Positions 1 through 54,032 of a stretch of DNA of 54,032 bases are shown piece by piece. The position numbers and the translations under genes were made by a program. Within the stretch, counting starts at the first letter, position 1; each line of letters opens with the position of its first letter. The notes under the pieces were generated by a model. That model was not told the DNA's origin. It was given only the letters and a program-made list of their open reading frames with translations, and made no database searches. The DNA is from an uncultured Burkholderiales bacterium (lineage in GTDB: Bacteria > Pseudomonadota > Gammaproteobacteria > Burkholderiales > Burkholderiaceae_C), in contig CAIKNE010000059.1 of assembly GCA_903828695.1 (NCBI GenBank), forward strand, positions 1 to 54,032, given 5' to 3'.

Positions 1-90
1 CTTTTGTCCCTTTTGTCCCTTTTGTCCCTTTTGTCCCTTTTGTCCGTTTTGTCCCTTTTGTCCCTTTTGTCCCTTTTGTCCTTTTTATCC
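1..90. repeat. 9-bp coding tandem repeat (CTTTTGTCC)n
   Basis: Ten head-to-tail 9-bp units are visible and the array continues off the left edge. Units 1-5 and 7-9 are identical; unit 6 starts with G instead of C; the last unit (82-90, TTTTTATCC) is degenerate. The period is three codons, so copy-number changes keep the frame. On the minus strand it encodes repeated Arg-Asp-Lys. Confidence 0.95.
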
Positions 91-608
91 TTTAATAAGC
101 GAGCTTTGATGGTTGGACTATTGAGTTGCAAGCGAATCTCAAATTGATACTCCGTAGGAGCGGTGCTACGCACGATACGGGCACTAACGCTCTGGCGTAC
201 GAAACGATTGACCAACTGATAACTGACCAATTGCTTGGCATCATCCCCCTGTGCAAGCGATTGGAGATCGTTGGCCAAATGCTCGACTAAATTTTGATGC
301 GCTAGCGCAATATTGACGCTGGGGTTGTGAAAGAGGTTTAGCACATTGCGTTTAGCCCTGGGGTAAATCAACTCATACGTCGCCCAACCAACTCCCGGCT
401 CAGTTGATGGGGAATGATCAGCATTTTGAAGTCCAAGTGAGCGTGTGCGAACGTACAACTGCGGCTGCCAACCCAGAGAGTGGTAAAACTTCCAATTCGG
501 AAAGAATGCTCGAAACAAAAAAAACCAAGGACCCTGCACTGTTTTAGTGGTCACCATTAATGTGGCCAACAACAATAAGAAATAAAAGACAAGAATGGCT
601 CGGCTCAT
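1..608 (-). CDS. Partial hypothetical membrane-anchored protein with RDK-repeat tail
   Basis: Unrecognised gene cut by the left window edge; its 3' end lies outside. The ATG at 606-608 (minus strand) opens a frame that stays open to position 1, about 202 codons. Residues about 4-18 form one hydrophobic segment (ILVFYFLLLLATLMV), probably a signal anchor. It is followed by an aromatic-rich stretch (FFPNWKFYHSLGW) and a soluble domain of about 130 residues with no motif I know. From about residue 172 the protein becomes an uninterrupted Lys/Arg/Asp tail, (K/R/T)-D-K repeated, encoded by a 9-bp tandem array. The open frame, normal composition before the tail and in-frame 3-codon repeat support a real gene. 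It is divergent from minC. Function not assigned. Confidence 0.6.
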   Translation of the reverse strand, partial: MSRAILVFYFLLLLATLMVTTKTVQGPWFFLFRAFFPNWKFYHSLGWQPQLYVRTRSLGLQNADHSPSTEPGVGWATYELIYPRAKRNVLNLFHNPSVNIALAHQNLVEHLANDLQSLAQGDDAKQLVSYQLVNRFVRQSVSARIVRSTAPTEYQFEIRLQLNSPTIKARLLKDKKDKRDKRDKRDKTDKRDKRDKRDKRDK

Positions 609-922
609 TGTGGTTCAACAAAATAAACTGCGCACCTAGTGCAGCTGTGTTTTAGAGTGCTGATGGTGATTTTAAATAACTTCTCTGCGACGACTTAATG
701 TGTTCCAACATATTATTCAAATATTATTTTTTGCCTTATTGTTTAGATTAAAAATGCACGGTAAGTACTTAATCTAGAGTTTCTAAAAAAAAACTCATTA
801 ATTGTCAAAATATGCCTCTAACTCTGAGAAAATTGCTACCTGAAACGAATGGAAGGGCTTTTTACGCCTTGGTCTCCCCCTTTGTGGGCAAGTCCATTTG
901 AACAAGTGAATAAAATTACAAG
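609..922. other. Divergent intergenic spacer upstream of minC
   Basis: AT-rich spacer of 314 bp between the minus-strand partial gene and minC. It must hold the promoters of both. I see no complete sigma70 promoter I would defend, no hairpin with a T tract and no small ORF with a ribosome binding site. TGTTCCAACA (701-710) is a short inverted repeat without an assigned role. Confidence 0.5.
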
Positions 923-1789
923 ATGTCGACCACTAAAGTCTCTAAAAACGCTCTATCTTTTGATATAAAAAGTGCTCTGTTGCCACTGGAGAGCGTGATC
1001 ATCCGCTCAGACGACATGGGCCAAGTTGAGGCAGATTTAGATTCGCGTTTCTCCAAGCACCCTGATTTCTTTGACAACGATCCAATCATGATTGACTTGA
1101 CACAGATACAAGAGCACGCCGCCTGCGGTGCGCTTGACCTGCAAAAGTTATGTCAAGTGCTAAAGAAATACAAAATGAATCCGGTTGCGCTTCGATCCAA
1201 CAATCCAACGCACCATGCTTGGGCCGAGTTGTCGGGGTTGTTTTTAATCACGCAGTCACAAATGCCCTCTGAGCCCAAAAGGTCCAGTGCAAACGCGGCG
1301 CATGAAAATGCTGCAAGCAAAAACTCTGATTTAGAGGTCGCTGTGTCGTCCCCCTCCAGCTCAGCACAACCCGTTGGTACGCCGTCCAAATTAGATGCTC
1401 CAACAGGGGACTTGGCCAAGGGCTCAGACTCAAGCGGTGCCCCAGAGGTTGCCCCGTCCAGTTGCGCACTCATCATTGATAAGCCGCTGCGCTCAGGCCA
1501 ACACGTTTATGCAAAGGGACGAGACCTTGTCGTAATGGCGATGGTCAACCCGGGTGCTGAGATCATGGCGGACGGACACATCCACGTCTACGCGCCCCTT
1601 CGCGGCAAAGCCATAGCAGGTGCAAGGGGTAATAAGGATGCCAGAATTTATACAACCTGTTTAGAAGCCGAATTGGTCTCGATTGCGGGTGTTTACCGAA
1701 CAAGCGACACACCGATTCCCAAAGAAGTTGCTGGGAAATCAGCGCAAATCCGGTTGATTGACGATAAATTGGTGATGCAACCCAAGTAA
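923..1789 (+). CDS. minC: Septum site-determining protein MinC
   Basis: Inhibitor of FtsZ assembly that, with MinD, keeps the division ring at mid-cell; cytoplasmic, recruited to the membrane by MinD. The 288-residue product has the two-domain MinC layout: an N-terminal FtsZ-interacting domain (about 1-115), a low-complexity Ser/Ala/Pro linker (about 116-180) that looks long, and the C-terminal beta-helix domain (RSGQHVYAKGRDLVV, then GAEIMADGHIHVYAPLRGKA) that dimerises and binds MinD. ATG start at 923; no strong Shine-Dalgarno is visible. It is first of a minC-minD-minE operon in the canonical order, with 42 bp to minD. Family assignment is firm; the linker is the divergent part. Confidence 0.96.
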   Translation: MSTTKVSKNALSFDIKSALLPLESVIIRSDDMGQVEADLDSRFSKHPDFFDNDPIMIDLTQIQEHAACGALDLQKLCQVLKKYKMNPVALRSNNPTHHAWAELSGLFLITQSQMPSEPKRSSANAAHENAASKNSDLEVAVSSPSSSAQPVGTPSKLDAPTGDLAKGSDSSGAPEVAPSSCALIIDKPLRSGQHVYAKGRDLVVMAMVNPGAEIMADGHIHVYAPLRGKAIAGARGNKDARIYTTCLEAELVSIAGVYRTSDTPIPKEVAGKSAQIRLIDDKLVMQPK

Positions 1790-1831
1790 ACTCTCGTTGT
1801 AATTTTTTATTTTATTAAAGGACCGTATTCC

Positions 1832-2647
1832 ATGACAAAAATTGTTGTAGTGACCTCTGGTAAGGGAGGTGTGGGTAAAACAACAACCAGTGCTAGTTTT
1901 GCCTCTGGGCTTGCCCTTCGTGGACATAAAACGGTCGTGATTGATTTTGATGTTGGACTGCGAAACTTAGACTTGATTATGGGATGTGAGCGAAGGGTTG
2001 TGTACGACTTTGTGAACGTCATCAACCAAGAGGCCACACTTAACCAAGCGCTGATCAAAGACAAACACACTGATAACCTCTTTGTGCTGGCTGCGTCACA
2101 AACCAGGGACAAAGAGGCGTTGACCCAAGAGGGCGTGGAGCGAATTTTGCGCGAACTCGCGGATATGGACTTTGAGTTCATCATCTGTGATTCACCAGCA
2201 GGTATTGAGACGGGTGCGTTGATGGCTATGCATTATGCAGATGAGGCCTTGGTCGTGACCAACCCAGAGGTATCTTCAGTTCGCGACTCAGACCGCATTT
2301 TGGGTATGCTGAGCAGCAGAACACTCAGAGCCATCAACGGCTCCGAGCCAATCAAAGAGCATTTGCTCGTCACACGCTACAACCCCTTGAGAGTTGAGGA
2401 AGGCCAGATGTTGTCGATTGAGGATATTCAAGATATCCTTCGCATCCCGCTCATCGGAGTGATCCCCGAATCAGAGAACGTTCTTCAGGCTTCGAACCAA
2501 GGGGTGCCCGCGGTTCACTTGGACAAGACTGAAGTTTCTGAGGCCTACCTTGATGTGGTGGATCGGTTTTTAGGGGAAGACAGACCTCTGCGGTTTATTG
2601 AGGCTGAAAAGTTGGGCTTGCTCCAGCGCCTCTTTGGGAGGAGATAA
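1832..2647 (+). CDS. minD: Septum site-determining ATPase MinD
   Basis: Membrane-associated P-loop ATPase that recruits MinC and oscillates with MinE. 271 residues, normal length. The deviant Walker A motif [10 protein letters not shown] lies at residues 9-18, with the signature lysine K11. The switch region reads [18 protein letters not shown], and ICDSPAGIE near residue 120 is the Walker B region. The C-terminus ([13 protein letters not shown]) is the basic amphipathic helix used for membrane binding. AAAGGA stands 9 nt before the ATG. The stop codon is 2 bp from the minE start, so the two are probably translationally coupled. Confidence 0.98.
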
Positions 2648-2649
2648 GT

Positions 2650-2910
2650 ATGTCCATCTTGTCTTTTCTGCTGGGTGAGAAAAAGAAGTCTGCAAACGTT
2701 GCTAAAGAGCGCTTGCAAATTATCTTGGCTCATGAGCGCTCAGGGCGCAACGCAGCTGAACCCGATTACCTCCCCGAACTTCAACGCGATTTGATTGCTG
2801 TGCTCAGTAAATACGTCAAAATAAATGCTGAAGACATCAGAGTTAATCTTGAACGCCAAGATAACTTAGAAGTTTTAGAGGTCAAGATCGAATTGCCTGA
2901 CTCGCGTTAA
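2650..2910 (+). CDS. minE: Cell division topological specificity factor MinE
   Basis: Small regulator that stimulates MinD ATPase and drives pole-to-pole Min oscillation. 86 residues, typical length. The N-terminal membrane-targeting segment ([14 protein letters not shown]) is followed by the MinD-binding helix ([15 protein letters not shown]) and the C-terminal topological specificity domain, ending KIELPDSR. The ribosome binding site AGGAG lies inside the last codons of minD. Last gene of the min operon; its TAA stop falls in a 14-bp tandem duplication (2904-2936), so the 3' end of the gene may have been created or altered by that repeat. Confidence 0.97.
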
Positions 2911-2936
2911 TCACATTGCGTTAATCACATTGCGTT
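2904..2936. repeat. 14-bp tandem duplication across the minE stop codon
   Basis: TTAATCACATTGCG occurs twice in direct tandem (2907-2920, 2921-2934), preceded by another GCG and followed by TT. The first copy contains the TAA stop of minE (2908-2910). Confidence 0.9.
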
Positions 2937-2978
2937 CACTTCGCAGACTTCACGAAGCGTATCGCTCAGGCTGGTAAG

Positions 2979-3800
2979 TCACTTTTGGTGTTGTGATATC
3001 CCGGCGTATAAACAAATTGCCGTAGCCGCTGCAACATTCAAAGACTCCTCACCTGAGGGCTGTGCTATTTTGACGCTCTGAGTAGCCATGCCAAGAAGCT
3101 CATCTCGAACACCTTGCCCCTCGTGCCCAAAGACCCATGCGCAGGGCGCAGGGATACGGCGGGTGAGTTGCAAATCGTGCAAATACTCCCCCTGATGCGA
3201 GCTCGTACATAAAAGCGGTACCTGAAGTCGCCGCACATCTTCAACAGATGCTGACTCAATGAGTTGTAGACTAAAGTGCGCGCCCATACCCGCTCTGAGC
3301 ACCTTCGTAGACCATAGTCCTGCAGTTCCTTGCAAGGCAATAATTTGTTGATAACCAAATGCAGCTGCACTCCTGAGGATGGAGCCCACATTCCCTGCAT
3401 CTTGTACCCGGTCTAGTACAACGCTAGACAGCAAAGGATTCAGGGCTTGTACTTTAGGTGAGGACACTAAAAAGCCAACATTTGCAGGAGAGGGTAGCGT
3501 GCTGATCAGCTTAAAAAGACTGTCATGTAAGATACTGACACGTTTGGCTTTTTGCAACCACAGTGGATATGCCTGAGCGAGTTGCTCTAGACGGTAGGAC
3601 TGGGTACACACCAAATGCTCCAGCTCGACGCCTTTGTCAAATGCTGCGCTACAAAGGTGTTCGCCCTCTAACCACAACTCACTCGCGTCACTATAGGCCC
3701 TTGCACCGGATTGGATGCCTCTAATCCTTTTAAGCAACGAATTGTCCTTAGATTGAATGACCTCTAAAGGTTGGTGCTGGGTGTCAGAGTCGCTATTCAT
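2979..3800 (-). CDS. TrmH/SpoU-family RNA 2'-O-methyltransferase
   Basis: SPOUT-class, SAM-dependent RNA ribose methyltransferase of 273 residues. The three knot-fold motifs are present: motif 1 LDRVQDAGNVGSILRSAAAF (about residues 130-150) with the catalytic Arg, motif 2 WVFGHEGQGV, and motif 3 SGEESLNVAAATAICLY near the C-terminus. The N-terminal part (about 10-100) matches the substrate-binding domain of the RlmB/TsnR type. The target base (23S rRNA or tRNA) cannot be fixed from sequence. Related genes often sit next to rnhB in Burkholderiales; here two extra genes intervene. It converges on minE with 68 bp between stop codons and no clear terminator. Confidence 0.9.
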   Translation of the reverse strand: MNSDSDTQHQPLEVIQSKDNSLLKRIRGIQSGARAYSDASELWLEGEHLCSAAFDKGVELEHLVCTQSYRLEQLAQAYPLWLQKAKRVSILHDSLFKLISTLPSPANVGFLVSSPKVQALNPLLSSVVLDRVQDAGNVGSILRSAAAFGYQQIIALQGTAGLWSTKVLRAGMGAHFSLQLIESASVEDVRRLQVPLLCTSSHQGEYLHDLQLTRRIPAPCAWVFGHEGQGVRDELLGMATQSVKIAQPSGEESLNVAAATAICLYAGISQHQK

Positions 3801-3863
3801 CTAGCGATTATAGTGAGCCGTAACGGTTTGGGGCCCAAGTTTGAAGACTTGAGAAGTAAGACC

Positions 3864-4988
3864 TCAGTACAAGCTTTGGGCGACACTGGCCTCTTTGATG
3901 ACGGGAAGTTCAGATAAGGTGAACTGGTTAACCACATCTTGAGGGACGTAGATACGGTAGCCCTGAAAGTAAAACTTGAGTTGCCTTATATTTTCACTAT
4001 ACACTTTAAAAGGCGCAACTCCGTAAACACTTTGTGAGGCACCCGCTGCGAGGGCGATGACGGATACTTTATTTTGCACATCCATCACACAAAGGTTCGT
4101 TGGTGCAGTGGCCATAATGTGCACAAAATTTCCCTGCTTACTCGGATGCAAAGCAGTCAAACTGGGTGACTCTGATTGCCAATGGCAACTTGAAGTGTTT
4201 TGTTGCTCGGCCACTGCTGCAGTTGGTGCTCCAGGGGCTGCAGGTGAAGTGCTTACATCAACAGGAGAACTCGCCTTCGTGTTCTGACTCACCTTTGGCT
4301 GTGTGTCTAGGGCTTGTGCGGCCTCAAATTGACTAGACTGCACCCCTGCGGAGCCTGAGCTGGCGAGTAAGACTGAGTTGGCAACCGGCGAGGGCTTGGG
4401 GTTTACCAAAGCGTCCCTCAGCCAAGTCGTTAACTGCGCGGATTGCAAACCAAGCTGTGCGCTGCGTTGGCTTAGGTCGTAGGCTAACAGCCCAGTTGCC
4501 ATACTACCCATCAAGATCCATAAAAATTTAGAGTGCCACACTGAACGCAAAACAACGGAGCCACCAACCCCTCCAACCCCACCTGCTCCGCGAAAGACGC
4601 GAAAGACGCGCAAGACGCGCGCAAGCACTGCAAACTGGCCTTTGAATTTTGCTTCTACATATTCACCCATGCGCGCGAGGCGCAGCCCTAGAGGGGGTTT
4701 TGGAGACTGCAAGGGAACGATACGTTGAACTGGATGACCCAGTGCTTGCTCATGCACTTGAACTTGCGGCTCAGTAAAGCGAAATCCTAAGATAGATAAG
4801 GCTCTTTCTCCTGCACGAAGTTTAATGGCTTCAGTGTAAAAGAGTGAACTCCCCCCGTCCTCTAATTGCCTGAGTTGATCAACCGATAGAGAAGCTTTTC
4901 TAGCCAACACCGAAAGGCCTATTCCGGCCGATTGACGCAGTGACTTCAAAGTCACCCCGTCCGATGTTTGCCAATCCATGTTACTCAT
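3864..4988 (-). CDS. RodZ-like helix-turn-helix membrane protein (C-terminal DUF4115-type domain)
   Basis: 374 residues with the RodZ architecture. An N-terminal Xre-like HTH (about 10-60: LKSLRQSAGIGLSVLARKAS, then LSVDQLRQLEDG) is followed by a basic region, one transmembrane helix (about 152-172), a Ser/Ala/Pro-rich periplasmic linker and a C-terminal beta domain (about 275-360: VHIMATAPTNLCVMD, IALAAGASQSVYG). RodZ anchors MreB and affects rod shape; by analogy this is an inner-membrane shape factor. Before the TM helix is a repetitive stretch (RVLRVFRVFR, then GAGGVGGVGG) encoded by short DNA repeats (about 4565-4625), an odd local expansion. The usual neighbour ispG is absent, so equivalence to rodZ is not certain. 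Confidence 0.7.
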   Translation of the reverse strand: MSNMDWQTSDGVTLKSLRQSAGIGLSVLARKASLSVDQLRQLEDGGSSLFYTEAIKLRAGERALSILGFRFTEPQVQVHEQALGHPVQRIVPLQSPKPPLGLRLARMGEYVEAKFKGQFAVLARVLRVFRVFRGAGGVGGVGGSVVLRSVWHSKFLWILMGSMATGLLAYDLSQRSAQLGLQSAQLTTWLRDALVNPKPSPVANSVLLASSGSAGVQSSQFEAAQALDTQPKVSQNTKASSPVDVSTSPAAPGAPTAAVAEQQNTSSCHWQSESPSLTALHPSKQGNFVHIMATAPTNLCVMDVQNKVSVIALAAGASQSVYGVAPFKVYSENIRQLKFYFQGYRIYVPQDVVNQFTLSELPVIKEASVAQSLY

Positions 4989-5210
4989 AAGTATTTACTG
5001 CTCACCAGGAGTGAAAAAAATAAAGTCTAAGGTAAATGTATGAAGGAGCAATGACGAACAAACTACTCCCCTCGCAACTCGCTTAAATTTAAAAGCGTGA
5101 ATGAAAGGGATTCTAGTCCTAATCGATTTGGACGCGCTAACACTTTAAGCGTACGGGCGCTCGTCCCATCAATCCGAGTAGCATGCCCTCGTTCGGGCAA
5201 GACCGAAGTT

Positions 5211-5732
5211 TTAGAACTTAACGATCAAACCACTTTGAACAACGTTTGAGCGCTCATCACTCAAAACACCAGTACCCGTGAAGCGGGTAACTTCAAGTTT
5301 GAGTGAATAGAGTTTTGACAAATCATAAGCAGCCTCGCCCCCAGCTACCCAGCCGTTACCCGTGACATCAGCTTCAACCGAGTGCGCAACACCTAGGACC
5401 GCGCCAAACTCGAAGCGACCAATAGAGTACAGCTCTTTTACGCCTTTAAGAATGGTGACATTCGCACCCACGTCGCCTTGGCGGCCTGCAGAGTACTCAG
5501 CTACCACTTTGAATCCAGACTCGCCCAGCGGCAAAGCTGCTGATACGGCAACCAAGTTTTTACCTGAATAAGAATCATAGCCACCGTCTATGCCGAGTTG
5601 AAACGTTGACTCACGCTCATATTCAATGGCACCCTTTGAGCTCTCGGAGGCACCCTCGTGTGACGCACCAGCCTCGTGGGCTTGAGCGCCAAAGGCCATC
5701 GACAATGCAATAAATAGAAGTATTTTTTTCAT
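5211..5732 (-). CDS. Small outer-membrane beta-barrel-like protein, hypothetical
   Basis: 173 residues. A clear Sec signal peptide (MKKILLFIALSMAFGAQA, cleavage after AQA) is followed by a short His/Glu/Ser-rich segment and then alternating hydrophobic/polar strands (FQLGIDGGYDSYSG, KFEFGAVLGVAHSVEA-like pattern, LYSLKLEVTRF). The last residue is Phe (SGLIVKF), the usual terminal signature of BAM-assembled barrels. I do not recognise a specific family; an OmpW/YfaZ-like eight-strand barrel is possible. Monocistronic: 222 bp to the next gene downstream and 245 bp to rnhB. Its leader carries an 11-bp inverted repeat (5753-5822). Confidence 0.65.
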   Translation of the reverse strand: MKKILLFIALSMAFGAQAHEAGASHEGASESSKGAIEYERESTFQLGIDGGYDSYSGKNLVAVSAALPLGESGFKVVAEYSAGRQGDVGANVTILKGVKELYSIGRFEFGAVLGVAHSVEADVTGNGWVAGGEAAYDLSKLYSLKLEVTRFTGTGVLSDERSNVVQSGLIVKF

Positions 5733-5752
5733 AAAGGTTCTCGCTTATCAAA

Positions 5753-5822
5753 CAAGTTTCAACAAAATCAACGATGTAGAAGATTAACTACAAATCAAAT
5801 CGACTTAAAGAGTTGAAACTTG
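5753..5822 (-). promoter_or_regulatory. 11-bp inverted repeat in the 5' leader of the outer-membrane gene
   Basis: CAAGTTTCAAC (5753-5763) and GTTGAAACTTG (5812-5822) are perfect inverse complements separated by 48 nt. In the minus-strand transcript they could form a long-loop stem ending 20 nt before the ATG at 5732. This could be a leader structure or a pair of operator half-sites; no factor can be named. Confidence 0.45.
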
Positions 5823-5977
5823 AGTTCGAGCAGTGGTCTTTTCAAAAAACCAATTTCAGGGGCTAACTCTATATTTTTAATACTTTATAGCTCTTATTAA
5901 AATCTAATTCCCAGTTACGCCTCTCACCAAGTCCAGGTTAATACTCTTAGATGATGCCTAAATCGAATTGCAAGTAA

Positions 5978-6589
5978 TTAACGCTTTGGCAAAACTGCGG
6001 CGACGGGGGCAAAAGAGCGACGATGCCAAGGCGTGGCGCCGTAGATCTTCAAAGCATCCATATGGGCTACGGTGCCGTAGCCCTTGTGCTGAGCAAAACC
6101 GTACTGTGGATAATCAGCGTCTATTTGCGTGCACCAGTGATCACGACTGACTTTGGCCAAAATGGAGGCTGCAGATATGCAGTCCAAAAGTGAGTCGCCT
6201 TTGATAACCGCCCGTGCTGGCACCAAAAGCTTAGGCACTCGGTTACCGTCTACCCAAACGCGAGTTGGGCTAACCTGCAAACCCTCAACGGCTCGGGTCA
6301 TGGCGAGCAGGGTCGCTTGCAAGATATTTAAAATATCAATTTCCTCCGCGCTGGCCTGGGCTACGCAAAAGGCAATGGCCTTACTTCTAATTTCTTGATC
6401 TAGGCGTTCTCTACTTTTTGGGGTGAGTTTTTTAGAGTCCGCTAAGCCTGCAATGGGCTGCGCTGGGTCCAATATAACTGCAGCCGCCATCACAGGCCCA
6501 ACCAGTGGTCCCCTGCCCGCCTCATCCACACCTGCAGCACACTCTGACGGATCAAAACCCAGTCGAACCAGCGTTCGTGGATCGTTCAC
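5978..6589 (-). CDS. rnhB: Ribonuclease HII
   Basis: Cleaves the RNA strand of RNA-DNA hybrids and single ribonucleotides in DNA. 203 residues, normal length. The active-site block [16 protein letters not shown] carries the first two acidic residues (DE, about 21-22). A third acidic residue lies in [10 protein letters not shown] and the fourth in [19 protein letters not shown]. The C-terminal signature HKGYGT (about 170) is present. The start is GTG at 6589, overlapping the lpxB stop (GTGA), so it is translationally coupled to lpxB. Last gene of the lipid A/bam block. Confidence 0.96.
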
Positions 6590-7824
6590 GCTCTCCCCCG
6601 CGCAAGCAAACCCTCGATGACACGGGTAGCAATGGTCGGTGTATCCCGACTCAGTTGAAGGTGCATATCGTTAAAAGCTTGGGTCATCTCGACCATAGCC
6701 TTCTCATCATTCAATAGCCTGAGCATCCGCGCTGCTAAGGCCTCAGGAGTAGCCTCAGTCTGTAAAAGCTCAGGCACGATCTCCTTACCCGCCAAAATAT
6801 TGGGCAAGCCTATCCAAGGCAAAAGTCTTTGTGGCCAAATTAGCCAATAGCTAAACCAGTTCACGTGATACCCAATCACCATGGGACGCTTGAACAGGGC
6901 AGCCTCTAAGGTTGCGGTACCACTCGCCACCAACACCGCGTCACAGGCCGTCAAAGCTTCGTGGGATTGGCCCTTGAGTAAGATTAAATTCGCAACCGGT
7001 GTTCGCCCCGCTATGGTCTGTACAAGACGCTGGAGATGGGGGACCACTGGCAATAAAAATAACGCCTGCGGATCACTCTTTTGTATGATCAACGCAGCCT
7101 CCAAGAACCTCTTGGTCATTTCTTGGACCTCAGAGGCACGACTACCCGGCATCAATGCAACCACCTTTGCATGTGGATCGATTCCAAAAGCGCGCCTTGC
7201 ACTCCATTTATCCGGCACCATCGGTACAACCTGCGCCAAAGGGTGCCCCACATAAGTCGCTGCAATTTGATACTTCTCTAGGACGGCGGGCTCGAAGGGA
7301 AAAATACACAAAACATGGTCAACGCTTTTGACGAGTGTTAGCGCCCTTTTGGCACGCCAAGCCCAGATAGAGGGGCACACAAAATGCAAACAAGGAATGG
7401 CCACGGCCTTTAACGACGCTTCTAAATTGAGATTAAAGTCAGGCGCATCCACACCGATGAAGAGGTCGGGTGGATTGTCTAAGAGTTCTTTTTTGAGCGC
7501 TTTGCGAATGCCCAGTATTTCTCTAAGGTGCAAGAGCACTTCAAAATATCCCCTTACTGAGAGTTTGTGCGCAGGCCAAAGAGCTTTAAATCCCAAAGCA
7601 CACATTGCATCCCCACCGATGCCGTAAATTTGAGCATTTGGCCAACGAGCCAATATACCTTTGATCAGTAAACTTGCCAACAAATCCCCAGAGGATTCGC
7701 CGGCTACCATCGCAATGCGGGGGGCATGGGTAGCATCAAATGCGCTCGAAGCGGCTGAGGGAGTATTTAAGGAGTCTTGCAAAGCGAGATGGTATGAATG
7801 AGTGTTTGAGTTATGTAACACCAC
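6586..7824 (-). CDS. lpxB: Lipid-A-disaccharide synthase LpxB
   Basis: Glycosyltransferase (GT19) condensing UDP-2,3-diacylglucosamine with lipid X in lipid A synthesis; peripheral inner-membrane enzyme. 412 residues. Motifs: [15 protein letters not shown] near residue 40, [39 protein letters not shown] and [20 protein letters not shown]. The frame begins about 35 residues before the usual LpxB N-terminus ([15 protein letters not shown]...), from a GTG with AGG just upstream. There is no ATG closer to the conserved start, so either the extension is real or another non-ATG start is used. Overlaps rnhB by 4 nt; 84 bp from lpxA. Confidence 0.96.
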
Positions 7825-7858
7825 TACCTAATCCGTCAAGGAATAAGCACTGTAGCAA

Positions 7859-7876
7859 CTTGGACTTGGACTTGGA
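7859..7876. repeat. 6-bp triple tandem repeat
   Basis: CTTGGA occurs three times in tandem in the lpxA-lpxB spacer, directly followed by CGGGAAC. A short slippage-type duplication with no assigned function. Confidence 0.8.
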
Positions 7877-7908
7877 CGGGAACTGTCCTCGCGTGTAGTA
7901 ACTTAGGA

Positions 7909-8703
7909 TTAGCGAACAATACCGCGATCAGCACTTGGAGCATTCAAGAAATCAAGCATCATTTTCACATCCGGCTCAGCCTGTGCGTGGGTCTGCTCAA
8001 GCGCTTGGATAGCGCTCTTAGACTGCTCAAGCGTTAAGCCGTCACGGTAAAGTAGCTTATGCATTTCCTTGATCGCTTTTATCCGCTCGGGTGAGAATCC
8101 GCGGCGTCGCAGCCCCTCGTAGTTCATGGAGCGCGCCTGCGCGGGTTGTCCTTGGCACATCACAAAAGGAGGCAAATCCGCCCAGATCATAGAGTTGATG
8201 GCTGTAAAGGCGTGACTGCCTAGGCGACAAAATTGATGCACCGTTGTAAATCCGCCCAATATCACAAAATCGCCCACTTGAACGTGACCGGCCAAAGAGG
8301 AGTTGTTTGCAAAAATAGTGTTGTTCCCAACATCACAATCATGTGCCAGATGAACGTAGGCCATGATCCAATTGTCGTTGCCTAAGCGAGTAACGCCCTT
8401 GTCTCCGATGGTTCCAATATTGAATGTACAAAACTCTCTTACTGTATTTCGGTCACCCATAATAAGCTCACAAGGTTCACCTGCGTATTTCTTATCCTGG
8501 GGAACACCGCCAAGCGAGTTGAAAGCGAAGATCTGATTGTCCTCGCCTATCGTCGTGTTCCCATCTATGACGCAGTGCGCGGCGATCCGAGTACCCTTGC
8601 CTACTCGCACGTTGGGACCTATCACCGTATAGGGCCCAACCTCAACACTTTCGTGTAATTGAGCGCCTTTATCCACAAGAGCGGTTGCATGAATGCGTGT
8701 CAT
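7909..8703 (-). CDS. lpxA: UDP-N-acetylglucosamine O-acyltransferase LpxA
   Basis: First step of lipid A synthesis: transfer of 3-hydroxyacyl from ACP to UDP-GlcNAc. 264 residues, typical length. The N-terminal two thirds are a left-handed beta-helix of hexapeptide repeats (ATALVDKGAQLHESVEVGPY, VIGPNVRVGKGTRIAAHCVI). The catalytic His is in VHLAHDCDVGNN (about residue 120). The C-terminal helical domain (YEGLRRRGFSPERIKAIKEM) is intact. ATG start at 8703. Gene order fabZ-lpxA-lpxB matches other Gram-negative bacteria. Confidence 0.98.
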   Translation of the reverse strand: MTRIHATALVDKGAQLHESVEVGPYTVIGPNVRVGKGTRIAAHCVIDGNTTIGEDNQIFAFNSLGGVPQDKKYAGEPCELIMGDRNTVREFCTFNIGTIGDKGVTRLGNDNWIMAYVHLAHDCDVGNNTIFANNSSLAGHVQVGDFVILGGFTTVHQFCRLGSHAFTAINSMIWADLPPFVMCQGQPAQARSMNYEGLRRRGFSPERIKAIKEMHKLLYRDGLTLEQSKSAIQALEQTHAQAEPDVKMMLDFLNAPSADRGIVR

Positions 8704-8842
8704 AACTTGTGTTACTTAATTAGGTTATTGTTTAATCATGGTTTAGATTAATGACTTAGATCATTTGAATTTTAATTTTGATAGTCAGACTAACATCAAA
8801 AAAACTCGCCAAGCCTTCCTCAGAAAAACCACCCAAAGCGCA

Positions 8843-9289
8843 TCAATCGATGGTGCGCATGGTGCACATCAACTCAGCCTCAACGGCCAAATCCTCACCC
8901 ACAAATCCCTGCGCTTTGAACTTCATCACTCCAGCTTTCATCCTGAGCACCTCAATGTTGAGCAACAATTGGTCACCCGGCTCTACGGGACGCTTAAAGC
9001 GCACACCATCAATGCCTGCGAAGTAAAAAACATTGTTACTTTGTGAGCTGATATCAAAGCTCTCAAAGGCCAATAACGCTGCAGCTTGCGCCAAGGCCTC
9101 GATCATCAGTACACCAGGCATAACTGGGCGGTGCGGGAAGTGTCCGTTAAAGTAGGGCTCGTTAATGGATACATTCTTTAAGGCCTTGATCGACTTACCC
9201 TTGTCAACTTCGAGCACTCGGTCGACCAATAAAATTGGATAACGATGGGGTAGGAGTTTTAAGATTTTATGAATATCCATGCTGCTCAT
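8843..9289 (-). CDS. fabZ: 3-hydroxyacyl-ACP dehydratase FabZ
   Basis: Hot-dog-fold dehydratase of fatty acid elongation; competes with LpxA/LpxD for hydroxyacyl-ACP, which explains its place here. 148 residues. The signature block [14 protein letters not shown] is followed by [19 protein letters not shown] with the catalytic His (GHFP), and MIEALAQ with the catalytic Glu. ATG at 9289. 124 bp to lpxD and 139 bp to lpxA; both spacers lack recognisable elements. Confidence 0.98.
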
Positions 9290-9413
9290 GATGATGGTCT
9301 TTATGAATGAAGGGGTTTAAAAAAATTCAGATGAAAGGTGATACAGAAAATGAATGTTGATGAAATACTGAGGTACAAGCCAAGCCTTGCTAAAGCACTT
9401 ATTTCTTGCACAC

Positions 9414-10403
9414 TTACTTCTTCTCGCCTGAGCCGTTTTGCATTAAGTTCTTCACCTTCTCCCGAATGGAGGTGAGCTGTCTTAATATGGCCGCATTTTT
9501 CTTCCAAACAGAGTCCGAATCAAAGGGGTAGTAGCCGCCGTACTCACCCGGCTCACGAATGGACCGGGTAATGACTGCTTTGGCTCCGATGTTAACTCGG
9601 TCTGCGATTTCAATATGACCCACAAAACCAGCGCCACCTGCTACGGTGCAGTGAGCTCCAATTTTGGTACTTCCTGAGACACCCACAAATGCAGCCATGG
9701 CCGTATGCTCTCCAATTTGAACGTTATGCCCGATTTGGATGCAATTATCAAGTTTGACCCCGTCCCCAATGACCGTATCTCCAAGCGCCCCTCGGTCAAT
9801 ACAGGTGTTGGATCCAATCTCAACTCGGTTGCCAATGCGCACACCACCGAGTTGCTCAATTTTGACCCACTCACCGCGGTGAGGGGCAAACCCAAACCCG
9901 TCCCCTCCAATCACAACGCCAGGGTGCACGATACACTCAGATCCTAATATGCAGTGATGCCCAATGTTGACACTCGATTTAAGCCAAGTGCCCTCGCCTA
10001 TCACTGCTCCCTCCTCCACCACGCATTGGGGTCCAATTCTTGCACTGGAGTGCACACTGGCTCTCGGGTGCACGAAGGCGGTCGGGTGTATCAGCGGCTC
10101 AGACTCGCTAGAGACTGGGTTTTGCTCACGCCACAACTGTGTGAGTAAGGCAAAGTAGTGATACGGCTTGTCACAAACGATGCACGCCCCTCTTGCGCTA
10201 GCCCTTTGCCGGTGCGCCTCAGCGACAATAATGCAACCCGCACGGGTTGTATCTAGTTGATCGACATACAAGGGGTTACTCAAAAAACTAATATCAACGC
10301 AGCTTGCACTCTCAAGCGGAGCAATTGCCGCAACGCTCATTTGAGCGGATCCCAATAAGGTTCCGCCTAGCTTTTCAACAATAAAACCAAGAGTTAACGC
10401 CAT
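9414..10403 (-). CDS. lpxD: UDP-3-O-acylglucosamine N-acyltransferase LpxD
   Basis: Third step of lipid A synthesis; N-acylates UDP-3-O-acyl-glucosamine with 3-hydroxyacyl-ACP. The N-terminal uridine-binding domain (FIVEKLGGTLLG, SFLSNPLYVDQLDTT) precedes a hexapeptide beta-helix (about 100-290), with the catalytic His in IQIGHNVQIGEH and a C-terminal helix (AAILRQLTSIREKVKNL). I chose the ATG at 10403 (MALTLGF...); the frame also has a TTG three codons upstream at 10412. 157 bp from skp, in a spacer with a 9-bp tandem repeat. Confidence 0.96.
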   Translation of the reverse strand: MALTLGFIVEKLGGTLLGSAQMSVAAIAPLESASCVDISFLSNPLYVDQLDTTRAGCIIVAEAHRQRASARGACIVCDKPYHYFALLTQLWREQNPVSSESEPLIHPTAFVHPRASVHSSARIGPQCVVEEGAVIGEGTWLKSSVNIGHHCILGSECIVHPGVVIGGDGFGFAPHRGEWVKIEQLGGVRIGNRVEIGSNTCIDRGALGDTVIGDGVKLDNCIQIGHNVQIGEHTAMAAFVGVSGSTKIGAHCTVAGGAGFVGHIEIADRVNIGAKAVITRSIREPGEYGGYYPFDSDSVWKKNAAILRQLTSIREKVKNLMQNGSGEKK

Positions 10404-10432
10404 CCAGTCCAAACCATTTGCAGGAGTTGCGG

Positions 10433-10458
10433 AAATTGCAAAATTTGCAAAATTTGCA
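10433..10458. repeat. 9-bp tandem repeat in the skp-lpxD spacer
   Basis: AAATTTGCA occurs twice in tandem (10441-10449, 10450-10458), preceded by a degenerate AAATTGCA (10433-10440). It lies about 30 bp upstream of lpxD. The minus-strand reading is TGCAAATTT, repeated. Confidence 0.85.
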
Positions 10459-10560
10459 ATAGTTTAATGACACGGGTCACAAGCCCTTTGTAAAAGCAAG
10501 GCCTGAGATCCCACCTGGGTTGTTGCAATCCTAAAGATCGAAGAACAACCGCGTCAAGCA

Positions 10561-11100
10561 TTACTTGGCGTTCGAGCCGCCAGATGTTGCCGGTGTTTGA
10601 GCATTGATCGCTTTGATTACTTTCTCAGTGATGTCGTGCTTGGGGTTTATGTAGACCGCTTCTTGTAAGATGAGGTCATACTTCTCAGCCTCAGCCACTT
10701 GGCGCACTACTTTGTTGGCCCGCTCCAAAACGAGTTGGAACTCCTCGTTCTTACGTGCATTCAAATCCTCTTGAAACTCGCGTCTCTTTCTTTGGAACTC
10801 TCGGTCTTGGTCCCCTATTTGACGCTGACGGGTGACTCTTTGTGACTCAGACATGGTGGGCGCGTCACGCTCAAACTTTTCTGAACCAGTTTTGAGCGAA
10901 TTACCCAGCTCAACCAAGTCTTTCTCTCTTTTTGAGAATTCTTGTTGAAGCTTGGCCTGCGCAGCGATAGCGGAATTGGCTTCGCGGAAAATCCGCTCCG
11001 TATTCACATACCCTATACGAAATTCATCCGCTAGAGCAACCCCCGTTGCAGCAACGGTAAGGAGCGCGATCAATAAGCGTTTTGTGTTTAGCATTTTCAT
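10561..11100 (-). CDS. skp: Periplasmic chaperone Skp (OmpH family)
   Basis: Trimeric periplasmic chaperone that carries unfolded outer-membrane proteins to BamA. 179 residues from the ATG at 11100. The signal peptide (LNTKRLLIALLTVAATGVALA) is followed by the conserved RIGYVNTERIFRE and a long charged coiled coil (about 40-140: KREKDLVELGNSLKTGSEKF, QRKRREFQEDLNARKNEEF) forming the tentacles, then YDLILQEAVYINPKHDIT. The start overlaps the bamA stop (TGATG), a coupling expected for genes of one assembly pathway. Confidence 0.95.
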   Translation of the reverse strand: MKMLNTKRLLIALLTVAATGVALADEFRIGYVNTERIFREANSAIAAQAKLQQEFSKREKDLVELGNSLKTGSEKFERDAPTMSESQRVTRQRQIGDQDREFQRKRREFQEDLNARKNEEFQLVLERANKVVRQVAEAEKYDLILQEAVYINPKHDITEKVIKAINAQTPATSGGSNAK

Positions 11101-13403
11101 CAAAAAGAAGTCCCGATTTGAAATTGTATCTTCTGCATTCTATCTCCAGGCATGAACCTCTCCGGATTGGCTACTGCAAAGCGCAGCGGGCCCATGGGGG
11201 AGATCCAACTCAGCCCAACCCCAACGGATGAGCGCAGCTTTCCAAAGTCCATCCTCTCCGTTTCCCCGTACACATTACCCATATCGTAAAAGGCGTATAA
11301 ACGAAGAGATTTATCGTTACCCGCTCCAGGCATAGGCGCCAAAATCTCCGTATTGAGCGTGAACTTCTTGGGCCCGCCCACACTCAGTCCTGTGGTGTCC
11401 CTTGGCCCAAGCGTTCCGGCCGTAAATCCTCTGACAGAGCCCAGACCTCCGGAGGTGTAGTTTTTGAACACGGGGAAGGGCCTGCCCTCTATCCCCTGCC
11501 CCATGTCTAATTCCGAATTAAAAGCAAAGGTAAACTGTTTGGTGATCGGAATATATTGTTGAAATTGCCCCCCAGAACGGGTGTAGCGAGTATCCCCTAG
11601 GTCACCGACCTCACCGTTCAACCTAATGAAATAGCCAGAATTGGGGGTCAAAAGACTATCCCTGTTGTCCCGGGCCCAGCCAACCGTCATCGGAACCGAG
11701 ACCGTCGTGTACCCAAAACGCTCAGCAAAATCCAAATAAGAGGCCGGAATGTTACTACCCGGCTTGATTTGAGTTTGTTCGGCCGCAGTTCCAACATAAA
11801 CCGTATCCAACTCTGCAAAAGGTACTCCGTAGCGAATGCCAACGCCGTCAGTGACCAAACGGTAATTACCGCCTTGATCAACGTAGGGGATGCTAGAGCG
11901 GTGATAGTAATTCAAACTGCGAGACACACCGTCATCTGTTACGTAAGGATCGGTTGTATTGATTTGGAAAATCTGGTTGTACTTACTGGTACTAATTTGT
12001 GTACCCACAAAGTTACCCGTTCCAAAAACGTTATCTTGTTGGATACCAAAAGTTAAAAACACTTTTTCAGCCGATGAATAACCAGCACCTAACTGCAAAC
12101 TACCAGTAGGCTTTTCGGTCAAAGTTACCGATAGATCAACTTGATCAGGCACACCGGGAATCTCTTTTGTATCAACCTCAACTTCCTTAAAGAACCCTAG
12201 TCTTTTAAGCCTGTCTTTGGAGATTTTGATGCGATAACCATCGTACCAAGCTGACTCCATCTGCCTGAACTCACGCCGCACAATCTCGTCCCTTGTCTTG
12301 GCGTTACCGGAGATATTGATTTTCCTAACATACACACGCCTAGACGGATCGCCCTGCAACACAATTACAACCCGGTTTGTCGCGCGGTCAATCTCAGGTC
12401 TTGGTTCAACGCGTGCGAATGCAAAACCAAAATTACCGTAAAAGTCCGTAAAGGCTTTGATGGTTTGAGTCACTTGGTTAATGTTGTAGGGCTCACCCGG
12501 CTTCACCGCTATAAGCGCTTTAAACTCGTCATCACGCCCCAAAAAATATCCTTCAAGCCTAACGCCTGAGACTACAAAGCGCTCGCCCTCGGTGACGTTC
12601 AGCGTGATGGTGATTTTTTGTTTGTTGGGTGAAATCGCTACCTGGGTGGAGTTAACTTTAAACTCCAAAAAACCTCTGGACTGATAGTACGACTTGAGCA
12701 CTTCAATATCAGCGTTGAGTTTTGCTTGGGAATAACGATCGGACTTGGTATACCAACTGAGCCAAGTTGGGGTGCTTAGGTCAAGCTGCCCCAGCAAAGT
12801 GGACTCGGAAAACGTCTGCGCCCCAACGATTCGCATTTCTTTAATTTTGGCAACGTCACCTTCAGTCACACTGAAGGTCAAATTAACCCTGTTACGCTCA
12901 ATGGGTGTGATCGTCGTGATGACTTCAGCTCCGTATAAGCTTTTGTTGATGTATTGACGCTTGAGTTCTTGCTCTGCTTTATCGGCCAAGGACTTGTCAA
13001 AGGGGCGTCCCTCAGCCAAACCAATCTCACGCAGTGCTTTACGAAGCGCGTCTTTATCAAATTCTTTTGCACCCACAAAGTCCAGGTTGGCGATGATGGG
13101 ACGCTCTTCGATAGCAATAATAACGATGTTGGTTTTGATATCAATGCGCAGATCTTTAAATAGACCCAAGCCAAAGAGACTTCGAATGGCCTGTGTTCCC
13201 TTTTCTTCAGTGTAAGTGTCCCCCACTCTAAAGGGAATCGTGGCAAACACGGTACCTGGCTCAACGCGTTGCAAGCCCTCTACACGGATATCCTCGATTT
13301 TAAAAGGATCCAACGCCCAGGCCTGCTGAAAAAGGCCGCAGACGAATAAAGCAAAGACTAGAAATGTCTTTAAGAACAAAAACGAAAAGGAATTTGATTT
13401 CAT
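11100..13403 (-). CDS. bamA: Outer membrane protein assembly factor BamA
   Basis: Essential Omp85 insertase of the BAM complex. 767 residues, normal length. Signal peptide at 1-30 (FLVFALFVCGLFQQAWA), five POTRA domains (about 33-425; POTRA1 begins FKIEDIRVEGLQRVEPGTVF) and a C-terminal 16-strand barrel ending KIQFQIGTSF. The conserved lid-lock motif VRGF is in GGLGSVRGFTAGTLGP. Placed between rseP and skp as in other proteobacteria. The C-terminal Phe matches beta-barrel export signals. Nothing unusual seen. Confidence 0.98.
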   Translation of the reverse strand: MKSNSFSFLFLKTFLVFALFVCGLFQQAWALDPFKIEDIRVEGLQRVEPGTVFATIPFRVGDTYTEEKGTQAIRSLFGLGLFKDLRIDIKTNIVIIAIEERPIIANLDFVGAKEFDKDALRKALREIGLAEGRPFDKSLADKAEQELKRQYINKSLYGAEVITTITPIERNRVNLTFSVTEGDVAKIKEMRIVGAQTFSESTLLGQLDLSTPTWLSWYTKSDRYSQAKLNADIEVLKSYYQSRGFLEFKVNSTQVAISPNKQKITITLNVTEGERFVVSGVRLEGYFLGRDDEFKALIAVKPGEPYNINQVTQTIKAFTDFYGNFGFAFARVEPRPEIDRATNRVVIVLQGDPSRRVYVRKINISGNAKTRDEIVRREFRQMESAWYDGYRIKISKDRLKRLGFFKEVEVDTKEIPGVPDQVDLSVTLTEKPTGSLQLGAGYSSAEKVFLTFGIQQDNVFGTGNFVGTQISTSKYNQIFQINTTDPYVTDDGVSRSLNYYHRSSIPYVDQGGNYRLVTDGVGIRYGVPFAELDTVYVGTAAEQTQIKPGSNIPASYLDFAERFGYTTVSVPMTVGWARDNRDSLLTPNSGYFIRLNGEVGDLGDTRYTRSGGQFQQYIPITKQFTFAFNSELDMGQGIEGRPFPVFKNYTSGGLGSVRGFTAGTLGPRDTTGLSVGGPKKFTLNTEILAPMPGAGNDKSLRLYAFYDMGNVYGETERMDFGKLRSSVGVGLSWISPMGPLRFAVANPERFMPGDRMQKIQFQIGTSF

Positions 13404-13509
13404 GAAAATGATTTAGCAGGTCGCGTTTTTAAAGTTGATGTTCAAAAAAATTTCAGTCAAAGGCAATCCATAACTATTTCAATTTAAATGAATAACTTGC
13501 CCAAAAGTG

Positions 13510-15162
13510 TTATCCAATTAAACGCAGCACATCGTTAAACATTGCTGCACACATCATTAGAAGCACAACCCCAAGTCCAAAGCGCATGAGTCGTGAGCTC
13601 CAAGCCTCTGAGGGAGCGCTTCCAGTGAACAATTCCCAAAGATAATACATCAATTGGCCACCATCTAATACCGGGATAGGAAGAAGATTTAAAACGCCAA
13701 CGCTGACACTCACAAATGCCACAAAACTCACAAAACTAGCCCACCCGCCTTGCGCTGTCTTTCCCGCATACTCCGCCAAGGTCAAAGGACCACTGAGCTC
13801 ATGCCAGGAGAGCTGTCCAAGCACCATGCTTTTGAATGACACCAAGGATGTCATAGCTTGATCCAGAGTTAATCGACTTGCGAAGACAAGTCCATCCCAA
13901 AATCCTAGCCTTTTGAAGACCAGCTCCTGCGAGCCTCCTATTATGGCATCCACTCGGCCAATGGATTTACCGTCCTCCTGTACGGTCCGGGGCTTAAGCT
14001 CTAAGTTGACGAGAGTCTCCTTACTCGCTGATTTCCTCTTAATTTGCCAGTTTAAAACAGCGCTTTGACCTGTTTGTGACTGCAGCTGGCTTGCAGCAGC
14101 GCTTTTGTGAATGATTTGAACTAATTCCTGGGCATCTGCAACGCTTTGACCGTTGATTTTTAAAATCTCATCACCGGCCAAAACACCTGCCTTTTGGGCT
14201 ACCCCCCCTTCAAGAACTGAACTCACTACAGGGGCTCGCCTAGGACCCGTCAGACCAAGCTCCTTTAGGGCCTGTACCCGCTCTTGGGGCGCACTTTGAA
14301 AGTGCTCACTAACCCTCCACCGACTCAAATCAATTGTGAGGGTCTGCGTCGGGGACATATTCATAATGTCCTCCAAGCTTGAGGTTTTGTCTAAGCCGTC
14401 TGCGAGCTCGTCCTGCTGGGTATCGGCATTGAATGTCTCACCCCTTTTAATGGCTATCTCAACCATTTGGGGGAGTAGAACGGGCGAATTTGTGGCGCCC
14501 AGCTCCTGCGCACTGGGCTGTTCGCTTTGGAAATACGCTTTAGCGTTAATGAGCGAATTGATGAACTCTCTAAAAGTTGCCGTGCTCTGGTACTGCGTAT
14601 CCAGTCCTAAGGCCTTCACCCCCAGTATCCGGTCCCCACTTCGCAAATCGGCTTGTTCGGCGAAGGATCCTGGAAGGGGGTGCCCCAAAACGGCGGAGGG
14701 TTGCAACTGCCCAACCCACTGTACACAGGCATAAAGCAAAACGGCTAACAACAAGTTAGCCAATGGGCCAGCAGCAACCACCGCGGCACGGGCTTTCAGC
14801 GACTTTTGATTGAATGCAAATCGAAGTTGGTCCTGCCCGACGCTCCCCTCGCGCTCATCCAGCATTTGAACGTACCCACCCAAAGGGATGGCAGAGATCA
14901 GAAACACAGTCTTCGAGGGGTCAGCAACTGGGAGTGGCGTGGAGTGGGTCAGCTCGTTGAAAGCCGTGTCCTGCACAGGATTGTCCTTGCCAGCTCTAAC
15001 CCTTTGAAGGGGATGCATTTGCCAAGCGATGAGGGGTCGACCAAATCCAACGGAGAACTTCAACACCCTTACCCCGCAAAGCACAGCTACCTTGTAATGA
15101 CCGTATTCGTGAACGACTACGATCACGCTGAGCATGATCAAAAAAGATAGGATAGTGAGCAT
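13510..15162 (-). CDS. rseP: RIP metalloprotease RseP (site-2 protease)
   Basis: Inner-membrane zinc protease that cleaves anti-sigma factors such as RseA in the envelope stress response. Zinc site HEYGH (about residues 18-22) in the first TM helix; second metal-ligand motif LNLLPIPVLDGGQLMYY near residue 500; two PDZ-like regions (AVLGHPLPGSFAEQADLRSG and APVVSSVLEGGVAQKAGVLA). At 550 residues it is about 100 longer than the E. coli protein. Extra sequence is inserted before IPLGGYVQMLDEREG (about 52-85) and inside the PDZ region (about 215-270, polar and Gln/Asp-rich). Lies between dxr and bamA in the standard order. Confidence 0.96.
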   Translation of the reverse strand: MLTILSFLIMLSVIVVVHEYGHYKVAVLCGVRVLKFSVGFGRPLIAWQMHPLQRVRAGKDNPVQDTAFNELTHSTPLPVADPSKTVFLISAIPLGGYVQMLDEREGSVGQDQLRFAFNQKSLKARAAVVAAGPLANLLLAVLLYACVQWVGQLQPSAVLGHPLPGSFAEQADLRSGDRILGVKALGLDTQYQSTATFREFINSLINAKAYFQSEQPSAQELGATNSPVLLPQMVEIAIKRGETFNADTQQDELADGLDKTSSLEDIMNMSPTQTLTIDLSRWRVSEHFQSAPQERVQALKELGLTGPRRAPVVSSVLEGGVAQKAGVLAGDEILKINGQSVADAQELVQIIHKSAAASQLQSQTGQSAVLNWQIKRKSASKETLVNLELKPRTVQEDGKSIGRVDAIIGGSQELVFKRLGFWDGLVFASRLTLDQAMTSLVSFKSMVLGQLSWHELSGPLTLAEYAGKTAQGGWASFVSFVAFVSVSVGVLNLLPIPVLDGGQLMYYLWELFTGSAPSEAWSSRLMRFGLGVVLLMMCAAMFNDVLRLIG

Positions 15163-15208
15163 TTATTTTAATTAGTAAAACGCTTGCAACAATTTAAACT
15201 GTAAAACT

Positions 15209-16450
15209 TCAATCAAAAGCGCTGATAACTTGCTCTGCACTCAGGCGAGCGCGTGAATCGAGTTCCAATAAATCCTCTAGAGAATGTGGGGCCGTGGGCT
15301 CATACAAATCAAGCGTTCGTAGGTTCACTTCATGTATTTGAGTAAATCCAATTTTGCCCCCCAAAAAAGCTTGAACAGCAACCTCATTGGCTGCGTTCAG
15401 CACACCTGTCATCCCTGGTCTAGCCCCTAACACTTGCCAAGCCAAGAGCAGCCCCGGAAAACGCGCACGGTGCTCGTTCGAGTCAAAGTCCTCAAAGGTC
15501 ATGGCTGGAACGTTTTGAAATTGGAGGGTTTGCGCGCCGGACTCGATACGATTGGGCCAACCCAACCCGTAGGCAATTGGAACCCTCATATCTGGAGTGC
15601 CCAACTGCGCAACAACAGAAGTATCTTTGTACTCGACCATCGAATGCACAATGCTTTGAGGGTGAATGACAACTTCTATTTTGTTGGGCTCTAAACCAAA
15701 CAAATAGTGAGCCTCTATGACCTCCAAACATTTGTTCATCATTGTTGCAGAGTCAACCGATATCTTTTGTCCCATCACCCAGTTAGGGTGGCGACACGCC
15801 TCCTGAGGCGAGACCAGATGCAAGGTCTTTGGGTCCCGATTCTTAAACGGCCCTCCCGAGGCTGTCAGAATAATTTTCTCAACAGCTGAACTCCAAGTTC
15901 TTTCGTCTTCTGGTAGTGACTGAAAAATTGCAGAATGTTCGCTGTCGATTGGAAGTAACTTAGCCCCACCCGTTCGAACCTGGGTTAAAAAGAGTTCTCC
16001 TCCGACCACCAAGGCCTCTTTATTGGCAAGCAACAAACGTTTACCCGCGCGCGCAGCGGCTAAACAAGAGGACAAACCTGCAGCGCCCACAATCGCTGCC
16101 ATAACGGTATCAACACTGGGGTGGGCCGCTAAATCATCTAAAGCCTTCGAACCCGTTAGAACCTGAGTCTTAAGTCCGCTCGGCTTGAGTAGCTGCTGGA
16201 GCTTTTTGGCGGCATCTTCTTGCACCATGAGCGCATAGGCGGGCTTAAAACGCACGCACTGCTCATACATCAACTCTACTTTGCTCGAACCCGTTAAAGC
16301 GAACACATTGAATAGTTCGGGATGGCGAGCAACCACATCCAGCGTACTCGTACCAATTGAGCCAGTGGAGCCCAGTATGGTGAGTGTTTGGACTTTAGGG
16401 CTAGAGGAGTCGCTTGACTCACCTTTAAAACTCTGGGATTGAGCGATCAA
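15209..16450 (-). CDS. dxr: 1-deoxy-D-xylulose 5-phosphate reductoisomerase
   Basis: Second step of the MEP isoprenoid pathway, NADPH-dependent. Motifs: NADPH-binding ILGSTGSIGTSTLDVVARH, ANKEALVVGGELF, LPIDSEHSAIFQSL, ASGGPF and WVMGQKISVDSATMMNKCLE. No ATG precedes the conserved N-terminus. I place the start at TTG 16450, which has GGAG 5 nt upstream and overlaps the cdsA stop (TTGA); a TTG at 16462 is the alternative. About 20 extra Ser/Gln-rich residues precede the Rossmann fold. Total about 413 residues, slightly longer than E. coli Dxr. Confidence 0.96.
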   Translation of the reverse strand: MIAQSQSFKGESSDSSSPKVQTLTILGSTGSIGTSTLDVVARHPELFNVFALTGSSKVELMYEQCVRFKPAYALMVQEDAAKKLQQLLKPSGLKTQVLTGSKALDDLAAHPSVDTVMAAIVGAAGLSSCLAAARAGKRLLLANKEALVVGGELFLTQVRTGGAKLLPIDSEHSAIFQSLPEDERTWSSAVEKIILTASGGPFKNRDPKTLHLVSPQEACRHPNWVMGQKISVDSATMMNKCLEVIEAHYLFGLEPNKIEVVIHPQSIVHSMVEYKDTSVVAQLGTPDMRVPIAYGLGWPNRIESGAQTLQFQNVPAMTFEDFDSNEHRARFPGLLLAWQVLGARPGMTGVLNAANEVAVQAFLGGKIGFTQIHEVNLRTLDLYEPTAPHSLEDLLELDSRARLSAEQVISAFD

Positions 16451-17331
16451 ATCAAACTCCAAAACATCGCGATCGGGAGTGCTGGTAGGAGTGCATCTAT
16501 GCGGTCCAAAACACCGCCGTGCCCCGGCAAAAGTCGACTACTGTCTTTAGCCCCAACGCTTCGTTTGACCAAGGACTCGATCAAGTCACCCACAACGCTC
16601 ATAGCGGACATAAAGACAAGCGCACAAACTTGAATCACAAGTCCCTTACTCGCCAAGAGTGAGAAAAAACTAGCTCCCTGTTGAAAGGTTTCCAAGGGAA
16701 TGGGTTGAGCTGACCCAAAGCCGGAGGCAGCACCCAAGCGCTGCCCATCAACCCAGATCCAAACGGTGGAGAGTATAAAAACAGCCAATACGCCGCCCCA
16801 AACACCCTCCCAACTCTTACCGGGACTGATGCTGGGGGCTAGTTTTCTGCGTCCAAACGCCCGACCAAAGAAATACGCTCCTATATCCGCAGCCCACACC
16901 AAAGCAAGAACGGATAACAAGAAGTTAAAACTCATCGCTTTGGCCTGATTCATAGCAAGCCAAGTGGCACAAAGTGCCCAAACGCCCCCGAGCAATCTAA
17001 TCGGTTGGTAAATATGGAGCCAACCCTGAGGACCAACTCGCAACAGCGCAGCACTCATCAAAACCCACGCAGCGCTGCAAAAGAGCCAAAAATAATAATT
17101 AGAGAAACTCACCACCTGCGCGTACCAAAGCCCAGCACAGATGAGAGCACAAAACACACCCAAACAACTTGCCAGTGAGAAGCTTAAAGCGTTCAAACGC
17201 CCCCACTCCCAAGCTCCCAAACTGCAAAGTATCAAAGACAAAAGCGCTAGAGCAATGGGGTCAGAGGCCATCAGTGCTGGTACTAATACAATTAAAAGAA
17301 CAATTGCAGTGATGACTCGTTGTTTAAGCAT
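16447..17331 (-). CDS. cdsA: Phosphatidate cytidylyltransferase CdsA
   Basis: Integral membrane enzyme making CDP-diacylglycerol from phosphatidate and CTP. 294 residues with about eight hydrophobic helices. The family signature is at the C-terminus (SVVGDLIESLVKRSVGAKDS, then LPGHGGVLDRIDALLPALP), containing the metal/CTP-binding Asp residues. It overlaps dxr by 4 nt. Upstream, only 107 bp separates it from frr; uppS, normally between them in betaproteobacteria, is absent. Confidence 0.96.
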   Translation of the reverse strand: MLKQRVITAIVLLIVLVPALMASDPIALALLSLILCSLGAWEWGRLNALSFSLASCLGVFCALICAGLWYAQVVSFSNYYFWLFCSAAWVLMSAALLRVGPQGWLHIYQPIRLLGGVWALCATWLAMNQAKAMSFNFLLSVLALVWAADIGAYFFGRAFGRRKLAPSISPGKSWEGVWGGVLAVFILSTVWIWVDGQRLGAASGFGSAQPIPLETFQQGASFFSLLASKGLVIQVCALVFMSAMSVVGDLIESLVKRSVGAKDSSRLLPGHGGVLDRIDALLPALPIAMFWSLI

Positions 17332-17438
17332 TAGATAGCGTTAGAGAAAATTGGGGTTTTTTAGGTTTGAATTCAATCCGGTATCTAGTGAGACATATCT
17401 GGGGTTTTGAGTGAATTCCAACCCCTTCAAACCTATTA

Positions 17439-17999
17439 TCAAACCGCCATTAACTCTTGTTCTTTGGCAACCACCATTTTGTCAACCTCAGCAATGTTTT
17501 TATCCGTGATCTTTTGAGTATCAGCTTCAGCGCGTTTTTGATCGTCCTCAGAGGCCAATTTATCCTTCACCAACTTCTTGACCATCTCATTGGCATCGCG
17601 ACGTAGGTTGCGAATCGCGATCTTCGCATTCTCACCCTCAGTTTTAACGATCTTGGTCATCTCTTTACGACGCTCCTCGGACATTGCTGGCAAGGGAACT
17701 CTAATTAAATCACCCATTGCTGAGGGATTCAATCCCAGATCACTCTCACGAATAGCTTTTTCAATTTTGGGGCCCATCCCTTTCTCCCAAGGCTGTACAG
17801 AAAGCGTTCTTGAATCCAGCACGGACACGTTAGCCACTTGGGTCAGTGGTGTCATGTTGTCGTAGTAATCAACCATCACTGAGTCAAGCAAGCTAGACGT
17901 TGCACGCCCAGTGCGAACCTTTGCCAAGTTTTGACGAAATGCCTCTATGGATTGAGCCATCTTGGTCTCAGTCGTGTTTTTGATATCTGCAATAGTCAT
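17439..17999 (-). CDS. frr: Ribosome recycling factor
   Basis: Splits post-termination ribosomes with EF-G. 186 residues from the ATG at 17999 ([20 protein letters not shown]), matching the usual 185-186. The open frame extends 33 codons further upstream, but the ATG at 17999 has GAGGAGA at ideal spacing and fits the family start. Motifs: [40 protein letters not shown], then [17 protein letters not shown] strong hairpin directly abuts the Shine-Dalgarno. Follows pyrH by about 190 bp. Confidence 0.97.
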
Positions 18000-18011
18000 A
18001 TGAATCTCCTC

Positions 18012-18037
18012 ATCAGGGGGGCAGCGTCCCCACTGAT
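18012..18037 (-). promoter_or_regulatory. Hairpin abutting the frr ribosome binding site
   Basis: On the minus strand ATCAG-T-GGGG (18037-18028) pairs with CCCC-(C)-CTGAT (18021-18012), loop about ACGCTG. The stem ends immediately before GAGGAG (18011-18006), the frr Shine-Dalgarno. No T tract follows, so a translational or RNA-stability role is more likely than termination. Confidence 0.45.
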
Positions 18038-18127
18038 CTCTAATAAAGTTGCATTTGAATGGAGGAACCCAAAGCAGTTTGGCCTGAGTAACCTCCAACT
18101 GGACAGGACTGTATTATCGCTCGATTA

Positions 18128-18149
18128 GACGCATCCTATGGAGTGCGTC
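18128..18149 (-). other. Stem-loop in the pyrH-frr spacer
   Basis: GACGCATCC (18128-18136) pairs with GGA plus TGCGTC (18140-18149) around TAT, with one bulged G. It sits about 40 nt after the pyrH stop. No T tract follows on either strand; it may be an mRNA-processing or stability structure. Confidence 0.4.
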
Positions 18150-18188
18150 GGCTGGAGTTTTGGCAATGATCTGACGCAACGGCAAAGC

Positions 18189-18923
18189 CTAAGCGTGCAC
18201 GAGCGTGCCCTCATCTTCCCCAAGTACCACTCTTTTAAGAGCCCCGTTCTTAAATATGGAGAACACTTTAATCGGTAAATTCTGATCTCTACACAAAGCG
18301 AAAGCTGTGGCATCCATGATGCCAAGATTGTTTGCAATCGCCTCATCAAAAGTCAATGCATCGTAACGTGTCGCATTCGGATCCTTCTTAGGATCTGCTG
18401 TGTAGACTCCGTCAACCTTGGTTGCTTTAAGCACTAATTCAGCACCAATCTCAGCCCCGCGTAAAGCGGCTGCTGTATCGGTTGTAAAAAACGGATTGCC
18501 CGTGCCCGCAGCAAAAATGACCACCTTGCCCTCCTCTAAATACTGGAGAGCTTTGGGCCTGACGTAGGGCTCAACAACTTGCTCGATCGCAATTGCAGAC
18601 ATAACCCTTGCTGTCAGACCGGCTTTGTTCATCGTATCTGCAAGGGCCAAGGCGTTCATAACGGTCGCAAGCATGCCCATATAGTCAGCCGTCGCACGGT
18701 CCATACCCACAGAGCCTCCTGCAACCCCTCTAAAGATGTTTCCACCGCCGATCACCACAGCGACTTCGACCCCTAAGTGAATGATCTCAGCAACCTCATC
18801 TACCACCCGCACAATGGTGTCTCGATTGATACCAAATGAATCATCGCCCATTAACGCCTCTCCTGATAGCTTAAGCAAAATACGCTTATGGGCTGGAGTT
18901 TTTGTAGGGGCGTTGGATGTCAT
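18189..18923 (-). CDS. pyrH: Uridylate kinase
   Basis: Phosphorylates UMP to UDP; hexameric amino-acid-kinase-fold enzyme. 244 residues. Motifs: [18 protein letters not shown], the glycine loop [13 protein letters not shown], and [16 protein letters not shown] with the UMP-binding Thr/Asp. The start ATG 18923 has an AGGAGAAAA-type site upstream. It lies after tsf but behind a strong terminator hairpin (18978-19001), so it depends on read-through or an unrecognised promoter. Confidence 0.97.
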
Positions 18924-18977
18924 TGGGTTTTCTCCTGTGGCTGGGTAAAGTGTAACGTGAACTATTGGGTGAATTAC

Positions 18978-19001
18978 AAAAAAAAGGAGACCGAAGTCTC
19001 C
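18978..19001 (-). terminator. Rho-independent terminator after tsf
   Basis: Minus strand: GGAGAC-TTCG-GTCTCC followed by eight T. A perfect 6-bp stem with a stable UUCG loop, 12 nt after the tsf stop codon. A textbook intrinsic terminator separating rpsB-tsf from pyrH. Confidence 0.9.
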
Positions 19002-19013
19002 ATTTTTTAAAGT

Positions 19014-19910
19014 TTAAGCAGTTTGTTTGGCTGCAGCTACTTGGGCCGCCACCTCAGCAGCAAAATCGTCAACCTTTTTCTCAATCCCTTCACCCACAAC
19101 ATAAAGCGTAAATGAATGAACTTTAGTTTGAACAGATTTCAACATCTGTTCAACAGTTTGCTTGTCGTTTTTCACGAAAGGCTGATCAAAGAGGGATACC
19201 TCTTTAAGATACTTTTGAACCGATCCCTCAATCATCTTAGCAGCGATCTCTGGTGGCTTACCAGACTCAGCTGCCTTGGCAGTCGCAACAGAGCGTTCAC
19301 GAGCAATAAACTCCTCAGGAACGTCTGCACTCGTAAGTGAAACGGGCTTCATCGCTGCTATGTGCATAGCCGTATCTCGCGCTGCACTTTCTTGTCCTTC
19401 ATACTCTACCAACACACCAATACGTGTGCCGTGCAAATAGGAGGTCACAGCTTGCTGGCCTGAAATGCGCTTAAAACGCCTAAAGCTCATGTTCTCACCA
19501 ATCTTACCAATAAGACCTTTACGAACATCCTCAAGCGTAGGACCAAACCCGTCTTGTTCGTATGCCAAAGCACTAAGCGCTTCGACACTAGCGGGGTTGT
19601 GCTCGGCCACCAACTTGGCAGCTGCGTTTGCAAGAGCCAAGAAACTGTCATTTTTAGTAACAAAGTCTGTCTCACAGTTCACTTCAATCAAAGCACCCGT
19701 TTTACCAGCCTCGATAAACTGCGCAACCACACCCTCAGAGGTGATACGTGAGGATGCTTTACCAGCCTTGCTACCCAGCTTTACGCGCAGTAACTCCTCA
19801 GCTTTAGCCATATCCCCATCAGCCTCAGTCAACGCCTTTTTGCACTCCATCATGGGAGCATCTGTCTTTGCTCTTAACTCAGCGACCATGCTTGCAGTAA
19901 TTGCTGCCAT
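19014..19910 (-). CDS. tsf: Elongation factor Ts
   Basis: Nucleotide exchange factor for EF-Tu. 298 residues. The N-terminal UBA-like domain ([27 protein letters not shown]) is followed by the conserved [16 protein letters not shown] region, the core domain containing [14 protein letters not shown], and the C-terminal module ([20 protein letters not shown]). 75 bp downstream of rpsB with an attenuator hairpin between; terminator directly after. Confidence 0.98.
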
Positions 19911-19943
19911 ATCTAATTCTCCAATTTTCGATTCAGTAGTTGT

Positions 19944-19967
19944 AAAAAAGGGGCCCGAAGCCCCTTT
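19944..19967 (-). terminator. Attenuator-type hairpin between rpsB and tsf
   Basis: Minus strand: AAAGGGGC-TTCGG-GCCCCTTT running into a six-T tract. A 5-bp GC core extended by A-T pairs, 19 nt after the rpsB stop. Probably a partial terminator that sets S2 versus EF-Ts levels; its strength cannot be judged by eye. Confidence 0.8.
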
Positions 19968-19985
19968 GGGTACGCGTGAGAGTTA

Positions 19986-20741
19986 TCAAGCAGCTGTTGC
20001 GCCTTCAACCTCAACGAATTCGTCACTTCCTTCTGCCTGCACAGCCTTAACCACATCGTTGACCGCGTTTGCACGGCCTTCAAGGATTGCGTCTGCGATT
20101 CCACGAGCGTAAAGGGTAACTGCTTTAGATGAGTCATCGTTACCCGGAATAATGTAATCAATTCCTTCTGGAGAGTGGTTGGTATCCACCACCCCAATCA
20201 AAGGAATGCCAAGTTTTTTAGCCTCAGCTATAGCAATTTTGTGGTATCCCACGTCGATCACGAAAATCGCATCTGGCAGAGTTGCCATATCCTGAATACC
20301 ACCAATGTCTTTTTCAAGCTTCTCGATCTCGCGAGTAAAAGTGAGCTGCTCTTTCTTTGACATCGCATCAAGTCCAGCTTCTTGCTGAGCTTTCATCTCT
20401 TTTAAACGCTTGATAGATGTTTTAACTGTTTTGAAGTTAGTCAACATGCCGCCCAACCAACGTTGATTCACAAATGGAACGCCTGCACGCTTGGCTTCTG
20501 TTGCGATCAACTCTCTTGCCTGGCGCTTGGTGCCAACCATCAAAATAGTGCCGCGGTTAGCAGACAACTGCTTGGCAAATTTGATGGCCTCTTGAAACAA
20601 AGGCAATGTTTTCTCAAGATTAACAATATGAATCTTGTTGCGATGACCAAAGATGTATGGAGCCATCTTGGGGTTCCAAAAACGGGTTTGATGTCCAAAG
20701 TGAACGCCCGCCTCTAACATTTCACGCATAGTTACTGACAT
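19986..20741 (-). CDS. rpsB: 30S ribosomal protein S2
   Basis: Ribosomal protein of the small-subunit head. 251 residues from the ATG at 20741 ([20 protein letters not shown]), chosen because GGAGAAAATT directly precedes it and it matches S2; the open frame has four more codons upstream. Motifs: [51 protein letters not shown] and [20 protein letters not shown]. First gene of the rpsB-tsf unit, with a long leader from a probable extended -10 promoter. Confidence 0.98.
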
Positions 20742-20954
20742 AATTTTCTCCAAAGGTTGGTTCTAAAATCCAATCCGTCATCAAATCAGTTAAGATAATT
20801 AATCTAAACAAATTCAACACCTTGTTGGGATTGGTTTGCGATTTTTGTAACAAGTTATTCAGGTTTTACAGCCGCGCAAGAGAGCTCTCACACTGCTTTT
20901 TGACTCAAAAGCCCTAAAAAGACTGCTTGAGGGCACAAAATCCTGAACTTCGAG

Positions 20955-20963
20955 AGTATAACA
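20955..20963 (-). promoter_or_regulatory. Probable extended -10 promoter of rpsB
   Basis: On the minus strand TGTTATACT gives a -10 hexamer TATACT preceded by the TGn extension; no good -35 is visible. It would start transcription near 20948, giving a leader of about 205 nt before rpsB. A long leader fits the known S2 autoregulation in E. coli (inference). Confidence 0.5.
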
Positions 20964-21011
20964 TACGCCCAGGCGTGCTACCCCCCAACCAACCGCCTCT
21001 ATACTAAGTAC

Positions 21012-22256
21012 ATGAAAAAAATTGCTGTCATTGGGGCCGGAATTGTGGGAATTACCACTGCCTTTGAATTGGCCTCCACTGGAAACTCGGTTACTGTTTT
21101 TGATCACAACTCAGCTGCCGCTGAGGAGGCTAGCTTTGCAAACGGCTGCGTTTTCTCGCCCGGTTTTGTGACGCCTTGGGTTGCGCCAGGCCTGCCCAAG
21201 GCCCTCTTGGGCAAACTCTTTAGAGAGCACTCCCCTGTGAGAATAGGTGGGCTTGGAGCCAAAGAGTTGTCTTGGATATCCAAATGGCGTGCAGCCTGCA
21301 AAATGGATAGCTACTTGGTGCACCGCTCACAATTGCATAACCTCGCCTCCTTTAGCAACGAAGTTTTCAAAGACATTACGGGGAAATTAAATCTAGAGTA
21401 TGAAAACTCTAAGGGTTTCATGGTTTTGTATAGAAGCCCCGAAGAGCAGAAAAATGCTCAGCGAATGCTACAGACCTATAACGAAATGGGTGTACCGTTA
21501 CTAGAAATTTCTGCAGAAAAAGCCCGCATCATAGAACCCGCTCTAAACTTGGAAACCCAGATTAACGGAGGTTTGTACTTTCCAGAAGATGGGATCGCAA
21601 ACTGTCGGCAATTCGCCCTCTTGCTCAAAGATGAATGCGAAAAAATGGGCGTGCGCTTTGAGTTCAACTCGGCCGTGAAGCCCTTAAGCGCAGCACAACC
21701 CACCCTTATCCAAACCCACAACGGTCAAATCAAATTCGACGCAGTCGTTGTATGTGCGGGTGTGAGCAGTGCAGAAATATTGGCTCCCATTGGAATTAAA
21801 GTACCCCTGCTCCCTATTTATGGGTACTCTTTGTCAGCAGCACTTCGTGAATCTATCGACGCACCATTGAGCGGGGTTTTCGATGATCGCCACAAAGTCA
21901 CCATTAGTCGAATTGGTCAACGCATCAGGGTCTCAGGTATCGTTCAAATCGGAGGTGCGCCTAAGACCCATATTAGCGGTGCATTCAATACACTTTACAA
22001 AGTACTGAACGATTGGTTTCCAGGAGCGGCAAGAACATCCGAAAACGTTCAGGAATGGAAGGGGGCAAGAGCTATGCTACCCGAGGGTATTCCTCTCATT
22101 GGCGCCTGTAAGGTACCCGGCGTGTGGCTCAACATTGGTCATGGGTCAAGTGGTTGGACCCTTAGCTGCGGTGCCGCCAGAGCACTATCCAATCTCATTG
22201 ATGGCCGCCTCCCAGGCACAAACCTCATTGGGTTCGGTATGTCTCGATTGGAATGA
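21012..22256 (+). CDS. FAD-dependent D-amino acid dehydrogenase-like oxidoreductase
   Basis: 414 residues of the DAO/DadA family, which oxidises D-amino acids to 2-oxoacids with electrons passed to the respiratory chain. N-terminal FAD-binding Rossmann motif KKIAVIGAGIVGITTAFEL with the distal acidic residue in TVFDHN. Conserved DadA features follow: ANGCVFSPGFVTPWVAPG near residue 50, and the C-terminal GARAMLPEGIPLIG and LNIGHGSSGWTLSCGAAR. Similarity to DadA is clear; exact substrate is not. Monocistronic, divergent from rpsB, with a terminator after it. No alanine racemase gene (dadX) is adjacent. Confidence 0.88.
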   Translation: MKKIAVIGAGIVGITTAFELASTGNSVTVFDHNSAAAEEASFANGCVFSPGFVTPWVAPGLPKALLGKLFREHSPVRIGGLGAKELSWISKWRAACKMDSYLVHRSQLHNLASFSNEVFKDITGKLNLEYENSKGFMVLYRSPEEQKNAQRMLQTYNEMGVPLLEISAEKARIIEPALNLETQINGGLYFPEDGIANCRQFALLLKDECEKMGVRFEFNSAVKPLSAAQPTLIQTHNGQIKFDAVVVCAGVSSAEILAPIGIKVPLLPIYGYSLSAALRESIDAPLSGVFDDRHKVTISRIGQRIRVSGIVQIGGAPKTHISGAFNTLYKVLNDWFPGAARTSENVQEWKGARAMLPEGIPLIGACKVPGVWLNIGHGSSGWTLSCGAARALSNLIDGRLPGTNLIGFGMSRLE

Positions 22257-22300
22257 ACTATTTAACAATTCAATCTCCTTTAACTTAAAAAGAACGAGGC

Positions 22301-22335
22301 AAACCTCGGGTCTTTTGAAGACCGACGGTTTTTTT
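22301..22335 (+). terminator. Rho-independent terminator after the DadA-like gene
   Basis: GGTCTT-TTG-AAGACC (22309-22323) flanked by AAACC (22301-22305) and GGTTT (22327-22331), then a run of seven T (22329-22335). A smaller hairpin CGAGG/CCTCG (22295-22308) overlaps its left side. Located 45 bp after the stop codon. Confidence 0.8.
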
Positions 22336-22409
22336 CAACCCCAATAGAGCTTTACCAGTGTGCTGCATCCGGTTCTGCAAGTTCAATATTAGAACTACAC
22401 TTAGCCGAC

Positions 22410-24185
22410 ATGCAATACCCATTACATCCCCCACCCAGCGTTGCTCCGGTTCGCATAGGCGAGCCTTTTAAACTGCGCTGGCCATTACTGCGGACGACTC
22501 AAATACGAACCCTTGAATCGGCTTACGCAGGGGAACGTTTGGAGAACAATAAATTCCTAGGTAAGTTACCCACACTGATGGAGTCGGCTGGTCTTAGTTT
22601 GGCAAAGCTTTGCCTGGCACTCTGCCCCAACGCAGAGCACATATGGATTGCGTGTGGACCGGGTAATAACGGAGGCGACGGCATCGTTGCAGCAATTGAA
22701 TTACAAAAGCTCGGCAAAAAACCTTACGTCAGTTTTTGCGGCAAAAGGGTAGAGGGCGCATCCGACATTTCTGCACCCCACCAAACCGCCTCGAGAACTT
22801 CTTCGAGTCCTCCAATCAGTGCCCCAATTGGAGATCTTCGAGCAGCCCAACTAGCTGCCTTATCCCACGGAATTGAACTTCACAAAGTAGCCCCTCATTA
22901 CTGGGATTTTGCAATAGATGCCCTTTTGGGAATAGGCATCGACCAAAAGACCCCTAGACCAATTGAGGGTGTAATGGCACATTGGCTGAATCTCCTCAAC
23001 ACCGGCGACTCACCCGTCCTTTGCGTCGACGCTCCCTCTGGACTTTGCACGGATACGGGTCAAATGAGCGCTATCAATGCTCAAGGCAAAGACACAACCG
23101 TGCTTCCTCCTTTAAACCTGAATCAAAAGCGATACACACTCACCTTTCTTGGCTTAAAACCCGGTCTTTTTACAGGGGCTGGGAGAGATTTTGCAGGAGA
23201 TATTTGGCTAGAGCCTTTAATTGAACCGAACACACGCGTTGATCACACCGCTGACCCAGTCAAAGGCTTTGAGGGAGTGGGCTTGACAGCTCACCTCAAT
23301 TCAGAACACCCAGTCACCTTTCGCGCCCACAACTCTCACAAAGGCACCTACTCTGATGTGATCATTTTAGGGGGCGCGAGAGGTATGCAAGGCGCTGCAG
23401 TGTTGGCGGGAACAAGTGCGCTTCATATGGGCGCAGGCCGGGTCTACATAAGCCTAATTCATGAAAGCGAAGTGCGCTGTCGTATCAGTCCCGCGCTCAT
23501 GACGCGATTTGCACAAGATATCTCAAAACTTGCGGTCGAGTCCGCCACCGTGGTGTGTGGTTGTGGAGGCGGCACTGAAATAGCTCAATACTTAAGCTTG
23601 GCGCTTGAGCACTCGCGCAACTTGGTACTGGATGCAGACGCGTTAAATGCCGTCGCTAAAAATGACGAATTCAAAGCGCTACTCTGCGGGAGAAACGCTG
23701 GCGGACTTTCAACTGTTTTAACACCCCATCCACTAGAGGCAGCCCGTTTATTGGGAATAACAGTCGCAAAAGTTCAGGCCAACCGTATCCAATCAGCCGA
23801 GGAACTAGCGCGTCTTTTCAAGTGCACAGTCGTTTTAAAAGGTGCGGGTAGCGTGATTGCTCAATACACACCCCTAGGATTCAAAACAAATGGTAAGGAA
23901 CAGATACACTTGAATTGCGACAATTTAGAAAGTCCAGACGGTTACTTGCACGATACCCAAGTGTGTATCAATCCAACCGGTTGCGCCTTATTAGCCACCG
24001 CTGGAACTGGGGATGTATTAGCGGGAATGATTGGAGCGCTTTTGGCACAAAACGCAGACCCATGGCTGAGCGCCTGCGAGGGTGTTTTCATTCACGGCCT
24101 CACAGCGCAAAACTGGAATCTCCAAGACAGCTTTGATGCGGAATTACTGGCTGCACGAGTCACCTACCCAAGACTAAGAAACTAA
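22410..24185 (+). CDS. nnr: Bifunctional NAD(P)HX epimerase/dehydratase (YjeF family)
   Basis: Metabolite-repair enzyme restoring hydrated NAD(P)H. 591 residues, a fusion of two domains. The N-terminal YjeF_N epimerase (about 25-240) has the nucleotide loop ACGPGNNGGDGIVAAIEL and DAPSGLCTDTG. The C-terminal ribokinase-like ADP-dependent dehydratase (about 300-590) has GGARGMQGAAVLAG, DADALNAVA, TVLTPHPLEAARLLG, VLKGAGSVIA and the catalytic NPTGCALLATAGTGDVLAGM. The insertion around GKRVEGASDISAPHQTAS is longer than I expect. Stands alone; converges on the SDR gene. Confidence 0.95.
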   Translation: MQYPLHPPPSVAPVRIGEPFKLRWPLLRTTQIRTLESAYAGERLENNKFLGKLPTLMESAGLSLAKLCLALCPNAEHIWIACGPGNNGGDGIVAAIELQKLGKKPYVSFCGKRVEGASDISAPHQTASRTSSSPPISAPIGDLRAAQLAALSHGIELHKVAPHYWDFAIDALLGIGIDQKTPRPIEGVMAHWLNLLNTGDSPVLCVDAPSGLCTDTGQMSAINAQGKDTTVLPPLNLNQKRYTLTFLGLKPGLFTGAGRDFAGDIWLEPLIEPNTRVDHTADPVKGFEGVGLTAHLNSEHPVTFRAHNSHKGTYSDVIILGGARGMQGAAVLAGTSALHMGAGRVYISLIHESEVRCRISPALMTRFAQDISKLAVESATVVCGCGGGTEIAQYLSLALEHSRNLVLDADALNAVAKNDEFKALLCGRNAGGLSTVLTPHPLEAARLLGITVAKVQANRIQSAEELARLFKCTVVLKGAGSVIAQYTPLGFKTNGKEQIHLNCDNLESPDGYLHDTQVCINPTGCALLATAGTGDVLAGMIGALLAQNADPWLSACEGVFIHGLTAQNWNLQDSFDAELLAARVTYPRLRN

Positions 24186-24186
24186 A

Positions 24187-24214
24187 TCAGGTGCATACGC
24201 CGTGTTGCACCTGA
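24187..24214. terminator. Perfect 9-bp inverted repeat between convergent genes
   Basis: TCAGGTGCA (24187-24195) and TGCACCTGA (24206-24214) with a 10-nt loop, starting one base after the nnr stop codon and ending 18 bp before the SDR stop. No T tract on either strand. Probably a bidirectional transcript-end or barrier hairpin. Confidence 0.5.
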
Positions 24215-24232
24215 GTGAGCCAAAAGATGGGT

Positions 24233-24985
24233 CTAGCCCCGACCAACAAAAGGCATCTTTGTCGCCATAACGGTATGAAAGAGCACGTTTGCCTCTAGGG
24301 GCAAACTATCCATATAGACAATGGATTGACCCACAAAGTCAACATTCATTAACGGCTCAATAGCAATTTGACCATTGGCTTGAGGGACGCCTGAGGCCAT
24401 GCGCTGAGCCATAGGGGTACCTGCGTTACCAATATCAATTTGACCAACTGCAATGTCGTACTTACGCCCGTCTAGCGCCGCAGTCTTGGTAAGCCCAGTA
24501 ACAGCATGCTTGGTGGATGTATAAGCAATTGAATTCGGTCTTGGCGCGTGAGCTGATATGGATCCGTTGTTGATAATTCGTCCCCCCATGGGCTTTTGAT
24601 CCTTCATGACACGAAATGCTTGTTGTAAACAATAAAACATTCCGTTAAGGTTGATGTTCACAACGTTCGTCCACTGCTCAATGGTTAGCTCCTCCAAGGG
24701 AACTGCAGGGGCACCAACGCCGGCATTGTTGAACAGCAAATCAACACGGCCCCACTCTTTGACGGTTTTCTCAAAAAGAGCCTTCACAGCAGTAGGATCC
24801 GCAACATCTGTGGGTACCACCAGGGCTTGTCCCTTTGGCGCGAGATCATAGACTTCTTGCAACATCTCAGCGCGTCGGCCAACCAATGCGACTTTGTAAC
24901 CCACTTTCATGAGCGCCGTAGCGGCCGCCCTACCTACGCCTGAACCGGCTCCAGTGACGATTGCAATTTTTGACGAGTTACTCAC
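24233..24985 (-). CDS. SDR-family NAD(P)-dependent oxidoreductase
   Basis: Classical short-chain dehydrogenase, 250 residues, cytoplasmic. Cofactor motif [10 protein letters not shown] (about 11-20), NNAG (NNAGVGAP) near residue 90, Ser in NGSISAHAP and catalytic YTSTKHA (Tyr-x-x-x-Lys; about 155). Arg in VGRRAEML suggests NADP preference (inference). The start is GTG at 24985 with GGAGA upstream. The C-terminal SDR substrate segment ends unusually ([18 protein letters not shown]), a pattern seen in several uncharacterised SDRs. Substrate unknown. Confidence 0.9.
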
Positions 24986-25072
24986 GTTTTGTCTCCCATA
25001 AAGTTTTAGTTATTCAAAATAATTTCTCATATCATTCTTAGCCAATTCAATTTTGCTAAGGCTGCAAGACGG

Positions 25073-27433
25073 CTAATTCATTCTAAATGGCTTGCGCCCT
25101 TTCTTTTTCTTGGCCGCAGCTTTCAAAGTCACAGCCGACTGTAATACCTGATCCAAACTCTTATTGGCGCGGCCCTTGGTGCCAGATTTTTTTGCTATTG
25201 GCGCCTCTGTCGTCGAGTTAACTTTACTGACCTCGGTCTTGGCTCTGGATTTGGTTTTATCTTTTTTGACTTTAGGCTTTGCACCTGATGCGTAAGGATT
25301 AGGATCTAGCGAACCACGCTGCCCCCCCTTAGCGGGGGTTCCAGCAGCTTTGCCGCCTCTAGATAACCCTTTAGATGGAATCGCAGCTCCAAAGCGCTCC
25401 GTATCTGAAGTGACCAACCTAAAGTCGATTTTGCGACCATCTAAATCTACTCTTGATACCTGAACTCTCACTTTGGTACCAATTGCGTAACGAATCCCAG
25501 TGCGCTCGCCGCGCAGCTCTTGGCGAACTTCGTCAAAATTAAAGTACTCTCCGCCCAATTCAGTAATATGAACCAAGCCCTCAACATACATTTGATCCAG
25601 TGTCACGAATACACCAAATCCAGCTACGGAGGTCACAGTTCCACTGAACTCCTCTCCCAAATGCTCGCGCATGTATTTGCACTTTAACCAGGCCTCTACA
25701 TCGCGGCTAGCCTCATCCGCACGTCGCTCGTTGGCGCTGCAGTGCAGTCCCGCTGCCTCCCAAGCCTGCATCTCGGGACCTGATTTCTTTTGTACTTTAG
25801 AGGGAGTTTTTTTCTTGGCGTTGTTCATTGCCAAACGTCTAGCCAACTTGGCGTGAGCCTCCCCAGGCAAAGGAAGCTTGGGCAGGGCGTAAGTTTGCCC
25901 CAGCAATTTGGCTTTAATAACTCTATGTACCAGCAGATCAGGGTAGCGCCTGATGGGACTCGTGAAGTGCGTATACCCCTCGTAAGCCAAACCAAAATGT
26001 CCGCTATTGAAAGGCGTATAAATAGCTTGCTGCATGGAGCGCAACAACATGGAGTGAATCTGCTGCGCGTCGGGTCGCTCTTTGGTTGCTAATGCAATAG
26101 CTTGAAATTCCTTGGGAGCTGGGTCCTCGCTAAGGCTTGCGTTAATGCCAGTCGCTCTTAGGTAAGCCTTAAGCGTTTCTCTCTTCTCTGGTGTAGGTCC
26201 CTCATGCACCCTGTAAAGCGCGGGTTGTTTGCCGCCCAAGACGAATTCTGCACTGCATACGTTAGCGGCAAGCATGGCCTCCTCAATTAACCGATGCGCC
26301 TCAGTTCGTTCACGGGGTACTATTTTCTCGATTCGACCCGAATCATCACAAATGATTTGTGTCTCAACGCTCTCAAAGTCAATGGCTCCCCTTACCTGTC
26401 GCTCTTTAAGAAGCGCTCGGTAAACATCATATAAATTAATTAATTCGGGTATCCGCTCTTTTCTTCGAAGTGCCTCAGGACCGCGCGTGTTGCTCAATAT
26501 TGCAGCCACTTCGGTATATGTCATGCGTGCATGACTAAACATAACAGCGGGATAAAACTGATATGCATGGATTTTCCCTTCCCCCGTGATCAACATATCG
26601 CAGACCATGCAAAGACGCTCCACGTCGGGCTTCAAAGAGCAAAGCTCATTGGACAGCTTCTCGGGCAACATGGGTATGACACGCCTTGGAAAGTAAACGC
26701 TGGTTGCACGGTCATATGCATCAATATCAATTGCACTGCCCGTTTGAACATAGTGACTTACATCTGCAATGGCGACCAAAAGTCGCCAACCTTTGGTTCT
26801 TCCAACTTTGGCAGGGGTGCAATAAACTGCGTCGTCAAAATCCCTAGCATCCTCGCCGTCTATAGTCACGAGTGGTATATCTGTGAGATCAACGCGGTTC
26901 GCACGATCGGCGCTTCGGACTTTCTCGGGCAAAGTTTTTGCAAGATTCAAACAAGCCTGAGAAAACTCATGAGGAACGGAATACTTTCTAACAGCAATCT
27001 CAATCTCCATCCCTGGATCATCGACATCTCCAAGCACTTCCACTACGCGGCCAACGGGTTGACCGTAAAGGCTAGGGATCTCGGTCAACTCAGTAACAAC
27101 CACCTCCCCAGGCTTTGCTTGGCCTGTCGCCCCTTTGGGGATCAGCACGTCTTGACCATAACGCTTATCCTCGGGAGCAACCAACCAAAGGCCCCCCTCT
27201 TGAAGCAATCTGCCGATAATAGGGTGCTTGGGACGCTCGATAATTTCTAAGACGCGTCCCTCAGGTCGGCCCTTCTTGTCCATACGCGTGATTCGGACCT
27301 TGATGTGGTCTTTGTGAAGGACCGCGCGCATCTCATTTGGAGGGAGATAGATATCTGCTTGACCGTCATCTCTCATCAAAAAACCATGGCCGTCACGGTG
27401 TCCTTGGACGGTTCCAGATATTTCTTCCAACAA
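25073..27433 (-). CDS. rnr: Ribonuclease R
   Basis: Processive 3'-5' exoribonuclease for structured RNA. 786 residues: cold-shock-like domains from the N-terminus (ISGTVQGHRDGHGFLMRDDG, IIGRLLQEGGLWLVAPEDKR), the RNB catalytic domain with DIPLVTIDGEDARDFDDAVY (metal-binding Asp cluster; about 200-220) and HFTSPIRRYPDLLVHR, a C-terminal S1 domain (EEFSGTVTSVAGFGVFVTLD) and a Lys-rich tail. The E. coli N-terminal winged-helix region is absent; the frame starts at TTG 27433, 54 bp from the antisense end of tRNA-Leu. As I recall, several Burkholderiales RNase R proteins also start here, so this may be normal rather than a truncation. Confidence 0.95.
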   Translation of the reverse strand: MLEEISGTVQGHRDGHGFLMRDDGQADIYLPPNEMRAVLHKDHIKVRITRMDKKGRPEGRVLEIIERPKHPIIGRLLQEGGLWLVAPEDKRYGQDVLIPKGATGQAKPGEVVVTELTEIPSLYGQPVGRVVEVLGDVDDPGMEIEIAVRKYSVPHEFSQACLNLAKTLPEKVRSADRANRVDLTDIPLVTIDGEDARDFDDAVYCTPAKVGRTKGWRLLVAIADVSHYVQTGSAIDIDAYDRATSVYFPRRVIPMLPEKLSNELCSLKPDVERLCMVCDMLITGEGKIHAYQFYPAVMFSHARMTYTEVAAILSNTRGPEALRRKERIPELINLYDVYRALLKERQVRGAIDFESVETQIICDDSGRIEKIVPRERTEAHRLIEEAMLAANVCSAEFVLGGKQPALYRVHEGPTPEKRETLKAYLRATGINASLSEDPAPKEFQAIALATKERPDAQQIHSMLLRSMQQAIYTPFNSGHFGLAYEGYTHFTSPIRRYPDLLVHRVIKAKLLGQTYALPKLPLPGEAHAKLARRLAMNNAKKKTPSKVQKKSGPEMQAWEAAGLHCSANERRADEASRDVEAWLKCKYMREHLGEEFSGTVTSVAGFGVFVTLDQMYVEGLVHITELGGEYFNFDEVRQELRGERTGIRYAIGTKVRVQVSRVDLDGRKIDFRLVTSDTERFGAAIPSKGLSRGGKAAGTPAKGGQRGSLDPNPYASGAKPKVKKDKTKSRAKTEVSKVNSTTEAPIAKKSGTKGRANKSLDQVLQSAVTLKAAAKKKKGRKPFRMN

Positions 27434-27487
27434 GCCTGCGTTGGAGTGTGCAAAGTTTTTGATAGAATCTCCCTCTTTTCCTGAACT

Positions 27488-27572
<85 letters not shown>

Positions 27573-28308
27573 TTCAAAATAATTCATTTGGCGACATTGA
27601 TGTGATTGGAATTGACGCAAGCGACAAGTCAAACTGCTGAATACGCACATTACTGATTTCGATTTTAATTTCAAGCAATGCGCCCACCCGTTTGCTTTAA
27701 CGCCACCGTCTTCGCCAAACTACACGAACCCTCTTGCGTAGTTTAACCTTTTTGCATGACAGGGTTCTTAGCCCGGCGTTTAGCACTGGCGATTCAGGTT
27801 TCGAATAACTCAAAAAATTAATGAATTTGAAAAAATGGGTGAATGAGGACTGGCGCTCGCACCAAAAGCGAATTGCAATAATGTAGGGTGCCCCCTATTT
27901 AACCTCCTATCACCATCTCCACCCTGAATTAAAACCTGACAGACATAGTGCACTATTGGAGGGCATACATGCTATTCAAGGCTTGGCGCATACTCGCAAA
28001 GTATGGGTGACAGATAAGTTTAACTGACACAAGTAGGTTAATAAATTCCTCATAAAATCAATCTCTTCCCTTACAAAACTCACCTAGTACATCACCACCC
28101 CAGTGATCATGTGTAATTACTTTTAATTAAAATGAGTGGTGCTATTCATCAAGCACATACAAGCGTAAAAATTATTCAGTTCCTTCATGAACTTTGCTGA
28201 GTAGAACAAATTTTGAAATGCTTAAAAAAATGCACTCTCTTCACTCTAAATGACCGTATATTTAGATATCATATTGCCCTTGCACTCAATTAACCCCCGA
28301 TCATAGTA
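27573..28308. other. 736-bp spacer between tRNA-Leu and the first channel gene
   Basis: No confident gene. Two weak coding traces: a short frame directly after the tRNA reading IGIDASDKSNC then stop, and a frame at 27821-28027 (MNLKKWVNEDWRSHQKRIAI, one in-frame TAG at 27884, then GAPYLTSYHHLHPELKPDRH and onward). Both could be decayed genes or chance. No integrase, no attachment-site duplication of the tRNA 3' end and no terminator seen. Confidence 0.5.
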
Positions 28309-29178
28309 ATGAACGCAGAAAACACTAAAGTCCAAGCCGGTTGGCAGCTCAAAATTGAGCATATTCTTGCCAAGCCTTTCATTCAACACGGTATCGTTGC
28401 GCTGATCTTTATCAATGCTATCTTACTTGGCATGGAAACGAGTCCTTGGATCATGAGTGAAATTGGCGAGGAATTACACATCCTTGATCACACCATTTTA
28501 GGAATTTTCATCTGTGAATTAGCATTCTTAATGCTAGCCAGAGGGTTGAATTTCTTTAAAGATCCTTGGTGTCTGTTTGATTTCGTTGTTATCGCGATTG
28601 CATTGATCCCTGCATCAGAGTCACTCGCAGTTTTGCGTTCACTGCGAGTACTTCGTGTACTTCGATTGATTAATAAAGTGGACAGCATGCGCAAAGTTGT
28701 TAGGGGCCTTTTGGGCTCATTAGCAAGTTTGGGATCGGTCATGGGACTGATGTTGATCGTGTTCTATGTATCCGCCGTTGTCACTACCAATCTATTTGGC
28801 AAAGAATTCCCTGAATTCTTCGGCAACCTTGGCTCTAGCTTCTTTACCCTGTTCCAAGTTATGACCCTTGAGAGCTGGTCAGACGGTATTGCAAGACCTG
28901 TGATGGAGAAGTTCCCTAACTCATGGGTTTTCTTTGTGGTCTTCATCATGATCGCCACCTTTGTGGTTGTGAACCTCTTTGTGGCTGCAATTGTGGACTC
29001 CTTCAGTGCACACAGTGCAGCTGATAAGGAGGAAGAAAAACGTATCCAAGACGAAGCACAGCGTCACATCGAGGAGCAAAGACTTCTGTTGCAAATTAAT
29101 GAAGAGTTCCACGCCATCAAGACAGAACTCGATGAGGTTAAAGATATGATCAAAGGGCTCACCCAGGTGCGGATCTGA
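28309..29178 (+). CDS. Voltage-gated sodium channel-type ion channel (BacNav), paralogue 1
   Basis: Six-TM homotetrameric voltage-gated cation channel of the NaChBac/NavAb family, 289 residues. S1 begins near HGIVALIFINAILLGMETS. S4 is ideal: LRSLRVLRVLRLINK with Arg at 110, 113, 116 and 119. The pore helix and filter read FTLFQVMTLESWSDG (filter 186-192); TLESW is the family's sodium-channel signature. S6 is FVVVNLFVAAIVDSF. The cytoplasmic tail is a charged coiled coil (about 238-285: EEEKRIQDEAQRHIEEQ, IKTELDEVKDMIKGL) as used for tetramer assembly. Asp at filter position 7 differs from NavAb (Met). Preceded by a long non-coding spacer; no operon partner. No clear Shine-Dalgarno. Confidence 0.93.
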   Translation: MNAENTKVQAGWQLKIEHILAKPFIQHGIVALIFINAILLGMETSPWIMSEIGEELHILDHTILGIFICELAFLMLARGLNFFKDPWCLFDFVVIAIALIPASESLAVLRSLRVLRVLRLINKVDSMRKVVRGLLGSLASLGSVMGLMLIVFYVSAVVTTNLFGKEFPEFFGNLGSSFFTLFQVMTLESWSDGIARPVMEKFPNSWVFFVVFIMIATFVVVNLFVAAIVDSFSAHSAADKEEEKRIQDEAQRHIEEQRLLLQINEEFHAIKTELDEVKDMIKGLTQVRI

Positions 29179-29388
29179 CGCTTGCATTTTGAAGATTGTC
29201 TTGGCCTGATTCTTTAGATCTGACCAACGAGCCAAAGCCTTGGCACTTTTACGACCTCATGTCCCCTCATATCGACATCAGGGACCAAATGAAGTGCTCA
29301 AATGCCCAAGTAGCCAAGCTCAAACGCTTTGATTGCGACATTAAAGAAATCAAATTACTGTGATTTCTTCCTATATTCAATCCAGCAA

Positions 29389-30213
29389 TCACTTGTCTTG
29401 GGCTACACCTCTAAGACCTGCACGCTTAATAATTTTGCTCAGCTCGCCGCTTCTCTTTAACTCATCGACAAAATTGTTTACGAAGTCCATATCAACAACA
29501 CGTGACTTAGGAAGACCTAGAGCAATGCTCTCGTAGCCCAAAACCTCATCAAGCACTTTTGAGTGCTCCCATTGATCTGACATCTCAAAGAGAATTCCTT
29601 TATTCGTAGAAAACGCGTCCAATTGTCCATTTCTTAGCATCTCGATAGCGCTAGCAGTAGAGTTAGTGCGCACGACCACGGCATTTTTAAGAAGATGAGT
29701 GAGTTCCAACTCCGAACTACTGCCTACGCTTACCCCCACTCGCATTCCGGGCTGATCAAGTTGAGATACCGATTGAATAGGTCCAAGCGAGCTCACCAAG
29801 TATCCGCGCTCGATACGAACTACAGGTTTAGAGAATTGGAGCACTTGAGCGCGCTCAGGGGATGCGTTTGTAAAAACAAGGTCAATACTTGCCTCTTTTG
29901 CTGCATAGAACACATCTGCGTTTTTAGGATAAATGATCGGCACATATTTGAGCTGAAGGACTTTTGCAAACTCACGGCCCAACTCATACCCAACCCCCAC
30001 CTTCTCAGAGTTTGCTGGGTTCGTAATCACAGAGGTGGGCGAGCCTGAATACAGGCCCATCCTAAGCTCACCGCGTACTGAAAAAGTGTCCGCAAAATCC
30101 GGGAGCCCTGCGTAAACGGTACTCAGGGCACATCCCAGTGCTAAACCCAAACCCAACCTCAAACCGACTCTCACTAGACTGCGTTTAAAGACTATTAAGC
30201 TCAAGTTATTCAT
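29389..30213 (-). CDS. Periplasmic solute-binding protein (SBP_bac_3 family)
   Basis: Amino-acid-type extracellular solute-binding protein, about 274 residues from the ATG at 30213 (MNNLSLIVFKRSLVRVGLRL), chosen because GGGAAAAGAGC precedes it; the longer frame begins inside a terminator T tract. The signal peptide runs to about residue 40 (LGLALGCALSTVYA). Domain features: RGELRMGLYSGSPTSVI, YELGREFAKVLQLKYVPIIY, DLVFTNASPERAQVLQFS, GMRVGVSVGSSSELELTHLL and LDAFSTNKGILFEM. No permease or ATPase gene is adjacent, so it is an orphan receptor; ligand unknown. Confidence 0.82.
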   Translation of the reverse strand: MNNLSLIVFKRSLVRVGLRLGLGLALGCALSTVYAGLPDFADTFSVRGELRMGLYSGSPTSVITNPANSEKVGVGYELGREFAKVLQLKYVPIIYPKNADVFYAAKEASIDLVFTNASPERAQVLQFSKPVVRIERGYLVSSLGPIQSVSQLDQPGMRVGVSVGSSSELELTHLLKNAVVVRTNSTASAIEMLRNGQLDAFSTNKGILFEMSDQWEHSKVLDEVLGYESIALGLPKSRVVDMDFVNNFVDELKRSGELSKIIKRAGLRGVAQDK

Positions 30214-30259
30214 GCTCTTTTCCCAAATTAAAAGCTCCATCACAGTAGACGAATTCATT

Positions 30260-30282
30260 AAAAAGGGGGGCCTAAAGCCCCC
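30260..30282 (-). terminator. Rho-independent terminator after the aldehyde dehydrogenase gene
   Basis: Minus strand: GGGGGC-TTTAG-GCCCCC followed by C and TTTTT. It sits 34 nt after the ALDH stop codon and directly before the solute-binding protein gene, separating the two units. Confidence 0.88.
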
Positions 30283-30315
30283 ACACGCATCTCAAAAAGT
30301 CAGCTGATCTAACGA

Positions 30316-31752
30316 TCAATCGCAAACAATTGAGACGGACTTCGTATTCAGATACGCCTCAAGCGCTTCTGAGCCGCCTTCTGATCCGTATCCGGAGTCC
30401 TTTACCCCTCCAAAGGGCATCTCTGGCCAAGCAACTGCAGGCTGGTTCATCCAAAGCATACCAACTTGCAATTGTTGAGCCAATAGATGAGCGTTTTTGA
30501 GCGATTTTGTAAAAGCATAACTGGCTAGCCCAAAAGGGAGCCGGTTAGATTCAGCAATGGCCTCATCCATCGTGTTAAAGGTTCTGATAGCCGCCATTGG
30601 ACCAAAGGGCTCATCGTTGAATACTTTTGCATCAAGACTCACGTCAGACAAAATGGTGGGAGCAAAGAAGTTACCCGTTGTCCCAATGCGCTCACCACCG
30701 GCAGCTACCGTAGCACCCTTGCTGATAGCGTCTTTTGTGAACTCGGCCATAGCCGTTAAGCGGCGTGGATTGGCAAGTGGTCCCATGGTCGTTCCGTCCT
30801 CAAGTCCATTGCCAATCTTAAGGCTCCCGGCTTGCTTGACCATCGCATCAATAAAGGATTTCTTCAGGCTGGAGTGAACAAGGAAACGGGTTGGGGAGAT
30901 GCAGACTTGTCCTGCGTTACGAAATTTAGCCGCTCCAGCAGCTTTGGCAGCTAGTTCAACATCAGCGTCCTCACAAACAATCACCGGAGCGTGTCCACCC
31001 AACTCCATTGTCGCGCGCTTCATGTGTAGTCCAGCCATTGCAGCCAACTGCTTACCAACGGGGGTTGATCCGGTGAACGTGATTTTGCGAATGGTTGGGT
31101 GAGGTATTAAGTAGCTTGAAATCTCAGCCGGGTCACCGTAAACCAGTCCAATCACACCTGCGGGAACGCCTGCATCCAAAAATGCCTTCAAAAGCCCAGC
31201 AGGAGAAGCTGGGGTCTCCTCAGGTGCTTTAACAATAATGGAGCATCCGGTGGCCAAAGCTGCACTGAGCTTGCGAACGACTTGGTTGATCGGGAAGTTC
31301 CACGGGGTAAATGCTGCTACGGGTCCTACAGGGTCTTTGAGAACCATTTGTTGTGCGGCTAAGTTACGAGCTGGAACGACGCGCCCATAAACGCGTTTGC
31401 CCTCTTCAGCAAAGAACTCAATGATGTCGCTTGCCATACCAATCTCAGCTTTGGCTTCTGCGAGCGGTTTGCCTTGTTCCTGGGTCATCAAAGCCGCAAT
31501 TGCGGGCGCGCGCTCTCGTAGAAGAGCGGCGGCTTGACGCATAATTTTGCAACGCTCAAAAGCGGGAACTCTGCGCCATGTATCAAAACCTTTTTGAGCT
31601 GCGCTTAAAGCTCGGTCCAAGTCCACTTTACTCGCAAATGCAACTCGACCAATTTCCTGCGCTGTGGCTGGATTAAGAACGGGCAGTGTTTTTCCGTCTG
31701 CAGCGTCGCACCATTGGCCGTCAATTAACAACTGAGTATTAGCATAGGTCAT
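30316..31752 (-). CDS. gabD: NAD(P)-dependent succinate-semialdehyde dehydrogenase-type ALDH
   Basis: Aldehyde dehydrogenase oxidising semialdehydes such as succinate or glutarate semialdehyde. 478 residues. Active-site elements are complete: Asn152 in [10 protein letters not shown], general base Glu250 in MELGGHAPV, nucleophile Cys284 in NAGQVCISP, and EPFGPMAAI near residue 390. [12 protein letters not shown] is the cofactor-site helix. The sequence is closest to the GabD-like group, but it could act on alpha-ketoglutarate semialdehyde, which would fit the glucarate genes in this window (inference). ATG start at 31752. Terminator downstream. Confidence 0.88.
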
Positions 31753-32096
31753 TCTTGGAGTCTTTCAAAGTTCAGTAAATAAATAGAAGTCCGTTCTGGG
31801 GGATCACATCAAAGTTTACCATCCAGGCTAAACAAATGTTTATTACGGCTTAGGCACTTCCACTTAGTCGCATCAATTTCTACCCCACTCAGCTTGTATG
31901 TGACTTACAACTTTACAAATTTGTTTGAGCCGTTGAACGACACTTCATCTTTAATTAGGGAATTCCCTGAGAGAATTCAACACCGTACACTGGGTATCAA
32001 GAAGGCTACCACTGCCAACGAATGGACACCTATCTCGAACTGTTCGGCCATTACTGTTAAATATCTAATAAGAAGATCCCAACGCCAAAGCCTGTT
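31753..32096. other. 344-bp divergent spacer (ALDH / AbrB-family gene)
   Basis: No supported gene. A frame starting at 31894 runs into the membrane-protein gene in another frame and has unnatural composition. A 12-codon frame (MDTYLELFGHYC) ends 37 bp before the AbrB-family start without a ribosome binding site. Promoters for both genes must lie here but none is convincing. Confidence 0.5.
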
Positions 32097-33218
32097 ATGC
32101 CCCCCTTATTTGGACTACCATCATCCAGCCAATCGGTATTTGATTTATCAAGGCTACCCCGGGCTGTGCAGTGGATATCACTGCTCATCGTGACCCTACT
32201 TACCACTGCATTTTGCGAATGGCTGTCCCTGCCTGCAGCTCTTTTACTAGGCCCCATGTTTGCTGGCATCATCACGGAGTCCTTGGGCGCGCGCGTAAGA
32301 CTTCCGCGAGTTTCATTACATATCTCTCAGGCGGTTATTGGTTGCTTGATAGCAAGGTCCATCAATCAAGATATTTTGAATGTATTTATCGCCCAGTGGC
32401 CAATTCTGATCTGCACAGTGTCGATGACCTTGATCGCAAGTGTTGCGCTCGGTTGGGGGATCGGCAAGATAGGAATATTACCAGGCACAACGGCGATATG
32501 GGGACTCCTTCCTGGTGCAGCGTCTGTGATGGTCATGATGGCAGAGGACTTCGGAGCGGACTCAAGGTTAGTGGCGTTCATGCAGTATTTGCGTGTTCTC
32601 ATGGTCACCGTTACGGCTTCTTTAGTTGCGAAGTACTGGGCGCATATTCCAAGCACTGCACTGCACACGATGGTTTGGTTTCCCCCTCTTCATCTACAAG
32701 CCCTTGCGGTGAGTTTGGGCGTTATTGCGTTTAGCCTGTTAGCAATGTTCACCCCCAGCATCTCTGGTGGTGTTTTGCTGCTATCCATGACGCTTGGGGG
32801 CTTTATTCAATTAGAAGGGTACGCGCAGCTTGAATTACCCGTGTGGCTTTTAGCAGTCGCCTTTGCACTCATTGGGTGGAATGTAGGATTGAGATTCACG
32901 CGGGAGGTGTTGATTGCTGCAGCAAAAGCAATGCCTCAAACTATCATGACGATTGCCCTTTTAATCCTCTTTTGCATGGGACTTGCAAGCGTATTGGTCC
33001 ACTTCCTAAATGCCGATCCATTGAGCGCCTACTTGGGCACCAGTCCCGGCGGAGTGGACTCTGCGGCAATTATTGCAGCATCTACAAAAGTAAACATTGC
33101 TTTCGTAATGGCTCTACAAATTATGCGCTTTCTGATCACACTCCTTGTAGGCCCCTCCCTCTCACGGTTTGTTGCTAATCTATCCACCAAATCCGAGGCT
33201 AAATATAAATTAGTATAG
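32097..33218 (+). CDS. AbrB-family integral membrane protein (putative transporter)
   Basis: 373 residues with about ten hydrophobic helices. Matches the membrane AbrB/ammonia-monooxygenase-named family, annotated by legacy as a regulator although it is a polytopic membrane protein; function unproven. Duplicated internal architecture: LPAALLLGPMFAGIITE in the first half and LGGFIQLEGYAQLELPVW in the second, plus ILPGTTAIWGLLPGAASVMVM and LGTSPGGVDSAAIIAAST, the two conserved LPG/SPGG re-entrant-like motifs. Start ATG at 32097, weak Shine-Dalgarno. Next downstream is a small winged-helix protein on the same strand after 291 bp. Confidence 0.8.
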   Translation: MPPLFGLPSSSQSVFDLSRLPRAVQWISLLIVTLLTTAFCEWLSLPAALLLGPMFAGIITESLGARVRLPRVSLHISQAVIGCLIARSINQDILNVFIAQWPILICTVSMTLIASVALGWGIGKIGILPGTTAIWGLLPGAASVMVMMAEDFGADSRLVAFMQYLRVLMVTVTASLVAKYWAHIPSTALHTMVWFPPLHLQALAVSLGVIAFSLLAMFTPSISGGVLLLSMTLGGFIQLEGYAQLELPVWLLAVAFALIGWNVGLRFTREVLIAAAKAMPQTIMTIALLILFCMGLASVLVHFLNADPLSAYLGTSPGGVDSAAIIAASTKVNIAFVMALQIMRFLITLLVGPSLSRFVANLSTKSEAKYKLV

Positions 33219-33509
33219 AAATTAAGAATCTCTGAGGCACTTGAAACTAGAACAGCAAAGAAGTCCGGTCTAAAAAATATTTGTCAAAATTAGTTATAAA
33301 ACACTACTTATATACACACCCCCTATTGTTGCTAAGGGATGGAGCAATCAGCATGTGCAGTAATGACTCAAAGTTTGATTATAAAATCACTTTTGTTATA
33401 CCAAAAATAATAAAATTCAATAAAATCAAATTTATCAATTTACTCTCAAACTTTAAGCTGATATGATATTATAAATTAATATTTATTTTCCAGTCACAAG
33501 AGCTCAATC

Positions 33510-33860
33510 ATGAATTCAAATCCTTACATACAATTCCTAAAACTATCTCAGATTCTGACTCAAAAGGAATTGGGTCAAGATTTAGACACGGTTTGCGTAA
33601 AATTGCTTGAGCTGATCACCATCAGCAACGCCAAAGATGAGGCTTTAACAGTATCACAAGCCATGGCGATGTCTCTTTTGGGGTCGCCTGCAACGATGCA
33701 CCGTAAGATTGATATTCTTCGCAAACAAGGCTGGATAGATTTGGTGCATGAGGGCGAAGACCGCAGAACCAAATACCTTGTGCCGACAAATAAGGCCTAT
33801 AAATATTTTGACTCACTCTCTAAGGCAATGAACAAGGCTTGGGCCAAAGCGCAGGCTTAA
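33510..33860 (+). CDS. Small winged-helix (MarR-like) DNA-binding protein
   Basis: 116 residues. Helices containing VCVKLLELITISNAKDEAL and LTVSQAMAMSLLGSPATMHR precede the recognition helix and a wing (LRKQGWIDLVHEGEDRRTKY, LVPTNKAYKYFDSLSKAMN). The DRRTKY wing followed by a final dimerisation-type helix is typical of MarR-like regulators, though the N-terminus is short. Likely a transcription regulator; target unknown. The 291-bp spacer upstream is very AT-rich. It converges on the Bug receptor gene. Confidence 0.7.
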   Translation: MNSNPYIQFLKLSQILTQKELGQDLDTVCVKLLELITISNAKDEALTVSQAMAMSLLGSPATMHRKIDILRKQGWIDLVHEGEDRRTKYLVPTNKAYKYFDSLSKAMNKAWAKAQA

Positions 33861-33895
33861 ATTCTTCAAGTAAAAGCCTTGCTGTTATTGCTACC

Positions 33896-34894
33896 TTACT
33901 GGATCTTAGCGCCCGAGTCTTTGACTATTTTGGACCATACAATTAAATCGTCCTCGATGGTTTTGGCATACTGCTCGGGCGTAGTGCCCACAACCTCATA
34001 GCCTATTGAGTTAAGCTGAGCTTTAATTTTTGGATCACGCGCTACCTCATTGAATACTTTACTCAATCGCTCAATCACCGGCTTGGGGGTTCCAGCCGGT
34101 GCAAGTAGTCCATACCAACCGTCCATTGCGAAATCAGGCAACAGCTCTGAGACAGTTGGAACAGTGGGAAGCAAGGGCGAGCGCTTATTACTTGCCAGGC
34201 CGAGTGCTCTAAATTTACCCGCTTTAATTTGTGGGTAAGATGTGGCAAAACTATCAAACATCAAATCAATCTCCCCGCCCAAAAGCGCGACCACGACAGG
34301 ACCACTCCCTTTGTAGGGTATGTGCTCCATTTTGATACCCGCTTGCGCTTGAAGCATCTCCCCGCCTAGGTGACTGGTGTTTCCATTACCAGCGGAGCCG
34401 AAGGATAATTTGCCAGGATTGGCTTTTGCATAAGAAATCAGATCAGGAAGTGTCTTAAAGGGGGAGTCCGCTCGAACAACGATCAACTGGGGCAACCGAG
34501 CTAAGAGTGTTATAGGCGCAAAGTCCCGCCTAGTATCGTAGGGAAGGGATGGGTAAAGGGATGGATTGATGACATGGGCTGATAACACCATCAATAGGGT
34601 GTACCCATCGGGCTTTGATTTTGCGAGCGCTGCAGTTGCGATCGTACCCCCAGCTCCTGCCTTGTAGTCAATGACGACGGGTTGACCCAATTGCTTTTGC
34701 AATTCCCCCATCATTGGGCGAGCTAAAAAATCTGCACTCCCCCCAGGCGCGTAGGGCAGGATCAACGTAATGGGTTGGACGGGATAGCGTTGATCGGATT
34801 GGTTTTGGGCTAAGAGAGTTTGAGCAAAAAGCGTCAACAACGCAAAGCTTAAAACCCACTTAAGTTGGATAGAAAAATACTTTTTTAAATACAA
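33896..34894 (-). CDS. Bug-family (TctC-type) periplasmic solute-binding protein, copy 1
   Basis: Tripartite tricarboxylate transporter receptor of the Bug family, abundant in Burkholderiales. 332 residues. Signal peptide about 1-28 (LSFALLTLFAQTLLA), then the family start YPVQPITLILPYAPGGSADF, RPMMGELQKQLGQPVVIDYK, GAGGTIATAALAKSKPDGYT, and HIPYKGSGPVVVALLGGEID. Start is TTG at 34894 with GGAG 8 nt upstream. No tctA/tctB membrane genes are nearby, as usual for Bug proteins. The ligand, probably an organic acid, is not predictable. Confidence 0.92.
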   Translation of the reverse strand: MYLKKYFSIQLKWVLSFALLTLFAQTLLAQNQSDQRYPVQPITLILPYAPGGSADFLARPMMGELQKQLGQPVVIDYKAGAGGTIATAALAKSKPDGYTLLMVLSAHVINPSLYPSLPYDTRRDFAPITLLARLPQLIVVRADSPFKTLPDLISYAKANPGKLSFGSAGNGNTSHLGGEMLQAQAGIKMEHIPYKGSGPVVVALLGGEIDLMFDSFATSYPQIKAGKFRALGLASNKRSPLLPTVPTVSELLPDFAMDGWYGLLAPAGTPKPVIERLSKVFNEVARDPKIKAQLNSIGYEVVGTTPEQYAKTIEDDLIVWSKIVKDSGAKIQ

Positions 34895-34989
34895 GTTTGA
34901 ATCTCCGGTGATTTACGCGTCCTGGGGACCGTCGTGTTAACGCCCTTGGTGTGTCACTGACAAACCAAGAAAAAAAGTCAATACCCTTA

Positions 34990-35011
34990 CCCCTACCAAG
35001 CCCCTACCAAG
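34990..35011. repeat. 11-bp tandem duplication
   Basis: CCCCTACCAAG occurs twice head-to-tail immediately downstream of selD (stop at 35021). Short slippage-type repeat; no function assigned. Confidence 0.85.
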
Positions 35012-35020
35012 CCCATACGC

Positions 35021-36061
35021 TCAATTGACTCTCAGCCCACTACCTTGCTCAAAGGTTCCAATCTTCCCCGCAGACTCAAATCCGCATTTCTTAAAGATTG
35101 CAAGCACCTCAGCCTCTGCGCTAGGCGTGCAGGAGACGAGTAAACCACCACTTGTTTGAGGGTCGGTGAGTAAGTTTTTATGCCATTCCTCAAGATTTGA
35201 TCCCAGCGTAATTTCCCGACCATACCCGGCCCAGTTGCGTGTAGACGCACCCGTATAAATATCGCTACGAACCAACTCAACGGCCTCAGGGATAACGGGC
35301 ACACTTTGCAGATCAACATCCGCACGGAGTTTGGAGCCCCTACAAAGCTCCAGTAAATGACCCGCCAAACCAAATCCAGTTACATCTGTCAAAGCGTTCA
35401 CACCGCTCAAACCGGACAGCTCAATACCGGGCGTATTCAGCTGAGTAGTATATGAAATCATTTTGGCATACCCCTGCGCTGAGAGGATCTCTTTTTTCAG
35501 CGCTGCGCTCAAAATACCGACGCCAATCGGCTTACCTAAGATGATGCTATCCCCAGCTTTTGCGGAGTTGTTGCGTTTGAGTTTTTTAGGATCAACGATA
35601 CCTATCACCACGAGCCCGTAAATGGGTTCAACTGTGTCAATGGAGTGACCCCCTGCAATGGGTATATTCGCAGCAGCGCAAACGCTCTCCCCTCCTTGGG
35701 TAATTTTTTGTATCACCTCAATTGGCAATACATTGATTGGCATACCCAGTATCGCTAGAGCGAATAAAGGTTGGGCGCCCATGGCATATACATCGGAGAT
35801 CGCATTGGTTGCAGCGATGCGACCAAACTCAAAGGGATCATCAACGATGGGCATAAAGAAATCTGTGGTCGCAACAATAGCTTGCGATTCGTTGATTTGG
35901 TAAACGGCGGCATCCTCGTTGTTATCCAAACCCGCCAATAAAGCGGGAGGGAGGGTGCGAATAGGAGAAGATTTTAAAATCTCACTCAATATTCCAGGAG
36001 CAATTTTGCAACCGCAACCACCGCCGTGGGAGAGTGAGGTTAATCTTGCATTGAAAGTCAT
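35021..36061 (-). CDS. selD: Selenide, water dikinase SelD
   Basis: Makes selenophosphate from selenide and ATP for selenocysteine and 2-selenouridine synthesis. 346 residues. Catalytic motif GGGCGCKI places Cys16 and Lys19; the position that is selenocysteine in some bacteria is an ordinary Cys codon here. Other motifs: DNNEDAAVYQ, TTDFFMPIVDDPFEFGRIAA, SDVYAMGAQPLFAL, GGHSIDTVEPIYGLVV and DVTGFGLAGHLLEL. No mnmH, selA or selB gene is in the window, so the selenium pathway it serves cannot be read here. Confidence 0.96.
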   Translation of the reverse strand: MTFNARLTSLSHGGGCGCKIAPGILSEILKSSPIRTLPPALLAGLDNNEDAAVYQINESQAIVATTDFFMPIVDDPFEFGRIAATNAISDVYAMGAQPLFALAILGMPINVLPIEVIQKITQGGESVCAAANIPIAGGHSIDTVEPIYGLVVIGIVDPKKLKRNNSAKAGDSIILGKPIGVGILSAALKKEILSAQGYAKMISYTTQLNTPGIELSGLSGVNALTDVTGFGLAGHLLELCRGSKLRADVDLQSVPVIPEAVELVRSDIYTGASTRNWAGYGREITLGSNLEEWHKNLLTDPQTSGGLLVSCTPSAEAEVLAIFKKCGFESAGKIGTFEQGSGLRVN

Positions 36062-36186
36062 GGACTGAAATTGTTTTGATTCAAAAGGAAGATCTTACCC
36101 CTTTTTGGGGATAGAAATAAGGCAAGGCAAGACTTCACGCTGTCCGTATGTCAATTCCAATCTAAAAGTCAATGACTGAGTTTTTC

Positions 36187-37968
36187 TTAGAACTGCTCCA
36201 AGCTTAGTGCATTTACCGAGGTTCCCCCTTTTAGGATGGACTGAGCGATAGCAGGAACCAGATTTAACAAATGCTCTGCATGAAACTGTGCTGTGGTTAT
36301 TTTTGCTGAGTAAAAGGTCTTATCGTCAGCTAACTTATCCTCGGCAATCATCATTGCTTTTGCCATTTGCCAAGAGGTTAGTAAATAACCACTCATCATT
36401 AAATAAGGAACACTTCCTGCAAAGACGTTTTTGACATCGGATTTAAAGTTAGCAATTACAAACTGAACGACCTCTTCAAATGCAAGACGCGCCGGGGTCA
36501 GGTTGCTCAAAATGGAGCGACTTGCTACAGAATTTCTTTTGGCAAGTTCAGATTCGGTTTGAGCAATCATTTTTGCAAAGGCTTGTGCCACAGCTCCCTT
36601 ATCTTTGTAGGTCTTTCGCCCCACAAAATCGTTTGCCTGAATAGCCGTAGTGCCTTCGTAAATACTCAAAATCCGAGCATCTCTGTAGTACTGCGCAGCA
36701 CCCGTCTCTTCAATAAAGCCCATACCACCGTGCACTTGAACACCCAGGCTTGCAACTTGTATCGACATCTCAGTGGAGAATCCTTTGATGATCGGCACCA
36801 AAAATTCATAGAGTTCTAAATTATGTTGACGCACCTTCTCATCTAAGCTGGAATGTGCCAAATCGCTTAGCGCTGCACCAAAATAGGCCAACGCACGAGC
36901 GCCTTCTGTGTAGGCGCGCATGGTCGTGAGCATCCTTTTGACATCGGGGTGGTGAATGATTGCGACGGCGCTATCAGATCCTGATAAATCTTTGGACTGC
37001 AAACGGTCCTTCGCGTACGAGACTGCCTTTTGATAAGCCCTATCCGATATTGCAATGCCCTGCATGCCAACGCCAAAACGAGCCGCATTCATCATGATGA
37101 ACATGTATTCGAGGCCGCGGTTTTCCTCACCCACCAAATACCCAATTGCGCCTGAGTTATCTCCAAACTGAAGCACCGCCGTTGGACTGGCCTTAATGCC
37201 TAGTTTGTGCTCTATTGATACGCAGTGTGCGTCATTTCTGAGGCCAAGACTGCCGTCCTCATTAACCAAAAATTTAGGAACAACAAATAAAGAGATGCCC
37301 TTAACCCCAGCAGGTGCGTCCGGGGTTCTAGCCAACACAAGGTGAACGATATTCTCCGCCATATCGTGCTCACCGTATGTAATATAGATCTTGGTACCAT
37401 ATATTTTATGAACGCCGTTACCCGCGGGTACCGCCTTTGTTCGAACCATAGACAGATCTGATCCGGCCTGTGGCTCCGTTAGATTCATCGTACCGGTCCA
37501 CTTGCCACTCACCATGTTGGGCAAGAACTTTTGCTTGAGCTCATCACTACCAGCAGTTAACAAAGCCTCAATCGCGCCGTCTGTCAAAAGGGGACAAAGC
37601 GCAAACGACAGGTTTGCTGCGTTTAGCATTTCAGAGCACGGCGTTGAAATAATCTTGGGAAGCCCCTGCCCACCGTAGGCAACAGGATGGAGAACGCCTT
37701 GCCAACCACCTTGAACAAATTGTTCATAAGCTTCCTTAAACCCAGGGGTAACCGTTACCGCACCGTCCTTGAAGGTACTTGGAAACCTATCTCCCTCCCA
37801 ATTAAGTGGAGCCAGAACTTCAGAGCAAAATTTCGCTGACTCCTCAAGAACTGCTGCAGCAGTGTCAATACCGTAGTCCTCAAAACCCTCGATAGCCGCA
37901 ATCTCTTGAATTGCGGCGAGCTCATTCAACACAAACAACATATCTTTAATGGGGGCTTGATAACTCAT
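36187..37968 (-). CDS. Acyl-CoA dehydrogenase (long-form, DmdC-like subfamily)
   Basis: FAD-dependent acyl-CoA dehydrogenase, 593 residues, about 200 longer than classical ACADs. N-terminal helical domain (about 1-160), FAD/substrate middle domain (GTMNLTEPQAGSDLSMVRTK, IYGTKIYITYGEHD), C-terminal ACAD domain with VQVHGGMGFIEETGAAQYYR and the catalytic region ILSIYEGTTAIQANDFVG (Glu; about 440), then the extra C-terminal helical domain of this subfamily. The group includes methylmercaptopropionyl-CoA dehydrogenase DmdC and medium/long-chain enzymes; substrate not resolved. Divergent from a TetR regulator with a palindromic site between them. Confidence 0.9.
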   Translation of the reverse strand: MSYQAPIKDMLFVLNELAAIQEIAAIEGFEDYGIDTAAAVLEESAKFCSEVLAPLNWEGDRFPSTFKDGAVTVTPGFKEAYEQFVQGGWQGVLHPVAYGGQGLPKIISTPCSEMLNAANLSFALCPLLTDGAIEALLTAGSDELKQKFLPNMVSGKWTGTMNLTEPQAGSDLSMVRTKAVPAGNGVHKIYGTKIYITYGEHDMAENIVHLVLARTPDAPAGVKGISLFVVPKFLVNEDGSLGLRNDAHCVSIEHKLGIKASPTAVLQFGDNSGAIGYLVGEENRGLEYMFIMMNAARFGVGMQGIAISDRAYQKAVSYAKDRLQSKDLSGSDSAVAIIHHPDVKRMLTTMRAYTEGARALAYFGAALSDLAHSSLDEKVRQHNLELYEFLVPIIKGFSTEMSIQVASLGVQVHGGMGFIEETGAAQYYRDARILSIYEGTTAIQANDFVGRKTYKDKGAVAQAFAKMIAQTESELAKRNSVASRSILSNLTPARLAFEEVVQFVIANFKSDVKNVFAGSVPYLMMSGYLLTSWQMAKAMMIAEDKLADDKTFYSAKITTAQFHAEHLLNLVPAIAQSILKGGTSVNALSLEQF

Positions 37969-38128
37969 GGATGGGGCTCCAAACTGCTAAAAAAATTAAG
38001 AATCTCTGACTCTAAAGCAAAATAAATGAATAGGAATATTTAACTTCAATAAGAAGACTTCCAAGCTCAAGCATTCACCGCTTTGCTATTGAGACTGTTT
38101 CTACAGTATATCTAGTTTTTCAAATAAA

Positions 38129-38146
38129 AAAGCACGGTCGTTCTTT
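38129..38146. promoter_or_regulatory. Candidate TetR operator between acyl-CoA dehydrogenase and tetR
   Basis: AAAGCACGGTCGTTCTTT is an 18-bp near-palindrome: AAAG-x-ACG-GT-CGT-x-CTTT, one mismatched pair plus the centre. It lies 37 bp before the tetR start and about 160 bp from the dehydrogenase start. TetR-family regulators commonly autoregulate and repress the divergent gene through such sites (inference). Confidence 0.5.
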
Positions 38147-38182
38147 ATTTATCGGCAATAATAGGAGAAGCATCAGGCAGTA

Positions 38183-38866
38183 GTGCCAAATCTTGTCCTC
38201 AATCCATACAAAAATATGCCTGACGTACCCAAAAGAACTACTATATCAAACCCACCATTTGAGTTAGTGACCTCCAAAGGGGACATCACCAAGTCACTTA
38301 TCCTAGACGCTGCGCTTTATTTGGCAGGAAGAGACGGATTTGAAGGAATCACCATTGGCTCTATTGCCCAGCGTATGCAAATGAGCAAGAGCGGTGTGTA
38401 CGCTCATTTTGAGTCCAAAGAAAATCTTCAAATTGAAGTTATTCGTGAATACCACCGCCGTTTTAGACATGTGGTTTTCGAGCCTGCACTGCAGACCCCC
38501 AGAGGGCTTCCCCGCCTGAAAAAGATGCTTGAATTATGGACGGAGCAGACCATATCGGAAGTCTCCACGGGGTGCATTTACATATCTGGAGCATTCGAGT
38601 TGGATGACAGACCCGGCCCTGTGCGTGAGGAGCTCGTGCTTATTGTCAAAACATGGCGAAAAACACTGGTGCGGGCTATTGAGATGGCCATTGAGGAGGG
38701 GCACCTGAGTGCGAAGACCAAACCCTTGGATATGCTTTTTGCCGTTTACAGCTTTATTTTGGGTTTGCAACATGACGCTAGGTTTTTGAAAAAAATGAGC
38801 AGCGTTGAAATCGCTAGACGCCATATCAAAGGCATCCTCGATTTAAATAAACCAGTTCAAAGCTAG
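38183..38866 (+). CDS. TetR/AcrR-family transcriptional regulator
   Basis: 227 residues. The N-terminal HTH is clear: KSLILDAALYLAGRDGFEGI, TIGSIAQRMQMSKSGVYAHF and ESKENLQIEVIREYHRRF. The C-terminal ligand domain contains TGCIYISGAFELDDRPGPVR and is TetR_C-like. The frame opens at GTG 38183 with AGGAG about 15 nt upstream; an ATG at 38216 (MPDVPKRTT) is an alternative start without a clear site. Probably represses the divergent acyl-CoA dehydrogenase in response to an acyl-CoA (inference from context). Confidence 0.9.
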   Translation: MPNLVLNPYKNMPDVPKRTTISNPPFELVTSKGDITKSLILDAALYLAGRDGFEGITIGSIAQRMQMSKSGVYAHFESKENLQIEVIREYHRRFRHVVFEPALQTPRGLPRLKKMLELWTEQTISEVSTGCIYISGAFELDDRPGPVREELVLIVKTWRKTLVRAIEMAIEEGHLSAKTKPLDMLFAVYSFILGLQHDARFLKKMSSVEIARRHIKGILDLNKPVQS

Positions 38867-39046
38867 CCGGCTGCATTAAAACCCATATATGGGTAAGGTA
38901 TGAATCGAAAATTAAAGGTTTTCACTTAAAAAACGCTCTTAGAATCGCCCTCGATTATCTTTACAATTAAAATACGCTTGCATTTTTTAATATGCAAATC
39001 AATACAACTCTTGGTGTTTATTCAGTCAAATAACAATTCATCAAAA

Positions 39047-39907
39047 ATGGACCTTACAGATACCACAGAAAATAATTGGCGTAATAAGATTGAACAATTC
39101 TTAGCCCGCCCTATCATCCAGCACGGTATCGTGTTTCTCATATTACTGAACGCCGTTTTGCTTGGCATGGAGACAAGCCCAGAGATCATGAGTCAATTTG
39201 GGGAGTTACTGCACATTCTTGACCACGCGATATTGTGGATATTTATAGCTGAGTTGGTTTTGCTAATGTCAGCAAGAGGGCTTCAGTTTTTCAAAGATCC
39301 CTGGTGCCTTTTTGACTTTATTGTGATTGGTATTGCCTTAGTACCAGCGTCAGAGTCACTTGCAGTTCTTCGGTCCTTAAGGGTACTGCGGGTACTGAGG
39401 CTAATTAATAAATTCCAGAGCATGAAAAAAGTAGTTCGAGGACTTCTCGGCTCTTTATCCAGTCTGGGCGCGGTCATGGGACTCATGATGGTCGTGTTTT
39501 ATGTGGCCGCTGTTGTGAGCACCAACCTCTTTGGGAAAGAGTTCAGCAACTACTTTGGTAGCTTAGGAGCCAGTCTTTTCACGCTCTTCCAGGTGATGAC
39601 TCTTGAGAGCTGGGCTGATGGTGTTGCAAGACCCGTGATGGAGAAGTTCCCAGACGCGTGGATATTCTTTGTAATCTACATCATGTGTTCAACATTTGTG
39701 GTCGTCAATCTTTTTATAGCGGCTATCGTTGACTCTTTCTCCAACTCTGACACCGAGACCGAAGATAGACAAAAATTAGAGGCTGAAATTCAACGCGAAC
39801 AACAGGCGCAGCGACTCTTATCAGAGATCAACGATGAATTTATCGCCATTAAAACTGATCTGCACGAAATCAAAGGATTATTAGCTTCCTCATTTAGCAA
39901 GAATTAA
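39047..39907 (+). CDS. Voltage-gated sodium channel-type ion channel (BacNav), paralogue 2
   Basis: 286 residues from the ATG at 39047 (MDLTDTTENNW); the open frame extends 23 codons upstream to a TTG without support. Same architecture as paralogue 1 and very similar to it through S1-S6. Voltage sensor LRSLRVLRVLRLINK has Arg at 109, 112, 115 and 118. Filter FTLFQVMTLESWADG (185-191): TLESW with Ala at position 6 and Asp at 7. S6 is FVVVNLFIAAIVDSF. The C-terminal coiled coil differs in sequence (QKLEAEIQREQQAQRLLSEI, then IKTDLHEIKGLLA). Monocistronic, about 180 bp after tetR. Confidence 0.93.
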   Translation: MDLTDTTENNWRNKIEQFLARPIIQHGIVFLILLNAVLLGMETSPEIMSQFGELLHILDHAILWIFIAELVLLMSARGLQFFKDPWCLFDFIVIGIALVPASESLAVLRSLRVLRVLRLINKFQSMKKVVRGLLGSLSSLGAVMGLMMVVFYVAAVVSTNLFGKEFSNYFGSLGASLFTLFQVMTLESWADGVARPVMEKFPDAWIFFVIYIMCSTFVVVNLFIAAIVDSFSNSDTETEDRQKLEAEIQREQQAQRLLSEINDEFIAIKTDLHEIKGLLASSFSKN

Positions 39908-40011
39908 CTTTAGCCTCTATATTCAATTTAGTCGTCCCTCACCGCTTGGGCTCAGAGTGCACTGTTGGGTCGTAATCTCTAGCTAAGTCATATTTAATCA
40001 AAGGTCTACTT

Positions 40012-40055
40012 GATCAACAGGCCTTAAGGCGGCCTGATCCTGAGACTCACTCAGG
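40012..40055. other. Two adjacent stem-loops in the channel 2 / cysK spacer
   Basis: GATCA+GGCC (40012-40016, 40020-40023) pairs with GGCC+TGATC (40031-40039) with an ACA bulge. Directly next, CCTGAG (40039-40044) pairs with CTCAGG (40050-40055). No T tract follows. The 376-bp spacer (39908-40283) holds no other recognisable element; the structures could be part of transcript ends for the two convergent genes. Confidence 0.45.
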
Positions 40056-40283
40056 AAAGCTCAGCATAGTCCAATAAATTTATACGCAAACCCTCTCAGG
40101 TAATGTCCCCGTCTGACAGCGATTTTGGTGGTGTTTGTTCTCAAAAAAATGTCCGCTTTTCAAAATTTTGAGTTGCGGATCATGCTTTTTTTAATGCGCC
40201 ATTGAAGCATTGATACCCGCTCCCAATCCTAATTCAACATCAGTTTTGATCACAACTGCGTCAAGCGCTGAGTTTGCGTTAAA

Positions 40284-41258
40284 TTAATTGACGGCCAATC
40301 CTTGCTCATCAAATAGCCCTTCAAACAAGGCTGAGGTGAGATATCTTTCTGCTAAATCAGGCAGGACAACGACAATGGTCTTACCCGCATATTCAGGTAA
40401 CTTTGCCAACCTCACAGCCGCCGCCGCCGCAGCGCCGCAGGAGATGCCGACCAACAACCCCTCCTCTTTGGCTAGTCGTCTTGCAAAGTCGATAGCCTCT
40501 TCATTGGTAACTTGCTCGACGCGGTCTATCAAGCTCAAATCCAAATTATCAGGAATGAAACCAGCTCCGATGCCCTGGATTTTGTGGGGCCCAGGCTTTA
40601 ACTCTTGACCTTGTCGTTTTTGAGTGATGACAGGACTAGAGGTGGGCTCTACAGCCACCGATTCAATTTGTTTTTTCTGAGTATTTTTAATGTAGCGAGA
40701 AATACCCGTAATTGTGCCGCCCGTCCCAACGCCACACACAATCACATCAACCTCTCCCTGGGTGTCGTTCCAGATCTCGGGACCGGTTGTTTTTTCATGT
40801 ATAGCAGGATTGGAGGGATTCGTAAATTGCTGCAAAAGCACATACTTGGAGTCCGACTTTGCAATCTCCACTGCCTTGGCTATGGCGCCGTTCATTCCCT
40901 TAGCGCCCTCTGTCAAGATGAGCTTAGCACCCAAGATAGTGAGCAATTTTCTTCGCTCAATGCTCATTGTCTCCGGCATTGTTAGCGTGAGCGGTATGCC
41001 TTTGGCAGCCGCAACAAAGGCAAGTGCGATACCCGTGTTACCGCTAGTCGGCTCAATGAGCTCCTTACCTGGGGGGAGCAACCCCTTATCTATTGCATCA
41101 TGGATCATTGCTGACCCAATACGACATTTGACCGAGTAAGCTGGGTTTCTGCCCTCGATCTTTGCTAAAACCGTAGCTCCAGCCCCGTCTATGACTCTAT
41201 TGAGCTTTATGAGGGGAGTATTTCCTATGGAGAGGGAGTTATCAGCGTAAAGGGTCAT
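40284..41258 (-). CDS. cysK: Cysteine synthase A (O-acetylserine sulfhydrylase)
   Basis: PLP enzyme forming cysteine from O-acetylserine and sulfide. 324 residues. PLP-binding Lys44 in [11 protein letters not shown]; Asn loop [11 protein letters not shown]; phosphate-binding glycine loop [29 protein letters not shown] near residue 270. Overall sequence tracks E. coli CysK, including [17 protein letters not shown], rather than CysM. ATG at 41258. No cysE or sulfate genes are adjacent. Confidence 0.93.
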
Positions 41259-41310
41259 GGGTTTACTCGGTTGAATGGTGTTGTGAGGCCAATAAATGAA
41301 ACTGGGGCTT

Positions 41311-41466
41311 TCAAACCTCCAATTCTGCCATTTTTACAGTCGTCATCAGAAAAAGTATCTGACGCTTGATTTTATTTCTTTCCTGAGTGCGTTCAAAGGG
41401 GAGCAGATCGTGCTGTTTTAGAAGGTCAGTGATGATTGGGTTGTAATGCATTCTGATCTTTGACAT
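41311..41466 (-). CDS. Small hypothetical protein (51 aa)
   Basis: An unannotated-size frame with a good translation start: GGAG stands 6 nt before ATG at 41466. The product begins [17 protein letters not shown] and ends TVKMAELEV. It is charged, with a likely amphipathic helix over [20 protein letters not shown]. It lies just upstream of cysK on the same strand (52 bp), so it could be co-transcribed with it. No family recognised; existence rests on the ribosome binding site and natural composition only. Confidence 0.45.
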
Positions 41467-41908
41467 AGCTCACTCCGAGGAAATTGGATGATGAAGCCAT
41501 CTTAATGGAAATACTCAATCATTCAAAGCAATTTTTTCGCATAAGAACATGCAAAAAATTGCTATAGTCGGGTTCGAGGTAGGAATTCGCCTGAACATGC
41601 TATTTGGACTGGGAACTTATGAAGCTGAACGGGGGGCTAATCAGCGCTACTCGCGGGCCCCTTTAGACCTGGAGCTATGACTTCATCTAAATTCAAAAAT
41701 TTGGCACTCTGGCACAGAAACTTATAGATGATGCGGGAGCTATCCAAGAATTGATTCCCAGGCAAACTATTCAACGCAGTTGATCTTAAGGACCTGAGAG
41801 CTCGATATTCAGTTGGTCTATTAGACATAGACATCTTCGGAAAACGCCTTGATTTTGGACCCGAATATTGAAGATGTCTACCAAGAAAAATTCAACTACT
41901 TATCAATT
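41467..41908. other. 442-bp spacer between small ORF and gudD
   Basis: No supported gene. A 65-codon minus-strand frame at 41637-41834 (MSMSNRPTEYRALRSL...) lacks a Shine-Dalgarno and resembles nothing I know. GAAGATGTCTA (41870-41880) and AGACATCTTC (41825-41834) form a near-perfect inverted repeat about 35 nt apart. Nothing else seen. Confidence 0.4.
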
Positions 41909-43243
41909 TCAACGAACTAAACACGGTTTTTTATGATCAAATTTCCAATTGGGTATTAGGAATTGCATTGCCGCAGAATCGTCTCGAGCGCCTAATCCAT
42001 GCCTTAAATAGAGTTGGTGAGCTTGCTCGACAGACTCCATATTTAGCGTTACGCCAAGTCCTGGTTTATCAGGTACTTGGACATGACCATCGATGATTTG
42101 CAGTGGCTGCTCGGTCAATCCTTGACCGTCTTGCCATATCCAGTGAGTATCAATCGCCGTCACTTTACCTGGGGCTGCTGCAGCCACTTGGGTGAACATC
42201 GCAAGCGACACATCAAAATGATTATTGGAGTGCGAGCCCCAAGTTAATCCCCAATCCCGACAGGTTTGAGCTACCCTCACAGAGCCCGCCATTGTCCAAA
42301 AATGCGGGTCAGCAAGTGGAATATCAACACTTTGCAAAGACAAGGAATGGGTTAATTGACGCCAATCGGTGGCCACCATGTTGGTCGCGGTGGGCAAACC
42401 AGTCTCCCGTCTGAACTCGGCCATCACTTCGCGTCCACTAAAACCCTCCTCTGCTCCGCAGGGGTCTTCAGCGTAGGCGAGAACTCCGTGCATATCCCGC
42501 ATCAACCTGACAGCGTCTTTTAAGAGCCAGCCCCCATTCGGATCCAGAGTCACACGTGCAGAGGGGAAACTCTCGTGAAGCGCTTGAACTGCTTCAATCT
42601 CCGCTTCCCCACTCAATACGCCGCCTTTTAGCTTGAAGTCGTTAAATCCGTATTTCTCACGGGCCGCCTTGGCAAGCTTAACGATGGAGCTAGGATCTAA
42701 GGCCTGCTCATTGCGGAGTCGAAACCACTCAATATCTGCGTCGTGTTCTGTGCGGTAAGGAAGCTCAGTTTTGACTCGGTCGCCTATGTAGAACAAATAA
42801 CCCAACATTTCAACGCAAGAACGCTGCTGCCCCTCGCCTAGCAAAGCAGCAACTGGGACATTTAGATACTGCCCAAGCAAATCTAACATTGCTGACTCAA
42901 CAGCAGTTACAGCGTGTATTGTTGTTCGCAGATCAAAAGTTTGCAGTCCACGACCTGATGCGTCTCGATCTGCAAATTGAATTCGCATTTGCGACAGTAC
43001 GGATTGCACATTGGCAATACTTTGCCCGATCACCAAGGTAGAAGCATCTTCAATTGTTTTGCGAATCTTCTCACCTCCGGGTACTTCGCCGATGCCCGTA
43101 TGACCGGAGTTGTCGGTTAATAAGATTAAATTACGCGTGAAAAACGGACCATGAGCGCCTGATAAATTCAAGAGCATACTATCGTGACCCGCAACAGGTA
43201 TAACTTTAAGTGATGTAACGGTAGGCGTTGAAGAGGTACTCAT
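41909..43243 (-). CDS. gudD: Glucarate dehydratase
   Basis: Enolase-superfamily enzyme converting D-glucarate (or L-idarate) to 5-keto-4-deoxy-D-glucarate. 444 residues, normal. N-terminal capping domain ([55 protein letters not shown]), barrel motifs [19 protein letters not shown] with the catalytic Lys pair, metal ligands in [11 protein letters not shown] and [16 protein letters not shown], and the general-acid/base His in [18 protein letters not shown]. No glucarate transporter adjoins it. An HpcH/HpaI aldolase that could act on the product lies 3.4 kb away. Confidence 0.95.
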
Positions 43244-43375
43244 ATGATTGATCCCAGTTGATATACAAGAGATTCTATACTCATCAACTTATACAAAAGA
43301 ATACAATCAAATCATCCAAAAAGATAAATTCGAATTTTTCCAGTAGAAAACCCTATTTCCTCCATTAGGCACGTA

Positions 43376-44767
43376 ATGCTGAGATCTCTTAGATTGTTGA
43401 TCATTGTTAGAGTATTTATTTGCGTGTTCATATTTGTCTTACTGAACCGCTTTGCTGCACCCTATGCTGTAAAGGATTTCATTACTGACAGCATAACTAT
43501 AGAGCTACGTGAAGTTATTACCAAGACCAACGTATTCACTTCGAACACTATCGATTTTCAACTCACCAATCCAAAAGTTTTTCACGGATTCCAAATCAGA
43601 ACTCTCATTAAGTGCTCAGCCTATTACAAGGTATACGACAGCATTTGCCCCTTCCTATCTTCTGAATCAGTGCAGTGGCAGAAAATTGGCGACGAAGTGA
43701 CGCCAACGATTGAGCCCCTGATCGAGTTCGCAATCATTAATGTTGGCAAAAAAAGTTGGGGAGCTGTGAGAAAAGAAAACCACGGGTCATATGACTACCT
43801 CGCCTTTGACCGGGATGAGATTGACGACATCATTGATTTTGTTTGGAGTGTAAGAAACAGAATTCTCCGCTACTACGCACCTTTATTAGTTCTCTTTAGT
43901 TTGGCAGTCGGGCTGTACTTAAGTAGCTATATCATTTCACTATTAAATGATGTGCAGATGATGGTCGGAAAGACGGATGCGGCCAACCTAGAAATACAAA
44001 CTAATTCTCAAGCTTATTTTAAAGAATTTCAATCTTTTATAAACGTATTCGAAAGTTTAAAGGTACGCCTTAAAAACAGCTTTGATCAAACCAGTCGATT
44101 TTCCTCGAACGCATCACACGAGTTAAAAAAACCATTGACTATTTTGCGCGGACATGCGGAGCAAGGTTTAAAGATCGCCAAAGACGGATCACCGGAACAA
44201 ATGCACTTTGCCGTGATCTCCGAGCAAGTTAACCAATTGATTGGTATAACGGATCGATTGCTGCTCCTTGCTAAGGCTGACGCCAATTCTTTGACACTCA
44301 ACCTTACTGATGTCAATATTTCAAATCTTTTCAAGAAAATCATTGAAGACGCATCACTATTAAGACCCGATTTAGTCATTACTCAAAAGATTGAAGATGA
44401 TATACGCTGGAACAGCGATGAGTATCTCATTCAACAATTAATCGTAAACCTCTTTTCCAATGCAATGAAATACGCATCACAAAATGGATGGATCCATTTT
44501 GTGCTCAGGCGAAAAGGCTCTCAAGTGCATCTTGAGATTAATAATAGCGCCATCAATATCCCCCATGATTTAAACGGAAAAGCATTTGACCGCTTTTACA
44601 GGGGTCACGAAATAGGTTCGCAATTAATCGAAGGTAGTGGATTGGGGCTGAGCCTGTGCAAAGAGATCGCCAAGGTACATGATGCTTTCATACACCTAGA
44701 TACAGATGAAGGTAAAAGCGTACGGGCTGTGTTAGCGTTTAAAACAATCTCAATTGCCGCTCTTTAA
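43376..44767 (+). CDS. Orphan sensor histidine kinase
   Basis: 463 residues. TM1 about 8-25, a periplasmic domain of about 140 residues with two Cys (80, 91) that could form a disulfide, TM2 about 167-189, a short linker/HAMP-like coil, HisKA with phospho-acceptor His248 in FSSNASHELKKPLTILRGHA, and HATPase_c: N-box LIVNLFSNAMKYA, F-box FDRFYRG, G2 GSGLGLSLCKE. The G1 box DxGxG is not present in recognisable form; the region reads LEINNSAINIP. No response regulator is adjacent; the regulator 8 kb away is FixJ-type, not the OmpR-type expected. Its end overlaps the convergent next gene by 29 bp. Confidence 0.9.
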   Translation: MLRSLRLLIIVRVFICVFIFVLLNRFAAPYAVKDFITDSITIELREVITKTNVFTSNTIDFQLTNPKVFHGFQIRTLIKCSAYYKVYDSICPFLSSESVQWQKIGDEVTPTIEPLIEFAIINVGKKSWGAVRKENHGSYDYLAFDRDEIDDIIDFVWSVRNRILRYYAPLLVLFSLAVGLYLSSYIISLLNDVQMMVGKTDAANLEIQTNSQAYFKEFQSFINVFESLKVRLKNSFDQTSRFSSNASHELKKPLTILRGHAEQGLKIAKDGSPEQMHFAVISEQVNQLIGITDRLLLLAKADANSLTLNLTDVNISNLFKKIIEDASLLRPDLVITQKIEDDIRWNSDEYLIQQLIVNLFSNAMKYASQNGWIHFVLRRKGSQVHLEINNSAINIPHDLNGKAFDRFYRGHEIGSQLIEGSGLGLSLCKEIAKVHDAFIHLDTDEGKSVRAVLAFKTISIAAL

Positions 44768-45416
44768 ACAAAAAATCAGTTATAAAAGTATTCAATAAAG
44801 CGTGGTGCTCTCCCCCGTGCCAATGGGGTTGCATATACTTCCTTGTGTACCAATTCGATTCACTCTCAAGATGACAGCCAATTAAGCCAAGTGGACCCTG
44901 AATAATAGCCATAGGATCCCCATTTGCATAACTGGCAACCACCTCAAAATCGCCCCCAACAAAAGTTGGCCCATCATAAAAGTACATCCGCTTTTGTTGC
45001 CCACGCCAATAAACAGGGACTGTCGTTCCGTAGGATGACTTTACATCTGCACGAGGTCGCTTTATGTACTGAACGACACGTGTTCCTTTGAGTAGATCGA
45101 AGTAGTAATGATCTGCCCAATAAGCTCCCATACAAATCCCGAGAAACTTACCCCCCCGGCTCATGAATCTTTTGAAATCGTCTGAATTCAGTTTCATGAT
45201 TTTTTTAAAAACACCTGCATCCCCATCACCTCCGGGGAAAACCACCAAATCTACCGATTCAAAGTAGTCCTCTGAAACCTTGTAATTTGTCCAGATTTTG
45301 ATGTGATAGTCAGTAGATAAGGCTCTGATAATCCCATTAACAGAATCAATTGAACAAGTAGGGTGATGCAAAAAAATAGCAATCGTTTTTTTCGTTACCG
45401 GTAAAACCGAATGCAT
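44739..45416 (-). CDS. BPL_N / class I glutamine amidotransferase-like protein
   Basis: 225 residues of the biotin-protein-ligase N-terminal-like, GATase1-like fold. A Rossmann-like start (TIAIFLHHPTCSIDSVNGII), an acidic PGGDGDAG loop (LVVFPGGDGDAGVFKKIM), and a nucleophile elbow GKFLGICMGAYWADHYYFD with Cys in the expected position. A distal His occurs in IGCHLESESNWYT, and Glu follows, consistent with a Cys-His-Glu site. Similar stand-alone proteins have unknown function. It overlaps the convergent histidine kinase gene by 29 bp at the 3' end; nothing indicates functional linkage. Confidence 0.75.
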   Translation of the reverse strand: MHSVLPVTKKTIAIFLHHPTCSIDSVNGIIRALSTDYHIKIWTNYKVSEDYFESVDLVVFPGGDGDAGVFKKIMKLNSDDFKRFMSRGGKFLGICMGAYWADHYYFDLLKGTRVVQYIKRPRADVKSSYGTTVPVYWRGQQKRMYFYDGPTFVGGDFEVVASYANGDPMAIIQGPLGLIGCHLESESNWYTRKYMQPHWHGGEHHALLNTFITDFLFKERQLRLF

Positions 45417-45548
45417 ATTTCAGTTCTTTAACTTAGATCGATCAAACTATAGAGCGAATAGTTCAAGAAGGCGATAGAACAATTCATCAGTTGACCAATA
45501 AGCAATTTGCCAACATGAAATAATTTACGTCCAGCGATAAATAACACT

Positions 45549-46361
45549 TCATTTGACGGTAATACGATCGTTCAAATGCGAAATTAGATCTTGCTGTTTA
45601 AGCATGAGCAGTTTCAAATCACTCAATTCAGATTTAATTTCGTTCAACTCGTCTGATGATTTGTCGTTTTGATTGCTTGCCGACAATGAATCAACAATAA
45701 CCGCTATGAATAGGTTAACAACAACAAAGGTCGCGCATAAGATGAAGAACAAGAAAAAGACCCAGGCATATGGAAATTTCTCCATAACCGGCCTTGCAAT
45801 GTCTCCCGCCCACCCCTCAAGAGTCATGACCTGAAACAGTGTAAATAAGCTGTGTTCCAAATCCCCAAACCAATCTGGGAATGTGTTGCCAAATATATTG
45901 GTGACGACCACAGATGAGACGTAAAAAACAACTAATAAAAGCCCCAAAACTGACCCCAAACTAGAAAGTGAGTTGAGTAAGCCTCTTACGACCTTTCGCA
46001 TGCTCGCCACTTTGTTGATGAGGCGAAGCACTCGCAGGACTCGCAAAGAGCGCAGGACTGACAACGAGTCTGAGGCGGGGACAAATGAAATAGCGATCAC
46101 TATAAAATCAAAAATACACCAGGGATCTTTGAAAAAATTTAACCCCCGGGCGAAAATCATCAACAATAGTTCAATAACGAACACACCTAAGATTGCATGA
46201 TCTAACCCGTGAATGATCTCCCCGTACTGCCCCATGACATTCGCACTGGTCTCCATCCCCAGCAGTATTGCGTTGATCACAATTAATGCAATCATTGAAT
46301 TTTGGAATACTGGATGGTGGGTAAGTCGATAGGCTGAATGCCGCAAGGAGTTGATGTTCAT
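45549..46361 (-). CDS. Voltage-gated cation channel (BacNav-like), paralogue 3 with TLEGW filter
   Basis: 270 residues, six-TM channel clearly paralogous to the other two. Voltage sensor LRSLRVLRVLRLINK, Arg at 104, 107, 110 and 113. The filter differs: FTLFQVMTLEGWAGD (180-187), with Gly at position 4 and Gly at position 7 in place of Ser and Asp. A Gly at position 4 was, to my knowledge, reported to matter for calcium selectivity in CavMr of Meiothermus ruber, so this copy may conduct calcium (inference). S6 FVVVNLFIAVIVDSL; short C-terminal coiled coil DELNEIKSELSDLKLLMLK. Transcribed opposite to the other two channels. Confidence 0.92.
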   Translation of the reverse strand: MNINSLRHSAYRLTHHPVFQNSMIALIVINAILLGMETSANVMGQYGEIIHGLDHAILGVFVIELLLMIFARGLNFFKDPWCIFDFIVIAISFVPASDSLSVLRSLRVLRVLRLINKVASMRKVVRGLLNSLSSLGSVLGLLLVVFYVSSVVVTNIFGNTFPDWFGDLEHSLFTLFQVMTLEGWAGDIARPVMEKFPYAWVFFLFFILCATFVVVNLFIAVIVDSLSASNQNDKSSDELNEIKSELSDLKLLMLKQQDLISHLNDRITVK

Positions 46362-46674
46362 TTTCAGAAGATGGAATTGTAAAATTTAAATAATTTTAAC
46401 AACTCCACATCATGTTCACTCCTAACATCAGCGCAGGAACAATTCTAAAGCCCGTTTTTTAAACCAAAAAGGTTACATCCGTCATATTATTTTTTTGAAG
46501 GTACTTCACTCTTCAATAGGCTATCGAAGTATCCGCACCGGTACTTGAAGGTTTTGTAGTTGGTTGCCGCCCTCAGCTAGCGCAATCGAGAGGAGTACAA
46601 CCCCAATCTAATTCCAAACTTTATGAGCTAAACAGGTCAATTTTGTCATTGCATCCAATTAGAGAAATTAAGAA
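46362..46674. other. 313-bp spacer between channel 3 and the aldolase gene
   Basis: AT-rich. No supported gene or terminator with T tract. A short minus-strand frame (VVLLSIALAEGGNQLQNLQV...) has protein-like composition but no start codon and ends after about 28 codons; it may be a gene remnant. Small inverted repeats occur around 46496-46550. Confidence 0.45.
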
Positions 46675-47472
46675 TTAATATTGACTGCCCTCAGAGCTGG
46701 GTTTAGCTGGGCTCCAGCCCTGCAAGCGCCCTACTTCGGCCTTAACATAGTTTGACATCGCTGATCGATCGGCTACCAACATAACCATTTGGAAGCCTTG
46801 ATCGATAAAGCGCTGCGTGAATTTAGAGCTTGCGGTATGAATACCGGCTATAACGTTGTGTTTCTTGCAAGTCTCAAGCATCCTTGTAACTACAGCAACG
46901 TGCTTGGGATCCTCATTATCCATAACAGCAGGAAGACCCAGTGAAAGAGCCAAATCTGTAGGGCCGATGTAGGCAGCGTCAACCCCAGGGGTTGATATGA
47001 TTTCCTCCATTTTCTCGATCCCCTCTAAAGTCTCGATCATGACTATACAGGCCATTTCCTTATCAGAATTTTTTTGATAATCAGCACCCCCGTAAAGAAG
47101 TGCACGGTTAGGTCCATTGCTTCGCATTCCGGTGGGTGGGTAACGACAAGCGGCGACAGCACGCTCAGCCTCTGCGCGGTTACTGACCATAGGAACAATT
47201 ACACCGTAAGCACCGGCGTCAAGCACTTTCATAATCACAGAGGGCTCATTCCAGGGGACGCGAACAAACGGTGTTACCGCGGTTGTAGAGATAGCAGTCA
47301 GCATCGGAACAACGTCAGAGTAATCAATACAGCCGTGCTGCATGTCAATACAAAGCCAATCTACGCCTGTATGAGCCATAACTTCCGCTGAAAACCCGCT
47401 GGGTATGGACAACCAAGCTCCTACCGCCGGTTTTCCCTCACGCCAAATTTTTTTAACATTATTGATACGCAT
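46675..47472 (-). CDS. HpcH/HpaI-family aldolase
   Basis: Class II pyruvate-aldolase family with divalent metal, TIM barrel, 265 residues. Motifs: GAWLSIPSGFSAEVMAHTGV, WLCIDMQHGCIDYSDV with the catalytic His, VPWNEPSVIMKVLDAGAYGV, ACIVMIETLEGIEKMEE with the metal Glu, and DAAYIGPTDLALSLGLP with the metal Asp. Members include 2-keto-3-deoxy-glucarate aldolase (GarL) and 4-hydroxy-2-oxoheptanedioate aldolase. Given gudD nearby, a sugar-acid aldolase is likely (inference). AGGAG site before ATG 47472. Confidence 0.9.
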   Translation of the reverse strand: MRINNVKKIWREGKPAVGAWLSIPSGFSAEVMAHTGVDWLCIDMQHGCIDYSDVVPMLTAISTTAVTPFVRVPWNEPSVIMKVLDAGAYGVIVPMVSNRAEAERAVAACRYPPTGMRSNGPNRALLYGGADYQKNSDKEMACIVMIETLEGIEKMEEIISTPGVDAAYIGPTDLALSLGLPAVMDNEDPKHVAVVTRMLETCKKHNVIAGIHTASSKFTQRFIDQGFQMVMLVADRSAMSNYVKAEVGRLQGWSPAKPSSEGSQY

Positions 47473-47789
47473 TTATGGCTCCTAGGTCAATCAAGACCAC
47501 ATTCAGTTCTTAAAGTATTGTCGAGTTCACAATTTCACCCGAATCGAGAGTCTATCAGGTGTCAGCGATGAAACTAAACCCAGCTTAACGTGCTCAAAAG
47601 TGCACCTACATTTGAATACGGGTTTAAAAACCCCACACCCAATATACTCGTTATCCCCTAGTGGCATAAAAAAAAGGGGCGTTGAGCGATAGTCTGGTGA
47701 CCAAGGTTTTGGGTCGCAGATTTTTGAATTGGCGATATTGTTTAGAATGAGTTAGTTAGTTACACAAGGCCCCTAACCCCATAAGAACT

Positions 47790-47817
47790 AAATCATTGAC
47801 CAATGATTTGTCAATGA
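47790..47817 (+). promoter_or_regulatory. Interlocked inverted repeats upstream of the M20 peptidase
   Basis: AAATCATTG-AC-CAATGATTT (47790-47809) is a perfect 9-bp inverted repeat with a 2-bp centre. TCATTGAC (47793-47800) also pairs with GTCAATGA (47810-47817). The two pairings share the left arm and exclude each other. They lie 23 bp before the ATG at 47840. Operator for a dimeric regulator, or alternative leader hairpins. The 364-bp spacer shows nothing else. Confidence 0.5.
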
Positions 47818-47839
47818 ATACGCACAGGACTTAGATTTG

Positions 47840-49387
47840 ATGATGAAAACCAAGCTCGTATCACTCTTTATGGTAGCTCACCTCGGCTTCTCGTATGCAG
47901 CTACAGCAGTTTTTCCTCAAAGCATAACAGACGAATTAATTAAATCTACCGCAGTAGCAAGTTTCCCGGAATATCTAGACTTACTAACACTTCCCAATGA
48001 CTCTATTGCCAGCAGCAAAGACATTCAAATCAATGCAGAGCGTCTTGAGAAGTTGTTTCAAAAAAGAGGATTCAACACCTTTCAATTCGCCAATGGTGGA
48101 AAACCGCTCGTTTTAGCGGAGTATCCAAAGATACAAGGGCAAAAGACAGTCCTTTTTTACATTCATTTTGACGGCCAACCCGTAATACCCTCCCAATGGT
48201 CACAAGCTAGCCCCTGGAATCCGGTTCTCAAGAAAAAGGACTCCCTCAACCAGTGGCAACAGGTTCAAATGCAGGAGCTGATGAAAGAAAATTTTGATCC
48301 AGAATTGAGGGTTTTTGGACGCTCAGCCTCAGACGATAAAGGTCCAATTATGATGTTCTTAGCATCCATGGACTTGATGAAATCAATTAACCTCAATCCA
48401 GCGGTAAACATCAAGGTCATTCTTGATAGTGAGGAGGAAGTTAATTCACCTGGCATACCTAATGCAGTTAAGGAAAATCAAGACTTCTTAAAAGCTGATG
48501 CACTGGTTATTTTTGACATGGCGGCGCATCCAAGTGGGCGACCCACTGCTGTCTTTGGTAACAGGGGCGTTCAGTGGTTGAACTTAACTGTGTATGGACC
48601 CAAGGCACCACTTCACAGCGGTCACTACGGTAACTATGTTCCTAATCCAGCTTTCAAACTAGCGAGGCTTCTCGCCACAATGAAAGATGATCAGGGGCGC
48701 GTCACGATTCCAGGGTATTACTCCACGACAAAGCTTGGGACAGAGGATCTGCGTGTTTTGGACGGCGTTATGGATGATGAGGTTGCACTGAAGAAACGAG
48801 TCGGGATTGTTAACTCAGACAAGGTCAGTTCAAACTATCAGCGTGCACTTCAGTATCCTTCACTCAACATCCGAGGCCTCTTAGCTGCTGGAGTTGGCAA
48901 GGAGGCTGCCAACATCATTCCGAAAGAAGCGATTGCTGAGCTTGATATCAGGACAACAACAGAGGCAAATGCTCAATACCTCACCGCGTTAATCAAGAAA
49001 CATATTCAAAAGCAGGGTTATCGCATCCTCGATCATGAACCCACAGATTCTGAACGTGGACAATATCCTTTGTTGATCAAAGTGATTGAAGGCTTACCGA
49101 CAGAGGCCACAAGACAATCGATCAACTCGCCAATTAGAAAGTGGGTAGAAACAGCTCAAAGTCGCGCCTTTAGCGGTTCAAGCACACCGGACCCCATTTT
49201 GATTAGGTCATCAGGGGCAACGGTGCCAACCCATGAAATCGTGAGTCCACTACAAATGCCTTTTGTTATTGTCCCAACTGTCAATGCGGATAATAATCAA
49301 CACACCTACGATGAGAATCTACGGATGGGTAACTACTTAAGCGGTATGCGCAATATGTTGGGACTTATAAATACCCCTTACCCCTAA
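47840..49387 (+). CDS. Secreted M20-family metallopeptidase
   Basis: Zinc-dependent exopeptidase or amidohydrolase of the M20 family. 515 residues from the ATG at 47840; a TTG one codon earlier also opens the frame, and AGGA lies upstream. Signal peptide about 1-21 (LVSLFMVAHLGFSYA). Metal-binding elements: LFYIHFDGQPVIPSQWSQ (first His/Asp), GRSASDDKGPIMMFL (bridging Asp), ILDSEEEVNSPG (catalytic Glu), FDMAAHPSG, and a C-terminal His in DNNQHTYDENLRMGN. Periplasmic export suggests peptide or N-acyl substrate scavenging. Monocistronic, converging on the amidohydrolase. Confidence 0.9.
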   Translation: MMKTKLVSLFMVAHLGFSYAATAVFPQSITDELIKSTAVASFPEYLDLLTLPNDSIASSKDIQINAERLEKLFQKRGFNTFQFANGGKPLVLAEYPKIQGQKTVLFYIHFDGQPVIPSQWSQASPWNPVLKKKDSLNQWQQVQMQELMKENFDPELRVFGRSASDDKGPIMMFLASMDLMKSINLNPAVNIKVILDSEEEVNSPGIPNAVKENQDFLKADALVIFDMAAHPSGRPTAVFGNRGVQWLNLTVYGPKAPLHSGHYGNYVPNPAFKLARLLATMKDDQGRVTIPGYYSTTKLGTEDLRVLDGVMDDEVALKKRVGIVNSDKVSSNYQRALQYPSLNIRGLLAAGVGKEAANIIPKEAIAELDIRTTTEANAQYLTALIKKHIQKQGYRILDHEPTDSERGQYPLLIKVIEGLPTEATRQSINSPIRKWVETAQSRAFSGSSTPDPILIRSSGATVPTHEIVSPLQMPFVIVPTVNADNNQHTYDENLRMGNYLSGMRNMLGLINTPYP

Positions 49388-49423
49388 TGCCCGTAATCAT
49401 TAGCATCCTGGATCCAAGACTAG

Positions 49424-50332
49424 TTAAGTTTTGTCTTTGACATTAAATTGATACATCCGCTGAGGGTTGTGAACGAGAAGTTGCTCTAAAACCTTAGGGT
49501 TCGGAGCAATTTGGGTCAACGAATCTACGAGTATCCCGTCGTCCGGTATATGGGTGTGATTGGGGTGTGGCCAGTCAGTACCCCATAGGCACCGATCAGG
49601 AAACTGATCCACTAACATACGTGCAATTTGAACACCCGCAACATAGCGCTTCTCGGGTAATGCATGTGCATCAATTCTGTCAATACCACTGACCTTTACG
49701 TGAAAATCTTTGAGCTTTAGGAGTTCTATTAAGGCTTTAATATCGGGGTGATCAACCCCCTCTCGCGCGTCTATCCTTCCCATGTGGTCAATCACAACCG
49801 GAACAGCACTCTTCATTAAAGCAGGAGCGATTTGATGGATCAACTCACTTTCGAAATGAACTTGTAAGTGCAACCCAAAATTACCTAGACGAGGTGTCAT
49901 CTTGACAACATCATCGACATGGGTTTGTCCAGAAATGTGCTTCATGAAATGAAATCTAACACCTCTGAATCCAATATCAGCCAAACGCTTCAGCTCAGAG
50001 TCACTCACACTGAGGGGGACCAAGGCGATTCCCAAATAATTGCCACCTCCTGCCTGTATAGCGTCCTCTACAACTGAGTTATCAAATCCGTGAACTACTG
50101 ATTGAACAATGACACAACGTTCGATTCCGAACTTACGGTGCAGAGCAAAGAGTTTCTCCTTGGGTGCGTCAAGGGGGGTAATTTTTCGGTGCACATCAAA
50201 AGGGAACCTTGCAACTGGGCCGAAAACGTGGACATGCGTATCGCAACTATAAGCGGGCAAACTAATATTTGTCGGCGAAGGACTCTCAAGATACGTTCTA
50301 AGGGGTGTTTGCGAATTATTTTCTGTTGACAT
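49424..50332 (-). CDS. Amidohydrolase 2 family, LigI-like (2-pyrone-4,6-dicarboxylate hydrolase type)
   Basis: 302 residues, TIM-barrel amidohydrolase. Metal-site start CDTHVHVFGPVARFPF, then FGIERCVIVQSVVHGFDNSV, VRFHFMKHISGQTHV, HLQVHFESELIHQI, PVVIDHMGRIDAREG and WGTDWPHPNHTHIPDDG with the catalytic Asp. LigI opens the lactone of 2-pyrone-4,6-dicarboxylate in aromatic degradation; related members hydrolyse sugar lactones. Last gene of a four-gene operon with CMD-like, Bug and SDR genes; 18 bp after the CMD-like gene. Substrate likely a dicarboxylate lactone (inference). Confidence 0.85.
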   Translation of the reverse strand: MSTENNSQTPLRTYLESPSPTNISLPAYSCDTHVHVFGPVARFPFDVHRKITPLDAPKEKLFALHRKFGIERCVIVQSVVHGFDNSVVEDAIQAGGGNYLGIALVPLSVSDSELKRLADIGFRGVRFHFMKHISGQTHVDDVVKMTPRLGNFGLHLQVHFESELIHQIAPALMKSAVPVVIDHMGRIDAREGVDHPDIKALIELLKLKDFHVKVSGIDRIDAHALPEKRYVAGVQIARMLVDQFPDRCLWGTDWPHPNHTHIPDDGILVDSLTQIAPNPKVLEQLLVHNPQRMYQFNVKDKT

Positions 50333-50350
50333 CTAACTCTTTCTAAGTTC

Positions 50351-50878
50351 TTAATGCTTAATATTAAGTGCGACTAAGAATCTTGAGACCATGTTGTAGG
50401 CGGCAATAGTGGCAACAATCTCCACAACCTCCTTAGGGCTGTAGTGGGAACTCAATTCAATCATCAGATTATCGGGCACTACTACGTCTTTGGTCATGCG
50501 ATCCGTTAGGGACAATAACAACCGCTCTTGCTCATTGAATTGATCGCTTAGCTCCACGTGTTTGATGAGATCAATTTTTTCCTGCGAAACCCCCGCTTTT
50601 AAAGCGTGAGGAATATGCGCATCGAATTCGAACTCCGCATTATTTAAAACCGCAACTCGCAAAATCATCATCTCTCTATGACCAGGAGCCACTGAGGTTT
50701 TATTTCTCACTGCCGTTAACATTTGCTCCCACCCCTGGGCGATGGGCTCACTGTTTAAGAGAACCTGGTAGAGCAAAGAGATACGACCTCTCTCAGCCAT
50801 GATTCGTGCCTCAATAGCCTGCAATTGAGAATTTGTACCCGCTGCGACCAGTGGAACTCGGATGTGATCTGTACTCAT
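50351..50878 (-). CDS. Carboxymuconolactone decarboxylase-like (CMD/AhpD-fold) protein
   Basis: 175 residues, all-helical. SVAPGHREMMILRVAVLNNA is the CMD start region, followed by EFEFDAHIPHALKAGVSQEK with the conserved His, and SPKEVVEIVATIAAYNMVSR near the C-terminus. The redox Cys pair of AhpD-type members is absent (NNAEFEFDAH), so a peroxidase-type role is unlikely. Its start overlaps the Bug gene stop (ATGA). Such proteins often accompany aromatic or lactone catabolic genes; the reaction is not known. Confidence 0.85.
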   Translation of the reverse strand: MSTDHIRVPLVAAGTNSQLQAIEARIMAERGRISLLYQVLLNSEPIAQGWEQMLTAVRNKTSVAPGHREMMILRVAVLNNAEFEFDAHIPHALKAGVSQEKIDLIKHVELSDQFNEQERLLLSLTDRMTKDVVVPDNLMIELSSHYSPKEVVEIVATIAAYNMVSRFLVALNIKH

Positions 50879-51840
50879 TCATTAACCTTAATGTTTTTAT
50901 CTTTTATGAGCTTGGCCCATTTTTGTGTATCTGATTTCAAGATGGCAGTTAATTCATCAGGTGTGGACCATCTAGGCTCAGTCCCAGATTGCTCAAGTTT
51001 TGTAACAGTAGACGGATTTTCAAGTACTTTTTTAAGATTTTTATTAAGTTGATCAATCACGGATCTGGGCGTTTTGGAGGATACAAATATGCCGTACCAG
51101 TTGTTAGAGTCTACGGCCTTAATACCTAATTCCTCAAAAGTCTTCACTTCTGGGAGTTGGGATATGCGGTGTTTAGAAGCAATGGCAAGAGGCTTTAATC
51201 TCCCCCCTTTCACATAATTGATAACAGCCGGGACATCGGCAAACTCTGCATCGACTTGTCCCCCCATAAGATCCGTAAGCGCAGGCGCCATTCCGTTATA
51301 AGGGACATGCAGAAGATCCAAGCCGGTCGAGTCCTGAAGTTGCAACATAGCCAAATGCGGAATACTTCCCGTACCAGATGAACCGATAGGAGTAGCATCC
51401 TTTTTTGATTTCACAGCGGCAATAAACTGCGCTGCATCATTTGCAGGATTCTTTGTATTTGTTACAAATAACTCTACGTTATTGACAATCAAACTAACCG
51501 CAGAGAAATCGCGGCCCATGTCGTATGACATCTTCTCAAAGAGTGCTGGATTAATCGCAGCTGCTCCGACACTTGTGATCCACATCGTTTCTCCATCAGG
51601 CTCCGCGCGAATCACCTCCGCAGCTCCTATTGCGCCGCTAGCGCCGGGTCTATTTTCAACCAAAACAACCCGTCCGAGCTCCTTGGCCAAGGGATCAGCA
51701 ATCGTTCTAGCAACAAAATCAACAGGTCCCCCGGCAGCAAAAGCTACGATGATCCTGATAGGCTTCTTTGCGGGCTGAGCTTTGACAGATAATCCAAAAC
51801 TAAGGCTCAAAATTAGAATTAATAGAGTTCTTTTATTCAT
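50875..51840 (-). CDS. Bug-family (TctC-type) periplasmic solute-binding protein, copy 2
   Basis: 321 residues. Signal peptide about 1-21 (LLILILSLSFGLSVKA). Family blocks: KPIRIIVAFAAGGPVDFVAR, IADPLAKELGRVVLVENRPG, ASGAIGAAEVIRAEPDGETM, SGTGSIPHLAMLQLQDSTGL and VPYNGMAPALTDLMGGQVDA. Only moderately similar to the copy at 33896-34894. Located within the SDR-Bug-CMD-amidohydrolase operon, so its ligand is probably the substrate that operon degrades (inference). Confidence 0.93.
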   Translation of the reverse strand: MNKRTLLILILSLSFGLSVKAQPAKKPIRIIVAFAAGGPVDFVARTIADPLAKELGRVVLVENRPGASGAIGAAEVIRAEPDGETMWITSVGAAAINPALFEKMSYDMGRDFSAVSLIVNNVELFVTNTKNPANDAAQFIAAVKSKKDATPIGSSGTGSIPHLAMLQLQDSTGLDLLHVPYNGMAPALTDLMGGQVDAEFADVPAVINYVKGGRLKPLAIASKHRISQLPEVKTFEELGIKAVDSNNWYGIFVSSKTPRSVIDQLNKNLKKVLENPSTVTKLEQSGTEPRWSTPDELTAILKSDTQKWAKLIKDKNIKVNE

Positions 51841-51861
51841 TTCTGCGGCTTTCCAATTTAA

Positions 51862-52659
51862 TCAATCACAGCGAACACTCATGCCACCGTCAACCATAAT
51901 CTCAGTACCAGTGATGAACTGCGCTTCATCACTTGCTAAGAAAAGTGCTGCACTGGCGGTATCTCGTCCGTCTCCCATAAATCCAAGGGGAATTCGTTGA
52001 ATGCGCTGAGCAAGTAAGGCCTCGACATCCCCTCCCGCCCTTTGCTTGGCTAAGCGAAACTCAACCATGGGTGTATGCAACTGCCCAGGGACTACGGTAT
52101 TGACTCTAATACCTTGAGGTGCGTGCTGAACGGCCATTACTTTTGACATCTGAATTACGCCCGCTTTAGAGGCTGCGTAAGCTACTTGGGCACTTCCAGT
52201 CCAACGAATCCCTGAGGTGGAGGCAACATTCACAATTGCACCTTGTTCTTTGGCGATCATGATGGGCAGGGTATATTTGCAGGTCAAGAATACGCTTTTT
52301 AAGTTAAACGCCAGTTGACTATCCCAAACCTCCTCTGACATCTCTACGGGGCCACCAGGTGCAGACCCTCCCACGTTATTGATCAAAATATCAATTGTCC
52401 CAAGGGCTGCAACACAGTGATTCACCATACTTTGCACACTCAACGAACTGGTCACATCACACTCAAAAGTTGTTATGGAGTGAGCAGCCTCACCCGCCAA
52501 GGACAAAGTCTCTTGTAGGCGTTGTGGATCCCGGTCGACTGCGAATACTTTAGCCCCCTCCTCAGCAAGACGAACAGCCATTGCCCGTCCATTACCCCAA
52601 CCGGATGCAACGCAGCCGGCGCCTGTCACAATAGCAACTTTTCCTTCAAATCTTTTCAT
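51862..52659 (-). CDS. SDR-family oxidoreductase (operon with Bug receptor)
   Basis: 265 residues. Cofactor motif [20 protein letters not shown]: the glycine-rich loop carries an insertion (CVASGW) between the usual glycines. [11 protein letters not shown] replaces NNAG; Ser in [13 protein letters not shown], catalytic YAASKAG, and the SDR C-terminus [18 protein letters not shown]. Asp in VDRDPQRL suggests NAD preference (inference). First gene of the four-gene operon, 21 bp before the Bug gene. Probably oxidises a hydroxy group in the same pathway. Confidence 0.9.
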
Positions 52660-53090
52660 TTAAAACCATTTCTTAAGCGGATGATCTGGGGCGTAAAAAA
52701 GATTTTTACCCAAAAATTAAAAAACTAAACTTAATAAAAATTAAACCTCAGATCGGGAGAGATAGGTTTAAATCAATCCTCAGCCCAACTAAGCGACTTA
52801 CGTCGGTGGACAAACATGTGGTAACCCTTGTACGAAAGGATCAAGCAAGCCCCCCCCCCCGAAGTTTGAGGACGAGTTTAACTTGTTTACAGGACGCTTA
52901 GCATTCGGGATTTAACTGATCTAAGCGATCAGTTTTCGTCTTGAATGAGAAATGTAGCTTTGTGTTAGCCCTTGAAATAGCTTGGGGTTGCGAAACACAG
53001 TCTAGTTCTGTAACTAAAAAAATAGCCTAAGAATTACGAGGAACCCTCAACTAGCTCGCTGTCGTGGACCTGAATAAAGCTGCATTTGAA
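52660..53090. other. 431-bp spacer with a C11 homopolymer and a hairpin
   Basis: Contains a run of eleven C (52850-52860) and a perfect inverted repeat AACTGATC-TAAGC-GATCAGTT (52914-52934) followed by TT, terminator-like on the plus strand although no plus-strand gene precedes it. No supported ORF on either strand. The C run may be length-variable or a sequencing-sensitive site. Confidence 0.6.
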
Positions 53091-53711
53091 TCAAACAAGG
53101 TGTTTGATAGGGTCAATCATTCTTAGCAAGACCGGGGTTGATTTGGTACCCATTTTCTTTAACACACGAGCTTTATGAATTTTAAGTGTGGCGATCGTAA
53201 CACCTAAACGCTCCGATATTTCCTTGATTTTCAGCCCCTCAATTAAAAGCATGCACACCTCTTTTTCACGAGCTGTTAACAAATTAAACTTTTCAACATT
53301 AATGGCTTGCACTTCAAGGTCTGCGCTTTGACTCTTACTTATTAGAAGTGCCTGTTCAACAGATTTTTCCAGAACGCTTAGATCAAAGGGCTTGAGCAGG
53401 AAATCTACAGCGCCATTTTTCATCGCTTGAATGATTTCACTTTTATCGCTTTCCCCACTGATAAAAATGATTGGAGTAGAGACTTTTTTCTCCAATAGTT
53501 GTCTTTGAAAGTCAAGACCAGACACTTCTTTCATCCGCATATCCAGCAGTATTACGGCTGGACTATACATTTCCTTAATTTGCAAAAAATCTTTTGGATC
53601 AGCAAATGAATATACATCATAGCCAATGAATCCGAGCGATCTAGACAATGAGTTTCTCATCTCTAAATCATCATCCACAATGTAGATATGTCCTTTATTT
53701 TTAGTACTCAT
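53091..53711 (-). CDS. FixJ/NarL-type response regulator
   Basis: About 206 residues from the ATG at 53711 (MSTKNKGHIYIVDDDLEMRN), preferred over the ATG eight codons upstream because AAGG lies at workable distance. Receiver domain: acidic pair DDD in IYIVDDDLEMR, phospho-acceptor Asp in VILLDMRMKEVSG, switch Ser in PIIFISGESDK, Lys in FLLKPFDLS. LuxR-type HTH at the C-terminus: FNLLTAREKEVCMLLIEG, LKIKEISERLGVTIATLKIH. No kinase adjacent. A 13-bp tandem array lies just upstream and may affect its promoter. Confidence 0.93.
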   Translation of the reverse strand: MSTKNKGHIYIVDDDLEMRNSLSRSLGFIGYDVYSFADPKDFLQIKEMYSPAVILLDMRMKEVSGLDFQRQLLEKKVSTPIIFISGESDKSEIIQAMKNGAVDFLLKPFDLSVLEKSVEQALLISKSQSADLEVQAINVEKFNLLTAREKEVCMLLIEGLKIKEISERLGVTIATLKIHKARVLKKMGTKSTPVLLRMIDPIKHLV

Positions 53712-53780
53712 ATGAAGCAACCTTAATTCATTCATTCACTAGAGAAAATGCTGGCCATTGAGAGTCCCTCAGGTGCGACT

Positions 53781-53871
53781 CTACTAACATTTGCTACTAA
53801 CATTTGCTACTAACATTTGCTACTAACATTTTCTACTAACATTTTCTACTAACATTTGCTACTAACATTTG
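53781..53871. repeat. Seven tandem copies of a 13-bp repeat
   Basis: CTACTAACATTTG repeated seven times without spacers; copies 4 and 5 end in T instead of G. Located 70-160 bp upstream of the response regulator start. On the minus strand each unit carries TTAGTAG, and the first unit supplies the TAG stop of the edge ORF. The 13-bp period neither keeps frame nor matches a DNA turn, so copy number could be free to vary. Confidence 0.95.
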
Positions 53872-54026
53872 TCACTCAATTTCGCCAACCACAACAGCGG
53901 GTCCTCAGCTATCAAAACCACAAGTCCCTTGCTTTGCTTTATAAATTGATCTATCGCTCTCAAATGTACACCACCAGTGAAGTTAACTCCCTTGTCAGCA
54001 ATAACAGAACTTAGCTCAAGGAGATT
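53862..54026 (-). pseudogene. Unrecognised ORF fragment at the right edge
   Basis: Minus-strand open frame of 54 codons with protein-like composition (VNFTGGVHLRAIDQFIKQSK, GLVVLIAEDPLLWLAKLSDK, C, stop) but no start codon; an in-frame TGA precedes it at 54027-54029. The stop codon TAG is contributed by the 13-bp array. It may be the decayed C-terminus of a gene lying to the right, or chance. Confidence 0.3.
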
Positions 54027-54032
54027 TCACTC

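Follow-up and report, generated by a model that had tools for sequence, protein, structure and literature searches.

Much work on Na+ and Ca2+ selectivity uses BacNavs as models, and their native role is, to our knowledge, largely unknown. The closest described relatives of the channels considered here, NavAb and NavMs, are six-transmembrane (6-TM) proteins that share with them the S4 pattern, the HFS glutamate, the P1-P2 helices and a C-terminal coiled coil, but such channels are usually present as one copy. Their selectivity filter has Ser at position 4 and Met at position 7. The string TLESWSM is a usual feature of NavAb-like BacNavs, though not a strict criterion for a BacNav, because NaChBac has TLESWAS. 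Adjacent BacNav copies are found in tandem pairs in other Pseudomonadota (G501, G537 and G575), which have two copies against the three described below. Among the matches listed in a literature search (12 shown of 12,109) there was no report of multi-copy BacNavs, and a further search gave two papers, both unrelated.

Several published mutants bear on how such filters select ions. In NavAb, M181A mutants, including S178G/M181A, are reported to be non-selective between Li+ and Na+ and to have around 10-fold Ca2+ selectivity, and S178G with Met181 retained to have a PCa/PNa below 0.01 (PMC12919392, partial text), so that the glycine by itself does not make a Ca2+ channel. In CavMr, which comes from Meiothermus ruber and belongs to an ancestor-like BacNav group, the position 4 glycine is needed for high Ca2+ selectivity: G4S lowers PCa/PNa from 218 to 11.9, and D7M gives 144 (PMC7041947, partial text). 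An HFS+1 glycine rule has also been proposed (PMC10120453, partial text). Finally, NaChBac and NavPp (TLEDWTD, PCa/PNa 0.31), neither of which has Met at position 7, are both described as Na+-selective, and loss of Met or possession of Asp7 is therefore not sufficient in every background.

The window analysed here, the whole stretch of 54,032 nucleotides, contains three such genes, designated P1, P2 and P3 (gene names, distinct from the helices above). Their features are as follows, with the coiled coils taken from a heptad scan of the three C-termini that was run without a null control.

28309..29178, plus strand: P1, NavAb-like single-domain voltage-gated cation channel, 289 aa, intact frame
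28633..28677, plus strand: P1 S4 voltage-sensor string, LRSLRVLRVLRLINK
28864..28887, plus strand: P1 filter TLESWSDG, Ser at position 4 and Asp for Met at position 7
29095..29160, plus strand: P1 C-terminal coiled coil INEEFHAIKTELDEVKDMIKGL, core I-F-I-L-V-I-L
39047..39907, plus strand: P2, NavAb-like channel, 286 aa, ATG start, intact frame
39368..39412, plus strand: P2 S4 voltage-sensor string, LRSLRVLRVLRLINK
39599..39622, plus strand: P2 filter TLESWADG
39827..39883, plus strand: P2 C-terminal coiled coil INDEFIAIKTDLHEIKGLL, core pattern like that of P1
45549..46361, minus strand: P3, NavAb-like channel, 270 aa, older duplicate, intact frame
45561..45647, minus strand: P3 C-terminal coiled coil LNEIKSELSDLKLLMLKQQDLISHLNDRI, whose core differs and includes Gln (I-L-L-M-Q-I-L-I)
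45801..45824, minus strand: P3 filter TLEGWAGD; positions 4 and 7 are Gly, the first shared with CavMr, and position 8 is Asp
46011..46055, minus strand: P3 S4 voltage-sensor string, LRSLRVLRVLRLINK

All three open reading frames proposed by the initial annotation are present at these coordinates; that P3 lies on the minus strand was absent from it. An in-frame TTG at 38978 precedes the ATG of P2. The genes are spaced 6-18 kb apart with others in between, and no further BacNav match was found in the 98% complete MAG (G000) to which they belong. Each product covers nearly the whole of the Pfam profile Ion_trans, PF00520 (143.7-149.7 bits), with no matching model in NCBIfam. The best PDB matches of P1 are NavAb entries (E 3e-67), and that of P3 is 5hvx (E 9e-67), which we take to be NavMs; a chain of human Cav3.2 gives P1 an equally good score (4.9e-67, six stretches summed). 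Trees containing TLESWSM relatives agree with a NavAb-like placement, NavAb, NaChBac and CavMr themselves being outside those trees. We read the three genes as single-domain (6-TM) paralogues within the NavAb-like BacNav group of voltage-gated cation channels, produced by local duplication and differing in selectivity, and would give this reading as a whole a probability of around 0.55.

P1 is 68% identical to P2 and 59% identical to P3. The S4 segment is near identical in all three, with arginine at every third residue, and each product would be expected to form a tetramer opened by depolarisation through this arginine-bearing segment. The S4 string and the motif ARPVMEKFP are indeed the same in P1, P2 and P3, as had been claimed, but they mark the genus rather than the triplet specifically. 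In a genus set of 72 sequences (69 of the genus and three outsiders), LRSLRVLRVLRLINK or the form LRALRVLRVLRLINK is present in 62, against 1/88 sequences from other lineages, and ARPVMEKFP in 29, against 0/88.

With respect to copy number, the earlier statement that bacteria usually carry one BacNav holds among carriers: this genome aside, 96/109 carriers in a class sample and 96/102 in a phylum sample are single-copy and the remainder have two, with no other genome in either sample having three. Within the genus, BacNavs are carried by 47/84 genomes, 31 of the 47 being single-copy, and a count of channels per genome found three copies in only 6/84, five of them with this triplet; three copies are thus as unusual as had been suggested, and relatives do not routinely have them. 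An apparent fused two-repeat BacNav in G034, a 599-aa frame in one listing, proved to be two distinct frames, 281 and 288 aa long. The genus also encodes double-voltage-sensor K+ channels, which lie beside a BacNav gene in 9/47 carriers and whose 10-TM subunits each contain two voltage sensors, or eight per tetramer. A link to motility was not supported, since flagellin does not track BacNav presence across the genus (36/47 carriers and 26/37 non-carriers, Fisher p 0.62, in counts lowered by incomplete MAGs).

The proposed origin by local duplication and divergence is supported by phylogeny and gene order. Rather than falling into unrelated clades, P1, P2 and P3 lie inside one genus group, with support of 99/92 in a 33-row set and 98 in a 45-row set; an Oxalobacteraceae MAG (L061) is also placed among the genus sequences. 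P1 and P2 are the closer pair (98/99 in a 14-row set) and P3 is older, joining the P1-type group at 81/55 only. The P2 copies group together at 99/99, although not in a quick tree made without the filter columns. The triplet is also present in four sister species (G088, G012, G019 and G027), two of which have it in one piece and two divided between contigs, and the P2 site is present in G080 too. Gene order and flanks are largely conserved across the sister species: P1 orthologues adjoin ALDH, in some with SBP3 in between, and have RNase R on the opposite side where the contig extends that far; P2 orthologues have TetR and/or acyl-CoA dehydrogenase on one side and PALP or MR_MLE genes on the other; and P3 orthologues adjoin BPL_N and/or HpcH genes in all four. 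The comparison of G000 with G088 shows that the genes are under purifying selection, with dN/dS of 0.015 for P1, 0.029 for P2 and 0.057 for P3 at a dS of around 0.3. The set would be accounted for if one ancestral gene had been duplicated locally two or more times within this Burkholderiales genus and the copies then kept by selection. A blastn comparison of the three loci with their flanks found similarity only inside the genes, so no repeat accounts for the copying. The promoter scan returned 28 sites against a shuffle mean of 32.5, the terminator scan 23 against 20.5, and Rfam only a tRNA.

The paralogues had been said to differ most in the filter and the C-terminal coiled coil. This is correct for the C-terminus (20/54 identical between P1 and P2, 7/36 between P1 and P3) and applies also to the N-terminus (8/23 and 2/18), but not to the filter, as the pore-helix/filter segment is among the better conserved (24/28 and 22/28). 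Over the eight filter residues P1 differs from P2 at only one and from P3 at four. All three have the HFS glutamate ring within a TLExW filter; Met7 is missing from all of them and Ser4 from P3. NavAb-like filters of the form TLESWSM[G/S] are found outside the genus in 86/88 sequences examined, whereas inside it Met181 (filter position 7) is replaced in 68/68, by D (40), Q (12), E (9), G (5), A (1) or N (1). There are 13 filter versions among these 68, including TLEGWSQ and TLEGWSE in other members and TLENWADG in the G012 and G019 orthologues of P2. Sequences of P3 type share one filter in 5/5 cases, and it occurs in 0/63 other genus sequences. Two odd filters, TLPVWKQK and TVTQWIGE, came from a first regular-expression scan; alignment to P1 gave TLESW-type filters for these proteins, and the scan had therefore matched elsewhere in them.

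These substitutions support, by analogy with published mutants of other channels, the view that P1, P2 and P3 are differently selective, and a graded Na+/Ca2+ selectivity is the leading candidate mechanism, because NavAb M181A mutants gain Ca2+ permeability. Met181, which keeps Ca2+ out of NavAb, is missing from all three. P1 (TLESWSD) and P2 (TLESWAD), with Asp where NavAb and NavMs have Met, would be expected to pass Na+ with clear Ca2+ permeability, and P3, with Gly at HFS+1 and without Met181, to show the highest Ca2+ selectivity among them; the set would then have been kept because its pores differ in ion selectivity. On this reading P1 and P2 may co-assemble, and P3 probably forms its own tetramers. 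P3 resembles a natural S178G-like plus non-Met181 state, though with Gly rather than the Ala of the laboratory mutants at 181 and with Asp at 182. TLEGW, with the same glycine, is common to P3 and CavMr. P3 nonetheless appears to group with NavAb-like sequences and has Gly at 7 with the Asp moved to 8, and its Ca2+ selectivity is a prediction. P1 and P2 have the polar or acidic position 7 of the CavMr type (Asp7) but Ser4, whereas P3 has the glycine at position 4 but Gly7 and Asp8, so we do not class it with CavMr. That position 7 in P3 is Gly, not Asp as in CavMr, is a point against the model. The genome also gave no match to PF01699, the Na+/Ca2+ exchanger family, which is present in 11/14 control genomes, so a Ca2+ export partner is not indicated.

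Other explanations account for parts of these data. The channels could be redundant sodium channels, alike in selectivity and kept for dosage or condition-specific expression, possibly under separate regulation. Their unrelated gene contexts (TetR at P2, HpcH/BPL_N at P3), the near-identical S4, and DNA similarity limited to coding sequence, which means that the regulatory regions have diverged, all fit such redundancy; it sits poorly with a filter that is near-invariant in the relatives examined outside the genus yet differs at 4/8 residues between P1 and P3 and does not vary among the five P3 orthologues, and we regard it as unlikely, if the least so of the alternatives. Adaptation to dilute water comes a little behind: replacement of Met181 by acidic or polar residues would aid cation capture at low external Na+, the three copies being incidental. 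In keeping with this, position 7 is changed throughout the genus, including 31 single-copy genomes (G070 having no readable filter); several source MAGs are presumably from lake samples, judging by isolate names, and the host bacterium may itself be from fresh water. However, TLESWSM is kept in one Hydrogenophaga MAG and two Rheinheimera records, lineages that include freshwater members, and the P3 glycine is left unexplained.

P1 and P2, perhaps with P3, might instead combine in one tetramer, the pore then being asymmetric like that of eukaryotic four-domain channels. The common heptad core pattern of P1 and P2, I-F-I-L-[V/I]-[I/L], and their 80-91% identity across the S4, S5 and pore segments make heteromers of these two plausible; with the different coil core of P3, heteromers that include it are less so. 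The genes are also 6-18 kb apart, and the coil is reported to stabilise tetramers while not being essential for assembly (PMC3791462, partial text), so a coil match proves little; as the explanation of the set, we consider heteromeric channels distinctly improbable. Independent acquisition by horizontal transfer would be very surprising indeed, given one genus group in both trees, motifs nearly confined to the genus and conserved synteny. On its side, 39/72,556 plasmid records match P1 at E 1e-5, all below 60% identity, and 15 other genomes of the family have no match, so the first BacNav of the genus may have come from outside it.

We thus return to local duplication followed by graded selectivity as the preferred reading. 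A bolder form of it, doubtful at present, is that P3 is a native Ca2+-selective channel derived from a NavAb-like Na+ channel. If so, one bacterium would have a Nav/Cav paralogue set that arose by local gene duplication, and P1-P3, together with several voltage-gated K+ channels, would give an excitable membrane with Na+/Ca2+ spikes. Together with the 13 filter versions of the genus, the locus provides a natural filter series, in which three paralogues in one genome differ at the positions that control Na+, Ca2+ and Li+ selectivity in laboratory mutants. Such natural sequences make the transition from sodium to calcium channel directly testable, and the genus offers a place to look for native excitability in bacteria.

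The three open reading frames reported by the initial annotation are all present, with P3 on the minus strand:

28309-29178 (+): P1, NavAb-like BacNav channel gene, filter TLESWSDG
39047-39907 (+): P2, NavAb-like BacNav channel gene, filter TLESWADG
45549-46361 (-): P3, NavAb-like BacNav channel gene, filter TLEGWAGD

P1, P2 and P3 match Ion_trans nearly end to end and have the same S4 string, with P1 being 68% identical to P2 and 59% identical to P3. In a PDB search, NavAb entries came top for P1, with a human Cav3.2 chain scoring as high when summed over six stretches, and 5hvx, which we take to be NavMs, came top for P3. The window is the whole of contig C59 of the MAG G000 (3.02 Mb, completeness 97.95%, contamination 0.74%), and a search of this genome with the A1 profile found three BacNavs in total, all within the window. 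A tRNA-Leu (CAG) gene, at 27488-27572 of the window, sits between RNase R and P1.

The proposal that this triplet arose by local duplication is well supported, being borne out by a single supported genus group in the trees and by gene order that is conserved in sister species. In the careful tree (71 rows; G070 fragment left out), a 33-row group of the genus holds the P1, P2 and P3 types (99/92). The P1 and P2 types together form a 14-row group (98/99), the P2 type a 7-row group (99/99), and the P3 type a 5-row group on a long stem (100/100), which is joined weakly to a 24-row P1-type group (81/55). The quick tree has 110 rows without the filter columns, omits G048, G054 and the G070 fragment, and takes as outside rows 41 of 88 outside NavAb-like sequences plus G041. 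A 45-row genus group is again supported there (98); the P2 copies do not group together, and L061, a locus from an Oxalobacteraceae MAG, sits among the sequences of the genus, so that this tree does not establish the whole genus as a single clade.

Gene order is the same in G000 and the sister species G088: RNase R - P1 - SBP3 - ALDH ... TetR - P2 - PALP ... BPL_N - P3 - HpcH. In G012, order and orientation of the three are kept within the 20 kb fetched, where some genes have been gained and TetR, AIRS and the histidine kinase were not seen. In G019 and G027, P1 and P2 share one contig with these neighbours and P3 lies on a separate contig, beside HpcH and BPL_N in G019 and HpcH at the contig end in G027. 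In G080, a second BacNav copy occupies the P2 site. An assembly artefact as the source of the triplet is ruled out, since the arrangement recurs in separately assembled MAGs.

The set is rare, yet kept in a small group of species. BacNav matches (E 1e-30) occur in 47 of the 84 genomes of the genus, of which 31 have one copy, 10 have two and six have three (G000, G088, G012, G019, G027 and G062). An evenly sampled class set (E 1e-25) gave matches in 110/370 genomes and a phylum set (E 1e-40) in 103/397, with at most six first-look candidates scored per genome, which sufficed to recover all three of G000. Apart from G000, the class carriers comprise 96 with one copy, 13 with two and none with three, and the phylum carriers 96, six and none, respectively; no match came from the 15 further family members in the phylum sample. 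Local BacNav duplication also occurs outside the genus, as three of the six two-copy phylum genomes (G501, G537, G575) hold their copies side by side.

Between G000 and G088, dN/dS, from our own Nei-Gojobori script, is 0.015 for P1, 0.029 for P2 and 0.057 for P3 at a dS of about 0.3, most other pairs being saturated at synonymous sites. Against three more distant species, dN is 0.05-0.07, about 0.22 and 0.10-0.12, respectively, making P2 the fastest evolving of the three.

The C-terminal coil is reported to stabilise the tetramer (PMC3791462). Its core is alike in P1 (I-F-I-L-V-I-L) and P2 (I-F-I-L-I-L) and different in P3 (I-L-L-M-Q-I-L-I), and on this basis P1/P2 heteromers are possible, while P3 would probably assemble apart.

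G000 has 16 Ion_trans matches, as compared with 0-2 in 24 other genomes of the order and 1-16 in 36 others of the genus. They comprise the three BacNavs, four K+ channels with two voltage sensors per subunit (two matches each; one truncated by a contig end), a double-sensor fragment on C145, three 6-TM channels whose filters read GYGD and a single weak match. One 6-TM channel (C103:29404-30159, L010) has by eye a pore about two residues shorter ahead of the filter, reading VLAVTGYGD where its paralogue L009 has IVTLTTTGYGD. Double-sensor channels are mostly about 530-580 aa, with S1-S4, a linker and a complete Kv channel S1-S6 (10-TM), an arginine ladder in each S4, and the filter TLASVGYGD or TLSSVGYGD:

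C41:34631-37848 (L004, L007): double-sensor K+ channels, G000
C5:23343-25007 (L006): double-sensor K+ channel, G000
C33:27682-29094 (L005): double-sensor K+ channel, G000
L053:7390-9027: double-sensor K+ channel

With up to three candidates scored per genome in order and class, matches including the first sensor were found in 76/84 genus genomes, 6/398 others of the order and 0/369 others of the class sample, the last count leaving aside two long frames (G162, G210). No chain among the best 60 of 137 PDB matches spans both sensors, and no description appears among the literature matches listed, which does not establish absence from print.

Measured by match ends, 9/47 carriers have a double-sensor gene on the BacNav strand at most 60 bases away, and 14/47 have one within 12 kb; the two genes overlap by 4 bases in G009 and G033, and lie on separate contigs in G000. 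A common role in membrane voltage is plausible, and the genus may have excitable membranes. At L165:1549-4639 (G062:C1), BacNav, double-sensor channel and BacNav are consecutive on a single strand, both BacNav filters being TGDGWSDS, with glycine at position 2. An island of ~8 kb (L187, G009:C5:24500-34500; L190, G033:C1:454500-465500) holds six voltage-gated channels. Its BacNav overlaps one of two double-sensor channels, and the others are one of Kv type and two whose filters are unusual. In an adjacent or overlapping pair of 6-TM channels at four loci, SGYGN/AGYGN and SGWGN/AGWGN replace the K+ signature GYGD, and the pair possibly forms a heteromeric non-selective channel. Directly upstream of a double-sensor channel at five loci is a protein of 188-198 aa, similar by eye, with one N-terminal hydrophobic segment, a possible partner subunit:

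L187:5615-7487; L190:6323-8198; L191:2122-3975; L057:6458-8319: 6-TM channel pair
L053:9036-9602; L057:4145-4741; L187:9228-9815; L190:9932-10519; L191:5728-6303: 188-198 aa protein

Flagellin is present in 62/84 genus genomes. Across the genus, Flagellin_N matches sit within very long ORFs that reach 1793 aa (1190 aa in G000) and hint at giant flagellins:

G030:C1:33069-33479: Flagellin_N match within a very long ORF
G000:C31:4516-4926: Flagellin_N match within a very long ORF

Filter positions are numbered after PMC7041947 (T1 L2 E3 x4 W5 x6 x7). Outside the genus, TLESWSM[G/S] accounts for 86 of 88 NavAb-like filters, drawn from 59 of 78 loci of a scan restricted to two peptide patterns and its best matches, plus 29 loci out of 109 other class-sample carriers; a cutoff of more than 150 bits to A1 was applied, which excludes most of the ancestor-like group. 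The exceptions are TLESWSAG (L210) and TLEGWSEE (L061). Within the genus, a filter could be read in 68 sequences and takes 13 forms, with S 45, G 21 and N 2 at position 4, and D 40, Q 12, E 9, G 5, A 1 and N 1 at position 7, where Met (Met181 of NavAb) is found in none. On the tree without filter columns, at least 7 changes are needed at position 4 and at least 10 at position 7. The deepest changes could have run either way, as glycine is also present in L061 and the G062 pair, which sit close to the base; the P3 glycine is clearly derived from serine, as the rest of its 33-row group has S or N.

CavMr (TLEGWVD) is reported to have a PCa/PNa of 218, against 11.9 for its G4S mutant and 144 for D7M (PMC7041947), and is termed the only identified prokaryotic Cav in PMC12919392. 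A 2023 proposal associates glycine at HFS+1 (position 4) with Ca2+ selectivity and a neutral non-glycine residue with Na+ permeability (PMC10120453). In NavAb, PCa/PNa reportedly stays under 0.01 with S178G, which prefers Li+, and M181A mutants are described as Li+/Na+ non-selective and about 10-fold Ca2+-selective (PMC12919392). Given the M181A data and the lack of this Met in all 68 genus sequences, the simplest prediction is that P1, P2 and P3 would all be Ca2+-permeable, most strongly P3. Against this count NaChBac (TLESWAS) and NavPp (TLEDWTD; PCa/PNa 0.31), both reported as Na+-selective without the Met. The novelty of these channels lies in the pore, a natural escape from the near-invariant NavAb-like filter in which one paralogue, P3, has the glycine found in the calcium channel CavMr.
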